DNA of 64,000 nt, taken from NCBI RefSeq assembly GCF_964204645.1, contig NC_134028.1, positions 22,852,153 through 22,916,152 of the forward strand, written 5' to 3'. Within the stretch, counting starts at the first letter, position 1. Each line of letters begins with the position of its first letter. This document shows positions 1 through 64,000 of this stretch, piece after piece. The position numbers and the translations under genes were made by a program. The notes below the pieces were generated by a model that saw only the letters and a list, made by a program, of their open reading frames with translations, was not told the DNA's origin and did no database searches. The stretch comes from Tubulanus polymorphus (lineage: Eukaryota; Nemertea; Palaeonemertea; Tubulaniformes; Tubulanidae).

Positions 1-146
1 GGTGCTTTGGGTCATTTCATGCGTTGAAAAAATATTATAGGTGGAAAACCTTGGTCAAAAAAATTTTGGCGTGAAATTTTTGAGGGTACTTCAAAGTTGA
101 GGTGGGGTCCGGACACCCCGACATCCCCCCTAGATCCGCCCCTGAC
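1..146. mobile_element. Right end of a hAT-like palindromic element
   Basis: The stretch ends in TAGATCCGCCCCTG (about 131-144), the same terminal sequence that closes the complete element at 26394-26633. Its left part lies outside the window or has decayed. It sits in an intron of the upstream partial gene. The assignment to hAT-type MITEs rests on the familiar CAGGGGCGGATC terminus, which is general knowledge and was not tested here. Confidence 0.4.
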
Positions 147-377
147 AACCACCCAACCACTCATTAGAAAATCAGAAAAGATCAGGGAAATTTTGGTTTC
201 TTGTTGCTTTTGCTGGTGACACATGGCGCAATTAAGGAACCTTTTGAAAAGAGAAGGCTTCCACTGGATTACTTCAAATTCAATTAGGGAATATTGGTGA
301 ATGTGTCAGGGCAATTCAAGGTTTTAGGATTCATTGATCTGTAGAAGTGTATTGATGAACTGTCGTTTATATTTCAG

Positions 378-497
378 GGTGGAAGTGGAAGTGGTCGCGG
401 CGGTGGAAGTGGAGCTGGTGGTCATTACTACGACGATCGCGACTACGGTAGAGGGTATGGAGGTGGGGGCGGCAGCCATCAAGGAAATTACTATTGA
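378..497 (+). CDS. Last coding exon of a glycine-rich (RGG-type) protein, probable fourth paralog
   Basis: An acceptor (tatttcag) at 370-377 is followed by 39 codons and a TGA stop at 495-497. The peptide is almost all Gly, Ser, Arg, Tyr and Asp, including GGSGSGRGGGSGAGG, and ends GNYY. The last exon of the gene at 46081-54850 likewise starts in phase 0, is glycine-rich and ends GRNY. The next gene downstream on this strand is a SAP/zinc-finger/RGG gene, so this is probably the tail of another family member whose body lies left of the window. The exon alone cannot prove the family; any RGG-tailed protein would look similar. An AATAAA at 699-704 could end the transcript. Confidence 0.6.
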   Translation, partial: GGSGSGRGGGSGAGGHYYDDRDYGRGYGGGGGSHQGNYY

Positions 498-698
498 TTA
501 CTAAACCTGTCTCCAGTATCAGACATTTTATAAACTGTGTATATATCTATGAATGTGTAAGTTGAACTGTGTCATGCACCACAAATATTCAGTAAATGGT
601 TGTGTGAATTTTTAATTGCTGTTGCTCTTGACATGTTGTAACGCTGGTCTTAATGTTCGTCTTTTTGCAAATTATGTGTTCATAAAATAGATGGTTGA

Positions 699-704
699 AA
701 TAAA
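699..704 (+). terminator. Candidate polyadenylation signal for the upstream gene
   Basis: AATAAA lies about 200 bases after the stop codon at 497, in AT-rich sequence. It is the first canonical signal downstream of the exon. Confidence 0.45.
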
Positions 705-914
705 GATCATGGTATTCAATAATTTGGTTATTTTTTGTCTAGTTTTGCGGTGGACAATTTTGCTCTGCAGAATGATTTTGATTGCAGAAATATCTGTAAT
801 AGAATGGATGTTGCCTGGCACAGGCCCCAATTTCTCTAGGAGAGAAGATAGATGTCCCAGCATCCTATGGGACAGCACAAAGAAACACTTCTAAAAAAAT
901 TAAACCATTAGTAG

Positions 915-1050
915 AGGGGCTTTATAAACGTTTGTTGGCAGGGTATCCTAGGTACCACCTATAAAAAAATACTTCTTTTTTATAGGTGGTACCTAGGATA
1001 CTGGGTCAAATCTTTGATTTTGGACCCCCAGCTATCGTGACGAGCCCCTA
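915..1050. mobile_element. Short palindromic element (MITE-like), copy 1
   Basis: An inner hairpin (about 945-1000) pairs TATCCTAGGTACCACCTATA with its complement around an A/T loop. Outer ends pair AGGGGCT with AGCCCCT. It shares the core TAGGATACTGGGTCAAA with the element at 1679-1789, so the two are related copies flanking the first coding exon of the next gene. Confidence 0.55.
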
Positions 1051-1474
1051 TGATCCAGTGCTCACTTGACGGTGAGAATGCCCGGCGTTTAACTTAAATA
1101 ATACACAAGCCCAAGCTCGTGGCGCCCTCTATGTATTATCGGATTCTGACTGCGACAAGTGATTATTGAATTGAATTGTATTGTTCTTGTTAGGTTCGAT
1201 TTTGTTTTCTACTCTAAGCAAAGCTTCACATCAATAGGAATTAATGACACTTCAAGTTATTCGATTCAAAGAGTATCTAGGAATATTGTCGCAGGCCTCA
1301 AACAAACTTGAAACAACATTGATTAGATTTTAAAACACGCCAAAAACAGTCGGTCGTACTAATTACCGACTTTAAAAGTTAAGAAACTGCCATGTATTGC
1401 TGTTATTCGATTTTTTCAGATATTCATGTTTTAACTCGCACTGTAAAGTCGGCTGTGAACCTGAAACGAAGGAA

Positions 1475-4400
1475 ATGGCGCCGGAGAAGAATTTACGATT
1501 CATGACCGTCGTGCAACTGCGAGAAGAATGCACGAATTACAACCTGCCGACGAACGGCACGAAGGCCGATCTTGTCAAACGCATCAAAGAACATCTGAAA
1601 AATGTCGCTACCGGTATGATAAGAATTATATTACAAAAATACTGTAGATTTTTTAAATAGTTTATCCAGTCGGCCCATAGGGGCCTGACACAGAAGGCAT
1701 TTGACCCCAGTGTCCTAGATACTTTATATAAAAAGTCTTTTTATTTTGCCTAGGATACTGGGGTCAAAAACATTTTGTGTCGGGCCCCTGTGTGTAGACC
1801 TAAAGCTAATTATCCCATCTGCAAGTATTCCTGGTTTTTTTCCCTAGAAATAGCAGCCCTGGCAGCCCAGGAAGCAGAGAAGTTGAAAGAAGAAGAGGAG
1901 TTAAAAGCGAAGGAGGCGGCTGCGGCAGCTGAGGCTGAAAGGATTAAACTGTTAGAGGAAGAGAAGGAGAAGAGTAGGAAAGCAGCGGCGCTGGAAGCGG
2001 AGCTCGTACGGAAAAGAGCCGAGGCGAAAAAAGCCGCAGCAGACGTGGAAAAGGTTAGAATACAAGTTCAACAGAGAAACGTTGAAGTAGAAGTTGAAGC
2101 TGACATCGAAATGATCAATTCCGAATCTATTAAGGAAGAGGTGTGTATTGTATTTGGGAAAGAGCAGATTTTCTGAAGGGTTTTAGATTGTCTGAAGGGT
2201 TATCCAGGACTGTAGATTGTCTGAAGGAGAAGCTTTAGATTGTCTGAAGGGGTTATTCAGGGCTGTCGATTGTCTGAAGGGTTATCCAGGACTGTAGATT
2301 GTCTGAAGGAGAAGCTTTAGATTGTCTGAAGGGGTAATTGAGGGCTTAAGGTTGTTAGGAGGCATTATTCAGGGCTTAAGATTGTCTGAAGGGGTAATTC
2401 AGGGCTGTAGATTGTCTGAAGAAGTTATTCAGGGCTGTAGATTGTCTGAAGAAGTTATTCAGGGCTGTAGATTGTCTGAAGGGGTAATTCAGGGCTATAG
2501 ATTGTCTGAAGGGGTTATTCAGGGCTGTTGATTTTCAGAAGGGGTAGGTAATTCAGGGCTGTTGATTGCTCAAAGGGGTAGGTAATTCAGGGTTTAGGGC
2601 TGTTGATTGTCTGAAGGGGTAATTGAGGGCCTAAGGTTGTTAGGAGGCGTAATTCAGGGCTGTTGATTGTCTGAAGGGGTAATTCAGGGCTGTTGATTGT
2701 CTGAAGGGGTAATTCAAGGCTTAAGGTTGTTAGGAGGCGTTATTCAGGGCTGTTGATTGTCTGAAGGGGTAATTCAGGGCTTAAGCTTGTTAGGAGGCGT
2801 AATTCAGGGCAGTAGATTCTGATTGGGCGTTTTAGATATGTCTCCGACTGCAAAATTTTGAATTGGGAAAACAATTATTCTCTATCCGATAGCAAGAAGA
2901 TGAAGATGAAGGCGATGATGATATGATTCTGATGGATGAATCTACGGGCAGTTTGACAGAGGATGCTGCTGGTGCTGCCGATGCTACCGAACAGAAAACC
3001 GATGACGTGAAAATGGAAGAAGAAACTTCCGAAGACGTCGATGATGAAAAACCAGAACCTGAATTCCCGTAAGTGTCGACCGAGAATTATATCAATTTCA
3101 TGCGTGTTTTAAGAGCGCCTGTGAAATTTCGGCCCGAAAAATTCCTCGAACAACGAATATTTATTATATTAATCTGAATATTTATTATCTTATTATATTC
3201 ATCTATATTTCGTAGCGAGTTGCCGGACAATGAAATCGAAGAATTCGTTTTGGATAAAAATCAATCGAAGCAACAGATCACGTGTAAACTGTGTTTGCAT
3301 ACGTTATCGATCACAGATGAGGAGGTAAAAAATAAATTAACCCTTTCAGTGCATCTACACCGCAGTGCGGTTTATGAATCGGTGATGGATTTTGCTAGTA
3401 CACCGCACTGCGGTGTATTAACGTAATTAGTAATTATCTCTCTTGAAAGATGGCAGCACCTGTCAAACATAGTGAAATATTAGTAACTAACGATATACCT
3501 TGCCGCGGTGTAGACGCACTATAGCGCTATTCCCGTTATTCAGCACACTAGGGTGGAATTTTTCAAATATTTCAAATTATCTCCAGCACTATAGGGTATT
3601 GATTAGTCAGCACTGAGAGGGTAAAGTAGTGTCAATATGCAGGCTGCACCAAGACACCCTTTCACTTATCTGCTAAATTTTGATTGTCCACTCTTCGCAT
3701 GCGTTCAGAAAAAATGAACTAGGCCTACCAGTCATCGGCGCACTTTCAAAAACTCATCCACACTAAAATGATGTTAGTCTGAAGGGTTTGGTCGAGGCTG
3801 CGGATAAATGAAATACCTGCATGAAAAATGACGCGAATGAGAAGCTCACTGTGCAGCAAATAATTGATGATATTTGTACTAATTAGCTATAAACGATTAA
3901 TTGAATGGTTTCTTTTGTCTGTACTGTAAACTGATGTAGATTATTTGTTTTCCCCTCTTCCTCCTTCTTTGTATTTGTTCGTGTATAGATGGGCTCTTCG
4001 ATATTATGTTTCAGGGTTTGACTGCGCATTTGGATTCAGAAGAGCACATAGCTCGATTAGAACAGTATAAAGATCGCGCCAGAGGTATTTACCAAAAAGA
4101 AATACCGTGGTACGCCGTATCGAAAAAATGAAAATCATATCTCATTCTCGCGTTTGTTTTCTGAATTTTTTAGGGCACCACTTAGTTGGCGCATACGTCA
4201 CATGTCAAGTAAGTTGAGAGCATGAAATGGTGAATTATAGTCTTGCTTAATTTTTTGTGAATAATGCATATCCAGAAAGTCCTCTTGATTTATGATTACG
4301 AAGTTCGCTCTCTGTCAGCCTTATCACATTACAAATCGATTGCGCACGTTTGATTATTTTTCCAGCTATGCGATCGTGAAATGGCGTACGATGAATGGGA

Positions 4401-7400
4401 TTATCATCAGGATACCGATCGTCACAATCTGGTAAATAATACCGCTGTTATCCATTTCTCAGTGTCCATGGCTGACAGAAATGTGTGCACATTTTTGTGA
4501 CTAACGCGCGGAGAATTTCAATAACCAAGGGTTACTGATAGTCTGAACGGCAAATGATTTTATGGGTTACCCCTGTGAATACCAGCCAGTTTTACGGGTT
4601 GTTACCCCTAGCATGATAACCGATGATTTTATGGATTACCCCTGTTAATACCAGCCAGTCTTACGGGTTGTTACCCCTAGTATGATAACCCCATGATTTT
4701 ATGGGTTACCCCTGTTAATACCAGCCAGTCTTACGGGTTGTTACCCCTAGTATGATAACCCGATGATTTTATGGGTTACCCCTGTTAATACCAGCCAGTC
4801 TTACGGGTTGTTACCCCTAGTATTATGATAACCCGATGATTTTATGGGTTGACCCTAGAACAATCTGAACAGCAGTAGAACTTACCGGTCACCCCTTGAT
4901 TAGTCTGAATACTGGATGATCTGAGGTCACCCCTAGAACAACGGGTACAATGGTTAGATACTAGGAAATGATGTGGAATTTCAACCCAATGTTTTTCGAC
5001 TGGAATTTTTTGACAAGTGGGTGGATAGTCGATAGAATCATGGGGTTCACAAATCTAAGTCATGTATTACCATTGGGAGTAGATTTTGCAATGTCCGCGA
5101 GCCGGTTGTTGGCTCGGTTGTTCGGCAGCAGTGTAGAGACATCGGAATCGATGTTTAATGCGTTTCGCATTGTTTTTATTTCTGTTTTGTAGAATAAGCT
5201 ATTGAAAGAAAATGGAGGTATGTAAGAGCCGAAGAAACGTGCAAACTGAACTAAAGCATATTTTACGCGGGAGCAAAAGCAACCTCGTTGGTGGTAGGGC
5301 AGTGACTGCCTCTGAATATTCATGAATATTATAGGGGGGCTGAAATAGTTTGCCGGATATTTTCTTCAGATTTCATATCTTGTTTTAACGTCAAACGAAA
5401 ATGAGCTGATTTACCAAATAATGTTTTCTTCGAATTTTTTCGTAATTTCAACGAAGTATTATAGTTTTCTCAAACTTGATACAAACGAAATTAAGCTATT
5501 TTTTTACGTTCAACTTTAAAGAAGCTCGAACGGTATTTCAAATTCAAAGATAATTTCATGTTGAGCTCGATGAGTTTTTATTCTCAACGGCATTTGAAAA
5601 CTGTATGGAATATATTTCAAAATCTTTTGCGGCTGACGCCGGGCAGGATCTTTGTTTCTGGTGCAAAGCTAAGTAATTGCATTTCTCATTCATGCTTTTC
5701 TCGAGGGGAATAATGGGTTGAAAATGGCCTGTGGAGTGAATGGATTCGAGTAGATCCTTCACTAAGAACCTTAGTGTCTGATGTTCGCGTACGAGTCTTG
5801 CGTTGTAGCGCATGCACAACCCAAGCTCCAGGACTCATTGAAGCCGATCGTAGATGATTCTTGAAAATAATTATTCCCTGCTTCGAAACGAAGGCTCTTG
5901 CTAGAAAAGTCGAGATGTTTAGATGTCTCCTCTATCTGTCTGTCTTGACTGTGAACATTGTATACATAATGAAAGCTTTAATTTCAGTTCTTCCGATTAA
6001 AGTACCGTACGCATTGATTCAGAAGAAAATTGATGAAATGAATTCGCTTGAAAGTCCTCTTATAGGTAAGAATTGGAACCAGTATTTTGCAGTCAGCACC
6101 CGGGTCCACATGAGTTACAGCTCTGTCTTCAGGATGCTTGGTAGCAGGCTGTTGGTTGATCCTGTCATGTTTGGCTGGGGTTTCTTTGCCAAACGGGGAT
6201 CCTTTGATGTCCTTCACCTTTCGTAAGATGCCTGGTTGCCTTAGATCCTCTTAATATCATAACGAAAACTCTTTCTTATCTTTTATTCTTGACGATATAT
6301 CTGATTACAAAATGTTGGGGCTTTCTAAAAGACGTCTTGCCCCTGCAAGAGCTCTGGCTCAACTCCCTTTGTCCCTCTAATCTCTGATGGGTCTCGTGAT
6401 ACAACCAACATCTGGTTTACAACCTAATTTCCTAAATTTAAATCCGTATTTATAAGTTCTGTGCCAAATCACTATATAACAATACCTGCATTAATAACTC
6501 GAGTAAAGATTGGAATATTTTCGTCCTTAAACCTGGGTCTAGACTTGAAAAGACATTTCCAGAATAACTTTGAGAACTCCATTTCATAATTGTGAAAATT
6601 GTAAATTGTGTAATCTCTGAAGCATTTCAATTTGGTGTTTTGTATTCAGGATTGTTCTGGATTCATGAAATCATCGAAGCAAAATCTTTTGACACGTTCA
6701 AAGTGAAGTATATTTGTTATTGTTGTAACTTGAAAGAGAAGGACGACGTGAACGGGGAACAAATCATAGAACACATCCAATCGAGAGAACACATCATCAA
6801 TGCAGTCGTAAGCATCGACAGATTTTTTCATTCGATTTTTTACTTCTTCATTTCACTTCATTTCTATGTTTATCTCAGGCATCAAATGGATGTATTAATT
6901 GCGGACGTCTGCTTAAGAGAATGTGAAAAATCATGAAAATATGTGAAAAAAAATTCACGAAAAACGTGTCGAAATATTTTAATGCTAGATACATCATCAA
7001 TGAATTTTCGTTTGGATTTATGTTTGCAGAAGAAGCATCACATGATGGCGTACGAGGCGTGTTTGACCACGACGCAGACGTTCAATCAAACGCGACCGGC
7101 GGCCGCGAAACCTCGCAAGGTCGACGACGAACTGATGCATTACATCAGGGATAACGGTCACGAGTTCTTCCGGCGACATCGACTCAAAACGAAAATCAAC
7201 CTCGACGACGAGTTTACGCTGGCGATGAAAGTAAAATACGGGGTAAGTGAATTTATCGGTCTCGTGAAATCCGAGGTGATTACTGTTATAAACTGTATAA
7301 ACAGTGTTCCCAAATCGCTCTATAAACCCTCAAATTCCAAAATTCATTTTTGAGTAAACCCTCAAATTCTGAGTGTTTGTCCTTGGTTCACCCCTTCAAA

Positions 7401-10400
7401 CATTCGAAGATATGTCGTTTGTATTTTTCCAGTAGTTCAGAAACAGTAGCTTAAAGTTCATGGTTGATCTTGAAATGCATAACTGGTGATTACGCCCTTT
7501 AAGCGCCCTCAAATTTGAAAATGGTCGTCCCTGTATAAGAATGTATTATTTTTCGTTTGATCTCCTAGAGCGCGCACGCGACGCATAGCATACAAAGAAA
7601 GTTCCCGAAAGTTGAACTGGAGCCGGATCAGAAAGCGAAAATACAAGATGAGATGGATCGATGCAAGAAGCCGATTGCGGGTAACCCTTCTAATCAATCA
7701 CATCCCGGGTCTAGTTTCAAGAAAAGGTTAACTTAGATTTTTGGTTTTATTGCTATTGGCAACTTCATGTTTTCAATGAGGACAACAATTAAAACTTTTT
7801 AACATTTTAAGCTTAAACTTTTTCATTAAACTGAACCCAGGATCAACTCCTGAATAGATTTAAGAAAACAAATCTAATTCATGCGCTTATAGATTAATTA
7901 AATTGATCCAAAATGATCTGAATAAAGCGGGTTACCGTTGAACTGTACAAAAATTCACATCACCAAATTTGACATTAAATCCATTTCTAATCAATTTTCC
8001 CTAAAAAAAGACCTTATCTCGCACCTGAATCTATCTCCGAGCTACGAAAGTGTTTTGCGTGTGTGTTTTAAGGATTGGATCTGATATCCGAAAGGCGCTA
8101 TCTAAACGGAGATCTCGAGTATTTCTGCATTCTGTGTCACAGAGAAGTCGAACGTAAAGACGTTCCGAATCATTTGACGCAGGTCCTACACAAGAAGAAA
8201 TTCCTGGTTAGTATAATCATCATCGGAGAACCTGGGGCTCGTCGTTCCAAAAGTTGTTTACAGTAAACCAGCGGATAGTTGACAAATGAAATTTCATTGG
8301 TTCATACTATGGTATTTCAGGGTCCGATCTAAGGAATGAAAGCCACTTGCCCGGGGGGCAAGCACATCTAAAATTTTGCTATGCTTGCTCCCTCCAAAAG
8401 CTACTTGCCCTACACAGGCAGTCCGATTGGTGGAACATTCATCCGTTGTATCGAGTGGGAAAAAAGTTTTGTGATATAAAATTGCACTAGCCCGGGGGAC
8501 AAGTGATAATGATAACCTACTTGCCCTGAAGAGAATATACTTGTCACGGGCAATCGGACAAGTGCTTAGATCAGACCCTGGGGCCGGTTGCATAGTCACA
8601 GCTTGGACTGAAGACCAGTCTAAGACCAACTTAGTTCTATAGCCAATCTAAGAACTTAAGACCAGTCTTAAGATTTAAGACCATTTTTGGACTTAAGCCA
8701 TGACTGTGCAACTGGCCCCTGGTATTTATCCGACGGTTTTCTTTAACCAACTTTTGAGCAACCGGCCCCTGGTCTGCTGGTTGACTCAGCATGTGCGTAT
8801 GTGATCGTTCGTTTTTTTTTTCTTCAAAATTCCAATTCAGCACCGCTTTCACGCGGATTTATTTGCGAAAGTGATGGAAGAAGGACGATGGATCGAGAAT
8901 ATCGGCCGAGCTGAGGCGAAAGCGAAACAAAAACGTGCCGAAAAACTGGCGATCGAACTGTGCGCGAAGCATCTCGACAAATTCCCGCGGCCGCAAGTTC
9001 AAGTTTGTCTGAAAGCCGGAAAATCGATGCCTGGTAAGTCAACGAAATAATCGAGTTCCATCCGCGTTACATCAGCTATTTGGCTGTATCGTCTGCTAAT
9101 TAATAGCGCAACAAGAATGAGGACTCGACATTTAACCCTTTCAGTGCTGACTAATTAATACCCTATAGTGCTGGAGATATTTTGAAATATTTGAAAAATT
9201 CCACCCTAGTGTGTTGAATAACAGGAATAGCACTATCGTGCATCTACACCGCTGCGCAGTGTATTGTTAGTTACTAGTATTTCACTATGTTTGACAGGTG
9301 CTGCCATCTTTCAAGAGAAATAATTACTAATTTCATGAATGCACCGCATTGTAGTCTCCTAGCAAAATCTATCACTGATTTATTCACCACACTGCGGTGT
9401 AGACGCAATGAAAGGATTAACTGACGATTGACGATTCGCCAGGGAGAAATCCGGGCCTCGCGATGTCTGAATGCTACTCAAGCTACGCCTAGTGGATCTT
9501 CACGACAGACGTTTCTTATCTTTTCACCGTAAACGTTTCATTATTGTGCATTATTTTCGTATTTCTTGTATTGATTGTAGAGTTCGATGAGTTGGTCAGG
9601 AATAGGAGAGACGACAAAAAAGACGCGAAAGTTACAAAACGCAGAGCGGGTGCTTCACCGGGCAGGTTGGACGGTGGGCCTCCATCTAAAAGGTATGCCT
9701 TTTATGGGTCTCATGGGTCCAGTTGCGCAGTCATGACTCAAGCGGTCTTAATGTACTGTGATATAATTGAATGTGTAATATTTAGTACAAATCATTGATG
9801 TTTATTTGAAATCTATTTCTGAATTACTATATTTTCAGGGGTGGTTATGGAGCAGGTAAGCTGTAGCTGTAACGCAGTGTCCCATTGCACATCGAGGTGA
9901 TGCATGAAATTCTAAAATTGTTCTGAGACGACTAATTTTATCTTTGTACACATTTCAGGGCAAAGTGGAAGAGGTCGCGGAAGAGGTGGAAGAGGTGGAA
10001 GTGGAATGGGTAGAGGTGGAATGGGAGGTTATAATAGAGGCAACATGAAAAGAGGTCAGATGAATGATTACGACTTCGGAAATGAAGACATGGGGGGAGG
10101 TTATGGAGGGAATCAGATGGGCGGCTATGGTGGTAACCGTAACCTGATGGGAGGTTATGGAGGCAACCGTAATCAGATGGGAGGTTATGGAGGCAACCGT
10201 AACCAGATGGGAGGGTATGGAGGTAACCAGATGGGAGGTTATGGGGGCAACCGTAACCAGATGGGCAATTATGGAGGCAACCGTAATCAGATGGGCAATT
10301 ATGGAGGCAACCAGATGGGAGGTTATGGAGGTAATCAGATGGAAGGTTATGGGGGTAAGCAGATGGGAGGTTATGGAGGTAACCAGATGGGAGGTAATGG

Positions 10401-11342
10401 AGGTAACCAGATGGGAGGTAATGGAGGTAACCAGATGGGAGGTTATGGAGGTGGCAGCCGAGGAGGTTTTAGAGGCAACAGAATGGGTGGAGGATTCAAG
10501 TAAGTATACTCACAATGTTTGATGTTTGTCTGGCTGTTCTGCGTTATTTGTCGCTTAAAACGATTAATCGTGTGAATATTATAATTCAAATAGTATTGCC
10601 TCTGGTGGCATGGAACAAGGCTACGACAATACTGAGGTACGTTCAGATTTTTACAAAAACAACCCCTCACAGTATGAGAGGAGGTGCAAATTCCTGTTGA
10701 TGATTTGATGTTTATTTGTTTGTAGGATACGTCCATGGATCAAATGGAAGAGGCGATGATTAAACGTATATCGAAGGCGTTGGCGCGAGAAATGCTCGAA
10801 TCACGACAGCAGCAACAACCGCAACAACAGGTAAAATGATCAATCGCTATCATGCAATATGTTACCAGTCTTGCCCCAATGCTGTCTGCTTACACCGAGG
10901 AGATAAACCAGGGTGGCAACTTACCTGGAAGTCAGGGAATTTTCTTTTCTTTGAAAAAGGCATTTTGTAACAAAGCTAGAAATTAGGGAGAAGTCAGGCA
11001 ATTTGTTGAGATTGCTAGATCAAATCAAACAGTTTCCATCTATGTCTTACGTATTTGATTATAAATTGATTGGATTCTTAGCAGATCAAGTCAGGGAAAA
11101 CAAGTAAAAATAAGTGGCCAATAAGTTTATAGTTTATTCATATTTTATAGGCTGGTGGAAGTGGAATGAATCGTAGTCGCGGTGGAAACATGAGTGCATG
11201 GGCCGGTGGAGCAGCTGGTCGAGGCAATAACGCGCGTGGAGCCGGGATGAATTCTAACAATCGTAGAGGCCGGGGTGGAGGTGTGTTCTGGTGAGGAAAA
11301 AACACAACTTTTCATCACCATCTAAACTTGGGAAACGGATAA
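1475..11342 (+). CDS. SAP-domain, four C2H2 (U1-like) zinc finger, RGG-tail nuclear protein, paralog 1 (20 exons, 936 aa)
   Basis: Exons: 1475-1613, 1848-2140, 2893-3068, 3216-3324, 4015-4084, 4174-4208, 4366-4431, 5193-5217, 5988-6065, 6650-6807, 7030-7242, 7569-7680, 8073-8206, 8841-9033, 9581-9692, 9839-9855, 9959-10499, 10594-10636, 10726-10830, 11151-11342. All junctions are GT-AG, and summed lengths give 936 codons plus a stop. Residues about 6-44 form a SAP DNA-binding motif (LRFMTVVQLREEC). Residues 48-145 are an Ala/Glu/Lys coiled coil, followed by an acidic stretch. Four fingers of form C-x2-C-x(11-15)-H-x5-H begin near residues 226, 272, 353 and 509, resembling the U1-C/matrin class that binds RNA or DNA. 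The tail (643-824) is GGYGGNQM repeats, then a helix near 840-862 and a final RG-rich exon. ATG 1475 aligns with the start of the paralog at 46081. The last exon reads to TAA about 11340; a further splice at CTG/GTGAGG (11288/11289) is possible. Function is inferred only. Confidence 0.85.
1679..1789. mobile_element. Short palindromic element (MITE-like), copy 2
   Basis: It is a terminal palindrome: GGGGCCTGACACAGAA at the left pairs with TTGTGTCGGGCCCC at the right, and inner arms share TTGACCCCAGTGTCCTAG and its complement around an A/T-rich loop. It lies in intron 1 of the SAP gene. Confidence 0.6.
2165..2820 (+). repeat. Minisatellite, about 30-bp unit, intron 2 of SAP paralog 1
   Basis: About 20 imperfect units contain AGATTGTCTGAAGGGGT followed by AATTCAGGGCTGT. 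Later units alternate with a variant TTAAGGTTGTTAGGAGGC. The core is the same as the 33-bp minisatellites at 53810-54090 and 56140-56620. Confidence 0.9.
3337..3625. mobile_element. piggyBac-like MITE, copy 1
   Basis: The element opens TTAA-CCCTTTCAGTGC and closes with the inverted end GCACTGAGAGGGTAA. TTAA target duplication plus CCC...GGG termini is the piggyBac signature. It has an internal palindrome CACCGCAGTGCGGTG and lies 12 bases after the donor of exon 4 of the SAP gene. It is too short (about 285 bp) to encode a transposase. Confidence 0.75.
4527..4960 (+). repeat. Tandem repeat, about 67-70 bp unit, intron 7 of SAP paralog 1
   Basis: Four to five units contain GATTTTATGGGTTACCCC, then ACCAGCCAGTCTTACGGG, then TTGTTACCCCTAGTATGAT. 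Units in the middle are nearly identical and the edges decay. Confidence 0.85.
8320..8580. mobile_element. Palindromic element with GGGTCCGATCTAAG ends, copy 1
   Basis: It begins AGGGTCCGATCTAAGGAATG and ends CTTAGATCAGACCCTG. The interior repeats CTTGCCC in both orientations (ACTTGCCC, GGGCAAG). It is very similar to 20798-21040. A second MITE starts directly at its right end. It lies in intron 13 of the SAP gene. Confidence 0.7.
8581..8720. mobile_element. Palindromic MITE, CCAGTTGCACAGTC family
   Basis: Starts GGGCCGGTTGCATAGTC and ends GACTGTGCAACTGGCCCC. The interior is runs of CTTAAGACCAGTCTTAAG-type half-palindromes. It is one of about six copies in this window and abuts the preceding element without a gap. 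Confidence 0.75.
9132..9420. mobile_element. piggyBac-like MITE, copy 2
   Basis: TTAA-CCCTTTCAGTGCTG at the left and AATGAAAGGATTAA at the right; reversed relative to copy 1. It lies in intron 14 of the SAP gene. Confidence 0.75.
10100..10460 (+). repeat. Coding minisatellite: GGYGGN(R)NQM repeats in exon 17 of SAP paralog 1
   Basis: In-frame tandem units of 24-33 bases (ATGGGAGGTTATGGAGG then AACCAG or AACCGTAACCAG) encode about 14 copies of M-G-G-Y-G-G-N plus Q or RNQ. The low-complexity tail has therefore grown by DNA-level unit duplication, and its length is likely polymorphic. Confidence 0.85.
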
Positions 11343-11506
11343 AGTCGTGTTTGGAAATTGAAAATCAATCCAATTCCAAGAACATTTCGTAATATCGTAA
11401 AAATCTCAGTGTTTTCAGTGTTTTTATCTCATGTTCAGAGAACGTTTATATATATATCTACCGGTGTACATGAATGTGTATCAATATGGAAATCATGTCT
11501 GTCTTC

Positions 11507-11512
11507 AATAAA
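11507..11512 (+). terminator. Candidate polyadenylation signal of SAP paralog 1
   Basis: AATAAA about 165 bases after the stop near 11342, followed by T/G-rich sequence. It is the first canonical signal on this strand after the coding end. Confidence 0.55.
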
Positions 11513-12534
11513 TCATGTGCTGATTTTTAGAAATAGATTAGAAAATATTTTCATACTTGCGCAATAATTAATCATGCATTTCATTATCATAATAACATGT
11601 TCTCAGTACGTGATCAATAAAATACATCAAATTCTTATATATTATCAAATACTAGTTGGTTTTATCTATGATGTATTTTATGAGGATTTATTATTCACCA
11701 GTGAAGGGAAAGATATACGAGATACTTGTACTGAGGACAAGGTTCATCGGAGAGGACTCGTTTCATTTCAGTTGATGGGACAGAGGGTTTAGGGAACAGT
11801 GGGAATGGGACTGGGTCTGGAGGACACTAGGTTGATGGGACTGGATTTAGGAAACAGTGGGGATGAGAACGTGAGTTTAGGGAACACGAGGTTGATGGGA
11901 CTGTTTGTTGAGGGGATGGGGTTTAGGGAACTGAGGACAGTCAGTCTATTGAGACAAAAGAAGCTGCGGGGAGAGTCTGCACAACATTAGGGAACAGCCA
12001 ATTTGATAGGGAACAGTGTGTTGAGAGTGAAAGGTGATAACTGTGGATGGGGTGTACAGTGGACCGATAGCTGTGAATACTGAAGTGGATGTTGCCCTGA
12101 ATGCTGATAACAATCATACCAGTGTTCAAGTATCGGCTAACAAAGGAATAGATGAATTGATTCTTCATTGTCTCATCATGAATATTTCTTGATGAATAAT
12201 CCTCAATAGTTATTCTACAAGACAACAACTTTTCATTAACTAAGAAAAGATTCACATCAGGAGGAAGATTAGGGGGCAGGTTGTTGACTGTAGCTCAGCC
12301 TCCTCCTACAGAAATAAGCTATGCTACACTTGTAGAACGACTGTGTGACTAACATCCGCCCCAATCCTATTGCGATGACCCGAATTTTTAAATCATCTTT
12401 AGAAAACAATGTAGTAGCTAAATATCTGTTGAAGTTCACTGATAGGAAATCATCAGTTTTCCTGCATCCATCACATGTGATCATTCAAGAATCGAACCCG
12501 AACAATATTCTAAATATCATTAAATGAATTATAG
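11513..12534. other. Intergenic spacer with a degenerate G-rich repeat
   Basis: No coding exon seen. At about 11770-11990, imperfect units of GGGAACAGTGGG and GGTTGATGGGACTG recur five or six times. The rest is AT-rich and unremarkable. The two flanking genes are convergent, with 3' ends facing here. Confidence 0.5.
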
Positions 12535-12540
12535 TTTATT
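12535..12540 (-). terminator. Candidate polyadenylation signal of GGCX
   Basis: TTTATT on the plus strand is AATAAA on the minus strand, about 780 bases downstream of the GGCX stop codon at 13320-13322. This implies a long 3' UTR unless a non-canonical signal nearer the stop is used. Confidence 0.4.
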
Positions 12541-13319
12541 TGAACGGTAAACATCTATAAACATAGTCAATACATCCATCTATAAAATATATATATTTAA
12601 TTTAAAACTCTCGTACTACATAAAATTTGATGTTACAGACACAAGTTGAGCCTTCTCATCATTACAGCAAAAATATAACAAATCATCTCTTCAGCAGGTA
12701 TTGGTCCCTGTGAAACTAGCTCCAGTGATTTACAGAGCAATAGAGATACTGGGTTAATACATACAACAATTTTAGCAACTCTGGACACGTTCTTTTAAAG
12801 CAATTTAATACTCATTGGTGATAAGCTTTGATAATTGCATGGGCTTAAATAACAACCTTGTGGTTTCAGGTTTTCGTGAAACTGAACCACAGACGAGTTA
12901 CTTGATAGCTCTCTTCCAGACTAACCCGACGTAAATTGTTTTCATATCAAACAGACTTATGCCTTCTGCCACATCAGCACAATTGGAATGCCACAACATA
13001 CGATTATAACATAAAACACTGAATTTCAAATCATAGGGAGTCACAACAGGTGACTGACGTTTGAGCAACACACAATCTGGACAATTCCTGATCCATAAAA
13101 TCAGATTGTGACACGCTATGATTCGAATAATTCACCAGCCGGTTATAAACAAACGACATCGGATAGATTTCTACCTTATTACAATAATCACAATTGGAAT
13201 ATACTTTCAGTATATATGTATAATAACGATAACTAATTCGTACAATTTAATTCCACAAATACAACTTTAAATTTTTTCTTAGAATGTTTACGTACAAAAT
13301 GGATTTAGTAGCTGGTGGA

Positions 13320-16300
13320 TTAAGTTTGAGTTTGTTGCACTAACGATATCGGTATCGGCGGGATTAACCATCGTCTCAGAGATGAACTAACGTCGTTGAC
13401 TTTACCGGTTAAGTTTGACTCGACGATGACGTCCATCATATTGTTACCGGTGAACACCGTGTATAATGCAGCTTCAGTCATCAGCACGCTGGAAGATAAA
13501 ATAATACGACCATTAAGTGCTGACTAATTAATACCCTAAAGTGCTGGAGATAATTTGGAAATTCTAAAAAATTCCACCCTAGTGTGTTGAATAACGGGAA
13601 TACCACTACAGTGCGTCTACAATGTGGCGCCGTGCATCGTTAGGTACTAGTATTTCACTATGTTTGACACGTGCTGCCATTTTTCAAGAAAGATAATTAC
13701 TTATTACTAATTACATCAATACACCGTAGTGTGGTGTACTAGCAAAATCTATCACTGATTTATACACCACACTGCGGTGTAGACGCACTGAAAGGGTTAA
13801 ATCATTTGAAATTAATCGATGAAATACTCGCGGAATAGGTGTAATGGTAAGAAGTGGAAATGGAATGGGTAGAGGTGGGATGGGAGGTTATGATTGAGGT
13901 AACATGAAATGAGGGTCTGATGAATGATAACTTTTAACCTGGGACGGGTTTTAAAGCTGCACCCAGTCAGACAGTAACAAAGGTGGATCTAAGAAATGAT
14001 GATTAAGTCTATACGTTAAAGAAACAGGGCTCGTGTGCCGATAAAAGCTTCAGCAGAGTTTGGTAAGTTTTATGAATAAGGTATAAGTTGATACATTTGA
14101 GAAAGGATTTTCATCTGTATCCAGTTCAACAGTTGTGAGTTAGAGTAAAACTTAAGAGTGGAAATCAGTTCATTTTCAACGAGTTAACTGATTGAGATTT
14201 AAATCTGTGGAACTGGACACGGGTTGTCAAATTTTACTTCAGAAATCTTGAGGCTGATATTTTTAAGGGCCCTCTGAATTTTAGGAAGAGACGGTCTGAC
14301 CTTCCTCAGAAACTCGCAAGATCTGCTCTCGAATTTTCCCGACAACGGTTTAAAATCTTTAAACACTTAATTTAAGAAATATTCACCTCTTATAAGCGCC
14401 GGTGATCAAATTAAGAAATGAGGCTTTCATTTGTCTCCACAGTTTTGATGGGTACATCGTCTTTTTGTCAGCCGAACGTTTTCGGTCCATCAGAATCATT
14501 TTATAATTCTCGACATTCGGATCGTTCAACATCACAGTCATTATATCTGAAATACAAACAATTGAATTATCTTATAAAATGAGTTACTGTGTATTTTTCT
14601 ATGTTGAAATAGGGATGATTGGCCCCCTTAATGGCCCTCTTTTTCATGATTTTTTTAAATTCAAATGCTAATCTGGTATCCCTTACAAACCCACTAGTCA
14701 CACTTGCTGTGAACGAAACAGGGCATTATTTGATTTTGTAATCTACACTAAAATCGCGCAGATATAGTTGGATGGTCGGTCGAATTTACTGCTATTTTGG
14801 TTCGGCTGGCGTACTTTGTTGGTTACCTTTTCTAGGCGAAGATGCATTAGTAGTGAGAGCTCATATTTTCAAAAAAATCAAGTTAATCCTACGAAGTACA
14901 ACCAGTCCTGTCAGCATCTCTATGACTCCTGTTGAATTGAAAATACTTTACCTTTTCCTTGTTCGGTTGCATCTTTGAGTTTCTTTTCATATTCATCGAC
15001 TTTCTGCATCAGTTCCTCGTGTGTTCTGTTGATGAATTTGTACATGTAACACGACGGTGTACTGGATATAGTGTGAACATTGTGAAATACGCCTGGTTTC
15101 AGCTGAAAACATAAGAGTATCAATCAGAAAAAAATACCACACCGCTTACAGTCGCGTTACATTCCAGTCGACGGCAATCTATTCGGACGGTGAAAATTTG
15201 CCGGTCTTGAGAATGAAATCTGAGTATAGGCCTATACGGGGTTTAAAAAAATATTTCACTTTCACATGCGATTGAATCCACCTTGACCGACGTTCACGGT
15301 ACAATAATGAATCCACATTGTCCTGATCGTATATATCGACTCAGTTAGCCGAAGAAGTCGCTTTATCAGAAAAACTATGCATTATATAGTCAAGTGACGG
15401 AAATCTAAAAATCTGACCCCGGTAGTATTATTGTGGAAAATTCATTTTAAAAAAACGAAGATGAAAATGTAATTAAAGTTGACTACTCATATCGCTATTT
15501 CTGTAGGTCTATTCATATGACAACGTTGGTTTAATGGTATGACACTTACATCCAGTTGATCTTTGACATTCAATGTCACGTTTTTGACACTTTCACCGGA
15601 CTGCCCATCCTCGATTGCCGGCTCCAATATCTCGACTCGAATCTGCCCCTGAAGTACTTCGATAGTCGTCAAGTTCAGGTCGTCTTGAACGTAATTCTCC
15701 AACATCAAACCTTTCAACGAATATATGTAAGACAATGTTATGCAATATCATCAGAACACAACAAATGAATTAACATGATATGATTTTTGCTCTGACATTT
15801 TCTTCAAATATCAGCTCATTTCATTTTGCTGTTATCTAAAGCAACGACAATAGAGCTGGGTCCAGGATCACGTTCAAAACGCCTACCCCCGTAAACAAAC
15901 CTGGAAAATCAGCCACAAACACGACATCGGTATATTGAGTATTGTTCGCCAGGTCTCGCGTTATTCCATCGATCTGATTTCGCCAATCGGATAAATCGTA
16001 GAGCAGGGGTAAAACCCACGGCGTCGCGCGAAATGGACTCCACTCGGCTGTTAATATATCAACGCGTGGATCAAACATCCTGAAATATCGAGAAAGAAAA
16101 AATTGTCTTTTCTGAATGTGATCTGCTAAACTGATAGGGAGAAAGAGCTTCGAAAGAAAATACCAGGGTAAAGACAATAAAAGGAATATGATATTTCTTG
16201 TATCATTGTCAGGGTGGCCACTTTCCACTGATTTACAAATCCAAGAGTTTTTCCCGGATTTTTCCCACATGATTACACAAAATTCCCTGAGTGAATCAGA

Positions 16301-19300
16301 GAAATTTCTACGTAGGTCTTATATGTTACAAATTATCATTATTCATTGAATCACGTACTGATAAAGAAACATGCGGTCAATAGCATTATCTGAATTCCCA
16401 GAGTTTTCTAGATTTTTGGTAAAATTTTTTCAAATTCCCTGAGTTTCCCTAAATTTTCCAGGTTTCCAGGTAAGTGGCACCACCCTGATAGTGTAACAAA
16501 CCTCTGTTGAAATCGTCTATTCATAGATTTCCAAACGTCGATGTAGAGTTCGATGTTTTTAAGGTCGTATTGTTCGAGTTTAGCTTTAACGCAAGCAGCG
16601 TACTGTTTAACCATATCAGCGTGGGCGTTCCAGCGACTACGCCGAGAGTGAGTCCACGCCTAAAACATCAACAATATCCTCTCAATTTCATTGAAACATC
16701 GAAAATTACATACATTTTTTCAACTCTGAATTTTCGGGTTTTTAATCATTCCAATGATTAAATTAGGAATGATAAGGAACAAGGTATGACATGACTGGTA
16801 GACTTATTATTCATAATGTTATTTTTTCTTTCTCTGATGATGGAGTTTAGTGAAAACTTCGAAACTGTAAGGCAATAAACTGTTATTTCATCAACTGTTG
16901 GTTTTGTTCATTAAGGTATGTCATGTCCATATATGGAATATGTTAAGGCACATGAAAAGAAGTTATCAAGACTGATTCAAATACATCGTATAACTTTGAA
17001 TCCTAGTGTTAGTAAGAGTCACATTATTCGTTTAAACAAGGTACTTAAAAGGTTTTGTGTAAGTTCCAACAGACACTTTTTTACATCCTTAAAATCAATC
17101 GATTCTCCAGTTTTTAGTTAGGACTGTATATCGTATACCGGTACTATACCATACCTCAGGGTTCAGATAGCCGATCTTCCCTGTATCTAAGTCTTTATAC
17201 GTTATACGGATATGCTGTTGATTCCAGCTATGCACCATCATATCCCACGAATAGCCGTACAGACCCTGTGTCCAGTTGTTATAACCCTAGAATATAAACA
17301 ATGAAACCGCTATTTATTATTCTAAGGGCTTAAGGGCTTCAGTACTGAACTGAGGTGAATTTGGCCATTTCTGGACTGATGTTGACTATTTCTCGGCTGA
17401 AGTTTGCCGGTCACCTTCTTTCAGTGAGTTTCTCGAGTTGCTGTCTTGATGAAACCCGATTCAACAATGTCAACTGACAAGTAGTCAGACAGAGACTGTT
17501 GAATATACACTCAGTAAGCAAGCAAACTTCACTACTTCACCCCGTGTGGCCATCTTTGCCGTTACCAGTTCCATAGATGGGTATTGAAATATGAATTTAA
17601 CTGTAGAGAAATGCAAGATTACCTTAGTAATGAAATGCGAGTATGGCAGGAATGATTGAATCAGTGCGTACACGATGACATACACGCTCGCTAGTTTATG
17701 ATATTTTCCGGCTCGACTCCGTAGAATCGGCTGGTGTTGATTCGTCCGCGGTGATGACACTTTCTTTCCGTCCCCATGATCGGGTTTTACATCCTGAAAT
17801 CATAGATTACAGATATCAGGGGATGGTTGATTGTTCAACAGTAAGTTAAACTCATAACCCTGTCATTTTATCTACACTACAGTGCGTTGTATAAATTGGT
17901 GGACATTGCTAGTACACCGCATCGTGGTGTATTTTTGTGATTACTAATCAGTTTTTTTCTCTATCAAAAGATGACAGCACCTCTGTTAAACATGGTGAAA
18001 TATCAGTCACAAATGATACACCGCGACGCAGTGTAGAAGCACTAAAGGTGTATGCCTGTTATATACACACTGCGGTGGAAATTTTTAACATTTTGAAATA
18101 ATCTCTAGCACTTTAGGGCATTAATTAGTCAGCAATGAAAAGGTTAACCATCGGGTAAATGTGGTTGCTCCAAACTTAGCACTTACTTGAGTATTCTCTG
18201 GTTTTACTTGGTTTTTGTCGTATAAACAATGATCGCTGGACTGAAGAGGAGACAGTTTGAAATGCAGGCAGACCGGTGTCAGCTTGCGATAGAGCTTTAT
18301 CGGCCAATCAGCAGCGCAATAGAGGGGCATCGTTGACATCATGGTCCACGGGAACATACCTTTGATAAAAAACGAATCCAATCACACACCATTTGCAGTT
18401 TAATTTTCAATACCTTTAACATAGCTTCTAAATATAGGAACTCATAGGTTTTTCATAGCTTCAGAAAAAACCTAAATTTTCATTTCCCGGATTTTCAGGA
18501 CTAGTACACACACCCTGTATCGTTTTTATTGATTTTTCGAGTCAAGTTCGCATGAAAAAGCCCAAGCTTTAGAACGGCATTAACTTACCGATACTGAATA
18601 TTTGCGAGTTCATCAGATTGAAAGATAATCCAATGGCGAATCCGAGCGGCCGTGTCACGTCAAAATACAACAAATAACCCATACTCAAATCAATGATCAG
18701 ACCACCGATGTGAACAACTATCAAATCAACCAGTTTTCTACTCACTATCAACCTGTAATAAATCAGGAAAAAAGCTGAAACAGTAACTACAGCAGTCATC
18801 TACTTGTAGATGTATAAGTGCATGGTCATCTAGAGATATCAGTGCATGGCCATCTAGATATATCAGTGGTCATCTAGAGATATCAGTGCATCATCTAGAG
18901 ATATCAGTGGTCATCTAGAGATATCAGTGTTCATCTAGAGATATCAGTGGTCTTCTAGAGATATCAATGTTCATCTAGATATATCAGTGGCCATCTAGAG
19001 ATATCAGTGGTCATCTAGAGATATCAGTGCATCATCTAGATATATCAGTGGTCATCTAGAGATATCAGTGCATCATCTAGAGATATCAGTGGCCATCTAG
19101 ATATATCAGTGCATGGCCATCTAGAGATATCAGTGGTCATCTAGAGATATCAGTGTTCATCTAGAGATATCAGTGGTCATCTAGAGATATCAGTAGTCAT
19201 CTTACGGATATCAGTGTTCATCTAGATATATCAGTGGTCATCTAGAGATATCAGTGGTCATCTTGAGATATCAGTGGTCATCTTGAGATATCAGTGGTCA

Positions 19301-22300
19301 TCTTGAGATATCAGTGTTCATCTAGATATATCAGTGGTCATCTAGAGATATCAGTGGTCTTCTAGAGATATCAGTGTTCATCTAGATATATCAGTGGTCA
19401 TCTAGAGATATCAGTGGTCTTCTAGAGATATCAGTGTTCATCTAGATATATCAGTGGTCATCTAGAGATATCAGTGGTCTTCTAGAGATATCAGTGTTCA
19501 TCTAGATATATCAGTGGCCATCTAGAGATATCAGTGGTCTTCTAGAGATATCAGTGTTCATCTAGATATATCAGTGTTCATCTAGATATATCAGTGGTCA
19601 TCTTGAGATATCAGTGGTCATCTTGAGATATCAGTGGTCATCTTGAGATATCAGTGTTCATCTAGATATATCAGTGGTCATCTAGAGATATCAGTGGTCT
19701 TCTAGAGATATCAGTGTTCATCTAGATATATCAGTGGTCATCTAGAGATATCAGTGGTCTTCTAGAGATATCAGTGTTCATCTAGATATATCAGTGGTCA
19801 TCTAGAGATATCAGTGGTCTTCTAGAGATATCAGTGTTCATCTAGATATATCAGTGGCCATCTAGAGATATCAGTGGTCTTCTAGAGATATCAGTGGTCT
19901 TCTAGATATATCAGTGTTCATCTAGATATATCAGTGGTCATCTTGAGATATCAGTGGTCTTCTAGAGATATCAGTGTTCATCTAGATATATCAGTGGTCA
20001 TCTAGATATATCAGTGGTCATCTAGATATATCAGTGGTCATCTAGATATATCAGTGGTCATCTAGATATATCAGTGGTCATCTAGAGATATCATTGGTCA
20101 TCTAGATATATCAGTGGTCATCAACAGTGACCAAACAATTGAAAGTTGATTGTGCTGTTGCTAACCTGAATGGAGCGAAGACCCAATGCGCGGAGAGATG
20201 GTGCATTGACTGACCGCTGACCCAGTCGCGATCTGTTTTCTTTAAGCCAGCTATGAAGTAGACTAAGAACAATTGGAATCGTAAAATTCCATAGTTCCAA
20301 GCGGGCACGTGAGCGTTTCTTATCCGCGGCCAAATGTAACCATCAACTGACCTGAAAATAATACACACACACACCAGGTTAGAATCTGACTACTTGGATT
20401 ACAACATTGAAAATAAACAGATTTGAACTGTAGAGTTAAATCTAACTCACAAATATCATCTAGTTGTTTATACAGTATAACTCACTCAATTTCGAATCGG
20501 TTTAATTTAGATTTTCACTTATTTTGGACTAAAATTCCAGTCTCCACTAGGTCATTTCTATTTCAAATGAGAGCACATAATTCGGATTTTGTTTAGACAA
20601 TTTTTCAGCCCAGCTGATCCGAAATCAAGCGAGTTCTACTGTAGATAATGAAAGCGCATTGAAAATTCATCATTTCAGCCCCTTCTTGGATTATGAAGTA
20701 GAGTATGTTTGTAGCAAAGACATTGAAACTGGTCACGATACCATTGAACATTTACATTTTCAGTATATACACAGACATGCGTGTTTCACGGGTATTCAGG
20801 GTCCGATCTAAGGAATGAAAGTCACTTGCCCGGGGGCAAGCATATCTAAAATTTTGCTTGCCCTCTCTAAAAGCTTCTTGCCCTACACCAGGCAGTCCAA
20901 TTGGTGGCACTATCATCCGTTGTATCGAGTGGGAAAAAAGCTTTGTAACATAAATTGCACTAGCGATAATGATAACCTACTTGCCCTGAAGAGAATATAC
21001 TTGTCCCGGGCAATCGGACGAGTGCTTAGATCAGACCCTGGTATTTCATCAGCTACGGTATAATAACAAATCGATTCCGAAAACAGAGATGACGCGGAGG
21101 ATACTGACCAGGCGCGATTAGCGTCGACGAGCAGGAGTATGATAGAAACGAGACCGTACAGGTAAGAATGATTGTTCCAGCTTAGTTTGTCCAACCAGAA
21201 TATATACCAATACGGAATCATAAACATCGCGCAGCTTACTCGATAGAAACATCCGAATATTATACCGATTACACCTACAAAATAACCAGAAATATTCTTT
21301 TGTAAATGTATATGTGCTTTGTGTTATTCCTTTCTAATATTCCTTGTTCTATCCTCAATAGTCCAGTAACGAAAAATTCTTTCTTTTGATTTTCAGTGTG
21401 CAGAACATCTAGACTTAAGTCCAGTAGTGGTCTCAAATCTTAAGACTGGTCATGATTTAACCCTTTCAGTGCGTCTACACCGCAGTGCGGTGTATGAATC
21501 GGTGATAGATTTTGCTAGTACACTGCACTGCGGTGTATTGATGTAATTAGTTTTTATCTCTATTAAAAGATGGCAGCACCTTTCAAACATAGTGAAATAT
21601 TAGTAACTAACGATATACCGCGCCGCGGTGTAGACTCACTATAGTGGTATTCCCGTTATTCAACACACTAGGGTGGAATTTTTCAAAATTTTCAAATTAT
21701 CTCCAGCACTATAGGGTATTGATTATAGTCAGCACTGAAAGGGTTAATGAGCAAAACCGACAGTTGATGATTGGACAATTTATTCTGACAGTTTCGAAGT
21801 TAAGTAAAAAATTTGAAACTGTCAGAATTAACTTTTATATCAGCAATTGTGGGTTTTGCTCTTTGAATATACACTGGGGTAGAATTTTTTCGAATTTTCA
21901 AACTATCTCCAGCATTTTGGGGTATAAATCAATTAGCACTGAAATGGTTAACCAAGATTCTCCATTCTTCGACCAACGCTGCGCAGAAATAAAAATCGAT
22001 TAGAACAAGAAGAGGAAATTCAAAAATGACCCTAGGCAATCGACAATTATAGTCAGGCGTGGGAGATGAAATGAAATTCAGTATACCCGCTGGCAGTCAG
22101 ACCGTCATTGTTTACAAACTTATACTGGCAACTTTTCTTTTGAAATGACATTTTTTTCGAAAATAAACGTGATCAGTTTCGGGCATCTCTCGCGAGACGA
22201 TGGTTTCATATTTTGAGACCTGTTCGTTCTCTCTCTCTCTGTCTGCCGCGGTTACGCGAGGAGTGTTGTTACACGAAGTCCATTGTTTATGAAATGTTTT

Positions 22301-24985
22301 TTTTCCGCGATGATATTTCATCATGAACAATCACGAATCAAGATAAAAAAAGAAGCGATGATATAAAACATACGTTAAACAATGACAAATGTCAAGTCGT
22401 TTAAAATTTGTTATTTCATCCCGAATTGGACGAATATTTTAAGTATATTCAAGGAGAAAGTCTCAAAAATTTAGGATGTTTACAGGAAATGATTAGTCAA
22501 ACTACAGCTTCTTGTCATAGCTAGGGGCATCATTATTTTGACGACTTCAGGAAAACAAGTATCATCGGTCACTTAACTGACAATAATTCTTTTTAATGAT
22601 ATATCAAGGAGTTTCAACTAGTTTAGCTTGATTAATGAATTTTAGATAAGATTGGAGATCTTCAAAAATGTTTCGTCAATTCAGGGGTTAAGTTTTCGAG
22701 GAATCGTAGTATGAACATTAAATTCATAATGAATTAATGCTGCTGGTGTTTGTATCAGTACTATACCTGTTAACATCACCATGAATAGTAGATGCATCCA
22801 GTGCAGCGGAAGAGGCCGCAAGAAGTCGAATAGAGGATAGTAACATTGATTATCTGGATCGCCCCACCTGGAATCGACTTCGGTCAAACCTCTTTCACCA
22901 AACAAATCTATAAACATCAGAATACCTGAAAAAAAAGATGTCCATATTGAGACATTTACACTAGGTGTCAATCCACAATTCTGAAACCTGGACCCCGCAA
23001 CCTATCAGACATTCTGAAGCCTGGACCCTGCACCCTATCAGACATTCTGAAGCCTGGACCCTGCACCCGATCAGACATTCTGAAGCCTGGACCCCGCACC
23101 CTATCAGACATTCTGAAGCCTGGACCCCACAACCTATCAGACATTCTGAAGCCTGGACCTGGCACCCTATCAGACATTCTGAAGCCTGGACCCTGCACCC
23201 TATCAGACATTCTGAAGCCTGGACCCCGCAACCTATCACACATTCTGAAGCCTGGACCCCACAACCTATCAGACATTCTGAAGCCTGGACCTGGCACCCT
23301 ATCAGACATTCTGAAGCCTGGACCCTGCACCCTATCAGACATTCTGAAGCCTGGACCCCGCAACCTATCACACATTCTGAAGCCTGGACCCCACAACCTA
23401 TCAGACATTCTGAAGCCTGGACCTGGCACCCTATCAGACATTCTGAAGCCTGGACCCCACACCCTATCAGACATTCTGAAGCCTGGACCCTGCACCCTAT
23501 CAGACATTCTGAAGCCTGGACCCTGCACCCTATCAGACATTCTGAAGCCTGGACCCTGCACCCTATCAGACATTCTGAAGCCTGGACCCGGCACCCTATT
23601 CTGAAGCAGTCAATTGAAACCAAAATGAAAAGTTCTAGCAAATTGTGCCGTTAGAATCTATCCGAAATTATTCAAAACCTGAATTTTCTGAATATCTTTC
23701 TTTGAACGTCTTGTTGAAATTTGATTTCTGATCACATATAATCAAATTAAGTATGATATGACGAACGACAAATTTCTCAGAATCATTATTCGAAAATATT
23801 CTAGAGCTTCATAACGTTCAATTACTGCTGCCATGCCACTCCCTAATCATCAACAACCACCTACTGAGAGCTAGAGAATGTGCCTACGCAAACTTTAACC
23901 AGAGCACAAGCAAAACTGATATACCACCGTAGCCCCCTGAGGGCGGACAGCACACGCCAAACAGTCTGCGCTGAAAATAATTCAAAAGCCATCATTTGTC
24001 CGGGGAAAATGATGTCGAAGACAATTTTAGTCGTTTTAAGTCAAAACCAAATTTGTTGTCAAGAGGGAATAAATGTTATTGATCCACACAAATATTCTGG
24101 AGCGAGTTGCACCGGTTTATCGTTATGGCATGATCATTGTGTTGATGAGTTTTTGAAATGAGGTCTACAGTTGGTATATTGAATTGTAATGAAAAAAATA
24201 GTGAAAACTTAATAAGGACCATGGCCAAAACCCAGTCTATACAATTTGCAAAAAGCTCAAAATCGAAAATATCGTTTAAATTGTATATTGAGTGGGCTTT
24301 AATCTTCTGGGGCCAGTTGCAAAGTCAAGGCTTAGACTTAAGACCAATTTAAGACATCTTAGTTCTTTAACCAATCTAACAACTTACGACCAGTCTTGAA
24401 ATTTAAGACCATTTTTGGACTTAAGTCTCAACTCAGGAACCAGCCCCTGGGCCTGTTGCACAGTCATGGCTTAGACTTAAGACCAGTCTAAGACCAACTT
24501 AGTTCTATAGCAACTTAAAACCAGTCTTAAGATTTAAGACCATTTTTGGACTTACGTCACGACTGTGCAACTGGCCCCTGATTATTTGGGCTATTCTACT
24601 GTCAACACAACTTAAATACCGATCTGGCAACTTATAAAATTACAATTTATACTTTAAGGAATTGACTTTGAAATACAAACTGAGACCCAAAAACAGAGCC
24701 AACTTAAGCAGTGTTACGTCTTTTTCAACACTGAGTTTGACTTAAGTGAATTTTCTGTGAACATGCGCCCCGTTAAAATCAAAATGAAAACTTACCGAAC
24801 AATATTCTCATAACCGCTAACCCATATGGCTCCATAGGTTTGTGCGCTAATTGCGTAAACGCTTCGAAACTTCTGAAGTCCGACCATTCGAAGCCGAATA
24901 CCTCTTTCATTCGTCTGCCTGGTTTATCGCGACGACCAGCGGTCTCCGCGATGCCTTCCGTCATCGGCTTTTTTGTTCGAGCCAT
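13320..24985 (-). CDS. GGCX: Vitamin K-dependent gamma-glutamyl carboxylase (14 exons, 772 aa)
   Basis: Integral ER membrane enzyme that carboxylates glutamate in secreted precursors while oxidising vitamin K hydroquinone to the epoxide. Exons (5' to 3'): 24985-24796, 22925-22767, 21274-21109, 20351-20166, 18752-18589, 18359-18187, 17793-17623, 17286-17155, 16659-16502, 16079-15901, 15710-15550, 15102-14952, 14546-14387, 13488-13320. Every junction is GT-AG with matching phase, and the sum is 772 codons plus TAA. Recognisable blocks are [14 protein letters not shown] near the N terminus, [100 protein letters not shown] and STPSCYMY. The Lys pair near residues 209-210 matches the human active-site region (K217/K218). 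The length is close to the human enzyme (758 aa). A 5' noncoding exon may exist upstream. Introns hold two large minisatellites and several MITEs. Confidence 0.95.
13512..13800. mobile_element. piggyBac-like MITE, copy 3
   Basis: Right end CGCACTGAAAGGGTTAA is intact. The left end has lost the CCCTTTCA part and reads TTAAGTGCTG. It sits in the last GGCX intron, only about 23 bases upstream of the final exon (on the minus strand). Confidence 0.7.
17855..18147. mobile_element. piggyBac-like MITE, copy 4 (diverged)
   Basis: The right end AGCAATGAAAAGGTTAA and the internal GATGACAGCACCT and TGAAATATCAGT segments match the other copies. The left end is mutated (ATAACCCTGTCATTTTATC). It lies in intron 6 of GGCX. 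Confidence 0.65.
18805..20127 (-). repeat. Large 20-bp minisatellite filling GGCX intron 4
   Basis: About 65 units of consensus ATCAGTGGTCATCTAGAGAT occur with a few recurring variants (TTCATCTAGATAT, TCTTCTAGAGAT, CATCTTGAGAT). From about 19320, variants recur in higher-order blocks of 60 bases (three units). The array takes up about 1.3 kb of the 1.4-kb intron between exon 5 (ends 18752) and exon 4 (starts 20166). Many units contain the palindrome CTAGATATATC or the restriction-like TCTAGA. Confidence 0.95.
20474..20642. mobile_element. Pogo/Tigger-like MITE, copy 1
   Basis: Left CAGTATAACTCACTCAATTTC and the right end, read in reverse, CAGTAGAACTCGCTTGATTTC are inverted ends of the type seen at 50829-51009. 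CAGTxGAACxxCG ends with TA flanks are typical of pogo-type elements; the family name is by resemblance only. Confidence 0.5.
20798..21040. mobile_element. Palindromic element with GGGTCCGATCTAAG ends, copy 2
   Basis: Same ends as 8320-8580 (AGGGTCCGATCTAAGGAATG and CTTAGATCAGACCCTG), with a short internal deletion. It is flanked by GGTATT on both sides, a possible target duplication. It lies in GGCX intron 3. Confidence 0.7.
21457..21747. mobile_element. piggyBac-like MITE, copy 5 (best preserved)
   Basis: Both TTAA flanks and both ends (CCCTTTCAGTGCGTCTAC and AGCACTGAAAGGG) are intact. Internal palindromes CACCGCAGTGCGGTG and CGCGCCGCGG are visible. It lies in GGCX intron 2. Confidence 0.8.
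21741..21953. mobile_element. Second palindromic insert plus a partial piggyBac-like end
   Basis: Directly after copy 5 comes a fold-back unit: TGAGCAAAACCGACAGTTGA (21747 on) pairs with CAATTGTGGGTTTTGCTC (about 21844-21861), and GACAGTTTCGAAG pairs with TTTGAAACTGTC. After it, 21866-21953 repeats the right third of the piggyBac-like MITE (TATCTCCAGCATTTTGGGGT...GAAATGGTTAA). This indicates nested insertion into a second, older copy. Confidence 0.5.
22972..23605. repeat. 33-bp minisatellite in GGCX intron 1
   Basis: About 19 units carry CCTGGACCCTGCACCC followed by TATCAGACATTCTGAAG, total 33 bases. Because 33 is a multiple of three, long repetitive frames stay open on both strands (around 22961-23654), but these are artefacts of the array. 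The unit is about three-quarters identical to the 33-bp unit at 53810-54090. Confidence 0.95.
24309..24581. mobile_element. Two tandem MITEs of the CCAGTTGCACAGTC family
   Basis: First copy 24309-24448 (GGGGCCAGTTGCAAAGTC to GGAACCAGCCCCTGG); second 24448-24581 (GGCCTGTTGCACAGTC to GACTGTGCAACTGGCCCCTG). They abut head to tail in GGCX intron 1. Confidence 0.75.
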
Positions 24986-25199
24986 TTTCGATACGATCTG
25001 GGCGAAAAAAAAACAAGATAAGAGATATCTGATAACGCTAGTCAGACTCCTGAAGCTGCTGCCGTGTGTCTGTGATGTAAGACGCAATCGAGCCACTTAG
25101 TGACGACAGCGGAACAGAAGCTGAGATGATGTTCAAACATAGACCGAGACTGTGTGTAAATGTCATGTGTAAATGAATAGATGTATCTAGTGTCTGAGG

Positions 25200-25395
25200 G
25201 GTGAATCTTAAACAGGAAATATCTGACACCTTCGTTCAGCGTCAACACGATAATAAACAACTCAACACTAAACCACACAGATTCCCAGAGGCCTGATCGT
25301 GTCATTTTCTGTATGTTCAGAAAAATATCCGACACAAGAATGAAAATATAAAATCCCTGCACACTAAAATAAAAAGAGCATAAAATGTTCCCTTG
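25200..25395 (-). pseudogene. Possible exon relic of a polycystin-like channel
   Basis: After an acceptor-like TTTTAGTGTGCAG, the minus strand reads GFYIFILVSDIFLNIQKM, then LWESVWFSVELFIIVLTLNE, then GVRYFLFK. Two hydrophobic helices joined by a basic loop with a W...E/D pattern recall the S2-S3 region of polycystin (PKD1/PKD2) channels. It sits 0.2-0.4 kb upstream of the GGCX start codon, and no neighbouring exons were found. It could instead be chance, or the 5' part of an unrelated membrane protein. Confidence 0.25.
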
Positions 25396-26393
25396 AGCTG
25401 ATAGTTTGTTCAATGTAGCAGTAGGCTATATCTTTATAGTCGAACTCTTGAGGAATAGTGAATAACGTATTGAAAATGACTTGTAAGGATAATGTCAAAC
25501 GTCATAAAGATTATCAACTCAAGAAAACATGTTGGAACTCTTTTTATTCTCAGTATTATTTCATCGATGGTTATGGTAGGCTATCTATTTCATAGACCAT
25601 GTTCACGAGATACAGGGGGTGTACGGAAAGACCATCTCTACGACCTCAACATTTTCTTTTACAAATTTTTTTTTCAATCATCTTGAGAAACCCTTCGCCA
25701 TGATTAGTCGGTAACCTGTCTGTGGTTTGTTGGTATAAGCCCATCGATTATAAAAGCTTATCACGAACAATGAGGTAACTAACTACATAATGTAGGTCTA
25801 TAATGATATAACAGAATTGATAGCTCTAATTTATAACATTTTTCAAGCGACCTTATGTCAAAAAGTAGATCGCAATTTTGTGTAGAAATCTGACAATGGA
25901 ACTTTCTAGAATGTGAGAGCACAATTTTTATGAAAAACTCTGAAGATGTGACGCTGGACGGGCGAACCTAGATTGCATTATTACGAAAACCGAATTTTCT
26001 CCAGCATTTGACCAAAATATAATGAATAGGCCTATGAAGAAGTCTTCTCAAATACATTCAATGAGTTTATGGATGCTACGAATGAATCCAGTGGATTCCT
26101 ACCCTGAACTCGTAGATAGGCGTTCTTTACTTCAAACTCATAGTATTTTTGTATCATAATGATCACAGGTGTAAATTTATCTGAGGTGTACAGCTGAGTG
26201 CTACTTGACTGTCTTAATTTGTATTTTCAAATATTGGTCTGACATTAGTTGGACCTGTCGGGGAATGCAGTTTTCTTCATATAGGGAAAGGGGAGCTGCA
26301 TTCATTGTTAAGTTTATGACATATCGTGGCTGCTGAAAAGCAAGGCTTTCAATCCCCCAAAAAATTCAAGTTTAATTTTGGTGTAATCCAGGG

Positions 26394-26633
26394 GCGGATC
26401 TAGAGGCAGACAATGACAGGAGCACAGAATTAAAAAAGGGCAATTCATAAGAAAAGGCACTATCCACCCATTTTCAATTTCAACTCATTTTAATGCAATT
26501 TCCTGGCACCTGAGACACAAAAATGACATTCTGCAACAATTCTTTAAGAGATGGGATTTTTCAAAAAGGGCACTCAGAATTTGCGACAGGAGCACGTGCT
26601 CTGCGTGCTCCCGTCTAGATCCGCCCCTGTAAT
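26394..26633. mobile_element. hAT-like non-autonomous element
   Basis: Inverted ends CAGGGGCGGATCTAGAGG and GTCTAGATCCGCCCCTG are about 240 bases apart. The interior contains GGAGCAC near both ends and has no coding capacity. A second right end lies at 131-144. Confidence 0.65.
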
Positions 26634-28038
26634 CTTCTATGTTTGGTCCGTAGGAGCAGCAGATATTCTACAAGGGGTGGCTGATTTCGATAGGGGTGAA
26701 TGTAAAAATGAATGGAGTGACCGTAGTCTGAATACCAGTCGTTGTTACCGGTTCCCTACAACCTGTTTGAGGAACAGCGGCTGAAAGTGCACGAAAGTGC
26801 AGAGTGAGCTGAGAAGCGGGCTCTACTACAACACGATTCTGATTAAGAACTGCTTCGTCTGTTGGCTACTGCATACACTACTACACTAAACGAGCCATCC
26901 AATACTAGATCCAAACGACGTCAAGAAAAATAAACAAACCAAACACACCACATTGCATAATTTAGTTTGTGCAAATAAAATAGATTTACACTTTGACTTG
27001 ATTACAGGTTTTAACATGTTTAAACAGATTATTCTAAAGGAAGTTTTTTTTTACCTACCTTCCTAAAATGAGCACCAGCTTAATTCTATCGGCAACGTCA
27101 AATACATCAGCGCATTTGTCAATCCGTAGCGGTGTCCAAATCGCTAATTTAGATAAACTTTGGAAATTAACAAAAACAATTTTCAATGTTTACAGGGCTC
27201 CACATGACCTTCATCAATTAATTCTATATTGCTATTCGGAAAGAATTAAAAATTTATTCATCCGACGTCAAGAATTCGCAAAAACAACGGAATAACGAAT
27301 AACGGAAAAGTTAGATTCGACTAGAAAATATGAGATGAATCGAATCGTCCAAATAAAACTACGACATACAAAAAATATACAGATTACACCACCAAAAATT
27401 GAAACTGTCCAAAAATCATTCATTCCTTTCTTTTCTTGATAAAGTGAAATGTTCAAACTCTCTGGGAATTATACAACAATCCAAATTTGTTATTTCAACA
27501 AGCTGTCCGCTGCCCAGAAACACTTCTCAATCGAATGAAATTAAGGAATAATTTTACTTCAGGGGCTGCATTATTTTAGAGTCGGTGATCAATTGCTAAC
27601 AATGGAATGTTGCCTAGCAATCTGTAACCAACTTTTGAACAACTGGCTCCGGTATGCCAATTCAAGCATCACAAAGTCATCATTAGGTCGAGTCATCAAT
27701 ATCATGAATGTCCGACATCTATGAAGATTTCAAACAAGTTTGCATGTGATAAGATTTCGGTTTGAGAAGCATACTATAAAAATTCCATTCGGCCCCCCGA
27801 AAAGCATAACCTCCTGCAAAATAAAAAAACTTCGAAGTCAATCTTCAAGAAGAAAGAAACATTTAATGAAACTTGAAATTACAACTTATACATTTCATAT
27901 GAAGTAGACTCCTTTTTAATCTTCGATCTCACAAGAGAGTGAACAAAGTCTACTTTACTTAGTGAAGATTTTTCACACAATTTTATATAAGTCTACATCG
28001 ATTAAGGTTTAAAGATAGTTCACAATGTTTTGATTTAT

Positions 28039-29307
28039 TTATTTATAGAATTCATGTTCTTGTTCGTCTTTCTTGATGTTATTCTTGTAACCTTTCTCGA
28101 AATCTTTCGCCAACACTACGTAACGGTTCTCGCGGACGGCCTGCATACCGGCCTCCTGAACGATTGCGTTGATATCGGCGCCGCTGATTTTATCGGGCCG
28201 CGCGACGTAATCCTCCAAATCGACCTCCTCGCTCAAATTCATCTTCCCCGTGATCGTCGAGAATATCAACCGCTTCTGACGCCGATCGGGCATCGGGAAT
28301 TCGATTTTACGATCGAGCCGCCCGGGACGCAGCAACGCGGGATCGAGCGTATCGGCGCGATTCGTCGCCATGATCACCTTCACGTTGATCGTTTGATCGA
28401 AACCATCCATCTGATTCAATAACTCGAGCAGAATTCGCTGGACCTCGCGATCGGCGCCGGTCTGCGCGTCGAACCGCTTCGTCGCGATCGCGTCGATTTC
28501 GTCGATGAATATGATCGCCGGCGCGTTCTCCTTCGCCAGACGGAACACGTCGCGGACCATACGCGGACCCTCGCCGAGATACTTCTGAACGAACTCCGAC
28601 CCAACGACGCGGATGAACGCCGCGGTCGTGTGATGCGCGACCGCCTTCGCGAGCATCGTTTTACCGCAACCCGGCGGCCCGAACATCAACACCCCGCGCG
28701 GAGGCTCGATTCCGATCTGGCTGTACAGGTCGAAATGCGTCAGCGGTAATTCGACCGCCTCGCGCACCTCCTGTTTCTGGATATCCATTCCGCCGATATC
28801 CCCGTACGTTACGTCCGGTTTTTCGTCGGATTGTAACATCGTGATGCTGCTGTCAGCCTCCGGGGGTAACACGTCGACTAATGCGTTCGAGTGTTTGTGT
28901 AACGCGACGCTGGCGCTCGGTTTCAAAAGCTCGCGGTCGATCGTCGACAGGATTCGCACGTAGTAATTAGAACCGGTCGTTGAGCCGACGATTCCCGTAT
29001 TCTGGTCGACCGCCTCGAGGAACTGACCGATGACCAGCGGTACGCTCTGGATTCGTTTCACCTCTTCCTGAGCATGCAGATACTCTTTTTTCAGGTTTTT
29101 CTGCTCGTCTTTGATGTATTCCTCTTGAACCTCGAGGAATTCGAGTTGTCGTTGGAGTTTCTTGTATTTGACGTACATGTCGTCGAACTCGCTGGACAGA
29201 GGATCGAAACCGGTCGTGTAATTCTGACCAGTCGTCGGTCTGGGGCCTTCTCCTCCGGCATTTTCTTCGACTTTTTCAGCGGGGATGACAATGCCAATTT
29301 CGTCCAT
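28039..29307 (-). CDS. PSMC4: 26S proteasome regulatory ATPase subunit Rpt3 (intronless, 422 aa)
   Basis: One of six AAA+ ATPases in the base of the 19S regulatory particle; it unfolds ubiquitylated substrates and feeds them into the 20S core. A single frame encodes 422 aa (human 418). In order: N-terminal coiled coil (about 45-88, with [17 protein letters not shown]), OB-like domain ([20 protein letters not shown]), Walker A GPPGCGKT near 210, Walker B IIFIDEID, sensor-1 region VIMATNRAD, arginine-finger region [11 protein letters not shown], and a C-terminal FYK tail (HbYX motif that docks into the 20S alpha ring). Only the first 45 residues are poorly conserved. Third codon positions are G/C-rich. 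The absence of introns is unusual next to its intron-rich neighbours, and it could be an intron-loss or retroposed copy. AATAAA signals (minus strand) overlap the stop codon at 28034-28043. Confidence 0.97.
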
Positions 29308-29899
29308 TTTCGGCTTTTAACGCTTTAGGTTGTCGTTTCTCGATGTCGTCCACGAGACGACAATTCAATTTAATTTTATTCGAAAATCCAAAATAACTTT
29401 ATTGCTCATAATTTTGAATAAGCGGGCGTTTCTGATCCGTTCGCCTCTATCAAAGAATCTTTGAAAACCGGTTTAAATGAAGTCATAAATGGATAAGGAG
29501 TTATCTCCATTAGAGGGGAGAAATCATCAAGGGAGACTGACTGATGATGGCTTAGCCAAACGTTGCAGATATTGGCATCAACAGTGGGGGCGCCGCCCCA
29601 CGCCCGGGTGCTTCGCCCAACCTTAGAAATATCCGAAGCGAAAGATAAATCAGGTATTCCGCACTAATTTATTGCTCTAAACTTTATATAAGGCTAAAAA
29701 TGATTCATTGTTTCTGCGCAGTGTCGTGTAAACCGCAATAGATTTGTAATCAGTGTGGCTGTGACTAGCCCGGGATATAGGATTTTTTAAAAAGTTGTAC
29801 AGGATAGATAGGCGACCGACCGGGTCAACTTTTAAGCTCATCAGACAAAGACAAGGAAGGTATTAGCTATTTTAGCCTAACATTAAAAAGACATTTCTC
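29308..29899. other. Spacer upstream of PSMC4, probable promoter
   Basis: Between the PSMC4 start codon and the end of the HYKK-like gene. No repeat or coding exon is evident. A GC-rich run (about 29584-29625, GGGGGCGCCGCCCCACGCC) stands out. The PSMC4 transcription start should lie here, but no TATA box is clear. Confidence 0.4.
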
Positions 29900-32360
29900 C
29901 TAATCGCCGACGTTCCAAAGTTGATCATTTGCAATTTCACAAAATTTCTCCAGAACTGACCACTGGTTTGCAGGATCCGATTCATAGACACTACACTCTA
30001 CTAGTATCTGAGTGAATCTAGCGCAGATAAAAGTTTTCAAAACGCGTTTTTCCGCTTCGGTAATGTAGAAATTCGAAGTGTAACCGGATAAAATCTCCCG
30101 AAATATTTCAAAAATATCACGACCCTTGTTGTCATACGTAAAATGCATAAGCGCGATCGCCAAGTCGAATACTAAATACGAATGACTGCAATCGCCATAA
30201 TCGATGTAGACAATTTTTATTTGGTCGCTGTTTAATTCGGAGATGATCACATTGTTCTCATTCAAGTCGCAATGAAGTATTCCTAAAAGAGACAAGGAAT
30301 AAGAAAAGGAAAAAATTTATTTTGAAATACAAACGCCATGTCTGTGTGATATATAGCAGCGGATACGATCCTTACAGGACCCGGGTCAACTCGGTGAATT
30401 TGACTAAAATCTATTTTCTAAAAATCTTATACTTTCAGTCATCGGTTAAATATAGTACCAAGTATTAAAGGTAAATTCTACTGTTAAAATATCAAAAACG
30501 TGCCTGAACGCAAACGTTGTAAATTTGGGAGAACAATTTCTTCGAATTCTGTAATGATGTTGTCCAAAATGTGTCTAATTTCGGAATTCTTGACCAGTGG
30601 AAGTAAACCTCGTAATTCAGGAAGGTTTATGAGATTCCATTTAACGGCCTTCGGTGGAACTTGAGGCAGACAAACGGGACATCCCTGTAATAAGAGAAAA
30701 AGAAAAAGCACCTAGCATTTTAGTTCAGACTTCATCGTTTTGAGTTTCTTTTCTATATTTTTTCGATTCTCAGATCCTGCAAATAGTTACCCCGTTTATT
30801 CACATCAACACCAATCTCCCACCAGGGCAAGTGGGGGATTTTCACAAGAAAAAGCACATTTCTTTTGTTTCATAATTTCAATACAAGTTTGTTTTTGAAT
30901 TTCAGTGTTTTTTTCCCGATTGTTATGGATTTTTTGAACGCGATCGCATTAAACTGTATGGTGCTGTCGCTATACTAACTATTAGCGGATTTTTCATACA
31001 CTAACATAAATTGACTCTGGCAGTAGACTCGTACCAATTGCCAGCGTCAGTTCGTATTTAGTGTATAAAAAATCCGCTATGCATGGGCGTTGCGGCAGCA
31101 CCATACGGTGTAATGAGGCCGCGCATGATTCATCACGGGCACGCGGGCCATGATGGCCGTGGCAGTCTCGACCCATCATGATCGAATCCGAGGGAGGATA
31201 TGTGTTCGAAAAAACACTTATGTTGATTGGATGGATCTGTAGTACCTGCTTTTTAGTACAAGTCTCATGTGTTTAGAACCCCACAAAATATTCTTCAGTT
31301 GCGCCGAAGGGCTGCGGAGGGATGACCAGTTGAGTACAATAAATCAACCGGCGATAATGTCCTACCTGGATTGAAACATTTTTATAGTGCATTCTTTCGG
31401 AGAAAACTTATCTAATCGACATAGGAACCTTATATCATATTGAACCTTGACACATATCCCTGTGTCGAGCTAGACATAGTCAGTTAATGCAGTCAAATCT
31501 GTCAGGTGGTTTAGTTTCACGAGCAGGGATATTTTCACTGAAAAACCACGTATCAAAGCCGATCCAATTTATCGGATATGAACCCTACCAACAACGATCT
31601 GGTAGCGAACTAGGTCGAATACTGAATAATCGTATACATATGTAACCAAATGGCGTATCTATTATCATTCATTGCACCAAAAACTGTGAATAATTCTAGC
31701 GTCCTGGGCCGGGAGTATTTTGGCCAAACCAATAATTTCCCTTCGACGTATAAACATTTTACTTAAGATACATTAAGATTCCTTTATCTTACCAAGATAA
31801 AGAATTGTATATAGAAAATGGAATTCGAATGATGATTCGGACATTTGTGTAATAGTTATTTCATCAAAAAGGATTTATATCGTTGATAGAAAATATTCCG
31901 TCGAATATTTCTTCTACGTTGATTGTCCTATAAATCTATCAATAACGATGATAAAACCTTCACCTGTATTTTGCGGATGTTTTGATTGCTCAGAATTCAA
32001 TATTTTCAGCGTAAATTCTCAGCCCGTTTTCGTCGTTTTAATGTAGAAATTCGCGTCGTCGACTCCGCCGAGACATTTCACTCGGGCGACGCTGTCAAAT
32101 CCGTACAATTCCCGCAGCAGTTCGGCAGCAGTTTGACACGATGTTGGGATAGCTTTTGACACGGTGTTATCATCAACCATGTTTCTCGCCTCAACATTTG
32201 TCACTTGTGTTGTGTGTACATGTAGAATAGCAATAAGCCATGAATTATGGACGTCCGGGGATGTCGTGGTGTCAGTTGTTTGACTCGCGTCGAAGATTTT
32301 AATCGTTTTTGACGCATTTTGTAAGGACGCCGCCCACGACGCGGAGACTGACTGAGTCAT
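29900..32360 (-). pseudogene. HYKK: Broken hydroxylysine kinase-like gene (HYKK/AGPHD1 family)
   Basis: The family phosphorylates 5-hydroxylysine and has an aminoglycoside-phosphotransferase fold. Three pieces are visible. Exon 1, 32360-31964: the start plus ELYGFDSVARVKCLGGVDDA, NFYIKTT, then in-frame TGA (32019-32021), then EFTLKILNSEQSKHP, which continues the family sequence. Penultimate exon 30684 to about 30489 (VKWNLINLPELRGLLP). Last exon 30282-29900 carries the catalytic loop HCDLNENN (normally HGDxxxxN) and metal-binding IDYGD, ending at TAG 29900. The roughly 100 residues expected between exon 1 and the penultimate exon were not found in 30712-31963, and the phases (1 then 0) do not join. 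The penultimate exon ends CAG/GCACGT, a GC rather than GT donor. The nonsense codon, missing segment and G-to-C change at the catalytic loop together suggest a pseudogene. An assembly or allele error remains possible. Confidence 0.7.
30941..31125. mobile_element. Palindromic element inside the HYKK-like locus
   Basis: Arms TATGGTGCTGTCGC / GCGGCAGCACCATA and TAGCGGATTTTTCATACACT / AGTGTATAAAAAATCCGCTA are inverted about a short core. It lies where the missing HYKK middle exon should be. Confidence 0.6.
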
Positions 32361-34050
32361 ACAGGACCACTGGCTGGGCTTTCTTTAATCCGCTGGAGAA
32401 GCTAATTGAGTTTACTCCCAGGTAAAAGATAATACCAATCTTAATTTATAAAACTGGCCCCAGTCTTGTTTTCACTTCCCCACTGGCTTTACTGGCGCAT
32501 CCTCGCTTGCCAGGGGTCCAGTATCACTCCCAAACTCGCTTCCGCAAGCACCCTGGCCTCACGAAGCGTGATTTCATTACTGGCGCTGTTGCGCATGACG
32601 TCATATATCGATTTGCGAAATACTTCCTTGTTCGGTAAAACGTTCGCTGATTGGTCCATTTAACGGGAAAACCAACAGAAGTCTACTGTCGTCGGTTTGT
32701 TACAAGCGCTGTGATTGGTACGACCGGATTCTGGTCGGCTAGTAACGACTCCACCGACTCGTGAGGTCAAGGGGTTCGGGGAACAGCTTTAGCGTAGTGG
32801 GTTCGAATCCCTTGACGGGTGAAGATGTACTGGCGTGACGGCGGTGGCCCTAGCCGCTGCCTAAGCCTGGTTGCCGGTCTCTACCTTCCCGCTAGACTGG
32901 TTGCCTGTCCCGAAGATAGAGACCGGAAACCAGTCTACCTTCCCGCGAATAGGTGGCGCAGAATTGGAAGGCAACCAGTCTAGTGGCGGCGCGAAGCAAT
33001 ATCGAAAAGATGGCGTGCCTTATTATCTACTAACATGTACAGCAAAAACCTCGCTTATACAAACATTGCCACCCTCCTTTCCGACCCCTGAAACCAGTAT
33101 TTTGATATTTGGTAAGTGTTTGTAACATTGGTTTAAATGGCGAAAAATATTCCATCTCAGATACTGTGTGGGTAATCATTTTATTTCAGGCACGTCCTAC
33201 GTAAACGGTGCACATGGTGGCGCTCAGTCAAGCATATCGTCATTCATCCTGATATTTCTAGACCACGATGTTTTCGACTCGGAGTGTTGTAATGAATTTT
33301 ATTCTAAAATGATTACATCGACTGATTACATCAAACAGTGAAAACCGTGGTAAGTTTATTTCATGTTCTCTTCATCGCTTTCAGAAACAGATAATATTTG
33401 TTCATTCATTACATTCTTGTTTTATATTTCATGTTCAATTGTGGATGCAAAACCTAAAGTGTGAATAGAAAAACCCAGTGAGTAAAATTAACTGCAGAAT
33501 GGAGCGAACAATTTAATTTGTAAATTTGAATTTTAAATTAGATGTTTCTGCAGTTATTTCTAATAAGGATAAGGCAAGGAAAGAAAACGATCTTAGATTT
33601 GTCTATTATAGGCATCACTTCAACATGTTCAATGGGAATTTTGATGCAGCGCAGGAAAACGAGGAATCACTCTTGGATTATGCACAGGACATCAAGGAAT
33701 CAGTGTTTCACAATCAGACTTTTTTGGTTTCGCACCGGACATCAGGAATCAATCGTGGATTCAGCACAGGACAACAAGGAATCAATGATTCAGTCAGACC
33801 TTTTTGGATTCAGCACCAGTAATCACTATATGTGGAAATTCAAGATAAGTTACATTTATCTATATTTATCGGTTGTTGAATTGATTTTAAGGGACCAGTT
33901 TCACAGTATTTGTTATAAACCATGTTTTGAAATGAAATCACAGAAACCTGTTGCATTTATTCAATCATTTCAAATTTCTTATTATGGGTAAATATTTGGC
34001 TAGGATTAGTTCAAGGTTGGGATTTTTATTTCAGTAAGCATCTTAACAGG
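32361..34050. other. Gene-poor spacer with tRNA-like and palindromic fragments
   Basis: At 32768-32818, GTCAAGGG and CCCTTGAC pair around AGTGGGTTCGAATCCC, a B-box-like sequence, so this is probably a tRNA-derived SINE scrap. At 32870-32990 TTGCCGGTCTCTACCTTC and CTAGACTGGTTGCCT recur as inverted copies. Near 33660-33820, CAGGACAACAAGGAATCA-type words repeat loosely. No exon is convincing. Confidence 0.45.
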
Positions 34051-34762
34051 TTTTTAGCTCCGCTGTAACCGAAAGAGCTGATGGGTTAGGGTGATTATCT
34101 GTCGTCTGTCCGTCCGTCCGTCTGTCAACTTTTGCTTCAATTTGTTACTAGTGCTACGGTTCTATTCTAATCTTGACCAAACTTAGTATGAAGCTTCTAT
34201 GGGCCAAGGGCTAAAAAGTTATAAAGCCGTTTTCCCAATTTGATCTCTAGGGGGCGCTGTACGGGTGGCGCTTGGAAAATATTTAAATCGCCACTTGTCC
34301 TACAATTATTGTCCGATGTTGACGAAACTTGGTATGTAGATACTACAAGCCAAGAGCTAAAAAGTCATAGAGCGGTTTTCCAAATTTAATCTCTAGGGTG
34401 CACCGTACGAGTGGCGCTTGTAAAATCTTTAAATCGCTACTTGTCCTACAATTATTACCCAATCTTGACGAAATTTGGTATGTCAATATTTTTGGCCATG
34501 GGCTAAACGTTGCTGAGCCATTTTCCAATCTGATTTCTAGTGGGCGCTGTACAGACCATGCGCTTGTAAAATCTTTCAATTGCTACTTGTCCTACAATCA
34601 TCTGATATTGACAAAGCTTGGTATGTAGATATTATGGGCCAAGGGCTAAAAAGTTATAGAGCCGTTTTCTGGATTTGAACTCTTGAGAGTGCTATGTAGG
34701 TGGTCCTTGTAAAATCTTTTCGTAAAACAGCGGAGCTGTATCAGCCGATAGGCTGCTTGTTT
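34051..34762. mobile_element. Terminal-inverted-repeat element with four internal ~140-bp tandem units
   Basis: Starts TTTTTAGCTCCGCTGT and ends with the inverse ACAGCGGAGCT. After a GTCCGTCCGTCCGTCTGTC run come four diverged units containing TTGACxAAxCTTxGTATG, GGGCCAAGGGCTAAAAAG, TTTGATCTCTAGGGGGCGCT and CACTTGTCCTACAATTATT. The same architecture (AGCTC ends, GTCCGT run, internal tandem units) is familiar from marine invertebrate genomes. No coding capacity. Confidence 0.7.
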
Positions 34763-34885
34763 AAATTGTGATCAACTCAAATGTTATTTCTTATCATTAT
34801 GAAACTGGTTCCTGATGTCAATAATACAACTGTTTTCTATCATGTTCCTTTGTGATAATCAGATCATGTGTATCTTTAGGTAGAA

Positions 34886-35090
34886 TTTCTGTAGATTAAA
34901 CCGTTGTACTTATTGCATACTGATTGAACAGTTACTGATACATGTAACATTGTGTACACATACAGAGTACAGATCACTGAATACTTCATCCTGTGATTGA
35001 ACATTGACTTATGTTCTCTCATCTTCATTAGATTCCACTCCGTCTAACTAAAACATCAGAACATTTCAACTCATCTAACCTCGGGTTCGG
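34886..35090. repeat. Left arm of a 4.8-kb inverted repeat pair
   Basis: This ~205-base stretch is about 88 % identical by eye to the reverse complement of 39451-39656; compare TTCTGTAGATTAAAC, CTTCATCCTGTGATTGAACA and AAAACATCAGAACATTTCAA here with their complements there. Each arm is bordered on the inner side by a G-rich minisatellite. Confidence 0.8.
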
Positions 35091-35345
35091 GGAGGGTGGG
35101 TAGGGCTGGGGGAGGGAAGGGGTAGAGGGAGGGCGGGAGGGATGGGGTAGAGGGAGGGCGGGAGGGATGGGTAGAGGGAGGGCGGGAGGGATGGGGTAGA
35201 GGGAGGGCGGGAGGGATGGGGTAGAGGGAGGGCGGGAGGGATGGGGTAGAGGGAGGGCGGGAGGGATGGGGTAGAGGGAGGATGGGAGGGAAGGGGTAGA
35301 GGGAGGGCGGGAGGTTATGGGGTAGAGGGAGGGCGAGGGGGATAG
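35091..35345 (+). repeat. G-rich minisatellite, ~30-bp unit (G-quadruplex prone)
   Basis: Eight or so units of AGAGGGAGGGCGGGAGGGAT with GGGGT. Runs of three or more G recur every few bases on the plus strand, so it satisfies the G-quadruplex pattern many times over. Confidence 0.9.
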
Positions 35346-36812
35346 AGGTTAGATTTAGTGTAGGGTGTTGGGTCTGTAGGGGAAGGGGTTTCAGGATATT
35401 TCAGAAAATGTGTCCCATCTTTTTATTATTCTAAGTAAGAATTAATCATTATGAAACACGTCATGTGGCCACACGTGACGGGAACATTTCATGTTTCAAG
35501 CTGTATATACCACCGGCCATTTGGACGAGTTCAATTTTGCTGGTTGTTATTGCTATGAGACCCGGTGAGTGCAAACATAATTTCACTGTCACTTCCAGGA
35601 TTTTGAATTTGGACGTTTCAATTTTTAGGGCCATTATTTAAGGTGTCGAATGATCACAAACTGCTCCTTGGCTCCGATCAAAATACGGCTTAATGAACAT
35701 TTCAATTACCTATAAAATATCATATGTATAATTACTGTTGATATTTGGCGGTTTACTGCTTCTTTTTGAATACATTTCTAGCAGAAAGATGTATTCTATT
35801 TTCGTCTGTGCTATTTTAGAAACCGTTGTAAATACTGGTTCTTAGTAAAACAACTGTAGGTCTATAGGACGACTTGTCGAGTCGAGATGCAGTCACATTC
35901 ATTGCTGCTTCCTATTTTTCTGCAGATTCTTAGACAAAGACTTACTCTTCATTTTTTGAAGAAGAGTATGGTACTCATTAGAAAAGTGATATGTTTTGTG
36001 ATCACTTTTATGGATTTTCAGATACACTTTCATTTGCCTTCAGCAGTACGTGGCACAGTATATCACCACTGATAGATAGATATCCTTAATAATTAGTTAC
36101 CCTTTTCAAAAAGATAGGATGCATTTTCTGAAACTTTACAATTTATTAGGTGGGACATAGATTGACACGAAGAGACTATTGTTCTATTATTATATTCAGG
36201 ATATTCTATTGATGACAGTATATTTCTACCTTCGTGACTTCTTTTCTAGACAGAATTTAAGGGGCTGCGAACTAATTATACTTATATCACGAAATATTTT
36301 ACTGAACTTGAAAGTCGTAAAAAGTTTAAAACAGATGATATTCAACCAGATATAGCTGTAGTTTTCACAGTTAGGCTACCGCGACCTTCCTACTACATTG
36401 AGACTTTGATAAAGCGTATTATGCATTGTAGTAGTTACATATCTAAGATTATTTAACTGTGTTTGAAGGACAAATCTTAGCGATTTTCTTGTAGGAAACG
36501 CGTTCACTTGATTTCATGAACAACATTTCAAATTAACGGGATACCAGCTCACATCAGATGGCGCAACAATACACTCAGTTATACGTAGTGAAAGTTAGTT
36601 CATTTTCAATGAACTTTGAACTGGATTTTTCTGCTCCCAAATGGAAATTTTGTCAAACAAGTCATCACATATATGAGACTTGTGTTCCCAATGGTATAAT
36701 TTTACTGAAAAAAGATTTGCCGATGAGAAAAGTTGATTAGAATTTAATTGAAATGTAAATGAAGCGCGGTATCCAAGTAATATAACCACTATTGAACGTG
36801 ATGGATCCTCAC

Positions 36813-36906
36813 CTGCCATAAGTGGAATCCTCGATTGCCACAGTAGCGCTGCTGGTACACCATTGTGTATGTTGTAATCAATTGTAAATACTTCGTTTTC
36901 CTCCAT
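36813..36906 (-). CDS. Orphan first coding exon, product not recognised
   Basis: An ATG at 36904-36906 opens 31 codons that end at a good donor (GGCAG/GTGAGG, exon end 36813, phase 1). The peptide starts MEENEVFTIDYNIHNGVPAA and continues LLWQSRIPLMAG. It is not low-complexity and looks like conserved protein, but I cannot name it and found no following exon at lower coordinates. It lies inside the segment bounded by the inverted arms at 34886-35090 and 39451-39656, so it may be a stranded fragment. Confidence 0.35.
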
Positions 36907-37369
36907 ATACTAATGCACAAAACCCGTTATCGCTGCTTTGTCGCGATATTTATCATTCCTGTCTACTAGAATAGAAATGCTGAATACAGACTATTGTCAC
37001 AACAAGAGGGGATATCTCTAGTGTATTTTGCCATTTTTCACGATCATATCAGTTTATGTAAGTCATAAACATCCTCCGCTGTTATTTAAGATTTTTTCTG
37101 TGCTCGATCAATTTGTCAGTTTATAATAGCTTTTAGACTTCGATCAATGACTGTATTGTTTTACATGTAGACTCGAATTAGTGAATTATCCCATTCAGTG
37201 CGTACTTATTCTTGACTTTATACAAGTGATTGATGATTAGTCCAATTCCCCTATTCAAAATATGCAACACTCATTCTCATGTTACGTTTGCTCTGGTACA
37301 GCAGTGACAATTTCATGGCTATAAAAACTGCTCCGCGTATGAAAATTCATCTCTAGTGCCACCTTTAGT

Positions 37370-37810
37370 TACTGAACTATGGTCATGAACCAAACTTTGA
37401 CTCTTTGTTCCCAAAACACCACCATGGACCAAACTTTGACTCTTTGGTCCCTAAAACAAGGTCATGAACCAAACTTTGACTCTCTGATCACGAAAACAGG
37501 ACTATGGGCCTCACTTTGACTCTTTGGTCCCTAAAACAAGGTCATGAACCAAACTTTGACTCTCTGATCACGAAAACAGGACTATGGGCCTCACTTTGAC
37601 TCTTTGGTCCCTAAAACAAGGTCATGAACCAAACTTTGACTCTCTGATCACGAAAACAGGACTATGGGCCACATTTTGACTCTTTGGTCACCGAAACAAA
37701 ACCATGGACCAAACTATGACTCTTCGGTCATCAATAGAGAACCATAGACCACACTTTGACTTTTTGGTCATCAAAAAAGGGTCCCAAACTTTTAACTCTA
37801 GTCTTTGGTC
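37370..37810 (+). repeat. Tandem repeat, ~60-bp higher-order unit
   Basis: Words CCAAACTTTGACTCTTTGGTC and CTAAAACAAGGTCATGAA alternate with ATCACGAAAACAGGACTATGG in blocks of about 60 (sometimes 120) bases, roughly seven times. Edges are diverged. Confidence 0.85.
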
Positions 37811-38130
37811 ACCAAATGAATGAAAAGTTGTACAAGTTATTTCTGTTGCCTTCACGGCTCTGCATTTGAGAATGAAATGATTTATGTGGAACTAATAACG
37901 TAGTTAGTGAAAGATTCATCTGTATCAGTGTTGCTGCTGGTGTTGGTGCAAGTTACACAACTTTTTGCTGTCTGTCTCTAAAAGATTAAACTTGATCCGA
38001 GTCGGAACTGATGAGAGTTCTAGTCAGACGACAAATAAGGAGAAGAAAGCCATATGAAAAGAAAAAATATAAAGCGAACGCGTGAGCTTCGAACCACAAA
38101 ATAAAACAGCATCAAATGCTGATATGAAGA

Positions 38131-38322
38131 GTGGGGTCCGAGAGCAATTCGAAGGTTTAGTGTCCTGCACGCTTAGAGGGCGGGCAGGGGTCTATTCCTA
38201 CCTCGACTCAAAAAAAAGGATAGAATATAAAGAGTGGGGCCTGAGAGCAATTCGAAGGTTTAGTGTCCTGCACGCTTAGAGGGCTGGCAGGGGTCTATAC
38301 CTACCTCGACTCAAACGCTTAA
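38131..38322 (+). repeat. ~103-bp tandem duplication of unknown identity
   Basis: Two copies (38131 on and 38234 on) share GTGGGG, GAGAGCAATTCGAAGGTTTA, GTGTCCTGCACGCTTAGAGG and CCTACCTCGACTC with few differences. The segment is more GC-rich than its surroundings and can fold (CCTGC/GCAGG), suggesting a structured RNA or RNA-derived repeat, but it matches no RNA gene I know. Confidence 0.6.
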
Positions 38323-38994
38323 AGTCAGAGAAAAGCGTAAAAACGAAAATGGCTAATGAAGGAAAATGGCTTGAGTTTGATTGGTTCCACTGGGTTCAAG
38401 TGCAAACTGGAAGAGACAATCAAACAAATTATTTATTATGTGTATTTTTTGTAAACATCAGCAGTTCATAATCAATAATTGATAAATCTTATGAATAAGA
38501 TTCCATAAAACAACCTGCTTATATAAAACCTCTATAGGAGAGAGTATAGAAATATATAATCTAACTATCAACTGTCATTGCTTCACATCGGTTTCATAAT
38601 AAGAGTGACGATGTTGAATTCGTGAAGCAACATAAATAGCATTAATTGGTTTGATCTCAGCCATCATTCTGGTCCTTGGTTTGTGTTTGCCCTTCTCACA
38701 ACGTTTTGTGAGTGGAGGTTTGGTTCGGGCTTATTTCCTTGGTTCGGGTGAACCCTCCGTATACCTCCCCCTCCCTTACTACATTATTAATTAGGTTCCT
38801 CGGTCATTTGATGAAGTGAAATCTGTTTATACTAGGCATATGATCATTTGAATGCCTCCAAAATTGTGGAAAAGTATCTGCGAGTCCCGTCAATGATGCA
38901 ATTGATTAAGGATTTCGATTTATATATGAAATTGATATGATCGTGAAAAATGGCAAATTGTTTTGTAGTTATTGTACAGATGAGTGGTGTCTGA

Positions 38995-39450
38995 GGAGGA
39001 GACAAGAGAGTTGAGGAAGCATGATGGGAGGGCATTGAGGGAGGGTTAGGTAGGAGGGCATTGAGGGAGGGTTAGGTGGGAGGGCATTGAGGGAGGGTTA
39101 GGTGGGAGGGCATTGAGGGAGGGTTAGGTGGGAGGGCATTGAGGGAGGGCTAGGTGGGAGGGCATTGAGGGAGGGAATGGGTTGGGGGGTGGGAGGGAAG
39201 GGGCGAGGGAGGGCGGGAGGGAAGGGGTCCGGGAGGGCGGGAGGGAAGGGGCAAGGGAGGGCGGGAGGGAAGGGGCTAGGGAGGGAAGGGGCGAGGGAGG
39301 GCGGGAGGGAAGGGGCGAGGGAGGGCGGGAGGGAAGGGGCGAGGGAGGGCGGGAGGGAAAGGGCGAGGGAGGGCGGGAGGGAAAGGGCGAGGAAGGGCGG
39401 GAGGGAAGGGGTCCGGGAGGGCGGGAGGGATGGGTTCCGGGAGGGTCGGG
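38995..39450 (+). repeat. G-rich minisatellites, two adjacent arrays
   Basis: The first array (about 39010-39170) repeats GGGAGGGCATTGAGGGAGGGTTAGGT-type units of about 28 bases. The second (39180-39450) repeats GAGGGAGGGCGGGAGGGAAGG. Both are G-rich on the plus strand, like 35091-35345, although the flanking arms are inverted. The arrays therefore did not arise simply by inverting one copy. Confidence 0.9.
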
Positions 39451-39656
39451 ATGGGGGTTAGGTGAGTTGAAATGTTCTGATGTTTTAGTTAAACGGATGG
39501 GAATCTAATGAAGATGAGAGAACATAAGTCGATGTTCAATCACAGGATGAAGTAATGCAGTGTATCTGTACACAATGTTTGTTACATGTATCTGTAACTG
39601 TTAAATCAGTATGAAATAAGTACAGCAGTTTAATCTACAGAAATCCTGTACTGTTT
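39451..39656. repeat. Right arm of the inverted repeat pair
   Basis: Reverse-complement partner of 34886-35090. It ends about 80 bases before the first exon of the spliced transcript at 39735. Confidence 0.8.
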
Positions 39657-39734
39657 CTGTCTCATTGATTTATAAGTAAAAAAGTATTAATGAATTTCTC
39701 ACAGTCTCTGTTATTGTTTTACTCTCATTTACAG

Positions 39735-41911
39735 GATGAGAGTACACACTGCAGCAGCAGACCAGCAACGACAGCACCTCCAGCAGCCGCGGCGGCAGCA
39801 CCACCAGGCTATCTGTTTATGTTTCCAGCATATAATCACTCAAAGATCACTGCTAAGTTTAAAGTGAGTTTGCAATTGTTAAAACTCATTTATGTCCTCA
39901 TCATCATTGGAGTTATCAAGGTTTTTATGTTATCCATTCAATTTTCAGTGAACAGAGCTAAGGAGGTTTTGGCACCCAACAATCAACCTCAAATATCGCT
40001 GGTTTAAAAACATTGACGAAAATGGTAAGTCTTTGATTTGGTGTGGAACTGCTCTTATTTCATAACAATTTTACTGACAATTTCTAACATTTGTTTTAGG
40101 AGCTGAAATGAACCCTTGACAATCTGTGAACATTAAACATTGGGAATTCACTTGTTAAAGATGGATATCACTTTGGATTCTCAAAACAAAAGCTGTACCG
40201 GTAAATATCTCTACAGATTCTAGTCTCTGTTTGACTTAATTAAAAAAACCATTTCCTGATTACATATAGAAGCTACATTAATCAGTGAAGGCGAATTTTC
40301 ATTCACTTCTATTCTGGTTAAAGTTCAAATCATCAAAATTATTCAACTTTTGTATTCTAGGGCCCAAAGTAACGCTGAACTTGTAGTAAACATTGCGCTC
40401 CAAAAATCAAACAAGTCAGAAGTGGTGAGTTTTACCAGTATATCGATTTATTGCAGTAATTTGTGGTGATCTTTAGATCAAATACTAAATCAAGTCCAGA
40501 AAATGATGTGTTTTTGATTGGTCAATGTTGGCAGGTATCAACGCTTTACTAGAGGACGCAGTCTATAAAGTTACCATCAAACCTCTCACAAATCTGCATA
40601 TACTCGACACATTGTGATAAAGTACTCAGTAACCTGGTAGGTTTTTTGTCAATCAAACACAAACAAGTTGCAGTTTCTATTCATTTCATTGATTATTTTC
40701 TGGCATAATTTTCTCCTTCCAGATTGCAATACACCCAACACCAATTGGAGCTTCTTATAGTGTAATGATTTATTGCAGCATGAAATTTGTCCGATAGAAC
40801 AATTGGCAAATGATCAAAGATTGAATAATAGTGTTAAATTATCAAGAATTATAAGGTAATTATAAATTCTAGATTACAAAACATTTCATGAAAACAATTC
40901 CCACTTCACTGTAAATTCAATCGAACATTTTCATGCAATGTACTATTTGCAGACGCAAGTTTTCTCTCTTTTTCTAGGACAATGTGGGGACTGATATTCC
41001 ATTTGACAAGGAAGGACAGGGACCAGCCATCTACCTGAAGATTGATATGCTGCCACTTATTTCTGAGATCTGCAATTGTAAAGTTTAAAGTCAAATATAT
41101 TACCGGTATTAAATTGTGCTGGCCAGCATGGGCAGGCGACTGTTTGGGATAGTTTCATAGACTGCGTATCACAATCCATAAAAACAATGGAGTCATCCCC
41201 TGATTCGTCTCTCAAAGCTGTTCTCATTTTTGCTAATAGAATAATAGCCTGACTCGGGCGTAGAATATATATGATTATAACCCCGCTATATGCAAATTTA
41301 AAAGATTATAGGCGTAATTTATTTATCAAGAATCAGAATCAAGATAATAAAAGTAAATGAAGAAATAACTAGAACAACCTATGCATAAAATAACAAAACC
41401 TCTCAACCTATGCACTTAACACCCTCTAGCTTTACTTTTCTCAATTAACTTGTTTTTTCCTCTCGATTTTTTTATGTTTTAGTTATTTCTTCAAACTTGA
41501 CGAGAGACTCCTAAATGCTGTGTCTTTTAGTCCTTTTAAATTTGTGTAAAGTGGGTTTTGATTTTTACTGAAAATTAATCTAATTTTAGATTAAATATAG
41601 CTGCAAAGCAGTGCTAATGGGTTTTCTGCCTCGCCAATTGAGGGAATTAGAGAAAACCTTAATGATGGGCTTTCTGAGATGGATCAAGGGCATGAGATAA
41701 TTTACGCACTCCATGTAACTGCATTAGTTTGTAATTGTTAATTTGTAAATGTATGAACTTGTGTGATATTGTAAATGGACATTTTTTGTATGACTGTAAA
41801 GACCCACAATCATTGAAACCAAAATATTGAAATATCGACAGGTTTACTTTATTATGGGACTACATGTATAATATTTCGTGCGAACTGACATTACTGTGCT
41901 ATTTGAAATAA
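39735..41911 (+). ncRNA. Putative multi-exon non-coding transcript
   Basis: Seven segments are bounded by good splice signals in one direction: 39735-39863, 39949-40024, 40100-40200, 40361-40424, 40535-40636, 40723-40855 and 40978 to an AATAAA at 41906-41911. Introns are uniformly short (75-160 bases). The first segment is an open 43-codon frame (Ala/Pro-rich, then GYLFMFPAYNHSKITAKFK), but the next exon continues with TGA, and later exons have stops in all frames. The layout resembles a lncRNA or snoRNA host gene. I looked for box C (RTGATGA) and box D (CTGA) pairs in the introns and found none convincing. Chance clustering of splice-like sites is the alternative. Confidence 0.35.
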
Positions 41912-43174
41912 AGATGAATTTTCTGTGTTGTTCTAGTTATGATTACTGACGCCAGCAGTTTCACACACTCAGTGCGTCACATCCCATCATTGTTCAGTTT
42001 CATGAAGTTTTATGAAATTAAGCCGAGGGTCCATTCGGCATGGAATTGTTGAATTGCGGTTGATACTACGTTTCGGTTGTGAAACGGATCACGTAGACCC
42101 GGTTCATGAACATAGTTTAACTAAACGCTAAAATGGATTCATCCTTTCTTCGTTAAACTGAACTCTAACTATAACTGATTGAACCCTTTCGCAAGAAAAA
42201 CTGAGATAATGTAGAAATTAATATACACCTTTTGTAAGACTAATGCAGAGGATTCATACCCTGGCATGCAAAGTTATCATTCTTACCCTGGCATGCGATG
42301 ATTCATTGATTCTCGCCCTCGTTAATACGATGCTAATATAGTCAACCCCTAAAGAACCGCCCTCTCATATACCACCAGGTTTTCATCGTTGCTATTTCAA
42401 ATCAACGACAGTAATTCCAAACCCCAAATAAAGAACCTATAAACTTTAAAAAAAACGCTTTCAACTAGAAAAATATATAGTTTCGAACTCTTTCCTTAAA
42501 ACACGCCAATTTTCCAAACTGCGTCTCGGTTCCCATCGGCTTAGAATCGAGACGGGGCGTCACAATCGTCCATTTTTACCAGCCAATGAAAGATTTTGTC
42601 TACTGTACTGATAATAAAGTCGTTGAGGACGAATCCCACTTAGTGTGTGTCCTTCGCTTCATCCTGCCAGAGTTTCCATTTTGTCCCCACTTGTATGTTT
42701 CACAGAGTCTTTTTGTGTTTATGATAAATTCTTATTTTTGATGTCTTACAACAACGGAGACTATAAAATTGCCAGCCTTGTGTGTAACCTAGTTAACACT
42801 CTTCATGTGCCCTCCGTTCACCACTTTGATTCTGCAAATATTTTCTATTCCTATGTTATCCATTATAAATGTACGTCCACTTTTGTACTGTTTTTTCTGT
42901 GTTTTGATGTTATTGCATGTCATTTCCTATGTAACTTGTATATTATATGGAGCAATAAGATTAAAGTTCAATTTCACTTGCACCATTGTGGGAGGTATGG
43001 GTTGACTGTATACAAATACTTTCTCAAAAGGTGTTGCGTTACTTCTGAAAACAACTATTACACGTTATTTACGTTTTGAATTTAAATGTCTTCCTAAAAT
43101 AATTGAGCAATTAACATTTTTTTTAATAGAATGCGGAATAAATAGACAAATGTTATTGGTCTTTCGTGCATTTA

Positions 43175-43775
43175 AACATTTTTCGAAAAAAGCTAGAATG
43201 TGCGGGGATCGAAACCGAGGCACCCTGCTCTTCCTCTATTTTGCATCAGGACCACTGAAATCAGAAGCAGTAGTTTCTAGGTTTGAACATTTGCCTAGTT
43301 TATCAATGATGCTATGATCGCCATCTATTGGAATTTGACCGAACCGACTAGATAGCTCTTATTTGTCTCACTGACGTTTCTTCAATGTGCTGAAATCACA
43401 CTCGCCGTCTGGTGGATATAGCCATCATTAAACTGTAGTAGCATAGAAATCCACCAGATGGCGAGTGTGATTTCAGCACATTGAAGAAACGTCAGTGAGA
43501 CAAATAAGAGCTATCTAGTCGGTTCGGTCAAATTCCAATAGATGGCGATCACGTTAGAAATCTTGATATCCCAGCCGTCGGGCACCACTCTATATCTTCA
43601 GGAGAGGAAGCATGACAACTAAGGTTATTCATATTTTAGATTTTAATGTTGCTATTTTGCGTGCGTTATTTAAACATTTTTCGAAAAACAAGCCAGAATA
43701 GGGATCGAACCCGGGCACCCGTTATCCTCTATTCACCGTTAGGGCCACACTCTGAATCAGTGTCAGTACCGGGTT
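43175..43775 (-). mobile_element. Two tRNA-derived SINE fragments
   Basis: About 43175-43270 and 43665-43775 share ATTTAAACATTTTTCGAAAA followed by AGAAT and then GGGATCGAACCCGGGCACC (or a diverged version). Read on the minus strand, this gives GGTGCCCGGGTTCGATCCC, a good RNA polymerase III B box, preceded by an A-box-like TGGCCCTAACGG. The fold-back element lies between the two copies. Confidence 0.55.
43316..43550. repeat. Near-perfect 100-bp inverted repeat (fold-back)
   Basis: Left arm 43316-43415 and right arm 43451-43550 are almost exact reverse complements. Only about one mismatch (CGCCGTCTGG versus CGCCATCTGG) was noticed, around a ~35-base loop. The near identity implies a recent origin or selection for the stem. 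Confidence 0.9.
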
Positions 43776-43864
43776 TGAACAAATTGGTCGTAGAGCGCAT
43801 TTGGCTCGGATATTCATAGTCATCCATTAAAGAACTCTGGAATAATATGTCTAAATCGAAACTA

Positions 43865-43945
43865 AGGGAAGTGTAACATTACACTTCCCTAGTTTCACCA
43901 AGTTAAACTCGGTGAAACTAGGTAAGTGTAATGTTACACTTCCCT
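43865..43945. repeat. Nested cruciform
   Basis: GGGAAGTGTAACATTACACT is itself palindromic and recurs at the other end. Between the two, TAGTTTCACC and GGTGAAACTA pair around AAGTTAAACTC. The whole 80 bases can fold as one stem or three. Confidence 0.75.
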
Positions 43946-44254
43946 GGGGAAACGCACAGCCGATACGGGAAGAGTCCCATTGATTAGATTCAAATTTTAA
44001 TAAATAAATCCCCAGACTTATTTTTACCACTGACTTATTTTGGATAAATTAGAAATGCGGGCACGAAGATGGAGAGTTATAGTCTATAATTTAGCGGATA
44101 CTGATTTAAATTAGTTAAATGGAAGACAGGGCGTGGTACTGGGTAGCAAGGAAATCGATTTTCAAACGATCGTTTAGTTTCCGGTTGAGTTCGATTGTTC
44201 AGATGAAAATTTTTGGTGTATATGTACGGCGATATTTTGTGGCCGTTTCATGCC

Positions 44255-44770
44255 TCACAGTATCGTTTCGAAGATTAAATGCCGCAATTCGTTTCTGATT
44301 TCCTTTTCCGTCATGAGATACAGATAGATATTAAACGAATAATTCATTATTACAATATCGAGGAGTACTGCGAAGGTGTTTCTTAATTCTAAATTTGTCC
44401 TGCTAAAAGGGCTCTCGAAGGGAACGTCGTAGCCATGAAGGTGACGCACAGTAACAAACCAACACGGTTACCTTGCTCGAGGAAATTCGATGCTCGGGTG
44501 GTGTCTGCTTTACCTTTTTTCCGCATAAAGCGATCGAAGTTATCGTGGGCTCGATCGCTGACAAAATGGACCCAGCGAGACAATAATAGTCGAAAGCAAA
44601 GGCTTAAAAACGTGGCACGTTTTCAATGGTACAGCCGCTGTCACTAACATCGACAGAACTTCAAAAAATAAAAATCTAAGCGCTATGAAGCAGACTTGCG
44701 GAGAAACAGAGTTTAGAGGCAATATTCGGGTTCCAGAAACAAGGACCTCTAAACGGAAAACAAAAAACAC
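44255..44770 (-). pseudogene. Decayed rhodopsin-family GPCR fragment
   Basis: Three overlapping minus-strand frames read as consecutive GPCR parts. 44770-44540 is hydrophobic (FIALRFLFFEVLSMLVTAAV). 44583-44389 contains a basic loop and a TM6-like RVGLLLCVTFMATTFP. 44449-44255 has a TM7-like FAVLLDIVIMNYSFNIYLYL followed by MTEKEIRNELRHL, the typical helix-8 pattern; NPxxY is degraded to NYSFNIY. The pieces are in different frames, so at least two frameshifts separate them. The ligand class is unknown. Confidence 0.55.
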
Positions 44771-44879
44771 GGCATTCTTTCGGGCGCTACACGCACTTAG
44801 CGTCTACAGACGGCTCATAAGCCAAAAACAAAATACTCAAAAAACATATACGAATTCGTGATGGCGGTTTGATCAGTAA

Positions 44880-44963
44880 TCTTCGCGGCGCCTGCTGGCC
44901 GGCCGAGCCCGGCGGCGGCCAGAGAAGCTGGTCTCCGTCGCCGGCCGACTTCGGCCCTTACGG
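44880..44963 (+). promoter_or_regulatory. GC-rich island with donor; candidate 5' noncoding exon of SAP paralog 2
   Basis: A sharp GC-rich block (GCCGGCCGAGCCCGGCGGCG near 44900) stands in AT-rich DNA and ends TTACG/GTGAGT at 44963. The first coding exon of the downstream gene has an acceptor (TTTGCAG) at about 46068, just 12 bases before its ATG, which demands an upstream noncoding exon. This block is the best candidate, inferred from position and splice site only. Confidence 0.4.
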
Positions 44964-46080
44964 TGAGTATGCCATCTAATGACCTGACTTTTCATTTTCC
45001 TGAAGTAGTCCAGTCACTTGTCATTTGACTACAAAATAATTATCGTCTCATCATCGAATTGAGCTTGTTTGAAGAACTCGAGCACTCCATGAAATGACTG
45101 CCCTGATTCTGATATTCCCGGAGCCACCCCTTTATCGCGTGTTTACAAATACATCGTAAACGCTCAAATCTTGTTTTTGTCATTGATGAAAAGATTACAT
45201 TTTTATCGAATTACATTGCAACGAAGTCGGTTATGAATTAATGAACAAAACAAACATTTAAAGGTGAAAAATTGTTAACGGACCGAATTTACCGCTAGGT
45301 GGTGCTCCTATAAACATTTGGATCTCAGAGTTGTCAGATTTCCGAAAAGTTGGAACTGTTCATTATTTGACATTCCTTGTCATATTCAGCCCCTGTATGT
45401 ATATTTCTACTCATAATTCTCATCTATCTAATCTCTGGTTCTATCTGTGTCGCATTTCGGAGACGTCTTCGACGCATTTTTGACAATGAAAACATCTCCT
45501 GCCGGTGATTTTTTCTCCTAGGTGAAAAACGGCCATCATCTCTACTGTCAGTAAACTGTCAGGTTAGGCCTATAAATAAATATCATCAATTGTGGGTTTT
45601 GCTCATTAACTCTGAAATACTGAGAATATCTCAGTCAACCAGTCATGGAGTGTATTTATTAGCAGTTCGAGTGTTTTTTTGGAAAATGGTTTGATTTAAC
45701 ACTGTCTTATTGCACAAGTTAGTTTGCTATGTGCGTAGTTTATCCTATCATCGTCACAGCGTTTATATCTTTTAAGACAATTTATGAAAAAAAGATTATA
45801 GTCTAATCAAAAATTTATTTTCCACTATACCAACACTGTAGTTAAATCAATAAATTGGTGTTATGGTTGTGGGCGCCTTTCCGAAATTAGTTAGTCCAAT
45901 TGAATGGGCTTATACCTAGTGGTTTGTGAAAATATCCGATAGTGAAACTAAACCACAGACAGTTTACTGACTATTCCGAGTAGTGCTAGTATTGCAACCT
46001 CTACAGAAGCTGTGTGCACCTGCCTGCAGATGGTGATAACCGAATTATGTAGGCCTATTTATTTGCAGCGAGATTGAAGG

Positions 46081-49000
46081 ATGGCGGCGATTTCGAACGA
46101 AGAGACCCCTAATCTCGGTTTCATGACTATCACTCAACTAAAAGAAGAATGCGCTAAATACAAATTGCCGAGTGACGGACAGAAAACAGAACTCATAGAA
46201 AGAATTCGTAAACATTTGAAGTCGTCAGGTTCGTATAACGCAGTGCAGGTATCAGTCTGCTGTTTGGAGAGCCGGGTAACCCCTCAACCCGAACCCTGTA
46301 CCCCTTTCAGCCTGTATCCTGCAGCACTCCTTCAGTGCAGGTATCAATCTGCTGTTTGGAGGGCCGTGTAACCCCTCAACCTGAACCCTGCACCCCTTTC
46401 AGCCTGTATCCTGCAGCTCTCCTTCAGTGCAGGTATCAGTCTGCTGTTTGGAGGGCCGGGTAACCCCTCAACCTGGACCCTGCACCCCTTTCAGCCTGTA
46501 TCCTGCAGTGAATCCCCCTGCACTCCCTCAGTGCTGGTATCAATCTGCATCCTGTACTCCTGCAATCTGTATCTGCATCCTGTAGATGGCTGTATCAGTG
46601 TTGAGAAGCTGTAAATAAAATCAGTCCGTCAATTAATTAGATGGCTGTATCAGTGTTGAAAATCGGTCAGTGAATTAAATTCTTATTACAGATAGCAACG
46701 GAGAAGAGAGCGAAGAGGAAGGAGAAGAGGAAAAAGAGCAATTGAAAACTGAGTAAGTTTTCCTTGATTTGTGACTCATTAATCTTTTATAATTTCATCT
46801 AAACAAGGAAAATATGTGCTGCATCCATAAGTTAAAGGAGATATCTGGGATCGTGCCTGCATAATGTGGTATGTAGCCTGCATGGTATTTTGGGTTCCCC
46901 AAAAAACATATTGATAATGCGGTTCAATCAGCAACATTCTGCAGGCATGTGGGGGAAAAATTTCATATAAGTAAATTGTAAAACTGCGTTTTCATTTGAA
47001 AATAAATTTTAGGCTTACATTTTTTGCTGCCTTGAAAATTTTCTGGGGGTGTCCGAATCATTACAACAACTCGGGCCAGATGCACAGTCATGACTCAGAT
47101 TGTTCTTAGATGTAAACCATGACTGCGCAACCCTTGGCCATCAACCCCTGTAAAACTAGTTTTCTATCTTCTTCCATTTGTCAGCGAACTAACGGAAGAG
47201 GATCTGCGAGAGTTTGTTTTAGATCGGTGCGAAGATAAAAAAACTATCACTTGTAAACTGTGTATGGAATCAATCGAAGATTCCGATGAAAAGGTTAGTC
47301 TCTGAGTGTATTACACTGTACTGTCTATCTCTGCCTTTGGATTTACCTAGCTGTAAAGACATTAACAATTTTCTGGTGTGAAAATTTACCGTTCCAAACC
47401 ACATTTTCTAACGTAATTCATGGTGTATCATGTGAACTGCTCTGATACGCAGTGGAAATCTATCTTGTTAGGCTTTAGCTGCTCATATGAAAGGAAAAGT
47501 GCACAAAAAGATGTTCGAAGAACTCAAGAAAACCGTGAAAGAAAATGGTCAGCGATTCTTACATTTCTGTCTCTGCTATCGTGAAATCTACTTGAATATC
47601 TAAAAAATCGAAATTCGATTTAAATTTTCAGGAAACATTCTGACAGAGTTTTTTCCTAATTGCGAGGTAAGTCGTGCTGGCCTCATATTCGAATATGTGA
47701 TAGATTTGCCTACAGTCGCGTCAATATTATTGATTTTTGGCATTTTTGCAGACGTGCAATCGTCCTATACCTTACTCACAGTGGGAATATCATCACGACA
47801 CTCCTCGACATCGACTCGTAAGTAACGAACAAACTTCAGAGAAATTGTTTTTCATAGTTCAAGATAGTATGTCAAAATTTCCTTGTACATCCAATGAAGG
47901 GGAACATACTTTAGAATTATAATATAAAAACCCACCATGTACAAATTAAAGGAATTTTAAAATCGAGAATTTATATATTCAAAAATTCTAAAATTCAAAA
48001 TACACGACGTTTCGATTTCACACCTGACGATGATCTCTAGGGTAAGATCGAAACGTCCTTTTTTAACATTTTAGAAATAAATTCTGGATTTTAAAATTCT
48101 TTTGATTTGTACATAATGGGTTTTTATCTTATTATCAGTTCACCACCTTTGTGTGTGGTTATTGTACTTATACTTTAGAATTGCTTTAGAAGGTTATAAA
48201 GTATCCAAGCTTAAGACCACAAGCGGGGTTTCACCATCGGCTTGGTGCCGGTATTCTAAAAGAAAAGATGCTTTTTCTGAGAGTATGAATATCCAATTTA
48301 TAGGTTTTAGTGATCTCTGCTACGACAAAAAAGGTCACCTTTATGGGAACGCAGTGGTTAAGACTCTGAAATACCTCCTAAATCCTCCCCTCTTAGGTGT
48401 CCCTTTATCTGAATCTATATATTATTCATTTCAGAATAAATTACTTATCGAAAATGATGGTGAGTAATTGAAAAATAATCGATTTTCGTTCAAAGAAAAA
48501 GAAATATTCAAAATAATTCCTGAGTTGACGATGAATTTTGAATCTCTTGCAGCTGAACCGCAGTCGCTTCCATTTTCCCTCATACAAAAAGATGTTGATG
48601 CAATAAATAACGTTGATGATCCGGCCATAGGTAAATCGGCATTCATTTATAGTTCATCTCCGCGTAATCTCCGTTAGTTTCAACATTAAATGCAGAGTTA
48701 AAATATTCATGTATGCGGATTAAATCATTAATTGATATTAACTTCGGCCGAACTTAATTCTGTTGATGTCTGGCGAACTGCGTCTGCGTTAAAATCCCTG
48801 CGGGAAAAATTATAGAATTGTTGGCCATAAACCTAAACCAGGGATATTTCAGCCAAACTCCAATATCGTTTTTGTACTTATTAACTAAATATTTTCACTT
48901 AGCAACATCTTAACCCTTTCAGTGCTTGCTAATTAATACCCTATAGTGCTGATGATAATTTGAAAATTCTGAAAAATTCCACCCTAGTGTGTTGAATAAC

Positions 49001-52000
49001 AGGAATAGCACTATAGTGCATCTACACCCCGTCGCGGTATATCGTTAGTTACCAATATTTCACGATGTTGCTGCCATCTTTCAAGAGAGATAATTAGAAA
49101 TTACTAATTAAATCAATACACCACAGTGCGGTGTACTAGCAAAATCCATCACTGATTCGTACACCGCACTGCGGTGTAGACGCACTGAAAGGGTGAAGAA
49201 GTATGGACAATAAGTCATTAAGTACATGCACTTAATGTAAATAGCTACTGAGCTGTATATACAGAGCATATGTTTTAAATTGTTCATTCCTAGCTTCATA
49301 CTATCTAAACCAAACTGACGCAACGTTTATTTGACTAATCAAACTAAACTTTATCTGACTAATTTATCTAATGTTACGTACTTAGTTAATGGACTCAGTT
49401 TTTGATAAAAAATTGACTACATTTTTATTCTGCGATGTTTTTTACCCGGTAGGTTTAAACTACGTACACGAAGTGATCTACGCCGAAACGTACGATAAAT
49501 ACAAAGTGACGTACATCTGTAAATGTTGTAACATACGCGAAAGCGACATGAAAACCGGCGAGCAGATCCTTAAACATATCGCGACAAAGAAACACATCTG
49601 TAACGCAGCCGTAAGTTTAGGGAGTTTACCTAATCTTTTCGGGTCCTGGTTTCGAAATTCCGTGATATTTCGTCTCGATTTACCGCCAGCAAAAATCCAA
49701 TAATAATAATAATGATAATGATAATAATAATAATAATGTCACATTTATATAGCGCCGGTTTCACTAATAATCACCAGCGCTTTGTATGGTAGTGGTGCTG
49801 AATTCACAGAGCATAGGCTTTGCAGAAAAGCAAATGTTTTACTCTCTGTTTGAAAGTGTTGATTGCAGTTAGGCCTATATTCCAGTTCCTAAGTTCATAA
49901 TCGAATTGAAAGTTGATCTCGGGGCTCAGGCAGGTTTAGATTTTGTCTAACTATTGCGGAATTCTTTTGGAACTCAACAAAAAATTCGGAATTTTCGATT
50001 ATATTTCATCCAAATTCTCACACGTGTTTCTTCACCGTTCGCTCTGAGCGGGTTTTAACTCAAAATCAGGTGCAGCACATGCATGACGTGTACACGCACT
50101 GCAGGTGTCTCTGATATGACACTTTCAAAACGTTATGAGCAGGAAATGACCAGTTTTAACCCTAGATGCAAACTGAACTGGATGCAGAATGATAGAACCG
50201 TAGAACATTGGCCTTAGGTGGTACACTTGTAGAATATTTACCAAGTACACTTTTTCGTGAAGTGCACTTTCCCTATGATAAAGTGCACTAATTTTACAAA
50301 AGCAGACTCAATGAGTACACTCACCGAGTACACTATTTTGTAAAGTGCACTTTCCCTATGAAAAAGTGCACTAATTTCACAAAAGTAGACTCAATGAGTA
50401 CACTTTGAGTGTACTTTACTCATGGAAGTGCACTTCAAGTGCATTTTGTTTTCATAAAGGTGAAGTTCTCTCGGGAGCCATGAACGATAAGCTCGGTTTA
50501 CGCTATAACACGTTTACGATCGGTTGATTTCAGAAACGTGATCATCAGGATGCGTACAGCGCCGTTATACGTTGCGTCGACGTGTTCAACCGATCTCGTC
50601 CGCCCGGTTCTAAACAACACACGGTCAACGACGAACTGATGCATTATATCAAAGACAACCCGGGTATCTTCATGAAACGACACCGCATCAAAGTGAAAAT
50701 CAATCTCGGAGACGAGTACGATAATTACATCAAACAGAAATACGGAGTAAGGAAAAAATATCCGATTTCTAGATACGAAATTATCGTTGAATTATTGAAT
50801 TTGATGCAGTGTGAATGTATCTGAAATACAGTAGAACTCGCTTCATTCGGATTACCGGTACCTGGGACTGGAAAATTTGGTCCGAATTCAACGAAATCCG
50901 AATGTTCTCTCATTTGAATGGAAATAACCTAGTGGGGTCTGGAATTTTAGTCGGAAATAAGAGAAAATCCGAATAAAACCGATCCGAATTAAACGAGTTA
51001 TTCTGCAGTTGAGTATCCATGAAATAAAGAACAATTTCATTTTTATTTCACAAATCAAGTTCCTCTACATTTTAATTCAATTCTGATCAAAACTTTTCTC
51101 TTTTGTAAATCATTTTTCAGTGAACTATCGACCATACGCTGTGCGGGAAAGCCATTCTTATACTATCTTATCGTTTGCTTTTTCAGAAAGGATTTCCGAG
51201 ATCGAAAAAGCCAGAAGAAGGTAAAATTGTCGAGGGAGTGAGATTGTTCTGTTTTATACTCTCAAGAAGAATTTCGATTTCTTTGTTTGTTGATCTAGTT
51301 TATCTTAAAAAATCGAAAAGTTGATTTTGTAGATCCTGACGTAAAAGCCATCATACAAGATCGAATAAACATTTGCAGACGAGCAATAGTCGGTAAGTAA
51401 AAATGTTTTAGTTAATATCTCGATGTGTTAAACTAGGCAGCCAACAAAATTAACACCGGTTCAGACTAGTTGGCAGTTGGTTTGAATGAGCCCGAACCAA
51501 AATTTTCAATTATCTACTTCGATTTAAACAAAAATTTTATAAATTCGACCGCCGATACGGTCATCAATGGGTTTTTTAGGGGCACCAAATCGAAAGAAAT
51601 CAAATCAAATCTACCAATCAAATAAATAACAGGGAAAATCCCTGTTTTAAGATCAAAACATTTTAGCCATCTGATGACTTCCTTCATCTGTGGCAGTTCC
51701 CCTTTGTATTTCATAGATTAAATCAATTTCATTTAAAGATTTTGCGAATATTTTTTTCGTAGGATCGAAATATCTGATCGAGCGACAGTATCTAAACGGC
51801 GACGTCGAGTATTTTTGTTTGTTGTGTCACGTGGAACTCGGAGGCAATGAGAAACCGTCGATTGAACACCTCTGCTGCCCGAATCATAAAAAACGATATC
51901 TCGTAAGTAGAAACGATAAAAACCTCGCTTGCCCCAGACCCAAGTCACATATGGTCAATGCCTAATTAGTGTACACGTGCGCATGTTAATTACTCACTCG

Positions 52001-54850
52001 TTACAAAAATGCTGTGGCAAGTGAGGTGAATCACTTCCAGAACCAGTCCGCATTCACACGTGTGCTAAAATTTGATACAGGCCTGGTCCGACATTTTAGT
52101 TGGAACAAATATGGCCTGCGTCAAACAGATTTGGACCCATCAAGTATCAGTATGTGAACTGATGAAATTTTGGCTGGGTCCAAAACCGAAGCTAGAAAAC
52201 GGTATCCTCAATTGCCGCAGTCGACTGCGGAGTACTCATTGTAAAGTATTTCATCGTCATCGGTGTTGCAGCAAAAGTGCCAGCCGGAAATCTACAAACA
52301 AATCGAAAAAGAAGATCAATACATACCGAACGCTACGAAGAAACAACTGAGAGAGCGCGAAAAAACGGTGACGGCTTTATCGAAGAAACTAGCGATCGCA
52401 TTTATAGAAAAATACCCGCGTTCTTTGGTTAAAGTGACGTTGAAGGCAGGAAAATCATTACCAGGTATAGATTATGAAATAAATGTGGCTGTGTCCGTTA
52501 TTACTGTCTCAATCCATTAGCAGATTCCACAAGAAAAACCGCGAATCTATTTTCAACACACTTGATGTCACGATATTAATGAACGCATACAGCTCCTCTA
52601 TAATCCCAGCAGATACTGATATTGCGTTATTTGCTTTAGATTGTTATTTTACTGATTCGATGTTTCACGTATTGTAGCTTGGAAACCACCTTCGAAAAGA
52701 CCCGATAAAAGAAATCAACGGTCGGCCGGTAATTGGTACGTCGTATCTTCTGCTTTTCCGTTGATCGTCTTTTTGAAGTTGATTCGTTACTCCTTGAGAA
52801 AATGAAATTACTTATTTCAGGGTCGATGACGATAGCAGGAGGATGTATCAACAACACCACAACTATTCCTATAACAGAAGATGTAAGTACGTTTTCATTT
52901 CAATCAAAATACGTGAGTCGTTTTAGCTTGATTTACAGTAGACTGTGTTTGATGTGTTGATATCAATGCTCTGTCATAGCTTGTGAGAAATTACACCAAA
53001 ATGAAGATTAGTTTTCAATATTTCGTAATCTTTAGTGAAGATTTGGTGTCCATGTTACACTTAGGAATGAATCAATTCCCTCGGGGTGGTCACCATCTTG
53101 GAAAACCTGGAAAACTCTGTGAATTGTAAAACTCGAGGGAAAATCCTGGAAAACTCCTGGGAATCTGGATAATGTTGTTGACCACGTGTATTTTTATCAG
53201 TGATTCGATGTAAAATGAATGAATTGTAACGTTCTAAACCTAAAAATTTCTTTGATTCGCTCGTGGAATTTTGTAATCACTCGGAAAAATCATGGAAAAC
53301 TCAAGGGAATTTGTAAATGGGCGGAAAGTGGCCAATCTGTTCCTTTAAAATCCCAGGATATGGAGAACATTGTGTAAGAGAGGAATTTATTTCTAAAACT
53401 TTCATGTTTGATTTATTCAGCAGCTGGTCCCGGTATGGATTATTGCGGTGGTTATGACTATAATTCGGCCGGATACTCGTATCAAAGTCCGTACGACGAA
53501 TACTACCACGGCACCGGTGGATACTGCGGATACCCGGGCGGATATCAACAACCGGGAAGTTATCCGCGACGCAATCAACAACAGCAACAACAACGCGTTA
53601 GATCGACGTACCCCGGAGGACGAGGTTTCCTAGCCGATGAATACGAGAGGCAGTACGCTGGCTGCGGAGCTCAGGGTAACGACTACAGACTTCAACAACA
53701 TCAACAACAGCAGTCACCTTACCACCACGCAAATCAGGTATTATCATTTTCAAGTCCCAGTTCCACAGTTGAAGGTTTCATTTTACTCTTGCTTATGTAA
53801 CTGCCATTCTGCTGTCAGTACCCTGTACCCTCTCAGACAATCTGCTGTCTGTACCCTGCGCCCCCTCAGACAATCTGCTGTCTGTACCCTACACTACCTC
53901 AGACAATCTGCTGTCTGTACCCTCCCAGACAATCTGCTGTCTGTACCCTGCACCCTGTCCCTCTCAGACAATCTGCTGTCTGTGTCTTGCATCCCCTCAG
54001 ACAATCTGCTGTCTGTATCTTGCATCCCCTCAGACAATCTGCTGTCTGTATCCTGCATCCCCTCAGACAATCTGCTGCTTGAATATTGACTCTCAACCAC
54101 AGTGTTGATTGACTCTTTCAGGCATCGGGCTCATATAATGAAGAGTTGAATATGATGGAAGTAGCAATGATACATAAACTCTCAAAAGTGATAACTAAAC
54201 AAGTTCTAGATGTGAGAAGAGGTCACCAGGTTAGTAGTAGACATATTGATGCATTTTTTATGCCATATACTGCAGAGCTCAGAATTAATACACAACCTGT
54301 GTGTTCAAGTTTAGATATCTTATTTGAATCCGTCCAAACTGTGATCAGTAAGCGCTTATGCGATAGCAACATGTATGGACAATCTCGATAAATTTGGTGA
54401 AAAACTCAATTGTATGGTTCGTCAATCGAATTTGTGCAATATGTTTTATTTTGAAATCTTCATGACATCCTCTCAGTCAATGTCGACAGGTGACACGACA
54501 CTCTTTGAATCCGACGGGTCGATCGATATTAATCCCAGTTATTTCTGAGTTAATGAACTAAACTCACAGTCGACGGTTTAAAAGTCTATTCTTACAGTTT
54601 GGAAGTTTTGAAGAAAAACTATTTTATTTTCTCGGATGGTGAAGTTTAGTCAAAACTTCCAAACTGTCGGTTAAATCTTCTTTGTCACGGTACCATTTCA
54701 ATCGAGTTTCTTATAGATGTTTATAAATTGATATTTGTGCAGGATGATTACAGCAGCAGCAGCGGCGGGGGCGGTGGATACAACGGCGGCAATAGAGGAG
54801 GAGGAGGAGGTGGAGGAGGTTATAACGGTCGTAGAGGAAGGAACTATTAA
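46081..54850 (+). CDS. SAP-domain, four C2H2 (U1-like) zinc finger, RGG-tail nuclear protein, paralog 2 (19 exons, 682 aa)
   Basis: Exons: 46081-46228, 46692-46752, 47185-47293, 47472-47547, 47632-47666, 47752-47817, 48435-48459, 48553-48630, 49453-49610, 50534-50746, 51189-51222, 51333-51392, 51763-51902, 52272-52464, 52678-52735, 52821-52882, 53421-53737, 54122-54229, 54743-54850. All are GT-AG, and the frame closes at TAA. The SAP motif is at about 12-50 (LGFMTITQLKEECAKYKLPS), then an acidic linker. Fingers C-x2-C-x(11-15)-H-x5-H start near residues 93, 142, 222 and 373; finger 1 spans exons 3/4 and finger 2 exons 5/6. After finger 4 comes a basic helical stretch ending VTLKAGKSLPG, then a Tyr/Gln-rich prion-like exon, the conserved helix (MEVAMIHKLSKVITKQVL) and a Gly-rich end. 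It lacks the long Ala/Glu coiled coil of paralog 1. Probable nuclear RNA/DNA-binding protein; function inferred from domains. Confidence 0.88.
46235..46590 (+). repeat. ~93-bp tandem repeat, intron 1 of SAP paralog 2
   Basis: Three and a half units start GTGCAGGTATCAGTCTGCTG and continue GGGTAACCCCTCAACC, then CCCTGCACCCCTTTCAGCC. The words CCTGCACCC and ATCTGCTG link it loosely to the 33-bp minisatellites. Confidence 0.8.
47083..47147. mobile_element. Short remnant of the CCAGTTGCACAGTC MITE family
   Basis: GGGCCAGATGCACAGTCATG at the left pairs with CATGACTGCGCAACCCTTGGCC at the right. The interior is mostly deleted. Confidence 0.5.
48910..49194. mobile_element. piggyBac-like MITE, copy 6
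   Basis: TTAA-CCCTTTCAGTGCTTGC at the left; CGCACTGAAAGGG at the right with the final TTAA mutated to TGAA. It lies in intron 8 of SAP paralog 2. Confidence 0.75.
49700..49915 (+). mobile_element. (TAA)n-linked short interspersed repeat
   Basis: A TAATAATAATGATAATGATAA microsatellite runs into TTATATAGCGCCGG and CACCAGCGCTTTGTATGG. The TATATAGCGC motif beside a TAA microsatellite is a widespread invertebrate repeat. A related unit is at 59755-60010. Confidence 0.55.
50215..50460 (+). repeat. Tandem duplication rich in GTACACTT / AAGTGCAC palindromes
   Basis: A ~105-base unit occurs twice, containing AAGTGCACTTTCCCTATGA, AAAGTGCACTAATTT and AGACTCAATGAGTACACT, then tails off into AAGTGCACTTCAAGTGCA. 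It lies in intron 9 of SAP paralog 2. Confidence 0.75.
50829..51009. mobile_element. Pogo/Tigger-like MITE, copy 2
   Basis: Left end CAGTAGAACTCGCTTCATTC; the right end read in reverse is CAGAATAACTCGTTTAATTC. Interior GGTCCGAATTCAACGAAATC has inverted partners. Same family as 20474-20642. Confidence 0.6.
53810..54090 (+). repeat. 33-bp minisatellite, intron 17 of SAP paralog 2
   Basis: Eight or nine units of CTGTCTGTACCCTGC followed by GCCCCCTCAGACAATCTG. Some units are shortened. Apart from about two bases, this is the reverse complement of the unit at 56140-56620. Confidence 0.9.
54540..54690. mobile_element. Fold-back element
   Basis: TTACAGTTTGGAAGTTTTGA and TCAAAACTTCCAAACTGT are inverted around an AT-rich loop. 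Similar GAAACTGT/AACTTC half-elements occur at 16840-16915 and 21741-21865. Confidence 0.55.
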
Positions 54851-56139
54851 CTAGAAATCATTCAAAAGGATTTGATGATCTGTGCTCAGCGTGTACAACG
54901 AAAACTATTGAAATAATGGGATTCTTACAGATCGGGGAATCCATTAAATTTTGGCAGCGATTTATCGGTAAATCTTCGGATTTCGCGTATTTGCTTACGA
55001 TCGGACTCGGATTTTCTGTTTTTTAAGAATTCCGTGCGTTGTTGTTATAGCATTACTTGAATATTCTAGGTCCCCCCAATATTTGGTACAGCTTAGTATT
55101 AACTCAGCATCGTTTATGTTTATTTTCCGTTAATTCCAAGCTGTACCGTAAGACTCGCGTGGTTTCACCCGCTGAGTATGGCGTAGCCTGCTGTATCTCA
55201 ATAACCTATCTGTGCGATTGAACTCATATTATAGGTACACTCCTGCGCTGGCTTTCGTAGTTGTCGAATCTAGATAATCCCCGGGAACATTTTGAACTTT
55301 GTCAGTTATAACCATAGTTTCTCATTGTCAATCAGATTGAGGATTTACCCCAAGGGATAACTTTGATACTCAATGAAACCGGGCCCTCTGGATAATTTTA
55401 AGTTCGTAGTTTTATTGATATGGATCACTGTTTCGATGAAAATGGCCAGCATCAGAAAATAGATTTTGACGACTATAAAGAAAATGTGATTCAGAATTCG
55501 AGATATTTGTAGAATCTAAGATGTTCGTATTGTGTTGTATTATTCGGCTTATTTCGTGTGTTATTATACATCGTGTAGGTTGCTTGGCTCCGAGAATCCC
55601 CAATTGCTCGAAGCCAAATTTCACTTTCTTTGTTTCAAATAATAATCAAGTGATTTATTCAATCAAAACAGTTTGACTTATAGGAAAAATAGCCTCCAAT
55701 CACATGCTGCGTACGCGACCCTTAATAAGATGGAATCCATTCAGTTTTTGAGAAATCCGCGTCATATTTATTCAGGTCTACTGTATGCTTATTAGTTAAA
55801 CGTATATACAGTGGTGTCTATTTCCAATAGGCTCTTACCATGTTTCAAAGGTACCATACAGCACAGCGGACTCTATACCTAAGTTTGAATATTAATTCAA
55901 AGTTTCTTCTAATCGCTGGCCTGTCCCTGGTATCAATCTGCTGCCTGTACCCACGCTGAATAAATAATCCGCCTTTTGATGGGTGAATATGTGTCGGCAA
56001 TTAAATTTTTATGATGAAATGTCTTTTTCTGTGGGATTTGGTAAAAATCTGATCATTTTCTGAGTGAAAATGCCTTTGGTCCAGGAAGGAGAGCTGGTAG
56101 TCATGGTCAAGTTGTCAAGTTTGGTCAAGTCATGGTCAT

Positions 56140-56620
56140 GGTCAAGCAGATTGTCTGAGGGGGTGCGTGGTACAGACAGCAGATTGTCTGAGGCAGTACA
56201 GAATATAGACAGCAGATTGTCTGAAGGGGTACAGAATATAGACAGCAGATTGTCTGAGGGGGTGCGTGGTACAGACAGCAGATTGTCTGAGGCAGTACGG
56301 AATATAGACAGCAGATTGTCTGAAGGGGTACAGAATATAGACAGCAGATTGTCTGAGGGGGTGCGTGGTACAGACAGCAGATTGTCTGAGGCAGTACAGA
56401 ATATAGACAGCAGATTGTCTGAAGGGGTACAGAATATAGACAGCAGATTGTCTGAGGGGGTGCGTGGTACAGACAGCAGATTGTCTGAGGCAGTACAGAA
56501 TATAGACAGCAGATTGTCTGAAGGGGTACAGAATATAGACAGCAGATTGTCTGAGGGGGTGCAGAATATAGACAGCAGATTATCTGAGGGGGTGCAGAAT
56601 ATAGACAGCAGTCTAACTGC
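56140..56620 (+). repeat. 33-bp minisatellite downstream of SAP paralog 2
   Basis: About 14 units of CAGATTGTCTGAGGGGGTGC with GTGGTACAGACAG (33 bases), in higher-order sets of three variants (GTGCGTGGTACAGA, GCAGTACAGAATATAGA, GGGGTACAGAATATAGA). The open frames here on both strands (189 and 179 codons) are by-products of the 33-bp period. Confidence 0.95.
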
Positions 56621-57937
56621 TGTAATAATGTAATGCTCTGGTGTATTGAGAGTCTATTGTTCATCCCTATCTGTAGTTAATAATAATGTTTAATATAATA
56701 CGTAGTGCTTGAAGTCACTCTTTTTCTCTCTAAGAGATTTAAACGGATGTTTGTGTATCTTAGCATTATTCGGGCTAATGATATTCTATTCTCGCGGAGA
56801 CGTTCGGGTTCCCGATGATCGATTGAAGTTTTAGGGTCGTTGTGTTATCGGACCATGTCAGTCCAGTGTGGCGTAGATTGTTTACACCCGCGATGGTTTC
56901 TTTTTCATTTGTATAGCTTTTTACAGCGGTTCATCATTCAATATTAACATGTCAAACATTTCCGTTTAATAAAAAATTTTGAAAATTCCACAATTACTTC
57001 GTTCATTGGTATTATTTTAAATTAATTAATGGAATCTTGTTTCCTCTGTTTCCTCCAATTGCCTCGGAAAATCGCACGGCCTCTGCCGAAGAATCATTGC
57101 TCTCACCACTCGGGAATTCCCTTGCCAAGGAACCGATTGCCATAGATTATTGCATCACAGAGCTGCCAACTGTTCCTGATCTGCAGTATTTGTTACAAGA
57201 TATACTGATTTGATGCATACAGAAAAATGAAAGATGTTACTGAGGGTCTTGCTTTTGATTACTGATTAATTCAAACATTTTCTTTCATATTTCAATGAAA
57301 TGTCACTAAATTCATTTTGTTGCCGATAGCACTTTTCAGACGTTGGCAGCCCTCGCATCATTTGAAACTTAATCTGCTTCAAAGGGAAATCTCGATTATA
57401 ACTTACGTTAGAAATCCAACTGATCAGAATTAAACGAGTCGACTCTAACCCCAAGATCATCAAAGCAGAGGTTTTCCAAACCACAAAATACGACGAAATA
57501 TTACAAGCTTATAAGCAATCTTTTTACATCGTGACATCATTTTAATATTACGACTTAACGATGAATACACAGGATTAACCGGTAAACACATAGCGGCATG
57601 AAGAGTATTTACAAATATCATTCAGGGAAGAGTTATGAGACGAAATTATAAACGTTTAAAACCAACACAATGAATTAATCAGTTCATCCATTCATTTACG
57701 TATAAATTATTCCATTGAGATGTACAACGACCGCACTTCACTTTAGTACAGTATCGAATGTTTTTATGTTTGCCGAGAAGCCATCGCTCTCTAAAACCCA
57801 CCGAAATTCATGTTCATGCTCTGAAATGACAATAGAACATGCTGGAATATGCTGTGGTACTATAAGGCAAGTTTCAACCGGATGTATTCCAGTTTTAGAA
57901 TAACAATTCCGCAATAAGGTCGATAGAAATCCCGATT

Positions 57938-58006
57938 CCCAAATACTGGACTCAATTGTAGGGCCATAACTGTCAACTGGCCCTAGAATTGAGTCCAGTA
58001 TTTGAG
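57938..58006. repeat. 27-bp-arm palindrome
   Basis: CAAATACTGGACTCAATTGT and CAATTGAGTCCAGTATTTG-like arms (with AGGGCCA/TGGCCCT) surround TAACTGTCAAC. It lies just beyond the donor of the last identified exon of paralog 3. Confidence 0.75.
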
Positions 58007-58061
58007 AATCATTAGAGGCCAATCCAATACCTGTAAAGTAGAAGTCGTATTTTTACCGTAC

Positions 58062-59759
58062 CTTGCCGGATTTTTTGGCAGCCAACATTTCTTTACACAA
58101 AGCTTTCGATATCCGTTCGACCATCGCAGCCTCCATGCTGTCCAAGTCTTCATCTCCTCCCATACCACCGCCCTAAATCAAAGCACGGATAGAAAATCAA
58201 ATAAAATTATTCGAATGCATCGAAAAAATCCTCTACATGATGATCTACCAGGTTTCTTATTACAAGATGCCCCACTAGATCGTAGAAACTTTTAGGACCT
58301 CAAATCTCTAAATGTGATAAATTACACCAAACTTCAGGAAAGTCCTAAAAGACTTATAGGTATTTCAGTCATTGATGACATCAAGATTTGAGGCTCAAAT
58401 CATTAGATGTATCAAATTTTGTATTTTTGTCCCCTTTAAGTCCCCAAATTCTGGATTAACCAAATACTACGATTGCCTCAGGTCTCAAGGGGCAGTCATC
58501 GCCAGTATCGGTCATTATTACAATAATTGGAATACCGGTAAGAAAATATTTTTGAATATATCATCTCAAATGAGGCAATTGACTGGGGGAGTCGAGGGCA
58601 CACGATAATCTGAGGAATTCAACTCTGGGACAAGGGGAAGGCAAGGGCATGCAATTATATGAGGAAGTCGACTCCAGCGTAAACAGTCTATAACGAACCG
58701 TGTCAATAAACGACGACACTTACCTGATTCTCGTAACCTTCGTTGCTGAATCCACTCATATTTCCAAATCCTCTCCTATTTCCTCCACCCCTTCCATATC
58801 CTTGATTACCTCCGAAGCCTTGATTACCTCCGAAGCCTTGATTACCACCGAAGCCTTGATTACCACCGAAGCCTTGATTACCACCGAAGCCTTGATTACC
58901 ACCGAAGCCTTGTTCATCTCCATATCCTTGATAATTATCTCCGAATCCTTGCTGCTCGTTGAACCCGAACCCTTGACCTCTACTGCCGGAGTTATTACCG
59001 AAACCCTGACCGCGGCCGGTTTTCTTCGTGCCGTCGTTGCCGCGAATGTTTCCATATCCGGGTCGTTTATATTTGAAACCCATCGCGACGTGGTCGTTGA
59101 GGAAACCTTTCGATCGTTTCGGCTGAGCGCCTTCGTTCTTCATTCTATCACGATTAAAAAACAACATCAGAATCATTTATTCATCGTGTACACATGAATG
59201 GGGGTAGAGACAAGTTTGAGGTGTTTGCCTCTAGAGTAAAAACATTGGAAATGAACTAATTTAACCCTTTCAGTGCTGACTAATTAACGCATTAATGCCC
59301 GAAAGTGCATGGTCCAGTTTCACAAATTTAAGCCTAAAACGGTTAAGTTTGAATTGTTGTCTTCATCGAATACATGAAGTAACCAACGGCAATTACACCA
59401 AAGATTTGGGTTTAACTTTTTTGTGAAACAGGGCCCAGGAGATAGTTTTGAAATTCTTTTTTTTTAAATTCCAGAGTGTGTTGAATAACGGGAATACCAC
59501 TACAGTGCGTCTACACCGTGGCGCGACGTATCGTTAGTTACTGATATTTCACCATGTTTGACAATGCAGCCATCTTTTAATAGAGATTAAAACTAATTAC
59601 TAGCAACATCAATACACTGTGATGTGGTGTACTAGTGAAGTCCATCAATGATTATACACCGCACTGTGGTGTAGACGCACTGAAAGGAGTTAACACGTTC
59701 GCCGCCGACTGTGAGGAATCATTCATTTCCCGTTTTAACTAGACTCAATCTCAATTTCA

Positions 59760-59796
<37 letters not shown>

Positions 59797-62700
59797 ATTT
59801 ATAGTGCCTGTATCCACAAAAAATGTGATCAAAGACACTTTTGTACCAGTTATGAAAACAGATGCGTTTTCAGACGGCGCCTGAAAATCGGTAAGCTGTC
59901 AGATGCTCTAATAGAAATGGGGAGCTTATTCCACATACGTGGAACAGCACATGAAAAAGAGCGATCTTCAAACAAGCTCAGCCTGCTTCTAGGTTGGGAC
60001 AAAAGGAATTCTCCAGAAGATGTTATACATACTCGGAGAAAAGAGACTGAGTATCCGTGGATCCAGATCCGTTTCCGAAACCGCGTTTACCGAATCCACC
60101 TCCGCGGTTACCGTTTCCACTTCCTCGGTTACCGTTTCCGCTGCCTTGTTTCTGACGGAAACGTTCGTACATATTTCGGCCGCGTGAATCGTACGCGCTG
60201 GCGCCGTCATCCTCCCAACTCTCCTCGTTTTGGTTCCAGTTACCGGCGCCCCCGCCGAAATTACCGTAATCGCTGCCACCGCCGTAATCATCGTAACTAC
60301 CGTAATCATCGCCGTAATCGAAACCGCCGCCCTGGTATCCCCCGCCTCCGTAACGACCTTGACCTCCTCCTCCTCTGTTGAAACCGCCTTGAAATTCACC
60401 CCCATAACCTCTGCGGTTATTCCCGTGGAAGTTTCCTCCTGCGCCGCCACCGCCGTAACCTCCCTGGTTACCTCCGTAGTTACCTCGTCTACGACCTCCT
60501 CCTCGCCTGCAATAAACATAAAGCCAGTACAACGTTACAATGATATACATATTTGTCTAGGTCTAATGTCTAATGATTGTATATATAACAGAGAGCTGCT
60601 GGTAACGTGTCTTAATTAGGGAATATATCTGTACGTACCCTCTGTTACCCCTGTTGCTGTAATTATCACCGTCGTCCTCAAACTTTCGTTTACGATTCAA
60701 TCTCGGATTTTCATCGTCTGAATAAAAAATATCATCGAATATCATTTGAAGTGGTCGAAACTATGCCGAATGCAGAAGAAACTGACAACATTCTAACAGT
60801 GACTAGTCGTTTAAAAAAAGATTTTCAACAAAGATTGCAGAAGAAGGGTGGGCAAGCAATTCACATCTCGATGCTGCATCAAGTTTGAATCCAATTTGGA
60901 AATATTTCCTAACGCAGGAAAAATCATTTTGTGGTACCCAAGTTTTTCCCAATTTCCTAGTACTCTAGGAACCCTTGATGGACAAAATAGTTTTTTTCTA
61001 ATTCGCTGTCTTCAATGCTAGTATCGAACCCCGATGCGCATAGGCTGAAACTAACCAGGAATCGGAGCTCCGGCTTTCAGAACGACTTTCACAGTCGGAC
61101 GCGGGTACTTATCGAGATACGGTTGACACAGTTCTAAACATCGTTTTCTCACTTTAACGTTGCGTTCGGCGATCTCTTCTTTCGATATATTCGGAACCCA
61201 CGCTCCGACTCGCAGAACCTCCATGAACACGTCTTTCTCGTTGCGTTTCTGAAAACAAAACAGAAATTATTCAGATATTCATCAGAAATTGGTGCTAATA
61301 TCTGAGTGACGAGTAGTTAGGACTGATTCAACTATTCGACTGTATTTCCTATTCTGCTGGACTTTCAGTTTGGTGATATAATTTCCAGGGCCAGTTGCAC
61401 AGTTGTGACTCGAGACTAAAAGTGGTCTCAGATTACTAGTTAAATTGATGACTAGGCCCCAGCACCAGTTGCACAGTCATGGCTTATACCTAAGACAACT
61501 CTGAGACCATCTTAGCTATATCGCTTATCAAACAACTTAATACCAGTCTGACCAGATGTCTGACCACTTTTTGAATTTACTTCAGTCATAACTGTGGAAC
61601 TGGGCCCTGGTCAGACCAAAGAGCGAAATGAATAATATATCTCGTTCCAATGCCTATATAATAAGTTTTAATTGACAAGTTTCGTCGATGGGATCCAGCT
61701 CTATTCAACTTACCAGGTAGCATTTCTTGTGGAAATAATTGTACAAGTGTTGAATAGCCTTTTCTTGGGAGGCGAGTTCCTCGCGACAGATCACGCAAAA
61801 ATATTCCAACTCTCCGCCGGGGTATTGACGCTCGATCAGAAAATCCGACCCTGAAATCACACGTAACAACATAAGTTTGTATCGCATCAAATATATTAAC
61901 TTCTTGGCCCAATTTTAGTGAAAAGTGAAATTTAACTGTATACATAGAATTGAGCTCATTTCAATTGAATATCTTAACTTCTGATCCAATTCCACAGTTC
62001 TAGGTTACTGGTAAGTTTGACCCAAAATTGTGTTAATTTCCAGCTTTTTAGAGTAAAGTTAGAGCCTAGAACTCAACGCAGTGAGGAAGTACTGAACCAA
62101 GGGAAGTTTGACCCAAAAAGGTTTAGTTCTGAATACTGGTACTTTCAGAGTTCATACACTCACCGAGTATATCCCTCTTGCAGTTTTCCAGTTTATCTTG
62201 AATTTGAGCTTTGACATCCAATTCCAACTCGAATTTCATCATCGCATCCGGAACTGTGGTTCCTCGATTGTTTTCTTCTTTCTGCAATAAAACATAAGAA
62301 CAATCGTCAGGAGGCAAAACAATTGAGCGCTAGTAATGACTAGGCTAGGTTTATTACTTTTAGCTGGGCTAGGTTTATTACTTTCGGCTAGACTTGGCTT
62401 ATTACTTTTGGCTAGACTGGGTTTATCACTTTCGACTAGACTGGGTTTATTCAACTCTAACAACCCAGAATTCAGTTCCAACATTTCTCACTCGATAATT
62501 CTGATATTGGTTCAGTTCGAATGTTTTAACTCTCATATTCGAGTCAATCTTAGCGAGAACCGAGGAACTGAATCGAGGCTCCACAGCCCCCTGTTTCATG
62601 ATCCGATAAAACCTAACTTACCGAATATTTCGCCTCCATTTTCGATTCGTACTCCTCGCCGAGGAAGAATCGCGTTTTGATTTTGTGACGTTTGAAGAAC

Positions 62701-63681
62701 TGTGGCGCGTTGTCGCGTACGTATTGACGGGCCTCGTCCTGAGCTAGACGCGGCCTCGATCCGGCCGGTCGCGTCTCGTTAAACATCGTCACGCTCTGAC
62801 ACACAGCATCGCACGCTTCCTGATTCAGCTTTTTCTGCGAAATTAAATTCAGAAATTTGAGGGCGAAATGTGATTTTGAAATAAAGAATAAAACCACATG
62901 GTCCAAAGTTATAGGGTTGAGGCAAAAGTAAAATCCCTTTTTAAGCACTTTTGTTTGGCAAAAGTGACACTTTTCTTATCATCAGTGTTTTCAATAAGAG
63001 CCAGGTCCCAGGTCCGTCTGTCGTTTGTAAAAGACCCGCCTGTTTTTTCAAACCAGCTTTCATTTCCGGGACTATTATGGGACCCTCCTCATTTCCGGGA
63101 CTATTATGGGACCCTCCTGTTTTTCGAAGGGACCTGGCTTGTTAATTTCTTATTGAAAACACTGATCATCATCCAAATCCACAACAGAAATTGTCAATTT
63201 ATGATCAGTGGTCTATAAACATGGGAAAAATGGATTAGAAATGGAGGACAGCAATATGTTGATACAGGCAGTTATATTGTCATCACATATATAGTGTCCA
63301 AGAAAGTAATTTGGGATACCAAATGTTAATAGTACCGGTATTGGTAAGCTCTTTGTAAACACTCGTTCAAATTTTGTGAAAAACATTTTCTAAGGGCCAA
63401 CATAATTTTCAAACAATTTGGAGACTTGCTATGAACCCCGAACTATCGTATTTTAAAGATTATCCTCTCGGTCGTGAGAAACCCTTACGAGAAAATCCCG
63501 GTACGACGAAACCCACAACTCACCAGCGCGTAGAAACAGTGTTTGTTCGTTTTCAAATGTTTGACCATCTCGTCACCAGAAATGGCGTTCTTCTTCGTGA
63601 TGTGACACGCCGTGCAACAATACGAGATTCGAAAGTCGTCGAAACTTTCGCAATTCACGCATTCGTGGACCAAATTCAATC
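58062..63681 (-). CDS. SAP/zinc finger/RGG nuclear protein family, paralog 3 (partial, nine exons)
   Basis: Exons in transcription order: 63681-63524, 62834-62622, 62281-62164, 61850-61714, 61248-61056, 60717-60639, 60506-60033, 59144-58724, 58172-58062; all GT-AG, phases consistent. The first three correspond to exons 10-12 of paralog 1, and the SAP part must lie right of the window. Finger 3 is CTACHITKKNAISGDEMVKH with a second His six residues later; finger 4 is CVICREELASQEKAIQH plus His. The link region ends VVLKAGAPIPG. The tail has two large low-complexity exons: 60506-60033 (GGY/GGN, with an acidic NWNQNEESWEDDGASAYDS insert) and 59144-58724 (about seven GFGGNQ repeats). The final visible exon carries the family helix MEAAMVERISKALCKEML. 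The donor at 58062 implies one more exon that I could not place securely. Without splicing, the frame would stop within three codons. Confidence 0.85.
58775..58920 (-). repeat. Coding 18-bp repeat (GFGGNQ) in paralog 3
   Basis: Tandem plus-strand units CCGAAGCCTTGATTACCA or CCGAAGCCTTGATTACCT encode G-F-G-G-N-Q on the minus strand, seven or so times. Unit and residue pattern differ from the GGYGGN repeats of paralog 1, so the expansions are independent. Confidence 0.85.
59261..59693. mobile_element. piggyBac-like MITE, copy 7, with a nested insertion
   Basis: TTAA-CCCTTTCAGTGCTG at the left; CGCACTGAAAGGAGTTAA at the right. At about 59297-59447 it is interrupted by a ~150-base foreign element with inverted ends (GGTCCAGTTTCACAAATTTA and TTTTTGTGAAACAGGGCCC). 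It lies in an intron of paralog 3. Confidence 0.75.
59755..60010 (+). mobile_element. (TTA)n-linked short interspersed repeat
   Basis: A TTATTATTATTATTATTATT run is followed by ATTTATAGTGCCTGTATCC, then GCGTTTTCAGACGGCGCCTG and GGAGCTTATTCCACATACGT. These words resemble a common invertebrate repeat that follows TTA microsatellites. It ends about 20 bases from the donor of the 60506-60033 exon. Confidence 0.55.
61389..61610. mobile_element. MITE of the CCAGTTGCACAGTC family (compound)
   Basis: GGGCCAGTTGCACAGTTGTG begins a short first unit; CACCAGTTGCACAGTCATGG begins a second at about 61464; the whole ends CATAACTGTGGAACTGGGCC. Two copies appear fused or nested. Confidence 0.65.
62338..62462 (-). 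repeat. Short tandem repeat, ~27-30-bp unit, intron of paralog 3
   Basis: Five units of GGTTTATTACTTTTAGCTGG-type sequence with GCTAGAC variants. Confidence 0.75.
62985..63163. mobile_element. Palindromic element with GTTTTCAATAAGAGCC ends
   Basis: GTTTTCAATAAGAGCCAGGT pairs with GGGACCTGGCT...CTTATTGAAAAC. The interior contains a direct repeat TTTCCGGGACTATTATGGGA twice in tandem (about 63062-63118). It lies in an intron of paralog 3. Confidence 0.65.
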
Positions 63682-64000
63682 CTTAAATCAGATATATATT
63701 AATATTACGTTCAGAGTTTATTCAAGCTGATTGGCGGAACGAGTGACAAGAGAAACTACCACAGGGATTTGTAACCCATGAACCATGGACCGACGAAAGA
63801 TCACCAGGGCCCAGTAGCGCAATCCTGACTTACGTAAGTCCAAAAATGGTCTTAAATCCTATGACTGGTTATAAATTGTTAGATTGGCTATAGAACAGAG
63901 TTGGTCTTATATGTAAGCCATGACTGTGCAACCGGCCTCGGCACACGTTTTAATGGACGTAGGTTTTCTACAGGTCTTTTGGATACTCAGCGATTATTTT
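63682..64000. other. Right edge: intron of paralog 3 with a MITE copy
   Basis: 63808-63942 is another CCAGTTGCACAGTC-family MITE (GGGCCCAGTAGCGCAATCC to ATGACTGTGCAACCGGCC). No exon corresponding to the upstream 78-base exon of the paralogs is visible before the window ends. Confidence 0.55.

What the first reader, a model, noticed from the sequence alone, without database searches (positions are those of the whole stretch)
1475..63681. Local expansion of an unnamed SAP + four U1-like zinc finger + RGG gene family
Three clear members (1475-11342, 46081-54850, 58062-63681) and a likely fourth tail (378-497) lie in 64 kb. The two complete members share the order SAP, two split fingers, a short linker, fingers 3 and 4, a KAGxxxPG element, and an RGG/prion-like tail. 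Eight exons have identical lengths in both (109, 35, 66, 25, 78, 158, 213 and 193 nt), three of them (158, 213, 193) also in the third, while protein identity is only moderate. That is duplication of an intron-rich ancestor followed by fast protein divergence under splice-structure constraint. I do not recognise this domain combination as a named family. SAP suggests DNA/matrix attachment, U1/matrin fingers suggest RNA binding, and the tails suggest condensate formation.
Basis: partly seen in the sequence, partly recalled or inferred. Interest (0 to 1): 0.75.

Follow-up and report, generated by a model that had tools for sequence, protein, structure and literature searches.

The report
Clustered SAP and zinc-finger RNA-binding-type genes
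This stretch of an animal genome holds most of a cluster of four related, intron-rich genes whose proteins look built to hold DNA at one end and RNA at the other; the duplicated family is real and I found no name for it, but its parts are all of familiar kinds.

Summary
The cluster has four genes, not three plus a tail. The tail at 378-497 is the last exon of G0, which starts about 9.4 kb upstream of the window; the third member's SAP domain and first fingers lie past the right edge. All four share the eight exon lengths (109, 35, 66, 25, 78, 158, 213, 193 nt), a SAP domain above Pfam's cut-off, and four CX2C-Xn-HX5H fingers with invariant zinc ligands. Further relatives lie on the same chromosome at 6.3, 9.07 and 24.9 Mb. 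Fingers 3 and 4 are copies of one ~65-residue module; finger 4's predicted fold best matches SF3A2/PRP11 and TUT1/TUT4 U1-type fingers. No curated family beyond SAP claims the proteins.

"Fast divergence under splice constraint" is not supported: synonymous sites are saturated and dN is far below dS, so these are old duplicates under purifying selection, with one ~91-bp conversion-like tract between G0 and G1. "KAGxxxPG" is KAGxxxP (the G comes from reading into a donor), and RGG content is uneven. Most likely: nuclear chromatin-RNA adaptors of the matrin/U1-finger kind. No animal proteomes or transcripts could be searched, so lineage and expression stay open.

The parts
378..497 (+). Last coding exon of G0 (GGSGSGRGG...GNYY*), the upstream cluster member whose other exons lie outside the window
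   Evidence: Continuous with G0 exons in L006/L007
1475..11294 (+). G1, 20 coding exons, 920 aa: SAP, charged region, four CX2C-Xn-HX5H fingers, G/R/N-rich tail with conserved C-terminal motif
   Evidence: All introns GT-AG, no stop; SAP E=7.8e-13
1475..1613 (+). G1 SAP exon
   Evidence: Pfam PF02037, 48.1 bits against cut-off 23.9
3216..4431 (+). G1 fingers 1 and 2, each split over two exons (109+70 nt; 35+66 nt)
   Evidence: Zinc ligands invariant in five paralogs; exon lengths
4350..4440 (+). Conversion-like tract with G0 around the 66-nt finger-2 exon (exon 97%, tract 94.5% over 91 bp, other exons 53-76%)
5193..5217 (+). G1 25-nt microexon (NKLLKENG), same length in G0, G1, G2, G3 and G5
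5988..6807 (+). G1 linker exon (78 nt) and finger-3 exon (158 nt): repeat unit A
   Evidence: hhalign unit A against unit B: 97%, E 1.2e-10
7030..7242 (+). G1 213-nt exon between fingers 3 and 4, predicted all-helical at low confidence
7569..8206 (+). G1 linker exon (112 nt) and finger-4 exon (134 nt): repeat unit B
8841..9033 (+). G1 193-nt exon ending in KAGKSMP
9581..10636 (+). G1 G/R/N/Q-rich tail with GGYGGNQM repeats
10726..10830 (+). G1 exon with conserved C-terminal motif MEEAMIKRISKALAREML
   Evidence: Matching motif in G0, G2, G3 and G6
46081..54850 (+). G2, 19 coding exons, 682 aa, same order; tail Y/Q-rich with little RGG
54122..54229 (+). G2 C-terminal motif exon (MEVAMIHKLSKVITKQVL)
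57791..63681 (-). G3, part in the window (finger 3 to stop; some 3' junctions uncertain); SAP and fingers 1-2 continue past 64000 in L008
58062..58172 (-). G3 C-terminal motif exon (MEAAMVERISKALCKEML)
   Evidence: sequence

Best explanation
The window holds most of a four-gene cluster (G0, G1, G2, G3) from an older family of nuclear proteins of the matrin/U1-type zinc-finger kind, with relatives elsewhere on the same chromosome. Most likely mechanism: the N-terminal SAP domain contacts DNA or chromatin; fingers 3 and 4, duplicated 'linker helix + beta-hairpin + CX2CXnHX5H' modules with basic ends, bind structured or double-stranded RNA; the acidic region and near-neutral fingers 1-2 serve protein contacts; and the low-complexity tail adds loose, multivalent RNA contacts, with a conserved C-terminal motif that may pair the proteins. 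Together they would tether or chaperone RNAs on chromatin, much as SAF-A/hnRNP U is thought to do. Shown: gene structure, homology, domain assignment, repeat structure, predicted finger fold, purifying selection. Inferred: every binding activity, nuclear location, cellular role.
For: SAP above Pfam cut-off in all four. Four fingers with U1C-type spacing in five genes, and net charge +3 to +6 around the last zinc ligand of finger 4 in all five. Predicted finger-4 fold (pLDDT 78) matches SF3A2/PRP11 fingers (Z 5.9, rmsd 1.4 over 40 of 44) and TUT1/TUT4/TUT7. [quoted passage not shown] Units with fingers 3 and 4 are homologous. [quoted passage not shown] dN well below dS.
Against: No binding, localisation or expression data. 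Foldseek E-values are weak (best 0.17), and Z under 8 on a 44-residue model may reflect only a common arrangement. SAP and C2H2 modules also occur in DNA-binding or protein-binding roles. The tails differ between copies. No nuclear localisation signal was tested. Amphipathicity of the C-terminal motif is not above shuffles in four of five.
Confidence: 0.6

Rival explanations
1. The family is the local form of a described animal protein family (for example a matrin-type or 'protein on ecdysone puffs'-like hnRNP component) that the libraries here do not model, so the cluster is an ordinary multi-copy ortholog set.
For: Related finger modules occur in other genes of the genome (C10, C1), so the module is old. 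Pfam has no model for it, so absence there does not show novelty.
Against: No full-length named relative by Pfam, NCBIfam or PDB sequence; the AKAP95 model gives no hit on the five cores; no paper found with this combination.
Confidence: 0.35
2. The proteins are sequence-specific DNA-binding regulators: the C2H2 fingers read DNA and the SAP domain adds AT-rich DNA contact.
For: SAP domains bind DNA; Kaiso C2H2 fingers also appear among weaker fold matches (Z about 2.8).
Against: HX5H U1-type spacing and long inter-finger linkers do not fit tandem DNA-reading arrays; the best fold matches are RNP or RNA-enzyme fingers.
Confidence: 0.12
3. The fingers mainly bind proteins, with RNA touched only by the low-complexity tail.
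For: Fingers 1 and 2 are near neutral or acidic around the last ligands in most copies; C2H2 fingers can bind proteins.
Against: Finger 4 is basic in all five genes and resembles RNA-contacting fingers.
Confidence: 0.2
4. Some copies are decaying pseudogenes.
For: Old duplicates with many introns and intronic repeats.
Against: All core exons open, all zinc ligands kept, dN well below dS where measurable. G3's stop-containing 3' join is most likely a junction error in my model, not a broken core.
Confidence: 0.04

Closest known systems
SF3A2 / PRP11 U1-type zinc finger (U2 snRNP)
   Same: Predicted hairpin plus CX2C...HX5H finger aligns over 40 of 44 residues, rmsd 1.4, Z 5.9
   Different: Single finger in a spliceosome subunit; no SAP, no four-finger order; about 15-22% identity
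TUT4/TUT7 and JAZ (ZNF346) RNA-binding fingers
   Same: U1C-type CX2CXnHX5H spacing and fold; weak profile hits to ZNF346 and TUT4
   Different: Enzymes, or finger-only proteins; no SAP; sequence similarity not significant
SAF-A / hnRNP U
   Same: N-terminal SAP, then acidic region and C-terminal RGG-type tail: same overall logic of a DNA end and an RNA end
   Different: No SPRY domain found in G1 or G2; zinc fingers instead
SAFB and matrin-3
   Same: Nuclear-matrix-type proteins with SAP (SAFB) or U1-type fingers (matrin-3)
   Different: No RRM in G1 or G2
AKAP95 / AKAP8L / ZNF326
   Same: Two C2H2 fingers with R/G-rich regions (own knowledge)
   Different: PF04988 gives no hit on any of the five cores; SAP and fingers 3-4 extra

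Membership tests
SAP-domain proteins (Pfam PF02037) | SAP motif above Pfam's gathering score | tested here: met
   48.1, 40, 47.7 and 31.3 bits for G1, G2, G0, G3 against 23.9
U1/matrin-type C2H2 zinc fingers | CX2C-Xn-HX5H spacing | tested here: met
   Four fingers in each of five genes, Xn 11-15, HX5H throughout
U1/matrin-type C2H2 zinc fingers | Hairpin-plus-kinked-helix fold | tested here: inconclusive
   Predicted model matches SF3A2/TUT fingers at Z 4-5.9, but the model is 44 residues from three sequences
U1/matrin-type C2H2 zinc fingers | Match to a curated U1/matrin-type finger model | tested here: not met
   Only sub-cut-off hits such as zf-C2H2_2 and zf-C2H2_jaz
U1/matrin-type C2H2 zinc fingers | Binding of structured RNA | not testable with these tools
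   Needs protein and RNA
SAF-A / hnRNP U | SPRY and kinase-like domain | tested here: not met
   No such Pfam hit in whole G1 or in G2 up to KAG
SAFB / matrin-3 | RRM domain | tested here: not met
   No RRM hit in whole G1 or in G2 up to KAG
AKAP95 family (PF04988) | AKAP95 Pfam domain | tested here: not met
   No hit at E up to 5 in any of five cores; the six-frame genome search with this model rang nowhere and is uninformative
Drosophila protein on ecdysone puffs (Pep) | Sequence orthology | not tested
   No animal proteome to search; named from memory only

The most novel reading that the evidence does not exclude
A so far unnamed, lineage-restricted animal family of chromatin-RNA adaptors in which a SAP domain is joined to duplicated U1-type finger modules, expanded to a four-gene cluster plus dispersed copies on one chromosome, with tails evolving separately, so that paralogs tether different RNAs or form different nuclear bodies.
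Probability: 0.3. Interest if true: 0.55.

Novelty: new variant of a known kind. Interest (0 to 1): 0.38.

Why it matters
If confirmed, it adds a domain architecture (SAP plus duplicated U1-type fingers plus variable low-complexity tail) to the proteins thought to link RNA to chromatin, in copies with a conserved core and diverged tails: a natural comparison for asking what the tails do. The repeat unit (linker helix with IQ, PxxG turn, GLxxIxE hairpin, finger) has no Pfam model and could seed one.

Tried and rejected
Search of IMG/VR with the 213-nt exon: no relative. PDB sequence search of the core: chance hits only. AKAP95 and COX1 family searches of the genome: no match; the first rang in no control, the second was meant to place the phylum by mitochondrial code, so the species stays unknown. 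The 213-nt exon model is low confidence (pLDDT 61) and was not searched. Amphipathic-helix test of the C-terminal motif: not significant in four of five. Literature searches for the combination: nothing relevant.

Full report
Check of the observation. I rebuilt the genes from the raw sequence. G1 (1475-11294, +) has 20 coding exons with all introns GT-AG and no internal stop, giving 920 aa. G2 (46081-54850, +) has 19 exons and 682 aa. G3 runs on the minus strand; its exons from finger 3 (63681) to 60029 join in frame, but exon 59144-58724 as first joined gives stops. By eye an acceptor a few bases downstream (...GGCGCTCAG|CCGAAACGA) restores the frame, so this is most likely a junction error of mine; G3's 3' end is therefore uncertain. 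G3's 5' exons lie beyond the window's right end in L008, and with them G3 also has a SAP exon and exons of 109, 70, 35, 66, 25 and 78 nt. The 'tail' at 378-497 is the last exon of a fourth gene, G0, whose SAP exon starts at L006:6628 and whose other exons lie in L006/L007.

Corrections. The 'KAGxxxPG' element is KAGxxxP: the last G of the 193-nt exon is the first base of a codon completed in the next exon, and the residue is E in G1, A in G2 and D in G3. Coding of G1 ends at 11294. The tails are uneven: G1 has 7 RGG and is G/N-rich, G3 has 3 in the part counted, G2 has 1 and is Y/Q-rich.

Homology. Core identity is 57% for G0/G1 and 39-44% for the other cluster pairs. All 16 zinc ligands are invariant among five genes and all fingers have CX2C-Xn-HX5H spacing. 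Searching the genome exon by exon finds a divergent member, G5, at C4:9.06 Mb, which as I modelled it keeps the 70-, 66-, 25- and 78-nt exons and has 38, 152 and 198 nt in place of 35, 158 and 213; G6 at C4:24.89 Mb with three finger units; and G7 at C4:6.33 Mb. A SAP domain was not sought in G5-G7. All lie on the window's chromosome. More distant single finger modules lie on C10 and C1. A small tree puts G0 with G1 and G3 with the long-branched G5 (95% bootstrap), which, if right, means the cluster is not a recent burst.

Tempo. In the core, dN is 0.32-0.59 while dS is 2.4 or more or cannot be computed. The duplications are old and the proteins are under purifying selection; there is no sign of unusually fast change. 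Kept exon lengths are what old paralogs with stable introns show. One exception is a 91-bp tract, 94.5% identical between G0 and G1 around the 66-nt finger-2 exon (exon 97%) where other exons are 53-76% identical: a recent gene-conversion-like event is the simplest reading.

Architecture. Fingers 3 and 4 are each preceded by a linker helix with IQ and a PxxG turn, then a GLxxIxE hairpin. Profiles of the two units match each other (hhalign probability 97%, E 1.2e-10, one comparison; best shuffled control 11.0 bits against 32.7 for the best real unit, though two real units scored below that control). The finger exons start at phase-1 introns, which allows duplication of a unit without frame loss; G6 carries three finger units. 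The finger-4 exon product folds with moderate confidence (pLDDT 78), and its best structural matches are the U1-type fingers of SF3A2 and PRP11 (chains identified) and of TUT1, TUT4 and TUT7. Foldseek's own E-values are weak (best 0.17), so this supports the finger type, not a specific relation. The TUT4 paper describes this finger class as U1C type and homologous to dsRNA-binding fingers (PMC6488673). The 213-nt exon product is predicted helical at low confidence.

What it likely does. SAP contact with DNA or chromatin, RNA contact through fingers 3-4 (finger 4 basic in all five genes) and the tail, and protein contacts through the acidic region and fingers 1-2, would make these proteins chromatin-RNA adaptors, in the manner of SAF-A, which has a SAP domain that binds DNA and RNA and interacts with nascent transcripts (PMC12176297). 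The binding steps are inferred, not shown.

Known or new. Pfam finds only SAP above its cut-off; NCBIfam and PDB sequences give nothing convincing; no paper with this combination was found. It is not SAF-A (no SPRY), SAFB or matrin-3 (no RRM), and the AKAP95 model does not match. But no animal proteome could be searched, Pfam has no model of this module, and the host species is not known, so 'unnamed' here means unnamed in these libraries. I rate it a new variant of a known kind, of moderate interest.

Noticed in passing
3337-3625, 9132-9420, 21457-21747, 48910-49197, 59261-59692: Dispersed elements of about 290-430 bp with inverted ends TTAACCCTTTCAGTGC...GCACTGAAAGGGTTAA (14 end matches, 0.4 expected), piggyBac-MITE-like, several inside introns of G1, G2 and G3.
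   Followed up: partly
2185-2770, 53827-54073, 56148-56593: Related minisatellites sharing AGATTGTCTGARGGGGT sit in an intron of G1, an intron of G2 and between G2 and G3 (25 matches, 0 expected).
   Followed up: partly
28042-29316 (-): A 425-aa open frame without introns that looks like proteasome ATPase PSMC4/Rpt3 (AAA and proteasomal ATPase OB domains), among intron-rich genes: a possible retrocopy.
   Followed up: partly
about 14000-23000 (-): Exons of a vitamin K-dependent gamma-carboxylase-like gene (VKGC lumenal and HTTM domains).
   Followed up: partly
about 29900-32400 (-): Exons of a small-molecule kinase with an APH-type domain, perhaps hydroxylysine-kinase-like (the name is from memory).
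   Followed up: no
5193-5217 and the 25-nt exons of G0, G2, G3, G5: A 25-nt microexon (NKLLxENG) kept at the same length in all five genes; its length is not a multiple of three, so skipping would shift the frame.
   Followed up: partly
L006:2990-5230: A large array of 'tcccgtgagaggacccg' units, in both orientations, lies upstream of G0.
   Followed up: no
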